Below, piece after piece: positions 1 to 64,000 of a DNA stretch of 64,000 bases. Both the position numbers and the translations under genes were made by a program. Source of the stretch: Vibrio sp. CDRSL-10 TSBA (GTDB lineage Bacteria > Pseudomonadota > Gammaproteobacteria > Enterobacterales > Vibrionaceae). The DNA lies in the NCBI GenBank assembly GCA_039696685.1, contig CP155565.1:248001-312000 (forward strand), given 5' to 3'. The notes under the pieces were generated by a model. That model made no database searches and had not been told where the DNA came from. It worked only from the letters and a program-made list of their open reading frames with translations. Numbering within the stretch: position 1 is the first letter of the stretch; the number at the start of each line of letters is the position of its first letter.

Positions 1-915
1 CTGCATCTGGTGGCCGCTCACAACCAGACCAACGTCGCCAGTCCTTACCAGGCTGGTATGCTTAAGCTGAAAGAAGTGGCTGATCAATCGGGCCTTTTTG
101 ATGTGGAAGTCCATGCGGGCACCATAGGAACCAACGAGAGTGAACTGGTTGAGAAACTGGTTCTGGGTGGCGCTGATTTGGTGCTGGTTTCGCCGGGTTT
201 CATGACCTCTTCTGGCATTGATGAAGTCGATCTTTTCTCATTACTTTACCTTTTTGACGACTACAGCCATTGGGAAAAAGTGGTCGATGGCGACGTGGGC
301 AAAAAAGTGGCCGATATCATTTACACCAAATCTGGTGAGAAGTACCGCGTTGCAGGTTACTGGACCGCTGGCGTGCGTCACTGGTATGGCAAACGACCAA
401 TCAACACCATCGAAGATGCTAAAGGGCTGAAGATTCGTACTCAGACCTCAGGTGTGGTTTCGCAATACTGGAAAGACATTGGTGCGATTCCTACTTCGGT
501 TGCGTGGGCTGAACTGTATCAGGCACTGTCGAGCAACGTGGTTGATGGCGCAGAAAACGCTTATCCATACTTTATTCCGATGGAACACCATAAAACATCG
601 AACGGTAAGTATGTGTCGGAAACTGGCCATGATTACACCACGCGTCTGCTGCTGGTACGCAACAGCGTTTGGGAAAACTTTAATGACGAACAGCGTGCAG
701 CATTTGATAACGCGGTAAAAGCGGCGACAGCTGCTGAGCGAAAAGCGCTTTATGAGCAAGAATCTGAATTTAAACAGAAAGCGATTGATGATGGCGCGAT
801 TGTGAACTCGGTTGAACGCGGTCCGTTTATTGAAAAAGCGGTAGCGATTCAGGATGAGTGGGCAGCCAAGCATGGCATGACCGATGTGATTGAGACCATC
901 CGTCAGGCACGTTAA
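1..915 (+). CDS. TRAP transporter substrate-binding protein DctP (5' end outside window)
   Basis: Periplasmic solute-binding subunit of a tripartite ATP-independent transporter, which delivers an acidic sugar or carboxylate to the DctQM membrane pair. The reading frame is open from base 1, so the start and signal peptide lie upstream. The visible part carries the DctP pattern: a segment around GTIGTNESELVEKL, a GADLVLVSPGF stretch, and the WYGKRPINT...GLKIRTQ region that in this family holds the ligand-contacting arginine. The chain ends 58 bases before dctQ and the three genes form one operon. The substrate cannot be read directly. The following genes for 2-keto-3-deoxygluconate kinase, a 2-hydroxyacid dehydrogenase and 6-phosphogluconate dehydrogenase suggest a sugar acid such as gluconate or ketogluconate (inference). 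Confidence 0.9.
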   Translation: MHLVAAHNQTNVASPYQAGMLKLKEVADQSGLFDVEVHAGTIGTNESELVEKLVLGGADLVLVSPGFMTSSGIDEVDLFSLLYLFDDYSHWEKVVDGDVGKKVADIIYTKSGEKYRVAGYWTAGVRHWYGKRPINTIEDAKGLKIRTQTSGVVSQYWKDIGAIPTSVAWAELYQALSSNVVDGAENAYPYFIPMEHHKTSNGKYVSETGHDYTTRLLLVRNSVWENFNDEQRAAFDNAVKAATAAERKALYEQESEFKQKAIDDGAIVNSVERGPFIEKAVAIQDEWAAKHGMTDVIETIRQAR

Positions 916-973
916 GGCTCGATTAACAGGCTTTAGTCTTGCTCTTTGAGCAATGAGAGAAAGGACGAATAGT

Positions 974-1478
974 ATGAAATATCTGACTTTACTCATGGCC
1001 AAACTTCAGCTGACTATCGGTGCGGTATGCCTGGTGATCTTTGTGGTAGCGACTCTGGTTCAGGTCGCTACCCGTTATCTGGGTATCTCGGTTCTGTGGA
1101 CAGAAGAAGTGGCGGTCAACGCCTTTATTTGGGCAATGTTTCTCGGTGCGGCCGTGATGGTCCGGGAAAACGAACACTTTAGTTTTCGCATCCTGACCGA
1201 CAAGTTTGAGGGTAACAAACGCTCCTGCCTGGTGCTGGTACAGAACCTGATTATGTTGGTGTTTCTGTATCCTCTGCTCTGTTTACAGTGTGGAAATTAC
1301 CCAGACATTCTGGAATTCGCGTTGGATTACCGTGCCTGAATTTAAACAGGGCTATATCTGGCTGGTTATGCCGGTCACCTTTATCAGTTCCAGTGTCTAT
1401 CTGGTCGATAACATGATCAAAGAAGTGGGGAAGTTAAGAAACGCTTCTAAGAAGGGGGTTGTATGGAACTCGCGTTAA
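974..1478 (+). CDS. TRAP transporter small permease DctQ (one-base insertion)
   Basis: Small four-helix membrane subunit that joins DctM to the binding protein. I chose the ATG at 974 because AAGGA lies 8 bases upstream. The first frame gives two membrane segments and the family-like LWTEEVAVNAFIWAMFLGAA stretch, then goes out of frame. A second frame supplies the C-terminal half (WITVPEFKQGYIWLVMPVTF). Deleting one T from GTTTC at 1261-1265 joins them into a normal protein of about 167 residues; a GTTTAC at 1281-1286 would also work, so the exact base is not certain. The end overlaps dctM by 16 bases, typical of translationally coupled dctQM. I treat the break as a sequence artefact shared with many genes here. 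Confidence 0.85.
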
Positions 1479-2722
1479 TTACAGTGCTGTTTATCGGCTT
1501 AATCATCATCGGGGTTCCGATTGCCTTTTCGATTGGTATTTCTGCTCTGACCGGCATTGCCACTATGTCTGGCACGCCAAATACCATGATTCCGATGAAA
1601 ATGTTTTACGGCCTTAATTCGTACGTACTTTTGGCGGTGCCATTGTTCGTACTGACTGCTAACATCATGAATAGTGGTAGTATTTCCCGCCGTCTGATTG
1701 ATTTCTCTATCGCTCTCGCCGGACGTCGTCCGGGTGGGCTTGGTCACGCTAACGTGATTGTGTCGATGCTGTTTGCCGGGGTAAGTGGCTCTTCAACAGC
1801 CGATACTGCAGGTGTCGGTAAGATCTTAATTCCGAACATGATTGATAAAGGTTACAGCCGCGAAATGTCGGTTGGGGTAACGGCGGCTTCGTCGACGATC
1901 GGCAGTATTATCCCGCCTAGTATCACCATGGTTATCTATGGCGGCCTGACCAATACATCGGTCGGACAACTGTTTATCGGCGGTATGTTGCCGGGTATCT
2001 TGATTGGTTTCGGGATGATGTTTGTGATTGGTATCATTGCCCGTCGCGACAACCTGCCAATTATGGAAAAGATTACCCGCGCTGAATTTATTGCGCTGGC
2101 TAAAGATGCTTTGCCTGCCATGATCACACCGCTGATCATTATCGGTGGTATCGTATTTGGTGTGTTTACACCAACCGAAGCGGCGGCTTTCTCGGCCATC
2201 TATGCTTACGCCATTAGTGCTTACTACTACAAAACCATCACCTGGCGCGATATGCCAAAAGTGTTTGTGGAAACGTTGAAGCTGAGCTGTCTGTCGTTAT
2301 TTGCTCTTGCGGCGGCATCTGCACTGGGTGAATTCCTGGGCTACTACAAAATCAACGTGATTGTCGCGGATTTCTTTAACAGCCTGGGCGGTAATCAATA
2401 TCTGTTCCTGTTTATCATCATTGCGTTCTTCCTGTTTATCGGCACCTTTATGGATGCGATTCCGGCTATGGTGCTGTTTGTACCAGTGATTTATCCGGTT
2501 GCGCTGTCGATGGGGGTGGATCCGGTACAGCTGGGCGTGGTTATCATTATTACTCTGTCGGTCGGTCTGATTACTCCGCCATACGGGTTATGCCTGCTGA
2601 TATCGAGTGTGATCGGCGGATTGTCTCTCGATCAATCGTTTAAGGCGGTGATGCCTTATATCGGTGTGATTCTGGCTGTTCTGCTGGCGGTGATCTTTAT
2701 GCCATTCGTGTTATTGGTGTGA
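1463..2722 (+). CDS. TRAP transporter large permease DctM
   Basis: Large membrane subunit (419 residues, about 12 helices) of the TRAP transporter, which drives solute uptake with an ion gradient. Family signatures are the N-terminal GVPIAFSIGISALTG, the GVSGSSTADTAGVGKILIP loop, IGSIIPPSI, and FTPTEAAAFSAIYA. The ATG at 1463 has a strong AGGGGG upstream. The gene is intact and is the last of the dctPQM unit. About 160 bases with a possible operator separate it from the sugar-kinase operon. Confidence 0.95.
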   Translation: MELALITVLFIGLIIIGVPIAFSIGISALTGIATMSGTPNTMIPMKMFYGLNSYVLLAVPLFVLTANIMNSGSISRRLIDFSIALAGRRPGGLGHANVIVSMLFAGVSGSSTADTAGVGKILIPNMIDKGYSREMSVGVTAASSTIGSIIPPSITMVIYGGLTNTSVGQLFIGGMLPGILIGFGMMFVIGIIARRDNLPIMEKITRAEFIALAKDALPAMITPLIIIGGIVFGVFTPTEAAAFSAIYAYAISAYYYKTITWRDMPKVFVETLKLSCLSLFALAAASALGEFLGYYKINVIVADFFNSLGGNQYLFLFIIIAFFLFIGTFMDAIPAMVLFVPVIYPVALSMGVDPVQLGVVIIITLSVGLITPPYGLCLLISSVIGGLSLDQSFKAVMPYIGVILAVLLAVIFMPFVLLV

Positions 2723-2794
2723 GCCTTGGATATGGGTGACAGTGCAAATGAGCCAAGCGTCGTTTGCCGTCACCAGCATTTTTTTAGTTAAAAT

Positions 2795-2810
2795 ATGGAA
2801 TCGGTTCCAT
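2795..2810. promoter_or_regulatory. Candidate operator ATGGAA-n4-TTCCAT upstream of kdgK
   Basis: A six-base-arm inverted repeat, ATGGAA tcgg TTCCAT, lies about 75 bases before the kinase start, in the only sizeable gap between the transporter and the catabolic genes. Its size and symmetry fit a LacI- or GntR-type repressor site. No regulator gene is present in the window, so the binding protein is unknown. Confidence 0.4.
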
Positions 2811-2884
2811 TGTTTGCAGCTCATTACCAATGGTGATGTTCAAAAGCTGGCGTGTGACAAGCGATGGAATTGGGGGAGTACGCA

Positions 2885-3845
2885 ATGAATACAGTACCAA
2901 GCAAGTCTTTTGTGACGCTGGGTGAAGCGATGGCGATGATGGTCGCCAACCAAACCGGCCCGCTGGCTAAAGTAGAGACATTTAACCGCCATCTGGCCGG
3001 TGCTGAACTGAATGTCGCGATTGGCATGGCCCGGCTTGGTTTTGACTCTCGTTACGTAACGAAAGTCGGCCGTGACTGCTGGGGCGAGTTCATCACTCAG
3101 GCACTGGCTGAGGAAGGAGTCAATACCGGTTGGATCTCGACCAGCGATGATCACTCGACCGGAATGGTTTTTAAAAGCCTGCAGAACGATGGCAGTGACC
3201 CTGCGGTGGAATACTTTCGCCGCCGTTTCTGCGGCCAGCACGTTGAGTGAAGATGATTTGCAGCCTGAGCTAATCAGTGACAACAGCCATTTGCACCTGA
3301 CTGGAGTGGCGGCTGCGGTATCTCCGTCGTTGCTGGCATTATCCCGCTATGCATTGCAGCAAGCCAAAGCGGCCGGCGCATCGACATCATTTGATACCAA
3401 TCTGCGTCCGACGTTGTGGTCGGATGAACAGACCATGCGCGACACCATCAATGAGCTGGCTAGTGGTTGCGATGTGGTGTTGCCGGGAATTAATGAAGGC
3501 AAAATTCTGACCGGTAGTAATGATCCGGAGGCAATTGCTGATTTCTATTTAGCGCGTGGGGTGCAGTTGGTGGTGGTTAAACTCGGCAGTGACGGTGCCT
3601 ACTTTAAACATGCCGGTGTAGAGTCGGGCACAGTGCAGGGTGTTGCGGTCGACAAGGTCGTCGATACGGTCGGTGCCGGTGACAGTTTTGCGGTTGGCGT
3701 GGTGTCAGCGCTGCTGGATGGCCGCACACTTGAACAGGCAGTAAAAAGAGGCAACTGGTTTGGCGCTCTGGCCGTTCAGGTGCGGGGTGACAGTGAAGGG
3801 CTGCCAAGTCGCGCTCAATTAAATCAATTTGAACAAAGGGCTTAA
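2885..3845 (+). CDS. kdgK: PfkB-family sugar kinase, probable 2-keto-3-deoxygluconate kinase (one-base insertion)
   Basis: Ribokinase-family enzyme that most likely phosphorylates 2-keto-3-deoxygluconate to KDPG for the Entner-Doudoroff aldolase. The ATG at 2885 follows GGGGGAG. The first part carries the PfkB start (VTLGEAMAMMVA, HLAGAELNVAIGMARLG). The frame then breaks at GTTTC 3225-3229. Removing one T gives a continuous 319-residue protein with the C-terminal signature DTVGAGDSF at about residues 260-268, where D is the catalytic base and the glycines form the anion hole. It is followed 2 bases later by the dehydrogenase gene. The specificity call rests on neighbours and general resemblance; another PfkB sugar kinase is possible. 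Confidence 0.8.
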
Positions 3846-3847
3846 CG

Positions 3848-4846
3848 ATGAAAAAGAAAGTTATCTTGTACAAAAGCATTCCTGAGCAGTACCAGCGTCA
3901 ACTGGAGCAGCACTTTGACCTGCAGGTTTTTGATGGTGTCGATGAAAGTAATTTCAGTGCGTTTAAAGCTGCGCTTACTGATGCCGAAGGCGCGATTGGT
4001 GCCAGTGTAGAGATGCCGCCGGAACTATTGCAATCGGCGCCGAAACTACAAGCGTTGTCGACGATTTCTGTGGGTACCGATCAATTTGACCTCGATTATC
4101 TGGCCAAGCGTGGCATTCCACTGATGCATACACCAAGTGTGCTGACCGAAACCACCGCCGATACCGTGTTTATGCAGATCATGTGCGCCGCCCGTCGTGC
4201 GGTTGAGCTATCCAATATGGTGCGGGAAGGGAAGTGGACCAAAAGCATTGGCGAGGAGTTTTACGGCGTCGATGTACACGGTAAAACGCTCGGTATTATT
4301 GGCATGGGACGCATTGGTTACGCCGTGGCCCGCCGCGCCCATCTGGGTTTCAATATGAATATTCAGTATTGCAACCGCAGCGCGCATCAGGAAGCCGAAC
4401 AGGTATTGAATGCCACCCGGACCGAGATGGACACCTTGCTCAAAACGTCCGATTTTGTCTGCGTTATGGTACCGCTCACCGCAGAGACCGAACGTTTGAT
4501 CGGTAAAGAGCAGTTTGCACTGATGAAACCCAGTGCGATTTTTGTCAACGGCTCACGCGGTAAAGTGATCGATGAATCAGCGCTTATTGAGGCGTTAAGT
4601 CAGGGCCAGATTCGGGCTGCAGGTCTGGATGTGTTCGAAGTCGAACCGTTACCGGGTGATTCACCGTTGTGCAAACTCGATAACGCGGTGATCTTTCCGC
4701 ACATTGGCTCGGCAACCGGAGAAACCCGCGAACAAATGGTGGCCTGTGCGGTCGACAATATTATTGCTGCTTTACAGGGCGATATTGCGCGTAACTGCGC
4801 CAATCGTCACTTATTGAACGGTGCGGAAACCGAGAGGAGCGCGTGA
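3848..4846 (+). CDS. D-isomer-specific 2-hydroxyacid dehydrogenase (GhrB/2-ketogluconate reductase type)
   Basis: NAD(P)H-dependent reductase of 2-keto acids, 332 residues. The Rossmann motif GMGRIG is at 152-157. The catalytic set is Arg237 (in NGSRG), Glu266 (in FEVEP) and His285 (in FPHIGSAT), as in glyoxylate/hydroxypyruvate/2-ketogluconate reductases. It begins 2 bases after the sugar kinase, and its TGA overlaps the ATG of the next gene by one base, so it lies within one operon. Together with gnd downstream it could reduce 2-ketogluconate to gluconate (inference). The gene is intact. Confidence 0.85.
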   Translation: MKKKVILYKSIPEQYQRQLEQHFDLQVFDGVDESNFSAFKAALTDAEGAIGASVEMPPELLQSAPKLQALSTISVGTDQFDLDYLAKRGIPLMHTPSVLTETTADTVFMQIMCAARRAVELSNMVREGKWTKSIGEEFYGVDVHGKTLGIIGMGRIGYAVARRAHLGFNMNIQYCNRSAHQEAEQVLNATRTEMDTLLKTSDFVCVMVPLTAETERLIGKEQFALMKPSAIFVNGSRGKVIDESALIEALSQGQIRAAGLDVFEVEPLPGDSPLCKLDNAVIFPHIGSATGETREQMVACAVDNIIAALQGDIARNCANRHLLNGAETERSA

Positions 4847-5319
4847 TGTTTACTGGTCGCTGGGATAACCTGCAACGTTATCCGTATATCAAAAACAACC
4901 TCAAACATATTGTCCAGCAAGCGCTCAAGGTCATCGAAGAGCAGACGAAACCGGGCAATATTGTGCTGCAGCCTGATGATGTGTGGATTGAAATGAAACA
5001 CGTCAACACCGATCCGGCAGACGGTCGTATGTTTGAGATCCACAAGCAGTTTATCGATGTGCATGTGCTGCTTGAAGGCGAAGAATATATGGGATTTGCC
5101 CACGATGAGCTGGTGGTGGAAGACTTATCGCTGGTGGAGCACGACGTCTATTTTGGCAGTAGCCGTGAAGGTCGCTATTTTCTGATGAAGCCGGGCGAGC
5201 TGGCGGTGTTCTTCCCGGGGGAAGTGCACAAGCCACAGTGTCATCTTGGCGATGAGTCAGTCAGCTTACGCAAGGCAGTGATCAAAATCAGACAATCCAT
5301 CTTACAACAGGAGCAGTAA
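4846..5319 (+). CDS. YhcH/YjgK/YiaL family protein
   Basis: Small cupin-like protein of the DUF386 family (157 residues from the ATG at 4846). Relatives sit in sugar and sialic-acid catabolic operons, where an anomerase or sugar-binding role has been proposed. Visible features are FEIHKQFIDVHVLLEGEE in the core, and PGELAVFFPGEVHKP with the likely metal-ligand histidine. I prefer ATG 4846 over the in-frame GTG at 4843 because it gives the stop/start overlap TGATG with the dehydrogenase and follows GAGGAG. Function here is unknown. Confidence 0.8.
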   Translation: MFTGRWDNLQRYPYIKNNLKHIVQQALKVIEEQTKPGNIVLQPDDVWIEMKHVNTDPADGRMFEIHKQFIDVHVLLEGEEYMGFAHDELVVEDLSLVEHDVYFGSSREGRYFLMKPGELAVFFPGEVHKPQCHLGDESVSLRKAVIKIRQSILQQEQ

Positions 5320-5321
5320 TG

Positions 5322-6771
5322 ATGAAGGCGGATATCGGAGTTATCGGCCTGGCAGTAATGGGCCAGAAACCTTATCCTGAACATGAATGACCACGGCTTT
5401 AAAGTGGTAGCACATAACCGTACTGCGGCGAAAGTCGACGAATTCCTGGAAGGCCCGGCGAAAGGCACTAACATTGTGGGTGCTTACACCCTGCAAGAGC
5501 TGGTCGACAAACTGGAAGCGCCACGTAAAGTGATGCTGATGGTTCGCGCGGGCGCCGTGGTTGATGCTTTCATCGACCAACTGGTTCCTCTGCTGGACAA
5601 AGGCGACATCATCATCGATGGCGGTAACACCAACTACCCTGACACCAACCGTCGCGTTGCGGCACTGCGTGAAAAAGGCATCCACTTCATCGGTACGGGT
5701 GTATCGGGTGGTGAAGAAGGCGCTCGTTTCGGACCGTCTATCATGCCTGGCGGCGCACCGGAAGCATGGGAAGCGGTTAAGCCTATCTTCCAGGGCATCT
5801 CTGCCAAAACTGACGCAGGTGAGCCTTGCTGTGACTGGGTCGGCAACGACGGTGCCGGCCACTTCGTGAAAATGGTGCACAACGGCATCGAATACGGTGA
5901 CATGCAGCTGATCACTGAAGCATACCAGTTCATGAAAGACGGTCTGGGCATGTCTGCAGACGAGATGCAGGCTGTGTTTACTGACTGGAACAAAACTGAG
6001 CTGAACAGCTACCTGGTTGAGATCACTGCTGACATCCTGGGCTACAAAGACGAAGACGGCGAAGCTCTGGTTGAGAAAATCCTGGATACCGCGGGCCAGA
6101 AAGGCACCGGTAAATGGACTGGTATCAACGCACTGGACCTGGGCATTCCACTGACTCTGATCTCTGAGTCTGTGTTCTCTCGTTGTCTGTCTGCACTGAA
6201 AGACCAACGTGTTGAAGCCGAGAAACTGTTCGGCAAAACCATCACGCCGGTGGAAGGCGACAAGCAAGAGTGGGTTGATGCACTGCGTCAGGCTCTGCTG
6301 GCTTCAAAAATCATCTCTTACGCACAAGGCTTTATGCTGATGCGTGAAGCGTCAAACGAAAACGGCTGGGATCTGAACTACGGTAACGTGGCTCTGATGT
6401 GGCGCGGTGGTTGTATCATCCGCTCTGCGTTCCTGGGCAACATCCGTGACGCATACGAGAACAACGCGCAGCTGGCGTTCCTGGGCTCAGATGAGTACTT
6501 CAAAAACATCCTGACCAGCAGCTTGGCAGCATGGCGTAAAGTGGCAGCGAAATCGCTGGAAGCAGGCATCCCAATGCCATGTACCACGTCAGCGCTGACG
6601 TTCCTGGACGGCTACACCACCGCACGTCTGCCAGCGAACCTGCTGCAGGCGCAACGTGACTACTTCGGTGCGCACACTTACGAGCGTACTGACCGTGCAC
6701 GCGGTGAGTTCTTCCACACAAACTGGACCGGTACCGGTGGTGACACAGCGTCAACCACATACGACGTATAA
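5322..6771 (+). CDS. gnd: 6-phosphogluconate dehydrogenase, decarboxylating (one-base insertion)
   Basis: Oxidises 6-phosphogluconate to ribulose 5-phosphate with release of CO2 and NADPH (pentose phosphate pathway). The true start is the ATG at 5322, encoding an N-terminal GVIGLAVMGQ nucleotide-binding motif. That frame stops within 70 bases unless one A is removed from GAAAC 5366-5370, after which GQNLILNMNDHGFKV reads into the long frame. The repaired protein is 482 residues, the usual length. The signature SGGEEGARFGPSIMPGG and the GNDGAGHFVKMVHNGIEYGD catalytic Lys/His region are intact, as is the C-terminal tail. It is the last gene of the sugar-acid operon and ends in a strong hairpin. 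Confidence 0.93.
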
Positions 6772-6802
6772 CGCCAAATCGATGGGTTTGGTGATAGGTA
6801 AA

Positions 6803-6825
6803 AACAGCCCGCAAAGCGGGCTGTT
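6803..6825. terminator. Bidirectional terminator between gnd and idi
   Basis: A GC-rich hairpin AACAGCCCGC-aaa-GCGGGCTGTT lies between convergent gnd and idi, with A-rich and T-rich flanks allowing use from both sides. Confidence 0.8.
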
Positions 6826-6830
6826 TGCGT

Positions 6831-7382
6831 TCAGGACATTAAACCTTGTTTGATGTGAGCCACCAGCTCACGATGACTGAGCTGCTCGCACATCCAGGGG
6901 CTGAATGCAAAAGGCGCCGTTTGCACACTGTGCAGCAGATCGTCAAAGTCTATCCAGGCATAATCCGCCACTTCACTGGCTCTGGGCGCCAGCTCTGAGC
7001 TCAGACGAGCCTGAAATACCGGGCAAAACTCATTTTCGACCACGCCACTGTTATCCCGTGCACAGTACTGGAACTCTTCACATACACAACGGATGTCGGA
7101 GACTTTGGCTCCAAGCTCATACTCGGCGCGGCGATGGACTGCATCACTGAACACTTCTTGCGGGAGCGGATGACCGCAAAATGAATTGGTCCAGACGCCG
7201 GGCCAGGCCACTTTATCCAGTGAACGGCGAGTCAGCAGAACCTGACCCTGATCATTAAACAGATAGCAGGAAAACGCCAGATGCAGCGGCGTGTTTTCAT
7301 CGTGGATGCCGGCTTTGTCGGCAGTGCCAATGGGTTGATAATTACTGTCAAGTAACACAACCTGCTCAGTCGTTGATGTCAT
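6831..7382 (-). CDS. idi: Isopentenyl-diphosphate delta-isomerase, type I
   Basis: Interconverts IPP and DMAPP for isoprenoid synthesis. This is a 183-residue Nudix-fold protein with the type I marks: catalytic Cys69 in NSFCGHP, metal-binding histidines, the RRAEYELG helix, and the second catalytic region CEEFQYCARD...ENEFCPVF that carries the active-site glutamate. The gene is intact and monocistronic, convergent with gnd. A mevalonate-pathway enzyme (HMG-CoA reductase) lies 44 kb away in the same window. Confidence 0.93.
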   Translation of the reverse strand: MTSTTEQVVLLDSNYQPIGTADKAGIHDENTPLHLAFSCYLFNDQGQVLLTRRSLDKVAWPGVWTNSFCGHPLPQEVFSDAVHRRAEYELGAKVSDIRCVCEEFQYCARDNSGVVENEFCPVFQARLSSELAPRASEVADYAWIDFDDLLHSVQTAPFAFSPWMCEQLSHRELVAHIKQGLMS

Positions 7383-7553
7383 AAGACCTCACTTTACCCA
7401 TCATTTGTGTGACAGGCGAATACGATTGGAAATACAGGCAAAAGAGTCGTTAGATAAAGGGTAGTCAGATAAGCCCGGAATGCCGAATTGAAAATGCCAG
7501 CCTGTGCAGACTGGCGTAAAGGACAGTTAGGATAATCGCTCTTAATTACCGAA

Positions 7554-7790
7554 TCAACGCTCAGATTCCGGTAACAGAGGCGGAATCGATGGCACCATAG
7601 GCGCATTATCAATATCAGCCTGAGTCATTTTAAACTCTTCCGGGTATTGATCCCGATCGGTACGACGTGCCGGCTCGGTGGAACGCCAGGTATACAGGCA
7701 ATGCTGGCACTGGAACACTTCCCAAACATCAGGTACCGGTGATTTTGCAAGTATTTCAACGTGGTCTTCACCACAGCGAGGACAGATCAC
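7554..7790 (-). CDS. Hydroxyarylate decarboxylase subunit D (VdcD/BsdD family)
   Basis: Small third component (78 residues) of non-oxidative hydroxyarylic acid decarboxylases. The N-terminus carries a CPRCGEDH and a second CQHC pair, forming a four-cysteine zinc-ribbon-like motif, followed by the family's LYTWRSTEP. The start is a GTG at 7790 that overlaps the UbiD-type stop codon by one base (TAGTG), preceded by GGAG, so it is translationally coupled. It is the third gene of a ubiX-ubiD-vdcD set. Its exact role is unclear in the family, but it is often needed for full activity. Confidence 0.85.
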   Translation of the reverse strand: MICPRCGEDHVEILAKSPVPDVWEVFQCQHCLYTWRSTEPARRTDRDQYPEEFKMTQADIDNAPMVPSIPPLLPESER

Positions 7791-9230
7791 TATTTATTCT
7801 CCTGTTTCTGTTGTGCCAGCATTTCGGTCAGTTTATTGACCCACTCTTTGGTTTCAGGCAAATCTTTCACCGGCTGGCTGTAGTGGCCACGAGTATCCGG
7901 CGCGACAGGGGTCGTCGCATCGATGATCATTTTATCGGTGATACCGGCAGGTGATGAGCCAGGGTCCAGCTCCAGCACTGACATGTTTGGCAGCTGAACC
8001 AGGTCGCCGGCCGGGTTCACTTTGGAGGACATCGCCCACATCACTTGTTGCAGATCGAACGGATCCACATCTTCATCAACCATGATCACCATTTTCACGT
8101 AGCCCAGACCATGTGGCGTGGTCATCGCACGCAGACCGACCGCACGAGCGAAGCCGCCATAGCGTTTCTTGGTTGAGATAATCGCCAGCAGGCCGTGGGT
8201 GTACATGGCATTCACAGCTTGCACTTCAGGGAATTCGGCTTTGAGCTGCTTGTACAAAGGTACACAGGTTGCCGGCCCCATCAGGTAGTCGATTTCTGTC
8301 CATGGCATACCCAGGTACAGCGACTCGAAGATTGGCTTAGTGCGGTACGACACTTTATCGATACGTACGACCGTCATATTACGACCGCCGGAGTAGTGAC
8401 CGGTAAATTCTCCAAACGGGCCTTCAATTTCACGAACACGACTTTCAATCACACCTTCCAGCACCACTTCTGAGCCCCAGGGCACATCAAAGCCGGTCAG
8501 CGGTGCGGTCGCAATCGGATAAGGCTTCTCACGCAGTGCGCCAGCCATTTCATATTCGGACTGATCGTATTGCAGCGGCGTTGCCCCCATCAGAGTGATC
8601 ATCGGGTCGTTACCCAGGGTGATGGCTACGGGTAGATCCTGACCGCGCTCTTCCGCTTTATTAAGGTGAATCGCGATATCGTGCATTGGCACAGGTTGCA
8701 GGCCAAGTTTACGCTTGCCTTTCACTTCCATACGGTAGATACCGACATTCTGCTTACCGAAATTATCCGGGTCAGTCGGATCGCGGGAAACGGTACAGGC
8801 TTTATCCAGGTAAAAACCACCGTCGCCATCGTTGAGGCGGAACAGCGGCAGGATATCAAACAGGTTGATCTCATCACCGTCTACCGTGTTTTCTGCCCAT
8901 GGCGGGTTGTCACGACGTTCTGGTGCGACCGGATACTTATCCCAGCGGCGCACGAATTCAGCGATCTGTTCACTAACCGGTGTTTTCGGTGGCAAATTCA
9001 TCGAAATAGCGTGGTTTCTGCCAGGAGCCGATGGTATTCATCGCGACGCGGGCATCGGTAAAGCCTTCGATATTATCGAACCACAATGCCGGGGCGCCTT
9101 CACCGATACGGCCAGTGGCATTCGCTGCTGCGGCGATGTCCGGTTCGGCTTTCACCTGCTCAGAAATTCTGAGCAGTTGTCCATGTTGTTCTAATGATTG
9201 CAGAAAACTGCGTAAATCATCGTATGCCAT
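7790..9230 (-). CDS. UbiD-family hydroxyarylic acid decarboxylase, catalytic subunit (one-base insertion)
   Basis: Prenyl-FMN-dependent reversible decarboxylase. The closest remembered relatives are the BsdC/VdcC/EdcC proteins acting on vanillate, 4-hydroxybenzoate or protocatechuate. The N-terminal part (LRSFLQSLEQHGQLLRISE, GEGAPALWFDNIEGF) is in one frame and the rest in another. Removing one base from GTTTC at 9014-9018 reads SWQNHAISMNLPPKTPV and gives 479 residues, normal for this group. Conserved parts include EGPFGEFTGHY and the KRYGGFARAVGLRAMTTPHG region. Substrate cannot be fixed from sequence. The adjacent MarR gene and operators suggest induction by a phenolic acid (inference). 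Confidence 0.9.
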
Positions 9231-9252
9231 AGTCTTTCTCCTTCGAGGTGTA

Positions 9253-9834
9253 TTAGTCTAAATTTTGTGCGTGTGCGATGCCTTCCCAGCGTTTGGCCTG
9301 GGGATAATCGAGATCAAACTGGTCGAGCACACGGGTGACGATATGATGTTGCACATCTTCAATACTTTTCGGATGGTTGTACCAGGCAGGCATTGGCGGC
9401 ACTAAAGAGACCCCTTTTTGTGCCAGAGCCAGCATGTTTTCCAGATGAATTGTGCTAAGCGGGGTTTCACGTGGCACCAGCACCAGTTTGCGGTTCTCTT
9501 TGATCACCACATCGGCCGCTCGGCCAACCAGGCCCTCGGAGTAACCGGCGCGAATACCGGCCAGGGTTTTCATACTGCAAGGAATAATGATCATGCCGTC
9601 GGTCTTAAATGATCCAGATGAAATCTTCGCTGCTTGGTCTGATGAACTGTAGGTGACGTCAGCTAACGCACTGATATCGCGGGCCGTGTATGCGGTTTCC
9701 AACTCGATCGTGGCCTTGGCCCAACGTGACATCACTAAGTGAGTTTCTACGTCCGGTATTTGTTGCAAGGCTTGTAAAAGTGTTACAGCTAAAGGAGCGC
9801 CAGTCGCGCCGGTGATTCCAACGATCAGTTTCAT
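9253..9834 (-). CDS. Flavin prenyltransferase, UbiX/BsdB family
   Basis: Attaches a dimethylallyl group to FMN to make the prenylated flavin cofactor of the adjacent UbiD-type enzyme. The protein has 193 residues with an N-terminal GITGATGAPLAV nucleotide-binding loop, IIIPCSMKTLAGIRAG, and VLVPRETPLS with the conserved arginine/glutamate. The first gene of the decarboxylase operon, it ends 22 bases before the UbiD start. It faces the MarR regulator across a 203-base control region holding two operators. Intact. Confidence 0.92.
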   Translation of the reverse strand: MKLIVGITGATGAPLAVTLLQALQQIPDVETHLVMSRWAKATIELETAYTARDISALADVTYSSSDQAAKISSGSFKTDGMIIIPCSMKTLAGIRAGYSEGLVGRAADVVIKENRKLVLVPRETPLSTIHLENMLALAQKGVSLVPPMPAWYNHPKSIEDVQHHIVTRVLDQFDLDYPQAKRWEGIAHAQNLD

Positions 9835-9855
9835 AATTTGTCTCTCAAATCTTTT

Positions 9856-9869
9856 GTTCGTGTACGAAC
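9856..9869. promoter_or_regulatory. MarR-type operator 1
   Basis: Inverted repeat GTTCGT-gt-ACGAAC, 22 bases before the ubiX start. It shares its core arms with a second copy at 9923-9940, so one protein, most simply the divergent MarR product, probably binds both. Note that both GTTC/GAAC words here are unaltered. Confidence 0.7.
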
Positions 9870-9922
9870 GATATGGTTAATCTATGCCTTTGCGAGATGG
9901 AATGCAATAGCAGATCAATAAA

Positions 9923-9940
9923 AAGTTCGTGAACGAACTT
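9923..9940. promoter_or_regulatory. MarR-type operator 2
   Basis: Perfect eight-base-arm inverted repeat AAGTTCGT-ga-ACGAACTT, about midway between ubiX and the MarR gene. The centre-to-centre distance to operator 1 is about 69 bases. This arrangement suits control of both divergent promoters. Confidence 0.75.
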
Positions 9941-10037
9941 AATGTTTTGCTATGTTGCTGAAATTGGTAAAAAAATAGTTTTTCGATAAGTTATGGTATA
10001 CTTCGACGGTGATAACTGATTAAGAATTGAGAAGTTT

Positions 10038-10475
10038 ATGCAATCCGAACTAGGCCATATCGCCTTTCACATGATGCGAAAATTGATGCAAGAACACACG
10101 GCGAGTTGGCAGCAGGCAGTCCCGGGGTTGACCAAACCGCAATACGCGGTGATGTTTGCTGTTGCAGAAAAGCCAGGTGTTGAACAGTCTGAACTGATGG
10201 GGCCATCGGTATCGACTAAGGCGACTCTGGCTGAAATTCTGGCGCGTCTTGAAAAGCGTGATCTCATCTATCGCAAGCAGGGAGAAAGCGATAAAAGACG
10301 CCGTTTTGTCTATTTGACGGAAGAGGGCATGGCGGTATTCGAGCAGGCAAAAGCAAGTGCAAGCCAAGTCGACGAGCACTTTCTGTCACGCATATCGGCA
10401 GAAGACCAACAAGAGTTTATCCGTCTGATGAAATGCATGACGGAGCAAAGCTCACCACTTAAATCGAATCAATAA
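10038..10475 (+). CDS. MarR-family transcriptional regulator
   Basis: 145-residue winged-helix repressor-type protein. The recognition region VEQSELMGPSVSTKATLAEILARLEKRDLI is followed by the wing DKRRRFVYLTEEG, typical of MarR. It is divergent from the ubiX-ubiD-vdcD operon, with two palindromic operators between them. The likely role is repression of the decarboxylase genes until a phenolic acid binds. The 3' end overlaps the convergent LpdD-like gene by 17 bases. Confidence 0.9.
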   Translation: MQSELGHIAFHMMRKLMQEHTASWQQAVPGLTKPQYAVMFAVAEKPGVEQSELMGPSVSTKATLAEILARLEKRDLIYRKQGESDKRRRFVYLTEEGMAVFEQAKASASQVDEHFLSRISAEDQQEFIRLMKCMTEQSSPLKSNQ

Positions 10476-10843
10476 AGTCATTCAGTAGTTCTTCAACCAG
10501 AGACTGGATAACGCGAATATGTTCTCTACCAGCGTTATCGATATGAATCCCGCAACTGACACTAACAACACAATTTAATCTTGAAGCCAGAGATTGAGCC
10601 ACGTGATGTGCCAGCAGTTTCTTCTTTGTGCCCCAGTACACATATCACAGATGTCGATGCGCTGACTTTATCCGGATCATTCAGGCTGGCTCTGGGCTGA
10701 GCCAGCGCTGTTGCACCGATGTGCGCTTGATCACCACCGTATATCGCGACCATTAAGTCTCGACCGACGTGCAGTACGGTCATATTGACTTCAATCCCAC
10801 TTCTCTGCTTGCTTAAAGAGTAAGAGACGTGTTGCTGACTCAT
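10459..10843 (-). CDS. LpdD-like protein, putative prenylated-flavin chaperone (one-base insertion)
   Basis: About 127 residues after removing one T from GTTTC at 10617-10621, which joins ICVLGHKEE to LLAHHVAQSLASRLNC. Both halves have no start or stop consistent with separate genes. The sequence (VGRDLMVAIYGGDQAHIGATALAQPR, then VSVSCGIHIDNAGREHI) resembles, from memory, the small LpdD/subunit-D-like proteins associated with gallate and protocatechuate decarboxylases and proposed as prenyl-FMN chaperones. Its position directly behind the MarR gene and next to the UbiX/UbiD operon supports that. The family call is by recollection, not search. Confidence 0.65.
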
Positions 10844-11464
10844 GGATAATGACCTCCTTTAGGTATGAATTCATAAGCGCATACGTGCTCGAAATTATCT
10901 GTTTATCAATCAGATGATAATCAGTATTCGACGGTTTTACACAAAAAATAGCGTTTATTTAGACTACGGCCGTACTGGCTGAGTGTAAATAGTTAAACAA
11001 AATAATGAATTAAAGTCTTTTGATTTAAATCATGTTTTTATTATTGGTAGCTTTGTTGCTGTCAATTAAATGCATAACGAATAGTCATTTGGGTTGTGAC
11101 CAGAGATAAGCGAGGCTGAGATATAACCAGTCACCATATACAAAGTCCCTCATGTTATTTTCATCGACAGTTAACCTGATAGTTAAAGGGTAAATTGACT
11201 AATCGGAGAGCCTTAACAATACTCTTGATGTTGGTTTGAAATAAGTCTCTAGCAAACAATAACTTAAAATTAAGTTAAGTTACTAAATAGCATCATAAAA
11301 GTAACGAATGCACAGAGTTTTACAGAGTATTGTTGATATGAATTATAGAAATTAAGCGCACTATTTTATTATTGATGATGCTTAATTTTCGCTGGATACA
11401 GATTCAAACGAGACAGGACTACAGGTACATCATATTCACTATGTTTAATAGTGGGGGACTGGAC
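10844..11464. other. AT-rich intergenic region
   Basis: About 620 bases with no convincing gene. It holds the promoter of the LpdD-like gene at the left (a GGAG-type ribosome site just before its start) and that of the DsbA-like gene at the right. Composition is clearly more AT-rich than the flanking operons, marking the start of an accessory zone. I see no RNA gene I can name. Confidence 0.5.
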
Positions 11465-12245
11465 ATGATACGGCATAGTACAAAAATTGTGGTTTCTTTA
11501 TCTGTGTTACTGTTTGCCTTTGGTTGTCAGCCAAAGCAGGATGAGCAAATGAAATCAGAGATGGAGCAGTTAAAGCAGCAGATAACGCAGTTAACAGAAG
11601 ATGTGAAAAAGATAAATGACAATGTAGAGAAAATAGATAAGGTGGTATTCAAGCCCAAATATAAAACTCTACCCAATCAAGATAATGTGTTTGCTGATGA
11701 GCAAACACCGAGTTTAGGTAGCAGTGACGCTAAAATTGCGATTGTTGAGTTCTCCGATTTTCAATGTCCATACTGTAAGCGTTTCTCTGACAATACTTTT
11801 GAACAGTTAAAAACAAATTATATTGATACCGGTAAAGTAAAATATATTGCCCGTGATTTTCCATTGAGTTTCCACCCTCAAGCTAAGGGAGCAGCCGTTG
11901 CTGCATTGTGTAGTTTCCAGCAGGATGCTTACTGGCCGATGCGTGCTTTGCTGTTCAACAACGTGAAGCAGTTAGGTAATGAACTGTATCAACAGTCTGC
12001 TTCTGAGTTAGAACTGGATAAAGAGAAATTTGATAATTGCCTTTCTGATCAAGACGTAATGAAAAAAGTAGAGCAGGATATGGCTCTGGGGAGTTCATTG
12101 GGGGTACGAGGAAACGCCAAGCTTTCTGGTAGGTAAAGTTGAAAACGGTCAATTGATAGAACCTCAGTTAGTTGTTGGGGCGCAGCAGTATGCAGTATTT
12201 GCTGAGTTACTCGATAGCTTGGATGATACAGACAAAAAAGAATAA
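11465..12245 (+). CDS. DsbA-family thiol oxidoreductase, exported (one-base insertion)
   Basis: 259-residue exported protein after removing one A from GAAAC at 12111-12115, which turns GVRGNAK-stop into GVRGTPSFLVGKVENG, restoring the cis-proline loop (TP) of thioredoxin folds. The N-terminus is a hydrophobic signal ending in AFGC, which may be a lipidation site though the residue before Gly is unusual. A heptad-rich segment follows (about residues 25-60, MEQLKQQITQL), probably a short coiled coil. The catalytic motif is CPYC within FSDFQCPYCKRF. I chose ATG 11465 because GGGGG lies 7 bases upstream. Coiled coil plus DsbA/ScsC-like domain suggests an oligomeric periplasmic oxidase or isomerase (inference). 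Confidence 0.85.
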
Positions 12246-12261
12246 ATATAAGAAATAGCGT

Positions 12262-12289
12262 AAGGCAGCCTTTCAAGGCTGCCTTTTTT
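12262..12289 (+). terminator. Terminator after the DsbA-like gene
   Basis: Eleven-base-pair stem AAGGCAGCCTT-tc-AAGGCTGCCTT followed by a T run, 16 bases after the stop codon. Confidence 0.9.
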
Positions 12290-13417
12290 GTCTTTGTTTA
12301 ATATATTAAATTGTTCATCTATTATTAAGTTTAATATGATTTTTTAATATTTTCGGGTCTATTAATTATAAAATAAATGTAATAATTATCTTAATGTTCA
12401 ATTTAATTTAATATCCCCCCCCCCTCCCCCCGAATATATTAGCTTAAACAATTAATGGTATGAAATTCTGTATGAGATTAATTATATAATCCAATATGCA
12501 ACTAATAACATCTTTTAAATCGGGAGTATGTTTCACTAGTGTTAATAAAATGATCTAAAGTCATAAAATTGACGAATTACCCATAGTGTCAAATTAATGT
12601 CATTATTTTTCCATCTTTATGATTATTAATATTTAGATGACAAAGAAAAGAGGTCAACACTCGAGTAGTTGTTCTAATTTCATATGATCTTATAAAGCAC
12701 TTAAATTAACATTTTATTATCTGTTCTATCTTGATGATTTATGTGAGTTTTTAAATTATTGACATTTCTATGAATAAATTTGATTGAATTTTAATCGATT
12801 CGTTTGGTAGTATTCTTTTCGAATTACAACGCCGGACACAAGGTTGGAGTCAATTCAATGTCTCTGGTGAGGTTAAATGTTTAACCAGTTTTATATGAAT
12901 GCCATGCTCAGAGAATCATATTAAATTGAAAGTCGGAAAATTGTTTTTGGCAGTTTTTGGTTGAATTTAATTTGATATTTTATGTGTGTCAGTAAGTTAT
13001 GAAAACTTGACTGGTAGCCAGGCACAGATGGACCGGGATGATATATGTATATACGTTTATAGCGTTTGTATGCATTTAGAATAAATAAATTTCAGTGAAC
13101 AGACAGGCAAGTCCGCAGCACTTTTAGAGTGCTCGTTGTGCCGCCCCTGTTTAGAAACACACGGTATCTGTTGTTATGCCCCTGTTGTGTTTCCCGAAAC
13201 TAAAGCGTTTTACCTTAACTCAATGTCTGCGTGCCAGGCATGACTCATTCTGTTCGGCATAATGGTTAAGTGTTAAAAAGTATTTAAATTCAAATTATTA
13301 ACTTAAATTTCGTTGCTGATATATGGATGCGTTTTAGCTTGTCCACGGGCTTGGTGTTTGTGTGAACTAAGGCTTTCATATCCGGCATTAATTATTAAAT
13401 CCTGAGAAACTAAAAGT
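12290..13417. other. Long AT-rich gap before the M6 protease gene
   Basis: About 1.1 kb without a supportable gene. It contains a poly-C tract (12415-12431) and, near the right end, a more GC-balanced stretch (about 13090-13270) with small hairpins such as AGCACT-tttag-AGTGCT at 13117-13133. That stretch could be an untranslated leader of the protease gene. I recognise no known riboswitch in it. Confidence 0.45.
12415..12431. repeat. Poly-C tract C10-T-C6
   Basis: Ten cytosines, a T, then six cytosines, isolated in a very AT-rich background and far from any start codon. Such tracts change length by slippage, but here there is no frame or promoter I can tie it to. Confidence 0.8.
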
Positions 13418-16400
13418 ATGTTTAATCTCCATTTTAATTTCCGTGATGACGCTGTGCGCAGCAGTAAGCAAGCATCCGCACTGTTGCTCAGTGCCTTTTC
13501 TTTGTTGTTTATCGTTCCCTTCGCCAGCGCTTCTCAGGTTCATCAAGATCATGGCGCGAGCCAAAGCCATTATGAAGATTTGTCTGGTCAGAATTACGGC
13601 CAGCAGATTGCGCAACAAAATCGCCTGCAAGCCAAAGCTGAGACTCAGGAATTGCTCGATTCGCTGAACGCTTACCGTAGCGCTGACAAAGCCGATAAAA
13701 AGTCGGCGCTTAATCAGATGGTTAGCCTGGCTAAACAACGTAAAGACTATTTAAAGCAGTTGATGGAATCCGATCCAGCGGCTGTGGCCGGCGCGGTGTT
13801 GACTGCAGCCGAACGGCAGCAGATGCCAGAAGCAGTTTCGCGATATCTGGAGCAAAAAAAGACTCTGGATGGTGAGCTGGAAGTTTTCTATGAAGATTAC
13901 GAAGATCACAGCAAAAGCCGTCTGCGTCATATTTTGAAAACGGCAAATGGTCGTGTTGAGTTGCACATGGCGGAAAAGTCAGCAGCGCAGTCGTTTTCTA
14001 GCGGGGAAAAAGTTCGTGCACATGGTTGGAGATTTGATAGTAGCGAGGAAAGCAGTAATTCTTTGGTGCTTGAAAATGATGCCCAAGCATTAGCTTTGTT
14101 GGCGCAGGACGGTGCGTCCGCAACAACGGGTAGTTCCGCATCCACAAACACTTTTGGTGAACAGCGTACTTTGGTGATGCTGATTAACTTCCAGGACAAT
14201 ATTCAGGAACCTTGGACTGCGCAAGAAACGCAAGATTTGGTTTTCGGGCCTGTCAGTGACTATTACAAAGAGAACTCTGATGGTCGTACTTGGCTAACCG
14301 GGGATGTTGTCGGGTATTATACTTTGCCGATTGATTCGACTTGTGATTCCTGGGATATCTATGTCAATACGAAACAGATGGCCGAAGATAGTGGTGTCGA
14401 TGTAAGTAGTTATCAACGTTTAGTCTACATCTTCCCTAAGAACAGCAGTTGTGGCTGGACAGGCATGGGTACTCTGGGGGGAACTCAGACACGTGCTTAT
14501 ATCAATGGCTCTTTTACCATGAATACTATTGGTCATGAATTGGGGCATAACTTCGGTCTATATCATGCTGAATATCTTGATTGTAAAAATGAAATCATAG
14601 GAGATGGCTGTCTAGCGATTACCTACGGCGACACAATGGATATTATGGGCGCATATGGTGTTGAAGGTCATTTTAATACATTTAACAAAGAACAATTGGG
14701 ATGGTTGTCTACCGATTCAGGTGACATTGTAGAAGCTGACACAGAAGCTAGCTACATTATCGACCCATTAGAGACTGCTCTAAGCGGTTCTGCTAAAGGA
14801 ATTAAGATTCCGCGTGGAATTGACTCTGAAACCGGTCAGCAGCAATGGTACTACGTTGAATATCGTCAGGCGATTGGATTTGATAGTTTCCTCAGTACTA
14901 AACCTGGTGTAACTAATGGTGTGGTGATACACCGTTCACCGGAGTCAAGTACTCGCGGTAGCCAACTATTGGACATGACCCCACAAAGTAGCCTGTTTGA
15001 TCTGGATGATGCCGCTCTTTTGACCGGAAATAGTTTTACTGACTCCGATGCTGGAATCACAATTACTACTGAATGGGCTGACAGCACTGGAGCCAGTGTG
15101 CATGTGAGCTTTACTCAAGCGATATGCTCATCATCGAGCCCTGGAGTCTCTGTTGTTGCAAACCAAAGCTCGGTATTGGCTGGTGATACGGCAAGTTATA
15201 GCGTAACTGTCGTGAATAACGATAGTGATAGTTGTGCAGCAACCAATTACAACGTGTCTGCGGAGGTTCCGGATGGTTGGCTAAGCACCAGTTCAGTTGT
15301 TTCTCTGGCTGCCGGAGCAACTAAGACAGTGACGCTGAATGTTACTCCATCAGACAAGGTGGCTGAAGGAAGCTATAGTCTTTCCTTTAATGCCGTCAAT
15401 GGCTCTGACAGTAGTGATACGGGGAGTGCAGTATCTAATCTCACGATTGATGCTCCTGTTGAACAATGTGTACCGGGTAATCCAGTATTGTCTTTGACTA
15501 CCAGTCAAACAGGAGCGGTTGCAGCTGGAACGACAGTGAGTTATACCGCAACAGTAACGAATAAAGACAGCATGAGCTGTGAGTCTTCAACGGTAGATCT
15601 AGTTGCAAATGTCCCGACTGGGTGGATCGCAGACAGTCGAAGCGTAGCACTAGCTCCGGGCCAGTCTGCTTCAGTTAATCTGAGCGTGACGTCACCGGAG
15701 ACTGCATCTGAAGGTGTGTACCCATTCGATGTGTATACTTATAACACCGCAGATATTGCTTATAACAGTAGTGCTGAGAGCAGTTATACCGTCGCGGCTC
15801 CCGAAGCCCTGTGTGTAGCATCTGCACCACGTATCTCGGTTGCCTCTGTGAGTGGTGATGTACCAGCAGGTAGCACGGTGACTTATAATGTGACCGTAAC
15901 TAACCAGAACAGTACTGACTGTGAAGCGACAAGCTACAATGTGTCTGCTCAGGCACCGTTAGGATGGAGTAGCACTAGTGGTACCGTTTCATTGGCTTCA
16001 GGCCAGAGTAGCACCATGCAAATCGCGCTGACATCAGCCACGACTGCACTCAATGGAACATATAATATTTCAGTGATTGCTCAAAGTACGACCGATAGCA
16101 GTGTTGTCAGCAATAGTTTGCTAAGTTATGTCGTGGCAAATCCGGTGAATAATGCGCCCCTGGCCGTAAATGACAATGTCGTATTGCCTGCCAAAGATCC
16201 GACGTTAATTAATGTACTGGCCAACGATAGTGACCCGGATGGTGACGTTTTGACTATTAGTGGAGTGACTCAAGGGGCCAAGGGAGCGGTTGAAATGACT
16301 GCCAATGGACAGCTGTTGTATACGCCTGCCAAGAACTTTAAAGGCAGCGATAGCTTTAACTATACCATTACAGACGGGGACAAAACCGCAACAGCCACGG

Positions 16401-16474
16401 TGTATATTGGTATGGACAGTTCTTCTGTTGATAATTCCGGACCGGGCAACAATAACGGTAAGGGAAAAAAATAA
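13418..16474 (+). CDS. Secreted M6-family zinc metalloprotease with NEW3-like repeats
   Basis: 1018-residue exported protease. An N-terminal hydrophobic signal (LLLSAFSLLFIVPFASA) is followed by an alpha-helical propeptide-like region to about residue 230. The M6 catalytic domain has the zinc motif HELGHNFGLYH at about residues 373-383, and a later MDIMGAYG that fits the Met-turn. Three repeated beta domains rich in Cys pairs and NEW3-type sequence (VPDGWLSTSS, VPTGWIADSR, APLGWSSTSG) occupy roughly residues 565-900. A cadherin-like domain follows (NDNVVLPAKD, VLANDSDPDGD), then a short GPGNNNGKGKK tail. Related in type to Vibrio PrtV but with different C-terminal domains. A long leader precedes it and a strong terminator follows. 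Confidence 0.9.
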   Translation: MFNLHFNFRDDAVRSSKQASALLLSAFSLLFIVPFASASQVHQDHGASQSHYEDLSGQNYGQQIAQQNRLQAKAETQELLDSLNAYRSADKADKKSALNQMVSLAKQRKDYLKQLMESDPAAVAGAVLTAAERQQMPEAVSRYLEQKKTLDGELEVFYEDYEDHSKSRLRHILKTANGRVELHMAEKSAAQSFSSGEKVRAHGWRFDSSEESSNSLVLENDAQALALLAQDGASATTGSSASTNTFGEQRTLVMLINFQDNIQEPWTAQETQDLVFGPVSDYYKENSDGRTWLTGDVVGYYTLPIDSTCDSWDIYVNTKQMAEDSGVDVSSYQRLVYIFPKNSSCGWTGMGTLGGTQTRAYINGSFTMNTIGHELGHNFGLYHAEYLDCKNEIIGDGCLAITYGDTMDIMGAYGVEGHFNTFNKEQLGWLSTDSGDIVEADTEASYIIDPLETALSGSAKGIKIPRGIDSETGQQQWYYVEYRQAIGFDSFLSTKPGVTNGVVIHRSPESSTRGSQLLDMTPQSSLFDLDDAALLTGNSFTDSDAGITITTEWADSTGASVHVSFTQAICSSSSPGVSVVANQSSVLAGDTASYSVTVVNNDSDSCAATNYNVSAEVPDGWLSTSSVVSLAAGATKTVTLNVTPSDKVAEGSYSLSFNAVNGSDSSDTGSAVSNLTIDAPVEQCVPGNPVLSLTTSQTGAVAAGTTVSYTATVTNKDSMSCESSTVDLVANVPTGWIADSRSVALAPGQSASVNLSVTSPETASEGVYPFDVYTYNTADIAYNSSAESSYTVAAPEALCVASAPRISVASVSGDVPAGSTVTYNVTVTNQNSTDCEATSYNVSAQAPLGWSSTSGTVSLASGQSSTMQIALTSATTALNGTYNISVIAQSTTDSSVVSNSLLSYVVANPVNNAPLAVNDNVVLPAKDPTLINVLANDSDPDGDVLTISGVTQGAKGAVEMTANGQLLYTPAKNFKGSDSFNYTITDGDKTATATVYIGMDSSSVDNSGPGNNNGKGKK

Positions 16475-16518
16475 CCAGTTAGCAGGTTTGAACCTGATTG
16501 ATTGCTAAAGAGAACAAG

Positions 16519-16549
16519 AAAAGGCGATGATAGGTATCATCGCCTTTTT
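16519..16549 (+). terminator. Terminator after the M6 protease gene
   Basis: Stem AAAAGGCGATGATA-gg-TATCATCGCCTTTTT with a T-rich end, between the convergent protease and DUF11-repeat genes; it may serve both. Confidence 0.9.
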
Positions 16550-16610
16550 GTTACTTTCTCGTAGGTAAACAGTCTTAGAAGCTTGATATTGCTTTGACTT
16601 AACGTTACCC

Positions 16611-18933
16611 CTATGGCGCTAACGCCGGTTCGTTAGTCTGAATTTGAATACCAATGGTACTGGCTTCTACGTTTCCTTCATCATCAGAGACTTCTATATC
16701 CACGGAATTAAGCAGGCTGATGTTACCATCAGCAGGATCAAATCCTGGTAATAGTTTTATGGTAAAGGCACATTCGTAAAGACCTCCGGGAGCCAGAAAC
16801 TGCACCTGTTGTGCAGAAGTCTGGTGATACGACAGTGTCATAACTGCTGAGACTTGCTTCATCAAGAATAACGAAGTTTACGTTGTCTGTTGCACCGTCT
16901 GTAATCGCCATACCAGCAAAGTTCATGGTATCGATAGTCATGTTATCGACATTACCATTTATAATACGAACAAACGCGGTCGCTTTCATGGCAAACTCCG
17001 GAGTTAACTGCAGAGGGAGATCCAAGAAAGTCACGGTAGCATCGTCAGCATCCGATACGTCCAAGCCGTCTTCGTCTGTACCGTAAATAGTCGCGACGTT
17101 GACGTGCTCATCACCTGCATTACCTTGCAGTTGCAATGTAATCGTACAGCTATCAGTTTCACCCGGTGCGAGTGTGACAGGAAGTGCAGAACATTGACTG
17201 GTCAGATCGCCGAATCTATCGTCGACTAACTGGTCGAAAGTGACGTCATCAACGGTAGGATTACCCATACTGTCTACAGTTTTGACACTGAAGGTAAAGG
17301 TATATTCTACGTCGCGATAGACAGTAGGATCGTCGCCGGTCTCATCCACTGAGGTTGGGTTTGCCTCTTTGATTAATTCAACCACAGATGGGACGTCGCG
17401 AATAGAGACTGTCCATGAGTCTGAGTGCATTGCCTCATCACTTTCATTGTCAACCGCAACGGCTTTAACGACGTTAGTGACAGATTCACCCTGATTTCCT
17501 CCCACATATTGCGTGAAAGTACAGGTATAAGCATTAGCTGCACCGTTATCAATGTAGCCACCGGTGGCACAAGTCCCCATTCCGTTGAGATCTGTAACAA
17601 CAGCTCCTATGGTGTCTGTCAAAGTAGTCAGTTTCACTGGAGAGTCAAAGTCCTGAGAGGTATTGGTGACTTTCACTGTATAGGTTACGTTTGCTCCAGG
17701 TTCCAGGACTTCGTCTGTGTTAGCGGTTTTCTCGACTTCAATGGTCGGTGGAACATTGGTGACTTGTACTGTTCTTTCCACACTACAATGTTCGCCAGCA
17801 GCAGAAGTACCAACCCCTGCAGGACAGGTTTCTCCGTTGGTCACCGGATCACCGTTCTTATCTTGCATAGTGACTTTGACCACGTCTTTGTAAAGTTCCG
17901 GGCTCTGGTCATCTGGTAGATCGGTATCCACAATATGGACTGTAAATTGACAGCTGTAGGTACCACTAGGCGCTATTTCTAGCAAAGGTGAACCCACTGT
18001 ACAGTTCGTCGCGGTTAGATAGACACCGTCACTGCCAGGTGAGGATGTAGCACCCCATAAATTCAGCGTTTGATCGTAGCTGCCATCACCGTTGATATCG
18101 ATTTCATCAGTAACGGAGCTCAGATACAGAGATGTTTGACTATTAGGGTTAGTGAAGCTGAGGTTAAATGTGTATGTACCACCTGGCTCTGGGCGAGTCG
18201 TTGGATTACCTTCAGTTTTCACAATGACTGGTGGTGTAGGTTTGATGAATACGTCGATGTTAAACGTATCACAGTTACATTTAGATTTGGTGTTTGGAAT
18301 CTGACCAGGATACGGATCTTCTTGAATGGTACAGTTATCTCGCTCTTGGTTATCCCACGCCGCACAGTAAGTAAAGTCTGCACGATTATCACCGTCAGCA
18401 TCCTCACAGAGCATGGTAATGGTTTCGTTTTCCAAAACGTAAGTATCCGAACCCAATGCTTTAGTGATGTCGCCACAGACATCCCCATCCAGGTCTGCAT
18501 CAGCATCATAGCCGCTATCGCCTGGTATCGGCAAAATCATACTACAGTTATCACCGCCATCCTGAACAACCTGTGGGCTGTCTTCCGTTAACGGCAGGTA
18601 AAAGGTAGTGTCATAACGTTCATTTGCGTTAGTACGTACCGTGACATCAGCATTGAATGAAAATACTTGTCCCGGAGTACACTCTGCGTTTGGATCCGTT
18701 GGAGTAACCTGAGTGATTTCCACATCATTCGCAGTACAGTTCAGCGCATCCTGAGGCAGAGAGTTGCCAGGCTTCATCAGGTATGCGTCAGCCATACAGG
18801 CTACTTGGTCCAAATTTGGATAAGCACCTGCATTCGCTGGCGAAGACTTCGTTAACCCATACAGGGCTGCCGTACTCATCAAACCAATACTGAGTATTCT
18901 GATAAGTCGGCTATGTATTAAGCGTTCCATCAT
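16611..18933 (-). CDS. Secreted DUF11-repeat protein (one-base insertion)
   Basis: About 773 residues once one base is removed from GAAAC at 16796-16800, which joins FCTTGAV to LAPGGLYECAFTIKL. The N-terminus is a signal peptide ending near SPANAGA. The body is a series of beta domains of the DUF11/conserved-repeat type: repeated tokens are VEKTANTDEVLEPGANVTYT and VELIKEANPTSVDETG, and cysteine-containing YTCTF / YSCQF / DSCTI strands recur once per repeat. No catalytic motif or sorting signal is visible. It is convergent with the M6 protease, suggesting two exported proteins of a common surface or secreted programme (inference). Two in-frame ATGs (18933, 18930) are possible. Confidence 0.8.
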
Positions 18934-19502
18934 TTACCTTCTTTTCTCATTTGAAAATTGATAAAAGGGCTCTTTGAATGTTCGATATCCTGTCTGACCG
19001 TTGATGTCAGCGTGGATACTGGACAAGCTAACTCCTATGCCCTTTGTCCCAAGGCAACGGCCCGGTGTGATTACTGATCACTTACGTCTATAGGGGAGTT
19101 GCCAACTGACCACTTCGGGAGCAAGAAATGAACCAAGAGTTATCTCATTGATTTTTAATAATTATTATTAATATGATGGTGTAGATAAACAGGTAGGTGA
19201 ACACATTGTTAACAAATGTGTCATTATTTATTATTGAAAATACTGGAATATGACTTTTAAATCATAAGATTAAGAAAAAGCTAAACTAACTGTAAGCCCC
19301 TGACGGTTAAGTTTACAGTTGAACACTTTTGGTTTTTGGTGGAAAGCATGTTCCCAGTGCGCATGTGGATATCATCATTGATCCAGGATAATGAGTCATC
19401 TGCGCCTCAAGGTTGGTGGTGAAGAGGGGCTATTTTCTGACACTGTTTTTTATTCAGAATCCGGGCGTGGCAAAGAAAGCGATGCCTTGTTATCCACATT
19501 GT
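18934..19502. other. Leader and intergenic region upstream of the DUF11-repeat gene
   Basis: About 570 bases without a gene. On the minus strand the part from about 19100 to 18960 is GC-richer and can fold: GGACAA pairs with TTGTCC around a 17-base loop, and CTGAC pairs with GTCAG a little further on. This may be a structured 5' leader. It matches no riboswitch class I can name. The remainder is AT-rich and featureless. Confidence 0.4.
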
Positions 19503-20529
19503 GGGCTTTGTTGCGGAATTCAACTTGAGAGCGAACACTAGCTAAATCGTTTGTATTTAAACGATATACTGGGTTTCGGGTATGCCTATCCCTGTTAGCT
19601 TGTTGAGTGCTTTGATCATGGCGTATGTTTCCCCAACCTGTGCGTTGTAATTTCGAAACGTGAGTGAAGCGCCTAGTAGCTGTTTTACGCGATACATAGC
19701 GGTCTCCGACAATGAACGCCTGTGGTAGCCATACTTTCGTTTCCACTTTTTGTTCGAACCATAGAGCTTTTGGCAACCAACCGCCAGATTACGTGGATGC
19801 CCCTTTTCCCAGAAGGCGGCTCCTTCACGTGGAGGGATTAGAGGTATCGCTTTCTTAACCCTAATCGCCCTGTGGCACTCCAAGTATCGTATGCGCCATC
19901 TCCCGAAATTTCCTTGATGGATCGGCGTGTTTGTTTGAGTAAATTTGGGAGTACTTCCGCGTCTGTCACGCCTGAAAGTGTCAGTATCAACAGCAAGATG
20001 GAGTTTACGCCAGACTCGACGCTTACCATCGGTTTCCGTGCTTTTTCACTTTCCATTCACCCTCACCGTATACCTTGAGCCCAGTAGCATCAATAGCTAG
20101 GTGTTGGATGGCGCCTCGTGATGAGGCTTTGAAATTAATCTCAACATCCTTAGCTCGGCGACTGATGCAAGTATAGTGGGGACAAACCAATGGGACGTTA
20201 GCCAATCTAAAAACAGAGTCGATAAAGCCTTGTAGCGCCCTTAATGGTAAGGAAAAAATGCGCTTTACCATGAGAGCAGTCGTGATAGCGAGATCACTAA
20301 ACAATCTTGGTCTACCACGTTTATCCTGTTTAGATTGTTTCCACTCAGTTATGGCCTCTTCGTCAATCCAAAACGTGAGTGAACCTCTGTTGATCAAGGA
20401 GTTATTATACTTGCACCAGTTAGTGGTTTTGTAGCGAGGCTTCGGCATGAAATCAAAGTCAGTGAACGAATGTCCCTGATCTGATCGTAATATTCTGATT
20501 TAGTTCATTCGATTTCCGCAACAAGGCCC
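19503..20529. mobile_element. Decayed IS5-family insertion sequence
   Basis: About 1.03 kb bounded by near-matching inverted ends: GGGCTTTGTTGCGGAA at 19503-19518, and the complement of GGGCCTTGTTGCGGAA at the right end (20514-20529). The transposase on the minus strand matches IS5-group proteins. I see no clear target duplication at the edges. It sits between the DUF11-repeat gene and the GGDEF gene, in the AT-rich accessory zone. Confidence 0.85.
19557..20448 (-). pseudogene. IS5-family transposase, broken
   Basis: Three blocks of one transposase lie in three frames: LTFWIDEEAITEWK...KVYGEGEWKVKKHG; then SGVTDAEVLPNLLKQTRRSIKEISGDGAYDT; then ECHRAIRVKKAIPLIPPREGAAFWEKGHPRNLAVG to the C-terminus PETQYIV. 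The first break is partly the GAAC-to-GAAAC insertion at 20032-20036. After correcting it the frame continues through WRKLHLAVDTDT, but about ten residues expected before SGVTDAEV are missing. TGACACT is present at the junction, which fits a deletion between short repeats. A further single-base deletion lies near 19880 between AYDT and CHRAIR. It cannot make active transposase. Confidence 0.85.
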
Positions 20530-20689
20530 TCGAGCAGTCCAAAGTCATCAACTGAGTAAAGGGTTACTATGTTTTTAATTTTATGGACTAATTTACTCGA
20601 TTCTTACATAGAAAATTGGAATCAGTGTAGAGTAGTCATTTTTTACAGAAGGTATACTATAAGTAGATAACATATCTGGGAGTTACAAA

Positions 20690-22087
20690 ATGGATTGTAA
20701 ACTTTATTCTGATTCAGCAGATTACCTTTCTGGTTTGGTTTGGGGATTAGAGTTTGTTGAACAAGCTGCAGTGGTCGCATCCCTTGAACGAGAGGTGCTA
20801 GGATTGAATAAAAAAGCCCGACAACTGTTTGGTTATGAATCTGATGAGATAGTAGGTTCTTCGACATCTATTCTCTACCAGAACCTTAGCGATTTCGACT
20901 CCATGGGAAAGACGCGATATTATTCAACGGGCGCCCAGGATGCCGGTGACATCATCGTCGACTACAAGAGCAAATCTGGTCGAGTATTCCTTGGTAAAAC
21001 GAGTGGTGGAGTCATAAAGAATAAAAAGGGCGCTAGCATTGGTTTTATTGCATTGATTAGTGATGAATCCGCTAGATTGGCTGTTGAAGATGCGCTGAAT
21101 AAATTGCACACAATTACGTCATCTCGACAACTGAGTTTTAAAGAGCGAGTTGATGAAATACTGAAGTTGGGGAATGATCTATTTAAACTGCCTATCGGTA
21201 TATTTAGTAAAATTCAGGGGGATGAATATACGATAAGGCAGGCTACTCATCCAGATGACTTGCTGGATGAAGGAATGACATTCAATTTGGAGGGGACCTA
21301 CTGCTCGCACGTTTATGCAGCGAATGATGTTCAAGGGTTCAATCACGTATCTCAGAGTCGAATTTCGACTCACCCGTGTTTTAAAAATTTTGGTTTGGAA
21401 GCCTATATAGGCTGTCCTATTTTCGTGGATGGTGAACGATATGGAACTCTTAATTTTTCGAGTGATAGTCCTTGTAGACCTTTTGTAAGGCAAGATTTTG
21501 AATTGGTTAAACTATTCTCCGATTGGATAGGGCATGAATTAGCGAGGCAACGTGACATCAACGCTTTGAAAGATGCTAGTAAAGAGATGGAATCAATAGC
21601 TAATACGGATAGCCTAACTGGTTTAAAAAATCGGAGGTTTATGGAGGAAGCGCTGAAACACCTGATAGTAAATGGTGTTGAACGGCAGGCTCCTCTTGCT
21701 GTAGCGATTATTGACTTTGACCATTTCAAATTACTAAATGACAAGTATGGCCACTCTGCGGGTGATGAAGCCTTAACATCATTTGGAAAACTGGCGCGTA
21801 CAATTTCGAGGAAATCCGATATTTATGGCAGGTGGGGTGGGGAAGAATTTGTCGCTGTCTTTCCCGGTCTTGACCTCAAAGATGCAGAAAAGGTACTACT
21901 ACGTTTGACGAAAAAGTTAAAAGCACTTTCACTGTCAGCACCGGCAGAAGATGCTGTGTTAACTGTAAGTATCGGTTTAACATCTTTAAGAATGGAAGAT
22001 ACTTCTGATAGCCTGATACAGAGAGCGGATAAGCTTCTCTATGAAGCAAAAGAAAATGGTCGCGATCAAATTCAAACCGGTGAATGA
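20690..22087 (+). CDS. PAS-GAF-GGDEF diguanylate cyclase
   Basis: 465-residue cytosolic signalling enzyme predicted to make cyclic di-GMP. A PAS domain lies at about residues 20-135 (NKKARQLFGYESDEIVG). A GAF-like domain at about 145-295 contains the pattern CSHVYAANDVQ...IGCPIFVDGERYGTLNFSS. The GGDEF domain from about 305 has DSLTGLKNRRF and the active loop RWGGEEF near residues 380-386, so catalysis is expected. There are no membrane segments. The GAF part resembles those of blue/redox-sensing bacterial proteins, but the ligand is unknown. It is flanked by a dead IS element and the tRNA genes. Confidence 0.9.
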   Translation: MDCKLYSDSADYLSGLVWGLEFVEQAAVVASLEREVLGLNKKARQLFGYESDEIVGSSTSILYQNLSDFDSMGKTRYYSTGAQDAGDIIVDYKSKSGRVFLGKTSGGVIKNKKGASIGFIALISDESARLAVEDALNKLHTITSSRQLSFKERVDEILKLGNDLFKLPIGIFSKIQGDEYTIRQATHPDDLLDEGMTFNLEGTYCSHVYAANDVQGFNHVSQSRISTHPCFKNFGLEAYIGCPIFVDGERYGTLNFSSDSPCRPFVRQDFELVKLFSDWIGHELARQRDINALKDASKEMESIANTDSLTGLKNRRFMEEALKHLIVNGVERQAPLAVAIIDFDHFKLLNDKYGHSAGDEALTSFGKLARTISRKSDIYGRWGGEEFVAVFPGLDLKDAEKVLLRLTKKLKALSLSAPAEDAVLTVSIGLTSLRMEDTSDSLIQRADKLLYEAKENGRDQIQTGE

Positions 22088-22608
22088 ACTGTAATTGCTG
22101 AAACCACCGATGTTTTTTCGAGAGTAACTTTTACATTCAACACCGACTAAGCAACTAAATATCTGTCGAGATGACCTTAATGTATATTGTTTTTTCCAAG
22201 CATACAGGTGGGGTGAACAATGTCCTGAGTCGGGCCGTATTGGATGTGACGTGTGGCAAATGGACGACAATCCTAATTAAAGGTTTTTATTAAGGTTCTG
22301 TGTCCGCTTGCTGTCCACAAATTTGACACCAATCTCCGGTAGGCTTCCGGTTTCTACCACAAAGGACGCTGGATCTGTGATGCCGAATAGTGCATGACTA
22401 ACCACGTGCCGGACTTCTTAGCTGACAACCTTGCGCCCAATCATTATCCACATTGTGCGTTAAATAATCCCATTGGCACGTTTGTTGTTCAGTCAGTTGA
22501 TAAATATCAAATTTCTTGTTGACCTGAAAACTCAATCCGTTAAAGTACACCTCGTTCTCACGGCACAGGTCGTCAGAACAGATGGTGTGACCATCGCTTG
22601 ATTGAGTT
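22088..22608. other. Intergenic region before the tRNA genes
   Basis: About 520 bases with no supportable gene. Near its right end TTGACC (about 22520) followed about 17 bases later by an AT-rich hexamer is a reasonable promoter for the tRNA pair. Confidence 0.4.
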
Positions 22609-22695
22609 GCCCTGGTGGTGAAATTGGTAGACACAAGGGATTTAAAATCCCTCGACTTTCGAGTTGTGCCGGTTCAAGTCCGGCCCGGGGCACCA
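22609..22695 (+). tRNA. tRNA-Leu (TAA)
   Basis: Full class II cloverleaf: acceptor GCCCTGG paired with CCGGGGC, D-arm GAAATTGGTAGACAC, anticodon stem with loop TTTAAAA giving anticodon TAA, a long variable arm, and the T-arm with GGTTCAAGTCC. CCA is encoded. Confidence 0.96.
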
Positions 22696-22724
22696 TCAAT
22701 CAACCTATCACCATCTACTATTGA

Positions 22725-22798
22725 GGCGCGTTGGCAGAGTGGCCATGCAGCGGATTGCAAATCCGTGGACCTCGGTTCGACTCCGGGACGCGCCTCCA
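22725..22798 (+). tRNA. tRNA-Cys (GCA)
   Basis: Acceptor GGCGCG pairs with CGCGCC. The anticodon loop reads TTGCAAA with anticodon GCA, the T-arm is GGTTCGACTCC, and CCA is encoded. It lies 29 bases after tRNA-Leu, so probably on the same transcript. Confidence 0.96.
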
Positions 22799-22944
22799 TT
22801 CTCTTCTTTATTGTGAAGAACTATATGACCAGCATAAAGCTGGTTTTTTTGTATCTGACGTTCAGAAACCGCTACGAGCTTGCATGAAAAAGGCCAGCAT
22901 AAGCTGACCTTTGTCTGTTTACCTTTTTGCATTTCTATCGCGAG

Positions 22945-24550
22945 TTAAGATTTAACCGCGATGGCTTGGTTATCGTAGACATGGTACTCAGAGCGCAGCC
23001 CCTTCACCAAGCTTACACACATCACTAGCAGCACGATGCTGAACGGCAGAGCAGTAGCAACCACACCCGATTGCAATGCTTGCAGCGCTTCCTTGCCGCC
23101 AACCCAAAGCATCACCGCCGCGATTGCGCCTTCGACGCTCGCCCAGAAAATACGTTGTGGTACCGGGGCATCGATTTTACCGCCGGCGGTAATGCTGTCG
23201 ATGACCAGTGAGCCTGAATCTGATGAGGTAATAAAGAAGATCAGGATCAATACGACAGAAATTATCGAGATTGCCGTGCCATAGGGCAGTTGCTCGTAGA
23301 CCTGGAACAAGGTCAGCGAGATATCGATCAGACCATTGGCTCCCAGCTCACCCACTTTATTGGCGACCTGATCAAGCGCGATGCCACCATAAATAGCCAT
23401 CCAGAGCAGTGTCAGTAGAGTAGGGACAAAAATCACCGCAAACAGGAACTCACGCACGGTACGACCACGAGATACGCGGGCGATGAACATACCGACAAAT
23501 GGTGACCATGAGATCCACCACGCCCAGTAGAATACGGTCCAGCCGTGCATCCATACTTCATCATCACGGCCATACGGGTAGCTCAGTGGAAGAATATGTT
23601 CGACATAAGCTTTCAACGTGAAAGGAATGGATTCAACAGTCAGATTGAACGTGACGGCGATGATGAACACCAAGAGTGCAAAAGCGAACACCATGTTGAC
23701 GTTACTCAGCACTTTAACGCCGCCATCGATACCACGAATCACCGAAATAATCGCAATCAGTGTGACGAACACGATGACCGACAACTGCATACCGATCCCG
23801 CCATCGGTGCCAAACACGTAGTTCATTCCGCTGGTGGCCTGCTGAGCCCCCAGGCCTAATGAGGTCGCAAGACCAAACAGGGTCGCCAGAACAGCCATAA
23901 TATCAATCGCGTGTCCTGTCCAACCCCAGGCGCGATCGCCAAGTACCGGATAAAAAACGCTGCGCAGCGACAGAGGTAAGCCTTTGTTAAAGGCGAAGAA
24001 GGCCAGCGCCAGTGCAACAATGGCGTACATCGCCCAGCCATGGATCCCCCAGTGGAACATGGTCGCACCCATCGCGAGAGATTTTGCTTCCGGGGTGTTT
24101 CGGGGCCACATTAAACGGTGTACCCCACCAGTCGGTATAATATGCGGTTGGCTCAGCGACGCTCCAGAACAGCAAACCGATACCCATACCTGCGGCAAAT
24201 AACATCGAAAACCAGGATGCACGGGAGTGATCCGGCGTTGCTTCTTTGCCGCCGATACGGATCTTACCTAAAGGAGAGATCATGATGATAAAGGTAAAGA
24301 GAACGAAAAAGTTGGCGACCCACATAAACAGCGAATCAAACTGTTCGATGATGCCATTTTTCAAAGCGTTTAATGACTCTTTAGCGGTTTCCGGTCCGAC
24401 AAGTAATAGCGTGGCCAGGAAAACGAGAATGAGGCCAGCGCTGATGCCAAAAACCGGGTTATGTACATCAAAGCCCCATTTTTGAACATTGTCCTGACCG
24501 ACCTGATAGTCAGTGGTTTCTATACTGTATTTTTTTAAAGCATCTTCCAT
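22945..24550 (-). CDS. BCCT-family betaine/choline/carnitine transporter (one-base insertion)
   Basis: Secondary transporter for quaternary ammonium osmoprotectants, about 534 residues and 12 helices. The N-terminal half ends in PFNVAP and the C-terminal half starts at NTPEAKSLAMGATMFHWGIHGWAMY, the BCCT substrate-site region. They join when one base is removed from GTTTC at 24097-24101. Further signatures are the glycine-rich FAAGMGIGLLFWSVAEP and the family tryptophan segment FYWAWWISWSPFVGMFIARVSRGRT. I place the start at the ATG at 24550; an upstream TTG at 24580 is less likely. A role in osmotic adaptation is expected for a marine or estuarine bacterium. Confidence 0.9.
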
Positions 24551-25040
24551 AAAGGTTAACTCAAATTGTTTTGTGTTCAATGTATGGTAAGCCGGTCCAT
24601 TTAGCTAAACCCTACGTGCAATTAATTAAATAATTAGTACACAAATGAAAATTCATGGCGAAAATTGTAGCCTCATTGTGCTGTGCAAGTCAAATTTGGT
24701 GATTTCATGCAGGTTTTTATCCAATTTAGATGGCTTTGAGGTTAGCCTAAAGTGTTGTATACGAAACATTAGTCTTCGTTGTACTGCATTGTATAGCCAA
24801 ACTGAGTGAATTATTGAGCGGTAGCCCGGAACTCATCATTCGTGGCTGTTGCTTACCCGGATGTACCGAAAGGTTTAAGGGGTTATCGTACTGAGTAACC
24901 CGTAGTGGGTGATTGTCTGAATGCGACATTACTGCCTTCCAAATGACGCAAATGTCTTTCAGTTCAAGGAATTGGCTGTCAAATCACAAAAAACAGGTGG
25001 GTCAGTGAATGGCGTTGTCTAAAGTGCGGCCTATTTGAAT
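24551..25040. other. Intergenic region upstream of the BCCT gene
   Basis: About 490 bases, AT-rich, holding the transporter promoter and the end of the small-peptide transcription unit. No gene or RNA is recognisable. Confidence 0.4.
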
Positions 25041-25071
25041 AAAAAAAAAAGCAGGGCCGTGGCGGCCCTGA
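25041..25071 (-). terminator. Terminator of the small secreted-peptide gene
   Basis: On the minus strand the stem CAGGGCC-gccac-GGCCCTG is followed by about ten T residues, 26 bases after the peptide stop codon. A textbook intrinsic terminator, which supports the short gene as real. Confidence 0.9.
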
Positions 25072-25097
25072 AAGAAGTGATGGAATACTACATATGA

Positions 25098-25292
25098 TTA
25101 CCAACCGCGGCAGATAGGCTCATCCAAGCAGGGCTCGTTACCGTCACGGCCTTGATCTGATGTGGTTATCACGACGCTATTTAGCAGTCCGGTTGATGAT
25201 TCATGTGGTTGAGCGACAGCAATACTGGCTCCGAAACTAGAAATCACCAGTGCAACTGCCAGAACTAATGCTTTTAAACTTATACTTTTCAT
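25098..25292 (-). CDS. Small exported peptide, unknown function
   Basis: 64 residues. It begins with a clear signal peptide (KALVLAVALVISSFGASIAVA) with probable cleavage after AVA. The mature part is only about 37 residues and ends in two cysteines and an aromatic tail, CLDEPICRGW. The gene has its own AGGAG-type ribosome site and a strong terminator, so it is probably expressed. The two cysteines could form a disulfide loop. No known family is recognised. Confidence 0.7.
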   Translation of the reverse strand: MKSISLKALVLAVALVISSFGASIAVAQPHESSTGLLNSVVITTSDQGRDGNEPCLDEPICRGW

Positions 25293-25889
25293 GACCTTAT
25301 CTCCTAGATTCTCGCGACCTTAGCGCGTCGCGTTCTCATTACACGCCTTAATGACAGGTGATAAAAACGTCTAATTGAATCAAATACCGGTTGGTAAAAG
25401 CTTTGATACAGTCCTGCCGATAAGCCTGTTAACTCGTACGGAGCAAATGTTGATCCAGATCATAATTTATTGAAAATACTTAAAAGGGAGAGTGGTCAAA
25501 GTGTCCAGGTTACAACTAATGGTGTGACACATTGTGTACAGACCGGGAAACAATATGTAGGCGAATTTTTTGAAATAATCATATTGTACATAGAGTTAGA
25601 ATAAATGCTTTTAGACTCTCAAAGGTGTAACACCTGTAACATTAGCAAGTGACAGATGTTACACCTTTGCGGTGAGTGACAATGAATGACCTGCTGATTA
25701 AATAACAGAGTGAGTATCCCCTTCCTACTTGAAGCTGCAGCGGTGTTGGCTGCATTCGTTCACCCCAATCACATAGTGTCTCTATGCTCATGGGGATTCA
25801 CTCATTTTCCGCCTACCTGCAACTCCAAGTTGTTTGGTTATAGATAACTGTGTGAGTAAAGGAGGGAGCCGGAGCTGTGATAACGGGAT
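25293..25889. other. Intergenic region containing an ERIC element
   Basis: About 600 bases between two minus-strand genes. The left part is AT-rich and includes a strand-symmetric stretch near 25620-25670 (GGTGTAACACCTGTAACA...TGTTACACCT) that can form a long hairpin. The right part holds the ERIC repeat described separately. No gene seen. Confidence 0.5.
25714..25842. repeat. ERIC-type palindromic repeat
   Basis: About 125-130 bases with the ERIC pattern: a TACTTGAAGCTGCAGC-like left end, GTTGGCTGCATTCGTTCACC, a central palindrome around CCCCAATCACATAG...CTATGCTCATGGGG, GATTCACTC, and an inverted right end (CCTGCAACTCCAAGT). The similarity to the enterobacterial/Vibrio ERIC consensus is from memory. 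Such elements are non-coding, miniature and fold into long hairpins when transcribed. Confidence 0.75.
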
Positions 25890-27106
25890 TCATTTTTCAG
25901 TAAGCTCAGAGTCGATGTTCAGGCGGTAACCGACACCTCTGACGGTTTCTATCATGTTTGACTGATCTGCCAGTTTACGCCGCAGCGAAACGATAATGGT
26001 ATCGACGACATTACTTGCGCCCTCGTAATGGATTCCCCACACCTGCTCCAGTAAAGCCTTTCTGCTGACCACATTGCCCTGATAAGTCATTAACACGTTA
26101 AGAAACGCCATTTTCTAATGGTGTTAAATCGACTTTGTTACCAGCCAACTGCAGTTGCCTCTGCGCCGGGATAAACCAGGTGAGTGGGGATGACCTATTT
26201 TGTTTCATCCAAAGCCGGGATCGATACTGCAGGCGTCTGTAGCGGTGCGGATCTCTGGCCTGCAGATGAGAGTTAACCAGTTGGGTGATAAGCGGTGAAA
26301 GAGACAGTCCCTCATGATGGTGCTCAATAGCCCAGTGCCGGCTTAACTGATGATAATCGCAGGGGCCGAGCTTATTTTCGCTGATGTATGCCAAACCAGG
26401 CTCACTCATGTGCGATACAAAGGTGAATGGCTCCAGATTCTTCAGGATGGCGATATCCTCTTGGTTAGGAAAAAAATAGTTGATGAGCAGATGAATCAGT
26501 GCAAAACAATCGGTGTACGCCGGGTTATCAGGGTTAAACACACTGGCATTAGCGCAAAGAATATTGAGCACCGCCGGATGGCCTTGTGCTAACTGCTGAA
26601 TGTGTCCGGCAATGGGTTGCGATACATTAAGTGAAGTGATGTAGTGATGGGCATGCCGGCTTGCTAGTGGTTGCAGAGTGAGGCTGTGAAAATGGTGGTT
26701 GAACGGTTTGGCTGTCATCCAGTCCAAGCCTGGTTGTGCCCGGCCTGCGATGATTAGCTTACCCGGCGGTAAAGCTGCCTGATAAGCTGCTTGCCTAATC
26801 CAGGGTTCGAGTTCAGGCGTACAATCGATGTGATCAACGATCAGCACAGATTGGAGCGTGGTTTGACGGAGTAACGCCGCCAGCTTGGTTTTTAACGTCT
26901 CGGTTGTGTTATGGCTTTGCAGTTTCTTTATGGCAATCAATAACGTGGCAGGAGTCAGGGCAGTGGCGAGCAAACTCTGCCAATAAGGTTGTCTTACCGA
27001 CGCCTTTCATGCCATGGACAAATATGATGTCACTTTGTATCGAATTCAGACAATTCTGAAGCGAGCGGAGCTCTTGCTGCCGGCTCGCTAAACGCTCATA
27101 AGCCAT
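25890..27106 (-). CDS. ATPase domain fused to C-terminal OmpR-type winged helix (two one-base insertions)
   Basis: Three frame segments form one protein of about 404 residues when one base is removed from GTTTC 26922-26926 and one from GAAAC 26102-26106. The joins read CHKELQSHNTTETL and LENGVLNVLMTYQGN. The N-terminal region is a P-loop NTPase with Walker A HGMKGVGKTT and a LIVDHID Walker-B-like strand, resembling STAND-type regulators. The C-terminal 90 residues (LTPLENGVLNVLM...VVDTIIVSLRRKLADQSNMIETVRGVGYRL) are an OmpR/PhoB winged helix. The order ATPase then wHTH is the reverse of most STAND activators. It is divergent from the secreted-protein gene at 27228, its likely target (inference). 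Confidence 0.75.
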
Positions 27107-27227
27107 GGTTTTCCGCCCGTTGAACTGGGTTTAGCGGCATCTCATCAAAATCTCATCAAATTACCATCAATAGATTTATCAATAGTGCTTAAGTTTATTG
27201 ATGTAAAGCGAGTGAGGAGGAACTCCG

Positions 27228-27755
27228 ATGAGATTAACTCGGTTATCGGCATGTGCTCTGGCTGTGGTTGCTGCCTCTGCGTCGGCTGATATGGATGAAA
27301 AAATCCAGCGGGCAGAAAGCGCCGCACACAGTGATTTAAGCTCAATGGCAACGATTGTCGATACGGATGGCAGCGTGCTTAGAGAAGGAAACCATTGGCA
27401 TTGTATGCCGGGCATTCCGGTGATGGAAGGCGACACTCATCCAATGTGTAATGATCCGGTATGGAGCGCTTTGCTGAAGGCTGCGGCTAAAGGTGAGCCG
27501 TTTGAAACTGACAAAATCGGCTTCTCTTACATGATGCAAGGCGACGCCATGGTCAGCAACGAAAGCCCGGCGGCGACCGACCCGAATGATGGTGGTGTGT
27601 GGGTTAAAGAAGGCCCCCATGTTATGATCGTAGGGCCTAAGGCGATATTAGAGGGTATCAGTGATGACCCATATAACGGCGGTCCTTATGTGATGTGGAA
27701 GGACACACCCTATGCGCACATCATGGTGCCACTGGATAACAAAACGAAACCTTAA
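27228..27755 (+). CDS. Exported protein of unknown function
   Basis: 175 residues with a signal peptide ending near ASASA. The mature protein is rich in Met, His, Trp and Asp, with HWHCMPGIPVMEGDTHPMCND containing two cysteines, then KIGFSYMMQGDAMVSNESPAATDPNDGG and a C-terminal PYVMWKDTPYAHIMVP. I recall similar orphan secreted proteins in other proteobacteria but know no function. The His/Met/Cys cluster might bind a metal (speculation). A good ribosome site (GAGGAGG) precedes the ATG, and a strong terminator follows. It is divergent from the ATPase-winged-helix regulator. Confidence 0.75.
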   Translation: MRLTRLSACALAVVAASASADMDEKIQRAESAAHSDLSSMATIVDTDGSVLREGNHWHCMPGIPVMEGDTHPMCNDPVWSALLKAAAKGEPFETDKIGFSYMMQGDAMVSNESPAATDPNDGGVWVKEGPHVMIVGPKAILEGISDDPYNGGPYVMWKDTPYAHIMVPLDNKTKP

Positions 27756-27784
27756 GCAGTATAAGCAAGTCTGGTTCAGGGAGT

Positions 27785-27816
27785 ATTGGGTTGCCGTCTG
27801 GCAACCCAATTTTTTG
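27785..27816 (+). terminator. Terminator after the exported-protein gene
   Basis: Stem ATTGGGTTGCC-gtct-GGCAACCCAAT followed by TTTTT. Confidence 0.9.
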
Positions 27817-27996
27817 TATTGAACCTTTTTTTGCATTCAACCTTGGATGCGTTCAATTAATCTGGCTGGTTTGTAAAGCACAACGGCGAGTTGTTGTTAT
27901 TTTCCAGCTCTGAAAGCAAAAGCGCAGAGAAATCGGCTCGCACCGGATACGGTTACCTTTACAAATCAGTTGTTGAACAGTTGTTAAATGCTTATC

Positions 27997-28011
27997 TACC
28001 CCTTTGGAGTA
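27997..28011. promoter_or_regulatory. NarP/NarL-like site upstream of nirB
   Basis: TACCCCT-t-TGGAGTA, an inverted pair of heptamers close to the E. coli nirB NarL site (TACCCAT-ta-AGGAGTA, from memory) but with one base less between them. It lies about 15 bases upstream of the FNR box. Confidence 0.5.
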
Positions 28012-28025
28012 GTTTAATTCTGTAA

Positions 28026-28039
28026 TTGATTTACATCAT
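28026..28039. promoter_or_regulatory. FNR box of the nir operon
   Basis: TTGAT-ttac-ATCAT differs from the FNR consensus TTGAT-n4-ATCAA by one base. It lies 67 bases before the nirB start, suitable for activation under low oxygen. Confidence 0.75.
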
Positions 28040-28105
28040 TAATTCATTTTCTTTCATAAATAACAATCCGGATTAACGAATTAAGACAATTATCTGGGAA
28101 TCCGT

Positions 28106-30683
28106 ATGAGCAAATTGAAGCTGGTCATCATAGGTAATGGCATGGTAGGCCATCGCTATCTTGAAGATCTTGTGGAGAAAATGGACGCCACTCAGTTAGA
28201 GGTGACCGTGTTCTGTGAAGAGCCACGCATTGCCTATGACCGAGTCCACCTATCTTCTTATTTTTCTCACCATACCGCAGAAGAGCTCTCTTTGGTCAGT
28301 ACGGGCTTCTATGAGAAACATGGTATCCAAGTGCATGTTGGCGAGCGTGCCGTCAATATTAACCGTGAACAGCAGATCGTGTATTCCAGTTCGGGCCGTG
28401 AGGTTCACTATGACAAACTGGTTCTGGCGACTGGCTCGTATCCTTTTGTTCCGCCTATCAAAGGCAATGAAGGTAAAGACTGTTTTGTTTACCGCACGAT
28501 TGAAGATCTCAAAGCGATTGAAGCCTGCGCCAAGAAAAGCCGCAGTGGTGTTGTGATTGGCGGCGGGCTGCTGGGACTGGAAGCGGCCGGTGCACTGAAA
28601 GCTTTGGGAATGCAAACTCATGTGGTCGAGTTTGCTCCGGTATTGATGGCAGAGCAGTTGGATTCGCAAGGTGGCTTACAACTGCGCAACAAAATCGAGC
28701 GTATGGGCGTGCAGGTTCACACCAGCAAGAACACTCTGGAAATCGTGGCGGGTGGCGAAGCGGCGCGTAATACCATGATGTTTGCAGACGGCACTCATCT
28801 TGAAGTGGATTTCATCGTATTCTCGGCCGGTATTCGTCCGCAGGACAAGTTGGCTCGTCAAATGGGGCTCGATATTGCGCCGCGAGGTGGTATTGCGATT
28901 AATGATCACTGCCAGACATCCGATCCCAGCATTTATGCCATTGGCGAATGTGCCTCCTGGAATCAGCAGTTTCTTTGGCTTGGTTGCTCCGGGCTACAAG
29001 ATGGCAACCGTGGCGGTTGATCATCTGGCCGGCAATGACAGCAGCTTCAGCGGCGCGGATATGAGCGCCAAGCTGAAACTGCTGGGTGTGAAAGTCGGTT
29101 CGATTGGTGACGCTAACGGGCGTACACCGGGCTGTAAAAGTTACGTCTATCAGAATGAAGAGCAGGAAGTTTATAAACGCATTATCGTTTCTGAAGATGG
29201 TAAGAAACTGCTCGGTGCTGTTCTGGTTGGTGATACCGCAGACTATGGCGATCTGCTGCAACTTAAACTTAATGATATTGAATTACCCAAACATCCGGAC
29301 ACCTTGATCTTACCCGCTCATGCCGGAGCGGAAAAGCCGGCGCTGGGGGCTGATGCGCTGCCGGACAGTGCTGTGATCTGTTCCTGTTTTGATGTCACTA
29401 AAGGCAAGATTGCCCAAGCGGTAGCGCAAGGCTGCCATACGCTGGCCGCAGTCAAAGCTGAAACCGGGGCGGGGACCGGCTGTGGTGGCTGTATCCCGCT
29501 GGTGACTTCAGTGCTCAATGCTGAGCTTGCCAAGTCGGGTATCGAAGTGAAACGCGATATTTGTGAGCATTTTGCGTATTCACGTCAGGAGCTGTTTCAT
29601 CTGATTCGCATTGAAGGACTGAAAAGTTTTGCCGAGGTACTGGAAAAGCACGGCCATGGATATGGGTGTGAAACCTGTAAACCCGCCATTGGTTCGATGC
29701 TTTCTTCTTGCTGGGGTGAGCACGTGCTGTCGCCGTCTCTGGTTGCTTTGCAGGATACCAATGACAACTTCCTGGGCAACATGCAAAAAGACGGCACCTA
29801 TTCGGTGATACCGCGTATGGCAGGTGGTGAGGTGACACCTCAGGCTTTGGTTGTGCTGGCCAATGTCGCTGCTGAATATAATTTGTACACCAAAGTGACC
29901 GGTGCCCAGCGGATTGGTCTGTTCGGTGCGCAAAAAGATGACTTACCTGCTATCTGGCGCAAACTGCTGGAGGCCGGATTTGAAACCGGTCAGGCCTATG
30001 CCAAAGCGCTGCGCATGGCAAAAACCTGTGTGGGGTCAACCTGGTGCCGTTTCGGTGTCCAAGACAGCGTCGGTCTCGGCGTACTGATTGAAAATCGTTA
30101 TAAGGGGATTCGTACGCCGCATAAAATGAAATTCGGCGTGTCTGGCTGTACCCGCGAATGTGCGGAAGCACAGGGTAAAGATCTCGGTATTATCGCGACG
30201 GATGCCGGTTGGAATATGTATGTGTGCGGAAACGGCGGGATGAAGCCGCGCCACGCCGATTTGCTGGCCAGCGACCTGGATCAGGCCACGCTGCTGCGCT
30301 ATATCGACCGTTTTATGATGTTCTATATCCGCACCGCAGACAAACTGCAACGTACCTCCGTATGGCTGGAAAACATGGAAGGTGGTATCGACTATCTGCG
30401 TCAGGTGATTGTCGAGGATAAATTGGGAATCAACGAGCAGTTAGAAGCCGATGTCGCTCGTCTGGTGGATGAATATCAGTGTGAGTGGCAGGCAACCCTT
30501 GACAATCCTCAGCAGCTGAAACGTTTTTCTCACTTCATTAACAGTGAGTTACGTGATGACAATGTACTGTTTGTCGCACAGCGCGATCAGCATCGTCCGG
30601 CGACGTGGACGGAGAAACACGCCGACAGTGCAATTGCTCAGCGTGGTGACATTTTACATGTAGCTTTGGAGAATGAAGCATGA
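28106..30683 (+). CDS. nirB: Nitrite reductase [NAD(P)H] large subunit (one-base insertion)
   Basis: Cytoplasmic siroheme enzyme reducing nitrite to ammonium, 858 residues after removing one T from GTTTC at 28969-28973, which reads ECASWNQQFFGLVAPGYKMATVAVDHL. The FAD/NADH reductase part (IIGNGMVGHRYLEDL, GGGLLGLEAAGALKALG) is in the first frame. The second frame carries the [2Fe-2S] BFD-like domain (CSCFDVTKGKI ... GTGCGGC), the ferredoxin-like half-domains, and the siroheme/[4Fe-4S] ligands TCVGSTWCRFG and VSGCTRECAEAQ. It is the first gene of nirBDC plus a siroheme methyltransferase. FNR and NarP-like sites upstream predict anaerobic, nitrate/nitrite-responsive expression. Confidence 0.95.
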
Positions 30684-31007
30684 GTCAGTGGCTAAAAATT
30701 TGCGACATCAACGAGATTGTACCGGGAAACCGGAGTGTGTGCGCTGGTCAATGGCGAGCAGGTTGCCCTGTTTCGTCCCGGACAAGAAAGCAGTGTGGCG
30801 GCAATTGCTAACCTGGATCCTTTTGCTAAAGCGAACGTTTTGTCCCGTGGTCTTATCTGTGAACATCAGGGGGAACTGTGGGTCGCCAGTCCTTTGAAAA
30901 AACAGCGCTTTAATCTCACAACAGGTCTGTGTCTGGAAGACGAACGTTTCAGTGTTAAAACGTATGAGACGCGAGTCTGTGACGGCATGATAGAAGTCGC
31001 CCTGTAA
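30680..31007 (+). CDS. nirD: Nitrite reductase small subunit (one-base insertion)
   Basis: Rieske-fold accessory subunit of NirBD, 108 residues after removing one A from GAAAC at 30726-30730. The start ATG at 30680 overlaps the nirB stop (ATGA). The first 16 residues (MSQWLKICDINEIVPG) join TGVCALVNGEQVALFRPGQ in the other frame, and the rest (CEHQGELWVASPLKKQRFNLTTGLCLEDE) is normal. Length equals that of the E. coli protein. Confidence 0.92.
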
Positions 31008-31133
31008 TATTGCCTGGCCACCTTCTCAACAAGGGGGTGGCCAAGATTGCACAGGCAAAGGATTCGTATCTCTGATCCCTTTACCTGTTCAATCTTCAAC
31101 TTTTCAATTTAACTTTTCGATGGGGATACCTCT

Positions 31134-31983
31134 ATGTCAGCACTTAAACCTGCAGAAATTGTTCAAACCATGGTTGATGTCGGCGAAGCAAAAATCAAAA
31201 CCGGCACCCGGGATCTGATATTGCGCGGCATGATGGCCGGCATCATTTTGTCTCTGGCGGTCGTTGTTGCAATCACCACTATTACTCAAACCGGTCTGGG
31301 TATTGTCGGGGCATTGGTGTTCCCGGTCGGCTTTTGTATTCTGAGCCTGATGGGCTATGACCTGGTTACAGGCGTGTTTGGTCTGGCGCCTTTAGCAAAA
31401 CTGGACAACCGCCCGGGTGTTACCTGGGGACGTGTACTGCGCTGCTGGGGCCTGGTCGGCTTGGGTAACCTGATTGGTTCTCTGATTGTTGCGGGCCTGA
31501 TTGCACTCTCGCTGACCATGAATTTCAGTGTTGAGCCGAATGCGGTCGGTCAGAAATTTATCACGGTTGCCACCGCTCGTACCGTCGGGTTTGAAAACCT
31601 GGGTGCTGATGGCTGGATCACCTGTTTTGTGCGCGGTATTTTATGTAACCTGATGGTATGTCTGGGTGTGATTGGTAATATGACCTCTCGTTCAGTTGCG
31701 GGTAAAATTGTCGCCATGTGGCTGCCGATTTTTATCTTCTTCGCTCTGGTATTTGAACACGCCGTGGTGAATATGTTCCTGTTCCCGCTCGGTATGTTAC
31801 TGGGCGCAGATTTTGGCATCGCGACCTGGCTGAACTTCAACCTGGTGCCGACTATTCTGGGTAATATTATTGGTGGTCTGCTGTTTACCTGCGTTTCCTC
31901 TTTACCTGACCCACGCCAAAACCGCACCTAAGCTGGATAATGAAACTGAACAAAGCGCGCAACCGGTATTGAGTTCGAAATAA
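31134..31983 (+). CDS. nirC: Nitrite/formate channel family protein NirC (one-base insertion near 3' end)
   Basis: Pentameric nitrite channel of the FNT family with about six membrane helices, 282 residues. The frame is open to position 31892, then GTTTC at 31893-31897 shifts it into a false tail. Removing one T restores LLFTCVPLYLTHAKTAPKLDNETEQ and the stop at 31981-31983. The FNT pattern is visible in GALVFPVGFCILSLMGYDLVTG and RGILCNLMVCLGV. It lies 126 bases after nirD, with a hairpin at 31018-31040 between them that may adjust expression. Confidence 0.92.
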
Positions 31984-32172
31984 TCCGATGCAGGCTCTGC
32001 GTGAGCGGGGCCTGCTTTTCTCTGCTGGTGTTTCAGGTCATCTTTTGGCGTTGCGAGCTGGGGCGTGACGTTGCAGAGCGATGTTTTTCATGAGTTTAAT
32101 TATAAAAGGTCATCAGGGTGATGCGTCGTATCAGTGACTTTTGATAATTGAATTTACTTTATAGGTTTAACG

Positions 32173-32934
32173 ATGAGCGTGACTCAATCTTATCCGCAAT
32201 CTTGTGGTTTTGTTTCTCTGGTCGGTGCCGGACCCGGTGACCCGGATTTGTTGACAGTGAAAGGACTGCGAGTTATCCAACAAGCGCAGGTTGTGGTGTA
32301 TGACCGTCTGGTTTCGCAGGCCATCCTGGACTTAGCACCGGCCCAGGCAGAGCGCATTTATGTTGGTAAACAGCTTGATTTTCATTGCGTTCCCCAGCAG
32401 AAAATCAACCAGATTCTGGTGGATAAAGCGCAGCAAGGCCTGCACGTTGTACGACTGAAAGGAGGCGATTCTTTCATTTTTGGTCGCGGTGGTGAAGAGT
32501 TGGAAGTTCTGGCAGATCACCACATTGCCTATGAAGTGGTACCCGGAATTACGGCGGCAGCGGGGGCAACGGCTTATGCCGGTATTCCGCTTACTCATCG
32601 TGATCACGCGCAAAGTGTCCAGTTTATCACCGGACATCTGCAACAAGATGGTACCCCGATTAATTGGCAAGCCTTAGCGCAAAGTAACCAGACTCTGGTG
32701 TTTTATATGGGCCTCAAGCAGAGCCCGCACATCGCCGGTCAACTGATCAGCGGTGGTCTGGCTAAGGAGACTCAGTGTGCGATTATAGAGAAAGGCACCA
32801 CGCCACAGCAGCGGGTATTGCGAGGTGAATTAGCTCAGTTGCCTGAATTGGCGTCACAGGCACAGAGCCCGGCATTAATTGTGGTCGGCAGCGTGACGGC
32901 TCTGCACGACAAACTGGTTTGGTTTGGCGCTTAA
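32173..32934 (+). CDS. cobA: Uroporphyrinogen-III C-methyltransferase (siroheme synthesis)
   Basis: SAM-dependent enzyme making precorrin-2, precursor of the siroheme in NirB. 253 residues with the SUMT signatures [35 protein letters not shown], and [20 protein letters not shown]. It lacks the N-terminal dehydrogenase/ferrochelatase part of CysG, so it is the short form. It sits 190 bases downstream of nirC in the same direction, an arrangement common for nir operons. Intact. The name nirE or cysG-like is also used for such genes. Confidence 0.92.
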
Positions 32935-32960
32935 CCGGATATGCAAGCTAAATACGATGG

Positions 32961-33398
32961 CTAGATCTGACAGCGACTGGATGAGCGTGCCATCTCCTGG
33001 CGCCGCATTGGCATCGCATCAATGGTTTGCTTGAGAGCGTCCCAGTCCGTGGTTTTTCCCCAGCGCATTTTTTCGCTGCCGTCTTTACCGACTAAAACTG
33101 CCGTGTGTCGGCCTGAAGGTACCCGATAAGCCAGCATTATATCCTGCAGGTCAAACTCATGTTTCAGCCAACCGGGCTGGCTGTACCCATCCTCGGTTAT
33201 AATTATAGTGACAACGTCACGCTCTGTCAGTTCGCACTGGTGCATAAGGGTTTCTACTAAGAACTGGCGCACGTAGTTATCCTGAGTGGGGGCAAAATAG
33301 AGCACACTGCGATGAGACCACTGTTGTGAATAAAGTGGGTAAGCCTGAGAAACAACAGGGATGATAAGCAGAACAACAGCAAGTAGTGCAGATTTCAT
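32961..33398 (-). CDS. DUF4174-type exported protein
   Basis: 145 residues with a signal peptide (LLAVVLLIIPVVSQA). The mature part resembles a thioredoxin-like fold without active cysteines: SVLYFAPTQDNYVRQFLVE, VVTIIITEDG, and the C-terminal TAVLVGKDGSEKMRWG. I associate this pattern with DUF4174, whose function is unknown. Convergent with the siroheme gene. Confidence 0.7.
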   Translation of the reverse strand: MKSALLAVVLLIIPVVSQAYPLYSQQWSHRSVLYFAPTQDNYVRQFLVETLMHQCELTERDVVTIIITEDGYSQPGWLKHEFDLQDIMLAYRVPSGRHTAVLVGKDGSEKMRWGKTTDWDALKQTIDAMPMRRQEMARSSSRCQI

Positions 33399-33550
33399 GG
33401 TTTACCTCCTGTGCTGCCGGGGTAGTGAATGGCTAAGGATTCCATGGGCTGAATGTGTTAAGGTCTTCCTTCCACACATAATCCAGCCCTTGCTGCACGT
33501 TTTTACGCGCAGGGCGCGGTTAAGTTCACTTTTTAAAGCAGACAGACACT

Positions 33551-34024
33551 ATGCAAACCATCGCTATCCTGGTCGACGTTCAGAACGTTTACTACACCTG
33601 CAAGTCACGTTATCAGCAGCACTTTGACTATAATCACTTTTGGCAGAGCGTCACTCAGGGTCGTCATGTTCATCAGGCAAACGCCTATGCGATAGCCTCC
33701 ACGGACAGTCGCCAGCGTCAGTTTCATCATATTTTGCGCGGTATCGGTTTTGAGGTGCAGCTTAAACCTTTCATCCAGCGTTCTGACGGTAGTGCCAAAG
33801 GCGACTGGGATGTGGGGATCACACTGGATGCGATTGAACTGGCAGCCGAAGTTGACACCATCGTGCTGGTCTCCGGTGACGGGGATTTCGATATTCTGGT
33901 GAAACGTATTCAGGACAAATACGGGAAAGACGTCGAGGTATACGGTGTGTCGGGGTTGACGGCTAAAAGTCTGATTGATGCCGCCAACCACTACGTGGCC
34001 ATCGAGGGTGACTTACTGCTCTGA
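33551..34024 (+). CDS. NYN-domain (LabA-like) protein
   Basis: 157-residue PIN-like nuclease-fold protein. The conserved acidic residues are visible in ILVDVQNVYY, the KGDWDVGITLDAIE segment and VLVSGDGDFDILVKRI, which together form the putative metal site. A role in RNA processing is proposed for the family. Single gene. Its end overlaps the convergent DUF2986 gene by 12 bases. Confidence 0.85.
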   Translation: MQTIAILVDVQNVYYTCKSRYQQHFDYNHFWQSVTQGRHVHQANAYAIASTDSRQRQFHHILRGIGFEVQLKPFIQRSDGSAKGDWDVGITLDAIELAAEVDTIVLVSGDGDFDILVKRIQDKYGKDVEVYGVSGLTAKSLIDAANHYVAIEGDLLL

Positions 34025-34216
34025 CTGAGGCTCGGTCACTTCGCTCTCTTGGTGCTCAGGCGCTTGGGCTGCTTGCTCGGCTTGTGCCTGTTCGGCTTCA
34101 AGTTTGGCGCGCTCCGCTTTTGAAATGTAGCGCGGCTTGTTGCTGTTATGCAACTTAGCGTTCTGTTTTTTCAGTTTGGTTTTTAAAATTTGGTTAATGC
34201 GTTTTTTACGGTTCAT
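34013..34216 (-). CDS. DUF2986-type small basic protein
   Basis: 67 residues from the ATG at 34216: MNRKKRINQILKTKLKKQNAKL, then NKPRYISKAERAKLEAE, then an acidic Gln/Glu-rich tail. Highly basic N-terminus, acidic C-terminus, no membrane segment. Found in Vibrionaceae and relatives; function unknown. An upstream in-frame ATG at 34279 would add 21 residues not typical of the family. Confidence 0.7.
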   Translation of the reverse strand: MNRKKRINQILKTKLKKQNAKLHNSNKPRYISKAERAKLEAEQAQAEQAAQAPEHQESEVTEPQSEQ

Positions 34217-34370
34217 CTCAGGCTCTGTGAGTCTAGGTTTTGAGGTGCGGAGCTTACTGGTTTTCGATGTGAAGCTCAACTATACAGAGTGGTTATTTAT
34301 TGGGATCTCCTTCCCGATAAACCGCCCAGAGATCAGTCTAACCGCCGTCTCAGACAAGCGCAGAAATAAC

Positions 34371-34394
34371 AAAGGCAAGCCGTGGCTTGCCTTT
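34371..34394. terminator. Terminator between the MFS and DUF2986 genes
   Basis: Hairpin AAAGGCAAGCC-gt-GGCTTGCCTTT downstream of the minus-strand MFS gene. Confidence 0.65.
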
Positions 34395-34446
34395 CATCTT
34401 TTTAACGCATTGCGCTTTAGCTGGCTTCATTCACCGCCAACCTGCC

Positions 34447-35602
34447 TTATTCTCCGGCCACCCATTGGCGCTTGGTTTTTACGCTCGACATCAGCATGTA
34501 AATGCAAGTTGCAAGCAGAATAACGAACAGGTAACCCAGCAGACCTTGTGTGTCTTGCATAAAGCTGTCTGCCAGTACCGGACCCAATACCGAGCCGATG
34601 CTGTAACTGAATAGCATCACCTGAGTTGCAGAGACAATGTAGCTTGCGTCAAGCTTGTCACAGCCAAGGTTAATCGCAATCGGGTAGATAGCAAACGTCG
34701 CCATGCCCAGCAGGAATAAACCCATCGCTAACATGTCTGCGCCCGGATTCAGCAGTGGCAATACGGTCGCACCGGCACCCAGCAGACTGAACAGAGCCAT
34801 CAGCAGTTTACGACCCATAAATTTAGACATCCACGGTACCATTGGCTGGACTGCCATTGCACCCAGGATAATCAACGCCATTAATGTGCCGATATGGGTA
34901 TGGCTGATGCCACGTTTTGCCAGTTCTACCGGCATCAGACCGTAAATTGCACCCAGCGTCAGGCCGGACACCAGACAACCGATAATTGCTGCGTGACTGA
35001 GTTTAAAAATTTGTTTCCATGACAGGCTGACACCATGCTGCGCCTGTGGCTGATCGGTTTTGCCGTAAATCAGTACCATCGATGCCATAACCAGCAGTGT
35101 GATGATGGCAAAGAAAGGAACACCACCGGAAACGCCCAGTACACCAATACCAAGCTGACCGATTGCAGTGCCGCCATACAAGGCAGCCATGTAAATACCC
35201 AGGCGCTTGGCACGGCCAGATTCGTTACCATGCAGTAACCAGGATTCAACCACGACGAAGACGCCCGCAACGGCAACGCCGGCGACAAAACGCGCAACAA
35301 GCCATGCTGTGGCATACGGCAGCACCGGCAGTGCAACAATCGAAATAATCAGTAATGCCAGACAACCCAGGAAACGCCAGACGGTGTCCCAGACGGTTAA
35401 CAAACGGTTCCATAATCACCGCACCCAGCAGTAAACCTGAATAGAATACGCTGGCCATCCAGCTGGCCAGGGATGCTTCAAGCCCATAATCAGAAAGCAT
35501 AAGAGGGATAAGACTCATCAGGTAGCCGGATGCTACCGCGTACAGTGACAGGGCGATCACTGGTACAGAAATTCGTTGGACAGAAACAGCAGAAGTACTC
35601 AC
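34447..35602 (-). CDS. MFS transporter, YcaD type (one-base insertion)
   Basis: 12-helix major facilitator protein of about 384 residues, close in length to E. coli YcaD. The N-terminal 70 residues (SVPVIALSLYAVASGYLMSLIPLML, GLLLGAVIMEPFVNRLGHR) and the rest (LGCLALLIISIVALPVLPYATAWL onward) join when one base is removed from GAAAC at 35371-35375, reading HRLAFLGCLALL. Substrate unknown. It is adjacent to trxC and fabH2, an order I recall from V. cholerae chromosome II. Confidence 0.88.
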
Positions 35603-35797
35603 GGAGTAGCCTCGAAAATAAGCAGGAACAGGGGGATTTCGCGGCGAATATGAAACTTATGATTTGAAAGGTAAAATGAAAAATTGTGATCTTTACGATT
35701 AATAAATTTTATCGAGGAGGCATTTAGCAAAAAGGGAAGTAAAGTTGGTATTCTCTAGCATAAAACACCAACTTTTAGCTAAATTTATAGGAATAAG

Positions 35798-36232
35798 TTA
35801 TCTAACTAACGCTTGATTCAGCCATTGATCGAATTGCGATTTTGGCAACGCACCGTTGATCATATCGACCCTTTGTCCTTTCTTGAACACCATGATGGTC
35901 GGGATACTGCGGATCTGAAATTGAGCGGCTAACTGCTGCTGACTTTCGGTATCGATTTTGACAAAGCGAACTTCTCCTTTGCGCTCTTCAGCCACATCGG
36001 AAAATACCGGTGCGAAGCCGACACAAGGGTTACACCAGGGAGCCCAGAAGTCGACTACGACAGGCACATCGCTGTTAAGCAGTGCGCTGAAGTTAGCGAT
36101 AGTACCTTCAAGCGGAGCGCCGTCCAGCAGCGAGGCCTGACATTTGCCGCAGCTCGGGCTTTCTGAAATACGGGTTTCCGGAACGCGGTTCATCGCATGG
36201 CATGCGGGACAGCGGGTATTAAATGTGGTCAT
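35798..36232 (-). CDS. trxC: Thioredoxin 2 with WCNPC active site
   Basis: 144-residue thioredoxin with the zinc-binding N-terminal extension typical of TrxC: CPACH at residues 8-12 and CGKC at 28-31. The redox motif reads WAPWCNPC instead of the near-universal WCGPC. The cis-Pro loop IRSIPT and GALPKSQF are normal. The Gly-to-Asn change between the cysteines should alter redox potential and specificity. Gene intact and single. Confidence 0.92.
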   Translation of the reverse strand: MTTFNTRCPACHAMNRVPETRISESPSCGKCQASLLDGAPLEGTIANFSALLNSDVPVVVDFWAPWCNPCVGFAPVFSDVAEERKGEVRFVKIDTESQQQLAAQFQIRSIPTIMVFKKGQRVDMINGALPKSQFDQWLNQALVR

Positions 36233-36468
36233 AACTTCCTCTCAAATGTGACGCCCGGGTCACCCCTGTGATTTCGCCTTGGCAGCCAAATCGGCGTATA
36301 CTTTCTTGAATTGATGCGATATTCGAATCCTATTCGATCCTGGCCTTATTGAACATTTGCCATGCTCTCACCTGTATGTATCTTTTTTTATTATCGCAGT
36401 TGATGAGTCAAATGTTGGGGCAGGTCGCATGATTACAATGATAACGACAACAAAAAAACAGGATGACC

Positions 36469-37564
36469 ATGACGAAGTTTTATGCGGACATTACTGGCTG
36501 GGGGAAATGTCTGCCCCCGGCAACGCTCTCCAATGACGACCTTAGTACCTTTCTTGATACCAATGACGAGTGGATTCGCAGTCGCACCGGCATTGAACAG
36601 CGCCGAATCAGCCATGTGAATACGTCAGAGCTGGCCACCGTTGCTGCGCGCCACGCACTGGCTTGTGCAGGGCTCGATGCCGCTGATATCGACCTGATTA
36701 TCGTCGCGACCTGTTCACCGGATTCGCTGATTCCTAATATCGCGTCCAAAGTACAACAGAATCTCGGCATTCGCAGTGCTGCTGCGTTTGATCTCAATGC
36801 CGCCTGTACCGGCTTTGTTTACGGCCTGGAAACCGCGACGCGCTTAATTCAGGCGGGTAATTATCAGCACGCATTGGTGATAGGCGCAGAAACGCCTGTC
36901 TTTTTACCTCGACTGGACTAAACGCGACACCGCGGTGTTGTTTGGCGATGGTGCCGGTGCCGTGACGCTCAGTCGTACCGAGCAAGCTGCCGGGCTACAG
37001 GATGCAAAGATTGGTTGTGATGCCGCCGGCCGCGATATTTTGGCGGTGCCGGAGTTTGGTACCGCCATGGATCGTTTTGATGAGCAGAATGGCTTCTGGG
37101 CGTTTGATTTTGTTGGTCAGGAAATTTTTAAGCGTGCAGTGAAAGGCATGGGCGCGGCAGCCAAGAGTGTGCTGGCACAAAGCGGGCTGTCGAAAGGTGA
37201 TATTGATGTGGTCATCCCGCATCAGGCCAATATCCGCATTATCCAGACATTGTGCGATCTGTCGGGCATTGAACAGAGTAAAGCTTTCGTTAACATTCAG
37301 CGCTATGGTAATACGTCGGCAGCGACCGTACCGATTGCTCTGTGCGAGGCGCTGGAACAGGAGCGAGTCAATCCCGGAGATAATCTGCTGCTGGCTGCCT
37401 TTGGCGCTGGCCTGACCTGGGGGGCGGGTTATATCAAATGGGGCGAGCGCACGACACCGTTGGGGCGCAGTGATGCCGAGCTGCCGCCAGCGAAGAAAAG
37501 CGCGTTAGAATTGCTGCAGGCGGCGATTGAACATTGTCAGCGTCACGCGGCGCAGCAGTCATAA
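36469..37564 (+). CDS. fabH2: 3-oxoacyl-ACP synthase III, second copy (one-base insertion)
   Basis: Ketoacyl-ACP synthase III that starts fatty-acid elongation from acyl-CoA, 364 residues after removing one A from GAAAC at 36899-36903, which reads [29 protein letters not shown]. The catalytic triad is seen as Cys in [10 protein letters not shown], His in IPHQANIRI, and Asn in YGNTSAATV. It is longer than housekeeping FabH (about 317), matching the chromosome II FabH2 type. The start at ATG 36469 follows AGGA by 5 bases; an ATG at 36463 is less favourable. Confidence 0.9.
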
Positions 37565-37755
37565 ATCGCACCTCTTAACTCGCTGGCCGCCGCCAGCGAG
37601 CCTTCATTTTTATTTCATTTCATTGATTCAGCATCACGTTAACTCAGTACCGCAATCACTTTGCCTCGCCTTGATTCAGTCCAGATTGATTCATTCGCAG
37701 GACTGAAAAATGGCATATGCTCTAAAGAACCTTAGCAGCATTGTCAGAGGCGTTC

Positions 37756-39295
37756 ATGACTAAGCGCAAATCAGCCGGACCAAATTTCATCGTCGCTCTG
37801 GATCAGGGCACAACCAGCTCCAGAGCGGTGGTACTGGATCACGACGCCAATATTGTCAGCGTTGCACAACGTGAGTTCAGCCAAATTTATCCTCATCCTG
37901 GCTGGGTTGAACATGATCCGATGGAAATCTACGCCACGCAAAGTGCGACCTTAGTTGAGGCTCTGGGTAAAGCGGGTATTCGCAGCGATGACGTCGCCGC
38001 TATTGGCATAAGTAATCAGCGTGAAACCAGCATCGTCTGGAATAAGGAGACCGGCAAGCCGGTCTACAATGCGATTGTCTGGCAGTGCCGCCGCAGTTCA
38101 GGGATGTGTGATGAGATGAAAGCCCGTGGCCTGCAAGCCGATATTCAGGCCAAAACCGGCTTAGTGCTGGATCCTTATTTCTCTGCCAGCAAAATTAAAT
38201 GGATTTTGGATAATGTTCCCGGAGCGCGGCGAGATGCCGAGCAGGGCAAACTGCTGTTTGGTACCGTTGATACCTGGCTGGTGTGGAAAATGACTCAGGG
38301 CAGAGTCCATGTGACGGATTACACGAAACGCCTCCCGTACCATGCTGTTCAACATAAACCAACTGTGCTGGGACCAAACTCTGCTCGACCTGTTCACGAT
38401 TCCGGCTGCTATGATGCCGCAAGTGAAAGCGTCATCTGCGATTTACGGCCAGACCAATATTGGTGGCAAAGGCGGAACCCGCATTCCGATTGCCGGTATT
38501 GCCGGTGATCAGCAAGCAGCGCTGTTTGGACACTTTTGTGTGAATCCCGGTGATGCCAAAAATACTTACGGTACCGGCTGTTTTCTGCTGATGAATACCG
38601 GCCGGCAAAAAGTTTGTTCAGATAACGGGTTGCTGACCACTCTGGCTTGCGGCCCGGATGGAAAACCCGGCTATGCGCTGGAAGGCGCCGTTTTTATGGG
38701 CGGAGCAGCAATTCAGTGGCTGCGCGATGAGCTGAAGTTATTCAGCGATGCTCGGGATTCCGAATATTTTGCCACCAAAGTAGACTCGTCTGAGGGTGTT
38801 TATGTTGTGCCTGCATTTACCGGATTGGGCGCGCCCTACTGGGACCCGTACGCACGGGGAACCATCGTCGGACTGACGCGGGGGACGAATGCGAGTCACC
38901 TGATTCGCGCCACGCTGGAAAGTATTGCCTACCAGACCCGTGACGTGCTGGATGCGATGCAGGCCGATTCCAACATTCGTCTTGCCGCGTTGCGAGTCGA
39001 TGGCGGCGCGGTTGCCAACAACTTTTTAATGCAATTCCAGGCGGATGTTCTCGATACCAGGGTTGAGCGACCGGTCGAAACGGAAGTGACTGCACTGGGT
39101 GCGGCCTATCTGGCCGGATTAGCGGTCGGGTATTGGCAAAGTCTTGGAGAGTTACAGCGTAAAGCCGCAATTGAGCGCTGCTTTGAGCCGTCTCATGATG
39201 AAGCGAAGCGTCAACGGCGTTACCGTGGTTGGAAACGTGCGATCCAGTGCGCCCGCGCCTGGGCGGAATTACATCACGATGACGATGAAAACTAA
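37756..39295 (+). CDS. glpK: Glycerol kinase (one-base insertion)
   Basis: ATP-dependent phosphorylation of glycerol to sn-glycerol 3-phosphate. 512 residues from ATG 37756 (AGAGG 6 bases upstream) after removing one A from GAAAC at 38325-38329, which reads [21 protein letters not shown], including the Asp/Thr/Asn substrate region. FGGY-family signatures are [13 protein letters not shown] at the N-terminus, GWVEHDP, and [20 protein letters not shown]. The GlpF and GlpT genes are not in the window. Confidence 0.95.
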
Positions 39296-39342
39296 TGTGT
39301 CAGCCCAAATGGGCGTCTGCCAAAACTGGCCTCGGTAAAATA

Positions 39343-39368
39343 ACAAACCCGCCGGGTGGCGGGTTTGT
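39343..39368. terminator. Bidirectional terminator, glpK / DUF496
   Basis: Eleven-base-pair stem ACAAACCCGCC-gggt-GGCGGGTTTGT between convergent genes. Confidence 0.85.
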
Positions 39369-39396
39369 GCAATAGATAACTTAGCTCAGGACAGGA

Positions 39397-39714
39397 TTAT
39401 TTCTTACCCTGAGTTGCTAGTTTGTCCTGCTCGGTCAGATCGCGGATGCGACGGCTTATTTCACGACGCTCTTTGGAGATTTCCGCGCTCTTGATGATGT
39501 GGTCATCAACACGGTCTTCGTAGTCCGCTTTCATGTTTTTCACGATTTCGATGATCTCTTCCTGAGTCATGTCCGGCTTGATGTAGTCAACCAGGTTCTC
39601 TAGCAGGTCAACACGCTTACGGTTGTCACGAACTTTCTTTTCGTTATCCAACAGTTCACGCTTCAGTTTGTTTTTACGGCGAGCCAGACTCACAATTTCA
39701 AATACGCTGTTCAT
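39397..39714 (-). CDS. DUF496 family protein (YeeX-like)
   Basis: 105 residues, almost wholly charged helix: [21 protein letters not shown], then [16 protein letters not shown], then [21 protein letters not shown]. The pattern and length match the gammaproteobacterial DUF496/YeeX family. Predicted coiled coil; function not established. Confidence 0.88.
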
Positions 39715-39905
39715 AGGTCCCTTTCCCTAAAATGAATTAAAGCAACTGTGGCTGATTAAAGCATAACATCCAAGCTCATAACAGCCTTTAGATCAAACAT
39801 GGCAACACCTTGACTAATAAATCACCAGTCAATATGAGAGTGGATTGTACATGCCTGAAAATGCGCTATAACATGGGTTCAATAATGATGAACCTATGAT
39901 CGATT

Positions 39906-40139
39906 ATGCAGCCTTCAGAGATTATTGTTCCCCCAAGCGAAGAGTCAGCACCCAGTGCGACAGCGCTGCCCGTTCCGATAGAGCAGCGGGTAGACTCTAA
40001 ACGGGCTAAACTAGGTCAAGCTTATATACGAGAACGTCAGAAACAGGAATTGACGGATGTAGAATTACATCGTTCTAAAGTGATTGTGATGGATGAAAAC
40101 GGGCGTATTCTGCGTGTGTCCCTGACGTCTGAGCACTAA
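39906..40139 (+). CDS. Small conserved hypothetical protein
   Basis: 77 residues. A flexible Pro/Ser-rich N-terminus is followed by KLGQAYIRERQKQELTDVELHRSKVIVMDENGRILRVSL. No domain or membrane segment recognised. It lies just before yceH in the same direction, 52 bases apart, and coding bias looks normal for this genome. Confidence 0.6.
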   Translation: MQPSEIIVPPSEESAPSATALPVPIEQRVDSKRAKLGQAYIRERQKQELTDVELHRSKVIVMDENGRILRVSLTSEH

Positions 40140-40191
40140 GAAACGTGAGTCCGGCAGTGAGCCGTAAAAATAATAATTAAGGAAAAGATCA

Positions 40192-40830
40192 ATGAATCAA
40201 GAACTATCTCCCCTTGAAGCACGAGTTATCGGTTGCTTGATAGAAAAAGAAATTACCACGCCGGATCATTACCCGCTGACGCTCAACAGTTTAACCACGG
40301 CCTGCAATCAGAAAAGTAATCGTGAGCCTGTTTTGTCATTGTCTGATGCGGAAGTACAGGATGCGGTTGAAGGTTTGATCAGCCGCCGTCTAGTCAGCGA
40401 TGAAAGTGGTTTTAACAGCCGTACGCCTAAGTATCAGCACCGTTTTTGTAACACTGAGTTTGGTGACCTGAAGCTGGGTGAACAAGAGCTTGGACTGGTA
40501 TGTTGCCTGTTACTGCGCGGAGCCCAGACTCCGGGCGAATTACGTACCCGTACTAACCGTCTTTGTGCTTTTTCTGATGTAAAGCAGACCGAGGCAGTTT
40601 TGGATGCGTTGGCACAACGTGACTTGGTGGTCAAATTGCCGCGTGAACCGGGTAAACGTGAATCGCGTTACCAGCACCTGTTTTGTGGAGAAGTCGATTT
40701 AGAAGCTCTGGCAAGCGCATCTGTCGCTCCTGCGGCCAACTCACAGCTTGAAGCTCTGGAGCAGGAAGTGGCGGCACTGCGTGAAGAAGTCGCGGAATTA
40801 CGTGCTCTGGTTGAACAAGCTCTGGCCTGA
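40192..40830 (+). CDS. yceH: YceH family protein (DUF480/UPF0502)
   Basis: 212 residues with tandem winged-helix-like domains: [27 protein letters not shown] at the start, [10 protein letters not shown], and [27 protein letters not shown] in the second repeat. A C-terminal coiled coil ([21 protein letters not shown]) closes it. Function unknown. An AAGGA ribosome site supports the start. It is followed 8 bases later by the GIY-YIG gene. Confidence 0.9.
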
Positions 40831-40838
40831 ATACGTTG

Positions 40839-41129
40839 ATGAGCAGTGACAATCCAAGTCCGAATTGGTGGGTGTATCTGATTCGGACTTCCTCCAACGC
40901 CCTTTACTGCGGTATCACCACCGATGTGGAGCGACGCTTCAGCCAGCATGAGAAAGGGCAGGGGGCGAAAGCGTTACGGGGCAAAGGGCCATTAACCCTC
41001 GCCTGGCAATATGAGCTTGGTCCGTTAAAGGGCGAGGCACTGCGTCTGGAATATAAAATAAAACAGCTAACTAAAGCTCAGAAAGAGCGTTTGATAGTGG
41101 ATGATTCCCGTTTGTCGCTGGTTTTGTGA
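40839..41129 (+). CDS. GIY-YIG nuclease-superfamily protein (UPF0213 type)
   Basis: 96 residues from ATG 40839: [28 protein letters not shown] carries the GIY-YIG core (VYLIR ... LYCGIT) with the conserved Arg, followed by [14 protein letters not shown] and [13 protein letters not shown]. Same family as E. coli YhbQ. In an operon-like arrangement with yceH. Confidence 0.88.
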
Positions 41130-42637
<1,508 letters not shown>

Positions 42638-42656
42638 TTAGCCCAAGGAACACTGA

Positions 42657-45246
42657 GTGAATATCCGGTCCAGTACAGTAAAACAAAAAAGAAGAATTGC
42701 GACTTTTATCAGTCGTGCCATCGTGGCGGTGTTGGGCGCCCTCACGCTGGCTGTGCTGTTCCAAAGCTATCAAATCAGCAGCCGCTTAATCTCTCAGGAG
42801 GTGGCACGCAGTGCTACACAGACCTCGAGCTTGATCCAGAATCTGTTTAATTATCGTCTGGCTACTTTGCAGATTCATCAGGACAGTAGTGCCAAAAATA
42901 CTAGTTTTATCAATGCATTAAGCAGTGACTCCGGTGCTGAGCTTGACCAGTATTTTCTCAGCGTTGATCAACTTGAGCTGAGCAATACCCCGGATATCCG
43001 CTTTATTACTGATTTGAAAGAGTTAGTCTGGGAAGATGGTAACGCCCAGTTTTACGGCATTCAAAGCCGAGAAATGAATAAAATCATCCGTCGGGTCTCG
43101 GTGAGTAACAATTGGCATTTGGTGCAGACTCCATCCTTATTGGGCATGACCTATCTGTTAGTGCGTCGCTCGCCAGTCGTCAACAGTGAGACTGGAGAAG
43201 TGATCGGCTTTCTGTTTGTCAGCGTGGTACTCAATAATAACTTTGCTCTGATTGAGACTATTCGGGACAGCAGTAATTCGCAGAATCTAATTCTGTCTGT
43301 CGGTACTGAAGTTTTAGCATCCACGCTCAACGGGGACGAGTCCTACTCTGCGTTTGATGTGATTGAAGATGGCCTGAGTGAAGGTCTGTACGACAAAAAC
43401 ATGGTCAGTAAAGCGGTACTGGAAGTCGAGGGTGTGCCGACCTATCTTGAGGTGTATTCGGTACAGAGTAATCAAAATGCGCTGAGCTTACGTGATAATT
43501 ACTACTTCTGGATGATTTTTGCGCTGGTGGCGATGATCGCAGTGTCTATGCTGATTCGCTGGTGGTTACAACGTCGTATTGAATCTGAAATTGAAGGCTT
43601 GATGACCTACACCTACAACGTTGCTGAGCGCGGTCTGGACGGATTTTTCCCCGGTTCTAAAATTTACGAATTTGACCATTTTGGGCGCACGCTGGAACAC
43701 ACTTTCCAGCGTTTGTCACAGCAGGAAAAGCAATTTGAGGATCTGTTTACTTTCGCTTTGTCTCCGACCATTTTATGGACCAGCGATGGTGATATGATTC
43801 GGATGAATCCGGCGGCTGAGTCTCATTTCAGGCCTAAGGACGCCAATCAGTTGTCTCTGTTCAATGTGTTAAAGGCACAGCTGGTACCGCAGATAAAGCT
43901 GGCCGCACGAGGTGAAATTCTCAATGAGGTGAACACCGAAGTCGATGGGCGGGTTTTCTTGTGGAACCTGTCGCCGATTATTGTCGAGAATCGGGTAGAG
44001 TCGATCATTACTCAGGGCCAAGATGTGACTACGATTGCTGAGGCAGAAAAGCAGAGCCGCATTGCCCGCAATGAAGCAGAAGAGACCGCGCGGGTGCGAG
44101 CAGATTTCCTGGCTAAGATGAGCCATGAATTACGCACGCCACTGAATGGCATTCTCGGTGTATCCCAGTTACTGAAACGCACGGTGAAAACGAAAGAACA
44201 AGCTGAGCAGATCAATGTTCTGTGCAGCAGTGGTGAGCATTTGCTGGCGGTGCTGAATGACATCCTAGATTTCTCCAAGATTGAGCAAGGCAAGTTTCGT
44301 ATTCAAAAAGTGGATTTCCGGCTGGTTGATGTGGTTTCAGCAATTGAAAGAATCTATGGACCGCTCTGCAGGGAGAAACAGCTGGAACTGCAACTTGAAA
44401 GTAATATTGATGAAGATATTTTCATCAATGGCGATCAGGTTTCGCTTAAATCAGGTGCTGTTTAACCTGCTCAACAATGCGGTGAAGTTCACCCATGATG
44501 GCTCTATCTCCGTTCAGCTTGAGCTGAATCGGGATGTGTCGCCGGCGAATCTGAAAATCGTCGTGCTCGATACCGGCATTGGCATCCGCGATCAGGATCT
44601 GGCTGCCATTTTCGAACCGTTTGTTCAGGCGGAGTCGACCAATACCCGCGAATATGGCGGTAGCGGTCTGGGGCTCACAATTGTTCACAGTCTGATTGAA
44701 ATGCTGGGCGGCAGTATTGAGGTTTCCTCTCAGTTTGGCGTCGGCACCCGTTTTGATATCGAATTACCGGTTGAGATTGTCGCCAATGAAGTGCAGGAAG
44801 CTGACACCCAGGTTAGTAAATCCCGTTATGAACTTTTCGACGATACTGTTCAGGTCTTGCTGGTGGAAGATAACCATACCAACGCCTTCATTGCCAAAGC
44901 TTTTTGTAATAAATACGGCATGAACGTCGAGTGGGTGACCGATGGTCTCAAAGCGATAGAGAGGGTCAAACAGCAGCATTACGATATGATTCTGATGGAT
45001 AACCAACTGCCTTATCTGGACGGAGTTGATGCCACCCGGATCATCAAACACGACATGGGATTGTCGATTCCGGTGTATGCCTGTACTGCGGATGGAATGC
45101 TAGAGACACAAGAGGCGTTTATGCAGGCGGGGGCCGAGTACGTGATTGTAAAACCGATCAAAGAAGATACTCTGCATCAGGCGCTGGTGAATTTCCAGCT
45201 TAATCGTTCAGGGTATAGCGCGCCGGTTAAAAAGAGTTATTCCTGA
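42657..45246 (+). CDS. luxQ: AI-2 sensor hybrid kinase/phosphatase LuxQ (one-base insertion)
   Basis: Inner-membrane hybrid histidine kinase of the AI-2 quorum-sensing circuit that feeds LuxU and LuxO. Starts with GTG at 42657 behind AAGGA. 862 residues after removing one T from GTTTC at 44439-44443, which reads FINGDQVRLNQVLFNLLNNAVKFT (N box). Two membrane helices flank a periplasmic LuxP-binding domain; then come a PAS-like region, HisKA with His490 in MSHELRTPLNG, HATPase with DTGIGI and GGSGLGL, and a receiver with Asp781 in LMDNQLP. Length and phospho-site positions match V. harveyi LuxQ. Confidence 0.95.
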
Positions 45247-45899
45247 AGAACTTTTCGAACAGAGACATTTTCAGCTGGTCGGAAAGTTCGATGGCTTCCT
45301 CAAATTGTACACCGATCAAATGCCCCTGATTCTGGCGGCGGATACTGGCGATGTGGGACGTCATATCGTCTGGTAGCAAGTTATCTAAATCGCAACTAAA
45401 GCTCACGCGGTGGCGGACCTTGAGATCATTTTGTCCGCCGATATAGATGCCACAGCCACACACGGACAAGTCAACCAGCTCCCCTTCAAATTTGCGTTCG
45501 CTCTTTTCTGCGTATTCAGTCAGTGAAACAGGCAGAGAGAGTTTATAGCGTTCATGCTCACGAATGGTCTTAGTGACAAAATATTTGGGCAGGCGTAGTG
45601 AAAACATTGAACAAGGTGCAGAGATAACCTGAATAATCGAGGTTTTGAACGCGACAATGTGGCCAAGTTCGGTATCCGTAATCCCTCGCACAACCATTTG
45701 CGCATTAGTCAGTTTTCGCATGATCAACTGTTCCTGAACTTTCGGTTGAAAATCCAGCAGCAAAAATTGTTCAGCTTTGTAACCGATCAGAGTGGTCGTA
45801 AAAGTCACGCTGTCATCAGGACCGAAACTGAATGGTGGCCGAAATTTTAATGCCCGGCGTCAGGTATTTAATCAGTTCGGCAGAATGTGATGTCGCCAT
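45227..45899 (-). CDS. PilZ-domain cyclic di-GMP-binding protein, PlzE-like (one-base insertion)
   Basis: 223 residues once one base is removed from GAAAC at 45824-45828; the true N-terminus MATSHSAELIKYLTPGIKIS then runs QFGPDDSVTFTTTLIGYK into the long frame. An N-terminal YcgR-like domain is followed by a PilZ domain with REHERYKL (RxxxR type) and DLSVCGCGI (DxSxxG type), the c-di-GMP contacts. It is convergent with luxQ and overlaps it by 20 bases. From memory, V. cholerae has a PilZ gene (plzE) at the same place beside luxPQ. Confidence 0.85.
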
Positions 45900-46067
45900 G
45901 TGGATGTGTCCTAATCCAGAGTCAGCATTGATGATGTTCTTTGATTATATTCCATTTTTTAGCAGTATCGAAACTGCAAATCAGTGCTTAGCGACAGTAA
46001 TATGGTCTCTATGTTCCATATGTTCGATGTATTTAATAGGAGCTATGCATTTTACATGAACAATGGC

Positions 46068-46592
46068 TTAAAACTGAAAACGGACACCCATACTGAATTG
46101 CGGGCCCCATATACCAGCATTGCGCGCTTCAGCGTTAAGCGACATTTGCTGCGTGGAATGGAATCGCACACCGGCAACGAAAATTGAGTGATCTTCGGTG
46201 CGGCCAATACGTCCGTGTGCTTCTAACTGATTGGTCAGCCACAGGCGCGAGCCTACGTTTAACTCCATGACGACGTCAGTATCGTGGTTCTCGTCGCCAT
46301 TACCGCGAATATGGTGAGCGAGCAACTGACCATAAATGTCAGCAAATGCATTGATCGGGCCGTTGAAACCAATACCACCTGCCGCATCCCAGTCTCCTTC
46401 CATGCGAGAATCAACTCGCGCGACTAAATGCGTATTTTCAGTGAAAAATGTGCTGAATTCTCCGCCAAATGATTCCGGACTCACGCCAGTGCGCAGTTCT
46501 AAAAAGTTGTAGTTAAAGTTGTTCGCCAACGCAGTCGTTGGCAGGGCAGTGGCGAATGCAACCAGACCGGCCAGACATGTTCTTTTCATCAT
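46068..46592 (-). CDS. Probable outer-membrane beta-barrel protein, unknown function
   Basis: 174 residues with a signal peptide (TCLAGLVAFATALPTTALA) and alternating hydrophobic/polar strands such as NFNYNFLELRTGV, HLVARVDSRMEGDWDAAGG and SIFVAGVRFHSTQQMSLNAEAR. It ends GPQFSMGVRFQF with the terminal Phe typical of outer-membrane barrels. An eight-strand barrel is likely. An upstream extension to 46790 is open but unlikely, because the signal peptide would be internal. Confidence 0.75.
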   Translation of the reverse strand: MMKRTCLAGLVAFATALPTTALANNFNYNFLELRTGVSPESFGGEFSTFFTENTHLVARVDSRMEGDWDAAGGIGFNGPINAFADIYGQLLAHHIRGNGDENHDTDVVMELNVGSRLWLTNQLEAHGRIGRTEDHSIFVAGVRFHSTQQMSLNAEARNAGIWGPQFSMGVRFQF

Positions 46593-46863
46593 TGCTTGAG
46601 TCCTAAAATGGAAATTAAAAAAGGCACGCAAATTACAGGCCAAATCATGCGATAAATCAATAGCGTAGCGGGTGAATATTGTACAAATTGGACCAAAGTG
46701 CACGATTTTATCCATATTGAGCGTACTTTTGTTCCGTACGCTGGGCCGGAATGAGGAAAGATTCGGCGTTGAATCAGATATGCGCCGCACACCACTTGTG
46801 CTTTGGCTGCACTCACGGAGCAGTTACGTATACAATGGTGAAAACTTCACGATAAGCAGAATT

Positions 46864-48346
46864 ATGGAATCTACATTAAAGGCGCTGATGGTTCAGGGCA
46901 CAACGTCAGATGCGGGTAAGAGTGTTTTGGTGGCTGGCCTGTGCCGAGTGCTCAAGCGTCGCAACATCAAGGTGGCCCCCTTTAAACCGCAGAATATGGC
47001 ACTCAACAGTGCTGTGACACCCGATGGCGGGGAAATTGGGCGCGCGCAAGCGGTACAGGCGATCGCGTGTGGTATTGAGCCGACAGTGCATATGAATCCG
47101 GTTCTGCTCAAACCCAATTCGGATACCGGCGCACAGGTGATTTTGCAAGGGCGCGCAATGTCGAATATGGAAGCCAACAGTTATCACGATTACAAAAAGA
47201 TTGCGATGAACACGGTGCTCGACTCTTTCTCCCGTTTGCAGACCGAGTATGACAGCGTGATGATTGAAGGGGCCGGGAGCCCGGCGGAAATCAACCTGCG
47301 TGCTAATGATATCGCCAACATGGGCTTTGCTGAGGCGGCCGATGTACCGGTGATTATCGTCGCGGACATTGATCGTGGCGGTGTATTCGCCCATCTGTAT
47401 GGCACACTGGCATTACTGTCAGAATCTGAGCAGCAGCGCGTTAAAGGCTTTGTTATCAACCGCTTTCGTGGCGATATTGGTTTGCTGCAGTCTGGTCTCG
47501 ACTGGCTGGAGGAGAAAACGGGTAAGCCGGTCATTGGCGTCTTGCCGTATTTACATGGCTTTGATCTTGAAGCGGAAGATGCTATTGCCGCCAAACAGGT
47601 ACTGGGTGATAACGTTAAGCTTAATGTCGTGGTGCCAGTGTTCACCCGTATCAGTAATCACACCGATTTTGATGCCTTACGCCAAAACCCGGACATCAAT
47701 CTGCGTTATGTCGGTAAAGGTGAGCGCCTCGATGGCGCAGATCTGATTATTCTGCCCGGCAGTAAATCAACCCGCGCTGATTTAAAACATCTGCGTGAGC
47801 AAGGTTGGGACAAAGACATCCTGCGCCATTTGCGTCTGGGAGGCAAAGTGATGGGGATTTGTGGTGGCTATCAGATGCTCGGACATTGGGTACATGACCC
47901 GGATGGTGTGGAAGGAGAAGCCGGCAGTACAGCAGGGTTAGGACTGCTGGATACAGAGACAACTCTGACGCAAGAGAAACAGCTCACCAATGTCTCTGGC
48001 CAGTTGTATTTAGACGGTGAATCGGTCGCTGTAACCGGTTATGAAATTCATGTCGGCCGTACTGTCTCAGTTTCAAACGAAACGAGAATTAATCCGCTGA
48101 TCAAGTTGACTAATGGGACTGAAGATGGTGTTGTAAGTGAATGTAATCAGATACTTGGTACTTATCTGCACGGTATCTTCGATACATTCTCTGCCGCCCG
48201 GCTTATCTGTCAGTGGGCAGGAGCTCAGGGCATTCAAACACACGATCATCTCAAGGCCAAAGAAACAGGCGATCGATCGCATTGCCGATGCAATCGAGGC
48301 ACATCTGGATCTTGCACTTTTGTGGCCGCAACTTGACGAGAATTAA
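46864..48346 (+). CDS. cobQ: Cobyric acid synthase (one-base insertion near 3' end)
   Basis: ATP-dependent amidation of adenosylcobyrinic acid a,c-diamide in the cobalamin pathway. 493 residues after removing one A from GAAAC at 48262-48266, which restores [32 protein letters not shown] and the stop at 48344-48346. The N-terminal dethiobiotin-synthetase-like domain has [11 protein letters not shown]. The C-terminal glutamine amidotransferase domain has the nucleophile Cys in [10 protein letters not shown] and His in GTYLHGIF. The start at ATG 46864 is the family start; earlier ATGs in frame are not. modA begins 1 base after the stop. Confidence 0.93.
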
Positions 48347-48347
48347 C

Positions 48348-49121
48348 ATGAAAAAAATGGCTTTATTAATCAGCGCTATGTTGGCTACAACACCGGCGTG
48401 GGCTACCGATACGGTAAATATTTACGCAGCGTCGTCGATGACCAATGCGGTTGAGGATTTAATCAAAGCGTATGAGTCTGATCATGATGTCGATGTGGTG
48501 CCGGTATTTGGCGGCTCATCGTCTCTGGCTCGTCAGATTGAGCATGGTGCTCCTGCGGATGTGTTTTTGTCGGCGAATGAAAAGTGGGTGCATCACCTGG
48601 TTGATAACGACATTGTTCAGGCTGACCATGTCAAGCTGCTGGCCGGCAACCAACTGGTGCTGATTAAGCCGGTAGACTCTGATCAGGTGGCCTTTGATGT
48701 GGCGGACAAACAGCAATGGCAAACTTTGCTGAAAGACAATCGTATGGCGGTAGGTAACACCGATGCTGTGCCGGTGGGTATCTACTCGAAAGAAGCACTG
48801 ACTAATCTTGATGTTTGGAAAACCGTTGAACCTAAGCTGGCGCAAACTGCCAATGTCCGTTTAGCTTTGGCACTGGTAGAACGCGGAGAGGCACCTCTGG
48901 GGATGGTTTACAAAACCGATGCGATTCTGACTGATAAAGTGGCTATTCTGTCAACGTTTAAACCCACGTTGCACAGTGCTATCCATTACCCGCTGGTACA
49001 GATTTCTGATACCCAGGCCAGCGCCGATTTCGTTCAATTCTTACAATCAGACAAAGCGAAAGCCGTGATGCAGCAATATGGTTTCCGCACTGACATGGGA
49101 AATGAAAAATTTGTTGAATAG
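48348..49121 (+). CDS. modA: Molybdate ABC transporter substrate-binding protein
   Basis: 257 residues with a signal peptide (ALLISAMLATTPAWA). Typical ModA segments are VNIYAASSMTNAVEDLI, FGGSSSLARQIEHGAPADVFLSAN, and GNTDAVPVGIYSKEAL, which contribute the molybdate/tungstate oxyanion ligands. Begins 1 base after cobQ and overlaps the start of modB by 20 bases. Supplies molybdate for enzymes such as nitrate reductase. Confidence 0.93.
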   Translation: MKKMALLISAMLATTPAWATDTVNIYAASSMTNAVEDLIKAYESDHDVDVVPVFGGSSSLARQIEHGAPADVFLSANEKWVHHLVDNDIVQADHVKLLAGNQLVLIKPVDSDQVAFDVADKQQWQTLLKDNRMAVGNTDAVPVGIYSKEALTNLDVWKTVEPKLAQTANVRLALALVERGEAPLGMVYKTDAILTDKVAILSTFKPTLHSAIHYPLVQISDTQASADFVQFLQSDKAKAVMQQYGFRTDMGNEKFVE

Positions 49122-49821
49122 CGACAGCTTTTTGACCCAATACGAATGGACTGCACTGCTGCTCAGCCTGAAAGTGGCCGGGTACGCAGTGTTATGGTTG
49201 CTCCCGGTTGGTCTGATCATCGGCTGGCTGCTGGCTCGTAAAGAGTTTGTAGGTAAAAGTGCGTTAGACAGCCTGGTTCATTTACCCTTGGTGCTGCCTC
49301 CGGTGGTGATCGGCTATCTGCTGTTGATCTCGATGGGCAAGAAAGGGCTAATCGGGCAGTGGTTTCATGACTGGCTTGGCATTACGTTCAGTTTCAGTTG
49401 GCGCGGTGCGGTCCTGGCGTGTGTGGTGATTGCTTTGCCACTTATGGTGCGTTCGATACGCCTCAGCCTGGAAAGTGTGGATCCTAAACTTGAGCAGGCC
49501 GCCCGTACATTAGGTGCCTCGCCACTCAAGGTGTTTGTCACCGTGACATTGCCGCTGACCTTGCCCGGTATTATCACTGGGGTGATGTTATCGTTTGCCC
49601 GTAGCCTGGGTGAATTTGGCGCGACAATCAGTTTTGTGTCTAATATCCCGGGGCAAACCCAGACGATTCCTTTGGCTATGTACAACTTTCTCGAAACACC
49701 GGGAGCAGAAATGCAGGCGGCACGCTTGTGTGTTATCTCGATTGTGATTGCGTTGTTGTCTCTGTTTATCTCTGAATTGATTAGCCGGCGAATGAAGAAA
49801 AAACTGGGGGTCAGTCAATGA
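49102..49821 (+). CDS. modB: Molybdate ABC transporter permease
   Basis: 239 residues, about five membrane helices, with the ABC-permease EAA loop EQAARTLGASPLKVFVTVTLPLTLPG. Start at ATG 49102 overlapping modA; an in-frame ATG at 49078 would add eight residues. Its stop overlaps modC by 4 bases (ATGA), so translational coupling is likely. Confidence 0.92.
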   Translation: MKNLLNSDSFLTQYEWTALLLSLKVAGYAVLWLLPVGLIIGWLLARKEFVGKSALDSLVHLPLVLPPVVIGYLLLISMGKKGLIGQWFHDWLGITFSFSWRGAVLACVVIALPLMVRSIRLSLESVDPKLEQAARTLGASPLKVFVTVTLPLTLPGIITGVMLSFARSLGEFGATISFVSNIPGQTQTIPLAMYNFLETPGAEMQAARLCVISIVIALLSLFISELISRRMKKKLGVSQ

Positions 49822-50928
49822 GTCAGTTACAGGTGCAGTTCCAAAAGCAGTTGGGCAGCACAATGCTTGATGTCGACCTAGTTTTACCCGGCAAAGGCAT
49901 CACGGCCGTGTTTGGGCGTTTCTGGTGCAGGGAAAACCTCGTTCATCAATGTCATCAGTGGCTTAATCAGACCGGATGAAGGCTTGATTACGGTTAATGA
50001 CCGGGTGTTGTTTAATAGTAGGGGTAAGGTCAGCCTGCCGGTCGAGCGACGCCGCATTGGCTATGTGTTCCAGGAAGCCCGGCTGTTTCCGCACTATACG
50101 GTGCGTGGCAATCTGAATTATGGCGTGCGGGCCAAAGATGACGATTATTTCGATTCTGTCGTTTCATTACTGGCGTTGGAGCCATTGCTATCCCGTTATC
50201 CGAACGCCTTGTCCGGAGGGGAAAAACAGCGGGTGGCGATTGGCCGAGCGCTGTTGTCCAAGCCGGATTTGTTGTTGATGGATGAGCCGCTGGCCTCGTT
50301 AGATTTACCGCGTAAACGGGAAGTGATGCCGTTTCTTGAGCAGTTGTCACAACAGGTGCAGATCCCTATTCTGTATGTGACCCACAGCATGAATGAAATT
50401 CTGCGTCTGGCGCAGCATCTGGTCGTGCTGGATGGCGGCAAGGTGGTGGCATCAGGGCCGATTGAAGAGGTCTGGTCATCGCGCAGTATGCGGCCATGGC
50501 AGTCGTTTAGTGAGCAGAGCACGCTGTTTTCCGCGACTATTGGCCAGCATCAGCCTCGGTATGGTCTGACTCAGATTGAACTCGCCAAAGAGGTCGGTTT
50601 GTGGGTTCAGCAAGTCAGTGGTGAACCGGGCGCTGCGATTAGGCTGCAGATTCGCGCCAACGACGTATCGGTGACATTAAATGATCCGGGTAAAACTTCG
50701 ATTCGAAACATTCTCGCTGCCACCATTGCTGATATTGAATACCATCAGCAGGGAGAGAATAAAAAGAGTATTGCTCTCAAGCTAGAATTGGCGCCAGAGT
50801 GCTATTTATGGGCGGTGATTACCGAGTGGGCGCTGGAAGATCTCCAGCTTGAGGTCGGGATGTCGGTGTACGCGCAGGTCAAAGGTGTCAGTGTTTCCCA
50901 ACGCGATATGGTGTTGAGCCAGGTCTGA
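49818..50928 (+). CDS. modC: Molybdate ABC transporter ATPase (one-base insertion)
   Basis: 369 residues after removing one T from GTTTC at 49918-49922, which restores the Walker A motif as [11 protein letters not shown]; without the correction the first 35 residues are lost and the P-loop is destroyed. Other motifs are normal: [16 protein letters not shown] (signature), [12 protein letters not shown] (Walker B), H-loop THSMNEIL. The C-terminal MOP/TOBE domain ([20 protein letters not shown]) senses the oxyanion. Start ATG 49818. Confidence 0.93.
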
Positions 50929-51093
50929 TTGTGTTGCAATACAGAGATGCGTTTCTGGTGGCCCTCCATTGTGAGGGCCTGTTTTTATGTGGCTTGCTGC
51001 AAGAGAGATGACGAGCCGGACTGACCACGCAACTCGATAGAGTGAGTTTCGTTTCAACGCTTAGCTAAGTTGCACCTTCATTGGAAAATACAA

Positions 51094-52350
51094 TCAACGG
51101 GCCAGTTTATGATGCGCACGGGAGAAGTGACCGGCACTGAATGCGCCGACAATGGACAGTTCTCCCGCCAGGCACAAACCAGCCACAACTTCTGCCAGTG
51201 CCCGTGCTTTTCCCTTTCCTGCCAGGCCGAGAATATCCAGACAGGCTTTCTGACTCGGTAGTCCGGTGCCACCACCAACCGTACCCACCATAATATTCGG
51301 CAGAGTGACACAAGCGTATAAGCCGCCCTGTGCATTCACTTCCATTCTGGTAATACCGACGGCTGATTCGGCAACACAGGCAGCATCCTGACCACAAGCA
51401 ATATAGAGCGCTGCCAATGCGTTGGCATAATGCGCATTGACGCCGATGCCACCGCTGAGTGTCGCACCCAACGTCGTCATGTGGCCAAACTCCACCATAT
51501 TCTGTGGCGTCGTGTGCAAATATTTCTTAACCAGCGAGGCTGGCAGGTGGACTTCAGCGGTCACTTTTTTACCGCGCACACTGCGCAGAACGTGACTGTT
51601 CGCTTTTTTATCGCCGGACAGATTCCCGTCCAGAAACGCCTGCTGCGGGCTGACCGGAGCATGCGCCAAAATGAATTCAAACACCGCGTTGGTAGCAATA
51701 GTGACCATATTCTGGCCGGATGCATCGCCGGTAGTGTACTCAAACACCAGATAGACGTGATTGCCTTCAATCGAAACGTTGATGTCATGCAGGCGGCCAT
51801 GCTGAGTGGTGGACTGCGCAATCGACTTAAATTGGTCGTATTGAGTGGTTACCCAGGCGACAAACTGTCCGGCTTCAGCCAGGTTATAGAAGGAAAACAC
51901 CGGTGTGCGGGTTACTCCTTCATTGAGCAGCATCGCGCTCACCCCGCCCGCTGCGGTAATCAGGCGGCAGCCACGGTGGTAGGAGGCAACCAAAGCGGCT
52001 TCCGTGGTGGCAAGAGGAATCGCATAATCACCATTGGCGTGTAAGCCGTTGATCCGCAGTGGCCCGGCGACACCGACCGGAACTTTTACCGTGCCGATAA
52101 AGTGTTCAATGTTCTTCTCATAACGCGCCATATTTTGCGCCGTCTGGGGATCAAGCAGGTGATCTCTGGCGTGGCGGATATCTATCTGCTGCCAACGCTT
52201 TTGTACTTGTTTGTGGTTCAGCGCTGCGCTAAGAGGTAAAGAAGTGGTGGGTGTGAGCTTGGGATCAAGGGCGGCACTAAACTGTTCGTTCGTCAGCGCA
52301 GGGTGAAGATCAAGAGGGGCATCGTGACGAAGCGAGTTTAATTTAGGCAT
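51094..52350 (-). CDS. HMG-CoA reductase, class I
   Basis: NADPH-dependent reduction of HMG-CoA to mevalonate. 418 residues with the catalytic set of class I enzymes: Glu in PLATTEAALVASYHRG, Lys in DKKANSHVLRSVRGKKV, Asp in YIACGQDAACVAE, and His in the C-terminal GHFSRAH. ENxxG-PVGVAGPL is present as KNIEHFIGTVKVPVGVAGP. Class I enzymes are typical of archaea and eukaryotes; their presence in Vibrio is a known case of horizontal transfer. The gene is intact, monocistronic, and next to modC as I recall in V. cholerae. No other mevalonate-pathway gene is in the window apart from idi. Confidence 0.93.
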   Translation of the reverse strand: MPKLNSLRHDAPLDLHPALTNEQFSAALDPKLTPTTSLPLSAALNHKQVQKRWQQIDIRHARDHLLDPQTAQNMARYEKNIEHFIGTVKVPVGVAGPLRINGLHANGDYAIPLATTEAALVASYHRGCRLITAAGGVSAMLLNEGVTRTPVFSFYNLAEAGQFVAWVTTQYDQFKSIAQSTTQHGRLHDINVSIEGNHVYLVFEYTTGDASGQNMVTIATNAVFEFILAHAPVSPQQAFLDGNLSGDKKANSHVLRSVRGKKVTAEVHLPASLVKKYLHTTPQNMVEFGHMTTLGATLSGGIGVNAHYANALAALYIACGQDAACVAESAVGITRMEVNAQGGLYACVTLPNIMVGTVGGGTGLPSQKACLDILGLAGKGKARALAEVVAGLCLAGELSIVGAFSAGHFSRAHHKLAR

Positions 52351-52460
52351 GGTGATTAGAGAGCATCAGTCAAAATTGGACTGCATTGTACCGCTGACAG
52401 GAACAAACTCAATGTTTTGTCACAGCCGGTGACAAATTAATACCGGAGGTGAGCCGGTGC

Positions 52461-52748
52461 TTAAACGCTGATATCAAGCAGGCTGCCGATCATATCCTGA
52501 TCGCGCTGTAAAACATTAGTCCCGACTCGGCTGTATTGTTGAGCCTGATTGAGCTGCACTAACGCATCAACATTGTCAGGAACGGGCTGGGGTTTATCCC
52601 GTTCCACCTTATTGAAGGCAAGAGAATCGTTGCTGGTATTGGCAGGGTTGACAACTTGGTTACGCTGAATGTCACGCGCAGCATCGTCAGCCATCTTTGA
52701 AGATTGCTGAATAATCGAATAGCCGGGTTGTACGGATGAAACTGACAT
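52461..52748 (-). CDS. Small conserved hypothetical with rod/hook-like termini
   Basis: 95 residues. N-terminal IIQQSSKMADDAARDI and C-terminal YSRVGTNVLQRDQDMIGSLLDISV resemble the helical ends of flagellar rod and hook proteins (their C-termini typically end DEMIGxLLDI). The middle is a short polar linker. There is no signal peptide and no flagellar genes nearby. The family is unknown to me; the resemblance is only local. A 20-base tandem repeat lies upstream. Confidence 0.6.
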   Translation of the reverse strand: MSVSSVQPGYSIIQQSSKMADDAARDIQRNQVVNPANTSNDSLAFNKVERDKPQPVPDNVDALVQLNQAQQYSRVGTNVLQRDQDMIGSLLDISV

Positions 52749-52865
52749 AGGCGTTCCTCTCTGCTTATAGCTAGCTTATGGCGATAAATTAACCAATGCA
52801 AGCATTTTCAGGACATCAAGTTGACATCTGTTGCTGCCTTTAAACTGCGCAGGCTTGAAATGGGT

Positions 52866-52945
52866 AGTTTTCTAAAGCAACAATTAGTTTTCTAGAGAAG
52901 CAATGGGTTTTCTGAAACAACTGTGAGTTTTTTAAATTAATAGCT
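52866..52945. repeat. Four degenerate 20-base tandem repeats
   Basis: Units at 52866, 52886, 52906 and 52926 begin (A/G)GTTTTCT or AGTTTTTT and share a TTTTCTaaagcaAcaat-like core with a 20-base period. They lie about 120-200 bases upstream of the minus-strand 95-residue protein gene. The 20-base spacing puts equal faces of the helix every two turns. Confidence 0.75.
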
Positions 52946-53003
52946 AACAGTATAAATCATCAGATGGCTTTCTAAAGCGTCAGAGGCGTATAAAACCTGA
53001 CGC

Positions 53004-53165
53004 TTAGGAAAACAGACTGACGATCGCGTCCATCTCTTCATCCGTTAATATCGTCGTCGGCTCATCGCTGAGTGAATGACGGATTTCACCTTGTAAAGAT
53101 TTCAGCTGCTGAGGTGTCAGGAGTTTAAGCTGTGATTTAAGTTGTTCAAACTGGGTACTGTTCAT
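53004..53165 (-). CDS. Very small hypothetical protein
   Basis: 53 residues from the ATG at 53165: STQFEQLKSQLKLLTPQQLKSLQGEI then LTDEEMDAIVSLFS. Two predicted amphipathic helices, no cysteines, no signal. It reminds me of the leading segment of some transposase or zinc-ribbon proteins, but the rest is absent. An earlier start at 53225 is possible. Unsupported by synteny I can recall. Confidence 0.4.
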   Translation of the reverse strand: MNSTQFEQLKSQLKLLTPQQLKSLQGEIRHSLSDEPTTILTDEEMDAIVSLFS

Positions 53166-53312
53166 TGTCGTATTCCGAATAACGGGTCTGTTGTGGCGCA
53201 ACAGTCTTTGGTGTTCTTCTCCCATAATGGTCTTACTCAGGTAAGAACGGCATGACTAAAATTTAGTGTTTGCCAGCGGGTTTTTTGTCCGAAATCTGTT
53301 AATAAAACGCAA

Positions 53313-53336
53313 AAAGAGGCCTAATTTGGCCTCTTT
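53313..53336 (-). terminator. Terminator of yccS
   Basis: On the minus strand the stem AAAGAGGCC-aaatta-GGCCTCTTT runs into TTTTTG, 50 bases beyond the yccS stop. Confidence 0.85.
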
Positions 53337-53385
53337 AATAACGGAACGTGTTTAATTTAAATCAGTTGCATATTGAGCGGCTGGG

Positions 53386-55540
53386 TCAGTTAACCCGCAC
53401 CGCGAACTTGCTGGCAAGTGAATGCAGTTCAGGCAACATGCGATAAATAAGGTGCAACTGCTGCAGCACCATACGTGCTGAGCTGTCATCCTCTTCGCGC
53501 CATTCCGACAGACGTTTTTCCAGCCCTTCAGAATTGATCGCACTGATGTCACATTCTCCCTCGCGGGTAAAGAGCTGCTGATACAAGACATCCAGATGTT
53601 TATGGATGGCACGATGCGAGTCGAGTACCAGTTGATGCACCGTTTCATCATCAATCCGGGTACGGTGCGCGCCCAGTGCGGAGATGTAACTCAGCAGCGC
53701 ATGACTCAGGGTCAGAAAGCGATAACTTTCATCGGTAGCCGCGCGATACTTACCCGGTTCAGCCAGCATGTTACTTACGGCTGCTGCCAGAGAGGCATCC
53801 TGATTGTGCGCGTTACGCCGGGCGATGCGATAGGTCAGGTTGTCTTTCTTACCAATACGGTACTGACCGATAATCTGGTCCAGATACGTTTTATTGGCTT
53901 GGATCGTCTCAGCCATCACCTTGTGCAGACGTTTTGAGTGCCAGTCCGGCAAGATAAAGGCCACGGCAGCGACCGCTAAGCCGCAGCCGATCAGTGTATC
54001 GGCCAGACGGGGCAGGACCACCGCAAAACCTTCACCCAGTTGGTTAAAGCAAAACAGTACCAGCAGGGTAATAAAGCCGGTCGCATAACCATAGTTGTTA
54101 AGACGAAACGCAAAGAACATGACTCCGGAGAAGACAATGAAGACCAACTGGCTCTCCTGAGACGGGAAGAAGGTAAGCAGCGGTACCCCAATCAGCAGGC
54201 CGGCCAGAGTACCAATAATACGTGAGGTCAGCTTTTTACGTGTCGCGGCGTAGTTGGGCTGGCAGACAAACAAAGTCGTCAGCAGAATCCAGTAGCCCCG
54301 TTTCCAGGCCAAGCCCCTGTAAAATGCCGTAACCGAGAGTCAATGCTATCGACATCCGTACCGCGTGGCGAAACAGCAGCGAATCTTTATTCATGTTGGC
54401 TTTGATACGCAGCCACATTGATTTGAGCGTATGTGCTTCGGTATCGTCCAGTTCATCGTCTTCCGGTTTGCTCACGTCCGGGTTGCTCACGTTACTTAGC
54501 TGACGTTCAACGGTAGCAAGGTTATTGAACAGATAACCGAGCTGTGCGAGCAGCATTTTCCATTCCGGTTGTTTTTGTTGCTGAAGATAGGTCAGCGAAA
54601 GCTGAAGTTCATCCAATGCCAGCACCGAGTCACTGGCGTGCTCATAGTGGGCACCGATACGAATGGAGTGCGCAATGTCGCGACAGGCTTTGGCCTGGGT
54701 TTCGAGAAGATGTTTGAAGCGGAACATGACGTCTGTACGGCCAAAATGGTCTGCCAGCTCCTGATAGCGATAGTGGGTGGAACTGGCCCGCTCATGAATA
54801 TCTTGGGCAACAAAATAGATTTTCAGAAAGCGGTCACTGGCACCGTCAACGTGGCCTCGCTTTGAGCGGGTCAGGAAAGTCGCTTTACACTGGTTCAAGG
54901 CACTGACGGTCGATGCGTTGAGGTTGGCTTCGGTAATACGGTGCGGTTGTGGCGCCAGGTTAGACACCGGATGAAACAGTTTGGATTTGGCATCAAGGTA
55001 GTTCGCTAACTGGACAAATACGTTCGCCAGATCCTGCTGCACCGGCTGAGTTGGCCACAGTGCATGCCAGAGCATAGAAACCAGGTAATACCAGGCAGAG
55101 CCGCTCAGCAACAGCAAAGGCTGGAACCAGATGTTGGTGCTTTGGTCTGCTCCGAGCATGGCATAAATGGCGATCAGCAGAGAGCCGAAAGCAATGCTGG
55201 CGTAGCGGGCTCCCATTGCGCCGAGCATGGTAAAACCAAACGTTGAAATAAACAGGCCGAGCGCAAACAATGCTGGTGTGTCGAACAGAATTTCAATTGA
55301 GAAAGAGGCCACAGCAAAACAGATAAATGTCAGCGAAATGGCTTTCAGGCGCCCGGTAAAACTGTCATCACGTTCTGCCAATGCAGCGGCGATTACGCCA
55401 AGGATCAGCGGCGTGACCCAGGTATTGAGGTTGTAATGCCAGGCCGGGATGACAACACCGAGTAAGGTGACCAGAATCAGGACACTATAGTTGATGGTTT
55501 TGTTAGCCCAGTAAAGACGAAGTTGATTGGTTAACTGCAC
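53386..55540 (-). CDS. yccS: YccS/FUSC-family inner-membrane protein (one-base insertion)
   Basis: 717 residues after removing one base from GTTTC at 54300-54304, which reads LQGLGLERGYWILLTTLFVCQPNYAATRKKL. Two blocks of about five membrane helices (residues ~15-165 and ~395-510) flank a long cytoplasmic helical region, the FUSC arrangement of YccS/YhfK and the AaeB efflux pump. Length matches E. coli YccS. A transport role for aromatic acids or similar is suspected in the family but unproven for YccS. Confidence 0.88.
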
Positions 55541-55803
55541 TGTTGATCTACACGCCAGACGGAAAAGTGAGAGTGTAGCAGAAACCGGATGCTAAGAATC
55601 TGATCAAAAATAAAAAATCATTGGTTTTGCTGATAAAGTGAGACAAAGCGTGAGTGAATTTTGTCCGCAAAGCGGTGAATTGGCCGGCATACAGGCAGTA
55701 ACAGAAGCAGGCGGCGTTGCGTGTGGCAACTTTGACATTAATTTTTCATAGCGACAGTGGTTTAAGTTATTATGGCCGCAACGAAACAGGTGAGTAAATA
55801 TCC

Positions 55804-57867
55804 ATGCAGCTAAGTGCAAAAAAGTCTGCACAATTTTTTATTTCTAACGAATATCATCAGGTAAAACTGGAGGACGAACTGGTTGTTCTCTCCTCCCATC
55901 TGAGCGAAGAGCGAATCCCGTTTAATATCTGGAATGGTCAGATCAAAGTCCATCGCGGTTTGCTGTGGGGCGCTTTACAGTTTTTCGCCCATGAAGAGCA
56001 GGGCATTCAGCGCTCATGGATGGTGCAGGGGTTACCCTGGCCCGATTGTCGCCATTTTGCTCATCAGCTGGTGAATCTGTATCAGCAATGGCACAACCGT
56101 CAGTGCCAGATGCTGGGTGAATACTTACCTGACTGGCAGCAGAAGCTGACTCAGTTACAGCGTTTACCCTCATTTCTGCCGCATTCGGCAGTGGATAACT
56201 GGGTCACCAACGTATTTGACGACCTGGCTAAAATAGGGATGACGTTAGAAGAGGCGCATCAGCGCCTACCTGAACATATTGAAAAACTGGCCCCTTGGTT
56301 ACTCGACACCACACAGTCGCTGACCGAGCGCAATCACGATTGGATTGAAACTGAACGTCGCAACTGGGAAGTCTTGTTTTCGACGCTGGAATCTTCTGCG
56401 CTTAACTTGTCCCAGCAACAGGCCGTGTTGCTCAATGATGATCATAATCTGGTGCTGGCCGGAGCCGGCTCCGGTAAAACCAGTGTTCTCACTGCGCGAG
56501 TCGCTTATCTGCTGCAGAGCCACCTGGCTCGTGCAGAAGAGATTTTATTGGTGGCCTTTGGCCGCGATGCCGCTAAAGAAATGGAAGCGCGCCTGAGTGA
56601 TAAAATTGGTCTGGCGGCCGAGCAGGCGCGGGTTAATACTTTCCACCAGCTAGGGCTCTATATCCTTAACCGGGTTGAAACTGAAAGCGTGGTGATTTCT
56701 CCGATCGTATTGGACGACAAGCTGAAAAAGGCGTGGTGTATTGACTGGTTAAAACGCCACTGGATGACACCGACTAATTTTAAACGTTGGCAAAAACACC
56801 TCACCAATTGGCCGATTGCCTACCTGGCAGGCGACGATGAGCTGGGCAGTCATGTTGAGAATCCTAAATTGATCGCCTGGCTCGAGCGTCAGCTGGATCA
56901 ACTGGCGCAATTGAGCCTGTCGAAAAAAGAGATTCAGCAACAGTTGGTCGAACATCCGGACTACACTCGACTTAACAGCGAACTGGCACTGACCTGGCCG
57001 TGTTACCAAGCCTGGCAGCAGATGCTCAAAGAGACTAATCATATCGATTTCAACCTGATGATCAGTCGCGCTACTGACTACGTAAAGAAAGGTAAGTTCG
57101 TCTGTCCGTGGAAATTTATCATGATCGATGAGTATCAGGATATTTCACCGCCCCGGCTGGCTTTGATTCAGGCATTGTGTGAACAGAATGCGGATCAAAC
57201 GAATCTGTTTGCCGTCGGTGACGACTGGCAGTCGATTTATCAGTTTGCCGGTTCGGATGTGGACTTAACCACGGACTTTTCCGCTCGTTTCCCGCACTCA
57301 ACGGTACATTATCTTGATACTACCTATCGTTTTAACGATCAGATAGGTTCGGTAGCGAATCAGTTTGTTCAGCAGAATCCACATCAGTTGCCGAAGACGC
57401 TTAACAGCTTTAAGACCCAGAAACAAAAGGCGGTCTACCTGGCACCGAGCAGTAACGTGGAGAAGATCCTGGATCAGCTGAATCGTCAGGCGAATGGTAT
57501 TAAGAGCGTGCTGCTACTGGGACGCAATCATTACCATAAACCTGAGTTACTGCGTGACTGGCAGAATCGCTACCTGTCACTCAAAATGGAATTCATGACC
57601 TGCCATGCCAGTAAAGGTAAAGAAGCGGATTACGTTATCGTCCTGGCGGTCGATGAAGGTCAGTTCCCGGCCAGGGTTAAAGCCATACATCTTGATGGCG
57701 CGTTAACACAGTCGGCGCACGATTTTGCCTATGCAGAGGAACGACGTCTGTTCTATGTCGCCATGACCCGGGCCAAAGAAAAAGTATGGGTCACGTTTAG
57801 CGGTAATGGCTCGACATTTGCGCAGGAATTAGCAGACGGTAACTATGCCGTTGTTAAGCAAAAATAG
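55804..57867 (+). CDS. helD: DNA helicase IV
   Basis: UvrD/Rep-type 3'-5' DNA helicase, 687 residues (E. coli HelD 684). An N-terminal region of about 195 residues specific to HelD (IPFNIWNGQIKVHRGLLWG) precedes Walker A AGAGSGKTSVL, motif II MIDEYQDI, VGDDWQSIYQFAGSD, and motif VI VAMTRAKEKVW. Intact despite its length. Monocistronic, divergent from yccS. Confidence 0.93.
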   Translation: MQLSAKKSAQFFISNEYHQVKLEDELVVLSSHLSEERIPFNIWNGQIKVHRGLLWGALQFFAHEEQGIQRSWMVQGLPWPDCRHFAHQLVNLYQQWHNRQCQMLGEYLPDWQQKLTQLQRLPSFLPHSAVDNWVTNVFDDLAKIGMTLEEAHQRLPEHIEKLAPWLLDTTQSLTERNHDWIETERRNWEVLFSTLESSALNLSQQQAVLLNDDHNLVLAGAGSGKTSVLTARVAYLLQSHLARAEEILLVAFGRDAAKEMEARLSDKIGLAAEQARVNTFHQLGLYILNRVETESVVISPIVLDDKLKKAWCIDWLKRHWMTPTNFKRWQKHLTNWPIAYLAGDDELGSHVENPKLIAWLERQLDQLAQLSLSKKEIQQQLVEHPDYTRLNSELALTWPCYQAWQQMLKETNHIDFNLMISRATDYVKKGKFVCPWKFIMIDEYQDISPPRLALIQALCEQNADQTNLFAVGDDWQSIYQFAGSDVDLTTDFSARFPHSTVHYLDTTYRFNDQIGSVANQFVQQNPHQLPKTLNSFKTQKQKAVYLAPSSNVEKILDQLNRQANGIKSVLLLGRNHYHKPELLRDWQNRYLSLKMEFMTCHASKGKEADYVIVLAVDEGQFPARVKAIHLDGALTQSAHDFAYAEERRLFYVAMTRAKEKVWVTFSGNGSTFAQELADGNYAVVKQK

Positions 57868-57960
57868 CCCTGGTATCGCTATGAGTAATGAATGGAGCAC
57901 TTTGTGAGTGAGAAACTGTTTTGTGGGTAAGGAACTACTTTGTGACGAAGGACACATTTT

Positions 57961-58588
57961 ATGAGTAAGGCACTGATTTTAGTCGATGTTCAAAATGACT
58001 TCTCCCCTGATGGAGCATTACCGGTTTCCGCAAGGCGATCAAATCGTACCTGTCATCAACCAACTGATCCCTCATTTTGAGCATGTGATTGCAACCAAAG
58101 ACTGGCATCCGGCCGGACACGCCAGTTTTGCATCGGTTCAGGGCAAGCAACCTGGAGACGTGATTGATTTAAAAGGGATCAGTCAAATTATGTGGCCCGA
58201 TCACTGTGTGCAGTTTTCAGACGGCGCAGAATTTATTGCCGGTTTAAACAGTGAGGCGATTACCCATACGGTTGTGAAAGGGACCAATCCGGATATCGAC
58301 AGTTATAGCGGATTTTTTGATAATCAGCGTTTGCAAAGCACAGGTTTGAATGACTACCTCGCTGAGCAGGGGATCGATGAAGTGTTTATTGCCGGTCTGG
58401 CGACCGATTATTGCGTCAAGTTCACCGCATTAGATGCAGTCTCGCTGGGTCTTCGTACCTGGGTGATCAAAGATGCGTGCCGGGGAGTCAATATTGCCCC
58501 GCAAGATAGCGACGATGCTTTTCAGGCGATGCAGGATGCCGGCTGTGAACTGATTGCTTCATCGGTGTTCTTGGCGCAGCAGGTGTAA
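57961..58588 (+). CDS. pncA: Nicotinamidase (one-base insertion)
   Basis: Hydrolyses nicotinamide to nicotinate in NAD salvage. 208 residues after removing one T from GTTTC at 58024-58028, so that the N-terminal ILVDVQNDFSPDGALPV continues as PQGDQIVPVINQLIPHFEHVI. Catalytic residues are Asp in LVDVQND, a Lys in the VKGTNPDIDSYSGF region, and Cys in ATDYCVKFTALDA; metal-binding Asp/His are in KDWHPAGHASF. Followed by a shared terminator. Confidence 0.93.
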
Positions 58589-58629
58589 CCAGTGACGACG
58601 ATGGATGAATCTCTGTTACTCGCGCCAGA

Positions 58630-58665
58630 ATACAACAAAGCCGCCTTTGGGCGGCTTTGTTGTAT
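58630..58665. terminator. Bidirectional terminator, pncA / ABM gene
   Basis: Sixteen-base-pair perfect stem ATACAACAAAGCCGCC-tttg-GGCGGCTTTGTTGTAT between convergent genes. Confidence 0.92.
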
Positions 58666-58713
58666 TTGTAAGACGACTGTGGCATCCGCGCTCAGGCAGA
58701 GCCGTTACAGTAT

Positions 58714-58992
58714 TCAATCATTACTGATTTGGTAGTGTCTGGCGACATTGGCGGTGATTTTTCCCCACGCTGAGGCTTTGACCCGGGCTTGATGCTGTTC
58801 AAACGCGTTACGGTCGACAAACTCCTCATACACATCAAAACGATTTGGATTACCCGGAGTGGGAGTGACATCAAACACCAGACATCCGCTTTCGGCATGA
58901 GTCAGGCGCTTATGTTCTGCTAATGCCTGTTTTACTGCGGCTAAATCTTCATTCTCAACCACAATGTAGCCGCTTAGAGTCACCTTAGCCAT
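58714..58992 (-). CDS. Antibiotic-biosynthesis-monooxygenase (ABM) domain protein
   Basis: 92-residue dimeric alpha-beta barrel protein of the YgiN type: LAAVKQALAEHKRLTHAESGCLVFDV, NRFDVYEEFVDRNAFEQHQ, then WGKI. Often quinone- or heme-related, but substrate unknown. Located just downstream of mgsA (22-base gap), probably on the same transcript. Confidence 0.85.
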   Translation of the reverse strand: MAKVTLSGYIVVENEDLAAVKQALAEHKRLTHAESGCLVFDVTPTPGNPNRFDVYEEFVDRNAFEQHQARVKASAWGKITANVARHYQISND

Positions 58993-59013
58993 TTAAATTC
59001 CTTGTGGTCACGT

Positions 59014-59469
59014 TCAGGTACGTTCGGCCAGGTACGCTTGATAATCCGGGATCTCAATATCGACATCCTGCGCCATTAACTCAGAATTAAACAGGAACTT
59101 AGCAGTTGCACGGTTCGTCGCGACAGGAATATTCCACACGCTGGCGATGCGCAGCAGAGCTTTGACATCCGGATCATGAGGGACGGCATTGAGTGGATCC
59201 CAAAAGAAAATCAGCACATCAATTTTGCCTTCAGAAATCAGAGCACCGATCTGCTGATCACCGCCCATCGGGCCACTGATCATACTGGTAATTTCAAGGC
59301 CGGTTTCTTTGCTCAGCATATGGCCGGTTGTGCCGGTTGCGTACAAGGCATGATGCTCCAGCTTGCTCTGGTTTTCTTTCACCCAGCGCAGAAGTTCGCC
59401 TTTGTAGTTATCGTGAGCAACCAGAGCCACATGCTTGCGCTGGGACATAGTACGCGTGGTCTTTTTCAT
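59014..59469 (-). CDS. mgsA: Methylglyoxal synthase
   Basis: Converts dihydroxyacetone phosphate to methylglyoxal and phosphate, a bypass of lower glycolysis. 151 residues (E. coli 152). Signatures: [43 protein letters not shown] with the catalytic Asp, and [21 protein letters not shown]. Intact. Confidence 0.95.
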
Positions 59470-59629
59470 TGATGACCTTCCTAATGTTTGATAAGTCTGT
59501 TGTTAAACTCAGATGTTAATAACCAAAACCGCATGTCTATTCAATGGCTTTTATCAAAAAAGGTGCGGTCGGGGTTGTTACAGATAACGAATTCAATATT
59601 CCGCGCCCGCTCAGGGCAAGAAATGATGG

Positions 59630-60251
59630 CTATAGCGTAATGACTGACCACGCCAGTAGGGCATGCGCGAGATAGTAACTCACCAGGACCGCCTGACGAG
59701 TGATGAGCGTTGAAGCCAAAAAACGGTTTCTGGCCCACATTAAATCGCACAACAGCAGCATGAAAGCACCCATGATAGCGAGGCTAGCCGACGTAGACTG
59801 GCTGCTGAGCCAATACTCAGCGCTCGAAGAACCCAAAGTTGCAATCACCACCAGATAGATCAGAAACCGGTACCATCAAGCGCTCCAGATTGGGCAGCAG
59901 CAAGAGGAAAGTCAGGATACCGAGTGCAAAAATGACCACAGGAATCCACCAGGTCACCGAACCGACCATGCTGATAAATCCTATCACATAGCAGGTGTGG
60001 GCAAGTAAATAGCCGGCGGAGGAGAGTCGGCTGGTGTCACCTGTCAGGGCGATAATAGTGTCAGCCAAAGCGGAGACCAGCAGACCGCTGCTCACACATA
60101 ACGCTAACGGGGTAGTGGTGTCTGAGCTGAATAAAATGGCCGTTGCCATCAGTAGCAGTGGCAGTGGTTTGGTTAGTGAACACAACCAGCGTGGCCCACG
60201 CTCGTCAGAAAACAGTTGAATACAGGATACGATCAGAATACTTGGCCACAT
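59630..60251 (-). CDS. YhhN/TMEM86 family membrane protein (one-base insertion)
   Basis: 206 residues and about seven to eight membrane helices once one base is removed from GAAAC at 59863-59867, reading RLMVPVLIYLVVIATLGSSSAEYW. The family includes eukaryotic lysoplasmalogenase. Conserved-type features are KPLPLLLMATAI near the N-terminus, ALADTIIAL, HTCYVIGF, and GAFMLLLCDLMWA. Start at ATG 60251. Function in bacteria is not settled. Confidence 0.85.
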
Positions 60252-60555
60252 AAATATTTCCCGGTTAAGACACGGCGCGAATAAGCACATGAATAATAAC
60301 AGGAATAGAATTATCAGAGTAGAGCTATTGCGTCATGGTCGTGCAAAGGGTGACCGAACACTCAGTGAGAAAAAATGGGGAAACAAGTTTCCCCCAAAAC
60401 AGTGGACTTGGATCCGGATACGGATCGTAAAACTAAGGTGTGTATAATAATGTTCACCTTCTGGTTATTGAAGGTCAATTAGTGCAATTAAATTGCCTGA
60501 TTCTACATTTTGTGGCAGATTGGAGCCCGTTTATTTAGGAAGTAAGTGGTAATCT
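60252..60555. other. Intergenic region between YhhN and AraC genes
   Basis: About 300 bases with divergent promoters and a hairpin GGGGAAAC-aa-GTTTCCCC at 60377-60394 of unknown role. No gene. Confidence 0.4.
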
Positions 60556-61443
60556 ATGACTGAACTGGCCGACCTGATGCAAAGGTATGTAGAGCAGTAC
60601 TCGTTGTCGGATCTGGAAGGGGCAATTCAAACCGATATTCCCGGCGTGCATTTTTACCGTAGTGAGAAGGGTAACCCACGTCAGCCTTTTGTTTATCAGT
60701 CCGGTATTATCATTCTGGGTCAGGGTCACAAAGATATTCATATCGGGAGTAATGCTGTGCATTACGGACCGAATGACTATCTGGTGGTTGGGGTGCCCAT
60801 GCCGCTCGAGTGCGAGGCGATCGTTGAACCCGGCAAGCCTTTGCTGGGACTAAGTATCGATATTGAACACTCTATCTTATTGAAACAGATCGATTTACTC
60901 GAACAGGCCGAATTTACGCCGGTCCACCAATGTAAAGCCAATCCGTGTGGTATTCAGGCGGTTGCGATGAATGCTGCGATGCTGAGCAGTTGCAAGCGAA
61001 TCATGCTGGCTCTGATTGATGGTCTTGAAGCTCAGGTGTTGGGTACATCTTTGTTAGAAGAGATGATTTTCAGGGCATTGACCAGTTGTGAAGGGCACGT
61101 GCTGTTTGAATTGGCTTACCATGAGGGCCACTACGCCCGGGTTGCGAAAGCATTGAGTAAGGTTCATCGGGATTATGATCAACCGCTCACAGTGCAGGCT
61201 CTGGCTGAAGAAGCCAATATGAGCATTTCAGCCTTTCATCAGGCATTTCGCCGGGTCACAATGGAATCACCGTTGCAGTATCTGAAAAAGGTTCGCCTCA
61301 ATAAGGCCAAAGAGCTTATTCACATTGAAGGGAAGCGGGTTAATGATGCTGCGCATTTGGTGGGGTACACCAGTACTTCGCAGTTTTCCCGTGAGTATAA
61401 ACGTCATTTCAATGAAACGCCTCGCGGCATAAAAGCAGCCTAA
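60556..61443 (+). CDS. AraC-family transcriptional regulator
   Basis: 295 residues. The N-terminal AraC_N cupin domain (FVYQSGIIILGQGHKDIHIG, YLVVGVPMPLECEA) precedes a C-terminal double helix-turn-helix: LTVQALAEEANMSISAFHQAFRRVT and VNDAAHLVGYTSTSQFSREYKRHFNETP. The ligand is unknown; AraC_N proteins often respond to small organic molecules. Intact. The target is not evident; the homocysteine methyltransferase gene lies 400 bases downstream behind a terminator. Confidence 0.9.
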   Translation: MTELADLMQRYVEQYSLSDLEGAIQTDIPGVHFYRSEKGNPRQPFVYQSGIIILGQGHKDIHIGSNAVHYGPNDYLVVGVPMPLECEAIVEPGKPLLGLSIDIEHSILLKQIDLLEQAEFTPVHQCKANPCGIQAVAMNAAMLSSCKRIMLALIDGLEAQVLGTSLLEEMIFRALTSCEGHVLFELAYHEGHYARVAKALSKVHRDYDQPLTVQALAEEANMSISAFHQAFRRVTMESPLQYLKKVRLNKAKELIHIEGKRVNDAAHLVGYTSTSQFSREYKRHFNETPRGIKAA

Positions 61444-61509
61444 AAGAGGAATCAAATTGGCTCAGATTTACTCTTTTCGTGCACTCTCTAAAGCGGGATA
61501 CTAAAACTC

Positions 61510-61645
61510 CCCCGTACAAGGCACTAGTCAGCGAAAGTCGGTAACTTTCTGTTTGATAGTAAGAGACAAGTGCCTTGGACACAAAAAGCATGGTTATGCT
61601 TCTGATGTATTTACCCGTATTATTGTTCAATACGGGTTTTTTTTA
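61510..61645 (+). ncRNA. Candidate small RNA ending in an intrinsic terminator
   Basis: A roughly 135-base unit: CAAGGCACT at 61517-61525 pairs with AGTGCCTTG at 61569-61577, enclosing GAAAG/CTTTC (61533-61549). A single-stranded linker follows, then the terminator ACCCGTATT-n7-AATACGGGT with eight T. A promoter-like element ends just before 61510. It could instead be the 3' end of the AraC mRNA. I do not recognise it as a named Vibrio sRNA. Confidence 0.4.
61613..61644 (+). terminator. Strong intrinsic terminator after the AraC gene / candidate sRNA
   Basis: Nine-base-pair stem ACCCGTATT / AATACGGGT with a seven-base loop and an eight-T run. Confidence 0.92.
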
Positions 61646-61848
61646 TCTGTTCCTTTTTTGGGACAAGACATAAATAGTCCCTTGTGGGTGAACTTTCTTT
61701 GAGAAATAAATGATTATGTTGACTATATTATCATTATGATTCCTGCCGTACGCTGCTCCGATAACTCGAGGATGGTCAGCCCAGCAGTGAAGTATAAGCA
61801 TGGTTTGTCCACACCTTCAGGGATGATGTTCCCCGATTAGGAGGGGAG

Positions 61849-62829
61849 ATGGCTAAATACAGATATGCATTACCCCAGCTTCAAGGTGGATTTTTTATGA
61901 CAGATGGCGGCCTGGAAACGACGCTGATCTATCTGGAACATTTTGATTTACCTGTTTTTGCCGCTTTTATTTTGCTGCAAAATGAACAGGGAGAGCGAGC
62001 CCTAAGACGCTATTATGCCTCTTACGCCGAGATAGCCCGACGCCATGATGTCGGTTTAATTTTGGAAACGGCGACCTGGCGGGCCAATCCAGAGTACGGT
62101 GGACGTCTGGGATATAGCCTGGCACAGCTTGAAACGGAAATGCGCAAAGCCGTCAGTTTGTTACTTGATATTCGCCAGGAGTATGAATCGCCGCACACCC
62201 CGGTGGTAATCAGTGGTTGTCTTGGTCCGCGTGGGGATGGTTACAGCGTGCAGGAAAGGATGACCGCTCAGGAAGCCGATGATTATCACGATTTTCAAAT
62301 CCACAGTTTTACCACTGCAGCTGCAGATCTGGTCACCGCGCTGACACTCACTTATGCCGAGGAAGCGATTGGCATTTCTATGGCGGCCAGACGGCACGCA
62401 ATGCCGGTGGTGATTTCCTTTACGGTTGAAACAGACGGCCGTCTGCCGTCGGGTCAGTCGTTAGGTGAAGCGATTTGTCAGGTTGAACTCGATACCGATG
62501 CCTATCCGTCGTATTACATGATCAACTGCGCTCACCCGAGTCATTTCAGAGCCGCGGTCAGCGGTGGTGAACCGTGGGTAAGGCGCATACATGGCCTTAG
62601 GGCAAATGCCTCCGCGCTGAGTCATGCAGAATTGGATCAATGCACCAAACTCGATGATGGTAACCCGCACGAGCTCAGCCTTGACTACACACAGCTGATC
62701 AATAAGTCACTACGTCACGTCAACATTGTCGGCGGATGCTGTGGTACCGACACCCGTCACTTAGATCGAATTGTCGCAAGCTGTTTACCCGTTTACCGGC
62801 AAGGAAAGGGGGTTAAACCGTTAAGTTAA
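61849..62829 (+). CDS. Homocysteine S-methyltransferase family protein
   Basis: 326-residue zinc-dependent methyltransferase-like barrel. The N-terminal FFMTDGGLETTLIY matches the family DGGxxT start. The zinc ligands are Cys in MINCAHPSHF and the vicinal pair in VGGCCGTDTRHL. Family members use S-methylmethionine, betaine or related donors; the donor here is unknown. Intact, with a strong ribosome site. Convergent with glgC. Confidence 0.88.
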   Translation: MAKYRYALPQLQGGFFMTDGGLETTLIYLEHFDLPVFAAFILLQNEQGERALRRYYASYAEIARRHDVGLILETATWRANPEYGGRLGYSLAQLETEMRKAVSLLLDIRQEYESPHTPVVISGCLGPRGDGYSVQERMTAQEADDYHDFQIHSFTTAAADLVTALTLTYAEEAIGISMAARRHAMPVVISFTVETDGRLPSGQSLGEAICQVELDTDAYPSYYMINCAHPSHFRAAVSGGEPWVRRIHGLRANASALSHAELDQCTKLDDGNPHELSLDYTQLINKSLRHVNIVGGCCGTDTRHLDRIVASCLPVYRQGKGVKPLS

Positions 62830-63029
62830 ATAGTTAAAGATAAATAGTTGAATAGTTAACGGGGGAGTCGGGGAAATGGTTTCGCAGTCATAGACAGACA
62901 GCGAGTGTTGCGAGTTATACGTGCAGGCAGAGTACGTCAGATGGGATGGCGGTGAAGAGGAATCACCATGCGTGAATCCTCTCGACTGATTGCCGGTTAC
63001 CATTTTAGTAACAGCGGCGATTCGTGGGC

Positions 63030-64000
63030 TCAGAAACTGGTAGCTTTCCGGAACGACCACTATGCCTTTTTCGGAAATACGGAAACGTTTCGCATCTTCA
63101 ATCGGATTCAGTCCGATCTGAGTATGAGGCGGAATTTTTACGTGTTTGTCGATAATACAATTGACCAGCTGGCAACCGTCACCGACTTCGACATCGTCAA
63201 ACAGAATACAATCAACAATGGTTGCACTATCGTTGATACGTACGCCGGATGAAATGACCGAGTGTTGCACGGAACCACCAGAGTTTACTACTCCGTTGGC
63301 GATAATGGAGTTGATAAAAATTCCCTCATTACCTGTGGCGGAGGAGACGGTCCGGGCTGGTGGCAACTGCGGTTCATAAGTCCGAATTGCCCAGTTTTTC
63401 TGGTACAGATTCATTGGCGGAACAGGATCCAGCAGGTCCATGTTGGCTTCATAGAACGAATCGATGGTACCCACATCGCGCCAGTAGTTATCTTTGGCAA
63501 CCCGACCTTTTTCGTCACCAAACTGATAGGCATAGACGTTATTGTCAGGAATCAGTTTCGGGATGATGTCTTTACCAAAATCATGACTGGAAGCCTCATT
63601 CTCAGCATCTTCTTTCAGTACTTGTTGTAACACAGCCATGTCGAAGATATAGATCCCCATGGATGCCAGACTCCGGTCAGGCCGGTTTGGCATGGATGGC
63701 GGATCGCTCGGTTTTTCAATGAATGACGTGATGCGGTGTTCGTCATCAATCGCCATTACACCAAACGCCTTTGCTTCCTCGCGTGGTACATCCATACAGG
63801 CAATGGTCAGTGCCGCGCCTTTTTCACGGTGTTCATCCAGCATCGCGGCATAGTCCATGCGATAGATATGATCGCCGGACAGAACAACGACGTGTTTGGC
63901 ATCGCTGCGCGACAGTAGCCACATGTTGTGGAACAGGGCGTCGGCAGTCCCTTCGTACCATTTACCACCTTTACGCATTTGTGGGGGGACCACAGTGATG
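63030..64000 (-). CDS. glgC: Glucose-1-phosphate adenylyltransferase, 5' end outside window (one-base insertion at stop)
   Basis: Makes ADP-glucose for glycogen synthesis. The N-terminus lies beyond the right edge. Visible: KWYEGTADALFHNMWLL, VVVLSGDHIYRMDY, FIEKPSDPPSMP and DNYWRDVGTIDSFYEANMDLL, followed by left-handed beta-helix repeats (GGSVQHSVISSGVRIN). As written, the frame runs on to 62821 with a low-complexity tail. Removing one A from GAAAC at 63033-63037 produces a stop right after KGIVVVPESYQF, a natural end for Vibrio GlgC. I take 63030 as the true 3' end. Confidence 0.92.

Follow-up and report, generated by a model that had tools for sequence, protein, structure and literature searches.

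The window analysed here, a stretch of 64,000 nucleotides of contig CP155565.1 from Vibrio sp. CDRSL-10 TSBA, raises the question of why its genes appear to be interrupted at 25 places by frame breaks at the word GAAAC or its complement GTTTC. A sequence-only reading had ascribed all 25 breaks to one lesion, an extra letter that turns GAAC into GAAAC, and frame-aware alignment bore this out: a +1 shift at GAAAC/GTTTC was found at all 18 sites that were crossed by protein alignments from relatives (proteins from all loci other than its own, tblastn best match of at least 35% identity, shift counted within 15 nt), and every crossing alignment was shifted with the exception of one of nine at 44439. 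The coordinates of that reading fell exactly on GAAAC or GTTTC at 24 of the 25 sites, the fabH2 site being located at 36889 instead of 36899 (Table 1).

At six of the seven uncrossed sites (dctQ, UbiD-family, lpdD-like, dsbA-like, IS5 and glgC), the flanking pieces were scanned separately for protein families. Three of these sites are well supported by the two-piece search, namely those in the UbiD-family gene (VdcC), the lpdD-like gene (Pfam PAC_bac) and the IS5 transposase gene, where the N-terminal and C-terminal parts of one family flank the site in two frames. The glgC alignment showed no shift, but it stopped short of the site at 63033. Five further shifts in the window lack GAAAC/GTTTC, all of them 15-46 amino acids from alignment ends.

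Table 1. Positions of the GAAAC/GTTTC words in the window and the evidence for a frame break at each; names in quotation marks are those of the sequence-only reading, and fractions are shifted over crossing alignments.
Gene	Positions	Strand	Evidence
DctQ-type	1261..1265	-	Frame break; the two halves of Pfam DctQ, in different frames, join here; weak second half (E 0.067)
"kdgK"	3225..3229	-	+1 break; 1/1, identity 0.52
gnd	5366..5370	+	+1 break; 65/65
UbiD-family (VdcC-type)	9014..9018	-	Frame break; profile 1-70 and 69-467, two frames, meet at site
lpdD-like (Pfam PAC_bac)	10617..10621	-	Frame break; profile 3-63 and 60-113, two frames, meet
Thioredoxin/DsbA-like	12111..12115	+	One-sided; match stops at residue 255, one before the site (256); other piece matches nothing
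"DUF11"	16796..16800	+	Presence of GAAAC word only
IS5 transposase	20032..20036	-	Frame break; profile 1-133 and 195-288, two frames; gap of ~60 profile positions
"BCCT transporter"	24097..24101	-	+1 break; 2/2
"ATPase-wHTH"	26102..26106	+	+1 break; 1/1, identity 0.44
"ATPase-wHTH"	26922..26926	-	+1 break; 1/1, identity 0.44
"nirB"	28969..28973	-	+1 break; 1/1, identity 0.88
"nirD"	30726..30730	+	+1 break; 1/1, identity 0.62
"nirC"	31893..31897	-	+1 break; 1/1, identity 0.90
"MFS"	35371..35375	+	+1 break; 1/1, identity 0.84
"fabH2"	36889..36893	+	+1 break; 1/1, identity 0.86
"glpK"	38325..38329	+	+1 break; 2/2
"luxQ"	44439..44443	-	+1 break; 8/9
"PilZ"	45824..45828	+	+1 break; 1/1, identity 0.60
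"cobQ"	48262..48266	+	+1 break; 1/1, identity 0.86
"modC"	49918..49922	-	+1 break; 1/1, identity 0.80
"yccS"	54300..54304	-	+1 break; 7/7
"pncA"	58024..58028	-	+1 break; 7/7
"yhhN"	59863..59867	+	+1 break; 1/1, identity 0.50
glgC, 3' end	63033..63037	+	One-sided; family match reaches residue 319 of the frame, site at ~322

The expected enrichment of the indel spectrum for GAAC was also found beyond the window: GAAAC/GTTTC was the most enriched 5-mer at +1 junctions over 780 kb of this contig (73 of 78, versus 5.0 expected, p 9e-81) and did not rank among the leading words at shifts of other classes. In 316 aligned genes (283 kb) of the genome, all 90 internal +1 shifts lay on the word, which was present in one of six internal shifts of other classes, and lesion type and word are the same on both contigs. 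Shifts at most 40 amino acids from an alignment end (63 in this genome) were set aside as not internal, a filter that was chosen because 14 +1 shifts lacking the word were all located 4 to 35 amino acids from such ends. A reverse control, in which the open reading frames of this genome were compared with G103, was dropped as a control; it yielded 57 shifts that looked like -1 and 12 of other kinds, which presumably mirror the genome's own breaks, with the out-of-frame tail still aligning. The genome is 95.9% complete and 4.55% contaminated.

A fault of the base caller or polisher at GAAC, without any modification, might produce the lesion, which consists of one base in an A run. One-base errors in A runs are a common error type. 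Nevertheless, this explanation is very improbable, given that only about 4% of GAAC words were struck, with a sharp context bias, that the remaining leading words at the +1 junctions of the 780 kb overlap GAAAC, and that no internal +1 shift was found in 201 genes (227 kb) of 29 other records, the sequencing platforms of which may differ. The proportion of GAAC/GTTC words hit in aligned genes, 4.0 to 5.5% (90/2243; 113/2054), is in agreement with the partial modification that had been postulated.

Ten of 45 aligned essential-type genes are broken, all by +1 shifts on GAAAC/GTTTC: rpoA, rpoB, rpoC, obgE and six ribosomal-protein genes (rplD, rplE, rplF, rplO, rplP and rpsK). Because the rpo genes and ribosomal-protein genes are among them, the extra letter must be regarded as an artefact of sequencing or assembly. 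Real mutations, generated by genome decay or by a GAAC-specific mutator, would account for the fact that the breaks stand in the deposited sequence, but they are extremely improbable in view of these essential-type genes and of a break in dndD, the product of which would be needed. Neither the sparing of essential genes nor the many lesion types of genuine pseudogene decay were observed in this genome.

G087, another Vibrio genome, has the same DndC loop and shows the same imprint. On GAAAC/GTTTC lie 15 of its 16 internal +1 shifts and all the +1 breaks in its essential-type genes (8 of 57 broken); without the end filter, four shifts of other classes lacking the word were found, one of them in dptH. 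The two genomes have three broken essential-type genes in common. In rplO and rpoC the breaks lie at different places, which also argues against real mutations; in obgE they are at most three codons apart and may fall in one and the same codon. Frameshifting at GAAAC that the living cell programmes or corrects would explain why one word is common to the breaks. It is, however, the least credible of the alternatives, since most GAAAC/GTTTC words in aligned genes carry no +1 break (113 of 746 have one) and G087 reads GTTC within two codons of six of the ten broken essential-type sites.

The sequence-only reading had suggested a GAAC-specific modification system, and a predicted one is indeed present in the same genome, comprising DndB, DndC, DndD and DndE together with the restriction partners DptF, DptG and DptH. 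DndC scores 551 bits (cut-off 290.4), whereas DndD is split in the assembly into pieces of 246.7 and 234.7 bits (cut-off 245.85); DptH is split as well, and both dndD and dptH carry the same GAAAC lesion. The specificity loop of DndC, GYPAPTRSFRW, is identical to that of E. coli B7A and contains the Thr-Arg-Ser reported for GAAC/GTTC targets (PMC12193691). The locus thus resembles the GAAC/GTTC-type DndABCDE-DptFGH systems of E. coli B7A, Salmonella Cerro 87 and Vibrio tasmaniensis 1F-267 (grouping: PMC12193691) in the presence of DptFGH and in its loop, and its proteins are 70% (DndC), 66% (DndB), 65% (DndE) and 54% (DndD) identical to those of B7A over the aligned part. It differs from these systems in that dndD and dptH are broken in the assembly, and from B7A in that a gene for a dnd-associated methyltransferase (TIGR04096) adjoins dndB, while a 25-kb B7A stretch contains none.

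It should be noted that a TIGR04096 gene is a neighbour of dnd in both imprinted genomes, and that GAAC is a substrate common to m6A and phosphorothioate, according to PMC9069010, citing Chao et al. 2017. A base modification at GAAC, for example by the TIGR04096 methyltransferase or as a mixed sulfur-plus-methyl mark, might therefore be what disturbs base calling. This appears unlikely, because the partial rate and the flanking preference resemble phosphorothioate mapping. Of the two methyltransferase families searched, this genome gave no match to PF01555 and one match to PF02384, barely above the cut-off (21.6 bits against 20.4); G087 has clear members of both.

The sequence context of the struck words is largely in line with phosphorothioation. 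In this genome, A or C was found at -1 in 70 of 90 struck words versus 941 of 2153 spared ones, and G or T at +1 in 64 versus 994, so that M-GAAC-K words were struck at 10.9% (50/458) and words with neither flank at 0.9% (6/632). G at +2 was a trend only (39/90, p 0.075), and a preference for C at -2 was absent (27/90 struck, 662/2153 spared). Mapped phosphorothioate sites prefer M at -1, K at +1, C at -2 and G at +2 (PMC9521924); the context therefore largely matches the published preference: of these four positions, two agree clearly and a third as a trend. Partial occupancy and M-GAAC-K bias are read here from the imprint, not from chemistry, and the published C at -2 was not found. The bias is common to both Vibrio genomes, whose sites mostly differ in the few genes compared. 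A longer recognition motif, CAGAAAC, had been suggested by the first contexts and was dropped, since flanks varied and preferences were only graded.

Taken as sequencing or assembly errors, the breaks are very probably, and above all other readings, the imprint of Dnd phosphorothioation. In the living cell, a minority of GAAC/GTTC words would be sulfur-modified in the DNA backbone after the G; reads of native DNA, probably nanopore reads, would be called with a longer A run at these words, yielding GAAAC. Three points are inferred here: the presence of the sulfur, the attribution of the disturbed signal to it and not to a base modification, and nanopore as the platform. In the available part of PMC9069010, nanopore read errors reveal phosphorothioated GAAC/GTTC at 4.4% and 3.9% of motifs, and in a dndC mutant detection falls to 0.6% and to none detectable; insertions are nowhere singled out in that part as the type of error caused by phosphorothioate. 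The present case resembles that one in having errors at about 4% of GAAC/GTTC motifs, dndC dependence being shown there, but the errors there are read statistics against a reference, whereas here they are fixed as consensus frameshifts. Motif-bound consensus error, the mark of modification-mediated nanopore error, was found in this assembly; in Modpolish (PMC10687267, available part), motif-bound errors likewise arise, in genomes built from nanopore data alone, from a modification on which there had been no training, but the motifs are GCWGC and GCTGG, and the method ignores insertion/deletion gaps. The terms "phosphoroth", "GAAC" and "dnd" do not occur in its main text as available, and a literature search turned up no account of assembly frameshifts due to phosphorothioate.

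A class-wide search found DndC above cut-off in 8 of 369 genomes; G211 also has the Thr-Arg-Ser loop, G229 has Arg-X-Lys, for which GGCC is the predicted target, and the dnd-positive G219 showed no shift in the just 3 genes aligned (10 with looser filters). As a separate observation, rpoB had two matches in 9 of 223 genomes scanned, including the present one. Among complete E. coli genomes, 204 of 5426 contain dndC, and no frameshift excess was seen in the dnd-positive E. coli records, which were three stretches of 25 to 41 kb; one integrase gene and one H-NS-family gene were flagged there as frameshifted, the other flagged genes being incomplete. RefSeq excludes frameshift-rich assemblies.

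It is likely that assemblies from native DNA hold readable phosphorothioate epigenomes, through GAAAC breaks that accompany a DndC of the Thr-Arg-Ser type, and that sulfur-marked bacteria are systematically under-recorded. The mark would even spoil the annotation of the dnd-dpt genes themselves, dndD and dptH in this genome and dndC in G087. If this is true, sulfur in the backbone has been mapped to single bases within a finished assembly, the imprint could be looked for without new experiments wherever an assembly encodes a GAAC-type DndC, and the choice of sulfur-marked GAAC sites could be compared across species. Affected genomes would lose genes on paper, their own dnd genes included, and both gene catalogues and estimates of completeness may be distorted.

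The sequence-only reading had listed 25 split genes in the 64-kb window, each interrupted at GAAAC/GTTTC, that is, at GAAC/GTTC read with one extra A or T, and 24 of the 25 coordinates are exact, with one off by ten. When proteins of relatives were compared with the window by frameshift-tolerant alignment, 18 of the 25 sites were crossed, and all 18 indeed carry a +1 shift, located at most 15 nt from the site. In the UbiD/VdcC-type gene, the lpdD-like gene and the IS5 transposase, the N- and C-terminal family parts flank the site in two frames with good support; family parts in two frames are also seen around the dctQ site, with weak support, and the dsbA-like gene and glgC have a family match on one side of the site only. 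Names of window genes without a search of our own behind them are those of the earlier reading. The adjacent genes for tRNA-Leu (taa) and tRNA-Cys (gca) lie at window positions 22609-22798.

The genome (G000) consists of two contigs (4.9 Mb) and includes the window at G000:C1:248001-312000; the relatives of its Gnd point to Vibrio as the probable genus. G103, the closest genome in a search of 227 from the genus, has 76% identity at one 2-kb gene. A survey of 780 kb of contig 1, in which 167 of 322 G103 ORF proteins had their best match at 60% identity or higher and were aligned, revealed 78 +1 shifts versus 21 shifts of other classes (12, 7 and 2). Among 5-mers at the +1 junctions, GAAAC/GTTTC was enriched most strongly (73 of 78, expected 5.0, p 9e-81), and no comparable word enrichment was found at the junctions of the 21 other shifts. 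Addition of 400 kb of contig 2 and of more of G103 yielded 274 genes with 127 +1 shifts, 113 of them at the word, and 31 shifts of other classes, three of them at the word; the 14 word-less +1 shifts all lie within 35 amino acids of an alignment end. A 40-amino-acid end filter was then applied, E. coli essential-type proteins were added as references, alignments over less than half of the reference were excluded, and 63 near-end shifts were set aside. The word was present at all 90 internal +1 shifts (316 genes, 283 kb aligned), and six shifts of other classes were left, one with the word. In the control, for which loci from 29 further records of Vibrio and its kin were cross-aligned and 27 near-end shifts set aside, no internal +1 shift was found in 201 genes (227 kb) of genomes whose platforms may differ, and a single -1 shift had the word nearby; a smaller control of 13 genes showed no shift. 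The fraction of GAAC/GTTC words hit in aligned genes is 4.0% (90/2243) to 5.5% (113/2054).

Sixty-eight E. coli proteins, essential or nearly essential, served as further references, and the surveyed portions of contig 2 gave alignments with 80% or more coverage for 45 of them. Of the 45, ten are broken (rpoA, rpoB, rpoC, rplD, rplE, rplF, rplO, rplP, rpsK and obgE), in every case by a +1 shift on the word; at six of these breaks another genus genome, G087, reads GTTC no more than two codons away. Because a cell with such broken DNA could presumably not live, and because of the GTTC in G087, the extra letter originates in sequencing or assembly.

The Dnd system proposed by the sequence-only reading was recovered by gene search: DndB, DndC, DndD, DndE, DptF, DptG and DptH are encoded in one locus (L101, G000:C2:1196001-1216000), and the organism's own DndD and DptH genes are themselves split in this way, with a +1 shift at the word.

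Features of the dnd/dpt locus of G000 (L101) and of the dnd locus of G087 (L226)
Feature	Coordinates	Strand	Remark
DptF	L101 9-1787	+	
DptG	L101 1790-3142	+	
DptH	L101 3102-8229	+	in two frames
DpdB-like gene	L101:9035-10186		between dpt and dnd operons; 87.4 bits
DndE	L101 10238-10585	-	
DndD	L101 10585-12598	-	in two frames
DndC	L101 12607-14238	-	
DndB	L101 14235-15314	-	
TIGR04096	L101:15513-17540 (G000:C2:1211513-1213540)	-	dnd-associated putative methyltransferase
NF045808	L226:1677-2555		phosphorothioated-DNA-binding restriction endonuclease
TIGR04096	L226:10347-11891		

The DndC loop of G000 (GYPAPTRSFRW) is the same in G087 and E. coli B7A and contains the Thr-Arg-Ser reported for GAAC/GTTC (PMC12193691). 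Among 11 other Vibrio DndC loci, Thr-Arg-Ser occurs in one, Thr-Lys-Ser in one and Arg-X-Lys in five, and the loop is unaligned in four; the DndC with Thr-Lys-Ser in place of Thr-Arg-Ser, that of G227, has 66% identity to B7A. Mapped phosphorothioate sites are described as having 12% occupancy, with C at -2, A/C at -1, G/T at +1 and G at +2 (PMC9521924). In G000, A/C precedes 70 of 90 hit sites versus 941 of 2153 unhit words, and G/T follows 64/90 versus 994/2153; G at +2 shows a trend (39/90 versus 725/2153, p 0.075), and C at -2 is not enriched (27/90 versus 662/2153). Of M-GAAC-K words, 10.9% are hit, versus 0.9% where neither flank fits. T at -1 is rare in hits (2%) and common in other GAAAC words (33%; 38% of GAAC words), and therefore the context bias is not inherent to GAAAC itself.

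DndC was found above cut-off in 29 of the 227 genus genomes. In G087 (two contigs), dndC is split in two frames by a +1 shift on the word, which is also present at 15 of 16 internal +1 shifts in 143 kb (one other shift; 24 near-end shifts set aside), and 8 of 57 genes of the essential type carry a break, each time a +1 shift on the word. The context bias is similar, on small numbers (-1, 13/15, p 0.006; +1, 12/15, p 0.05), and the lower rate could stem from lower occupancy, from depth or from another base caller. Three essential-type genes are broken in both genomes: the places differ in rplO and rpoC, and in obgE they are at most three codons apart and may be one site. None of eight essential-type genes is broken in G144 (no DndC over cut-off) and none of nine in G229 (Arg-Met-Lys loop), in 20 kb only in each case. 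Eight other genomes of the genus (G062, G104, G105, G133, G134, G137, G139 and G018) have two rpoB matches each, for which contig ends, duplication or errors of another type might account. The NF045808 endonuclease of G087 lies about 2 kb from the dnd operon, with a DGQHR protein, and poses a puzzle of self-restriction, unless it serves another target.

In Salmonella, according to one study, nanopore error rates reveal phosphorothioate at 4.4% and 3.9% of GAAC/GTTC motifs, the signal falls to 0.6% and to undetectable without dndC, and phosphorothioate disturbs the signal across strands (PMC9069010); modification-mediated errors at other motifs are described for nanopore-only genomes (PMC10687267). 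No report of phosphorothioate-caused assembly frameshifts was found in a literature search that covered preprints and subscription journals thinly.

The lesion, the word, its context, the genes and the replication in G087 are direct observations, and they support the modification at GAAC suggested earlier, most probably Dnd phosphorothioation. The sulfur would sit on the DNA and slow or shift the signal, so that an A run (a T run on the other strand) would be called one longer, and the consensus would retain the extra letter when enough reads of both strands agree. The main rival is a base mark set by the TIGR04096 protein instead of sulfur: the gene lies beside dnd in both G000 and G087, unlike in E. 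coli B7A, where a 25-kb dnd stretch contains none. Against a base mark, searches of G000 returned no PF01555 methyltransferase and one PF02384 match (21.6 bits, barely above the cut-off of 20.4). To our knowledge, RefSeq leaves out frameshift-rich assemblies. Extrapolation from the aligned portion, which is part of the genome, suggests about 1,500 or more hit words in the whole of G000.
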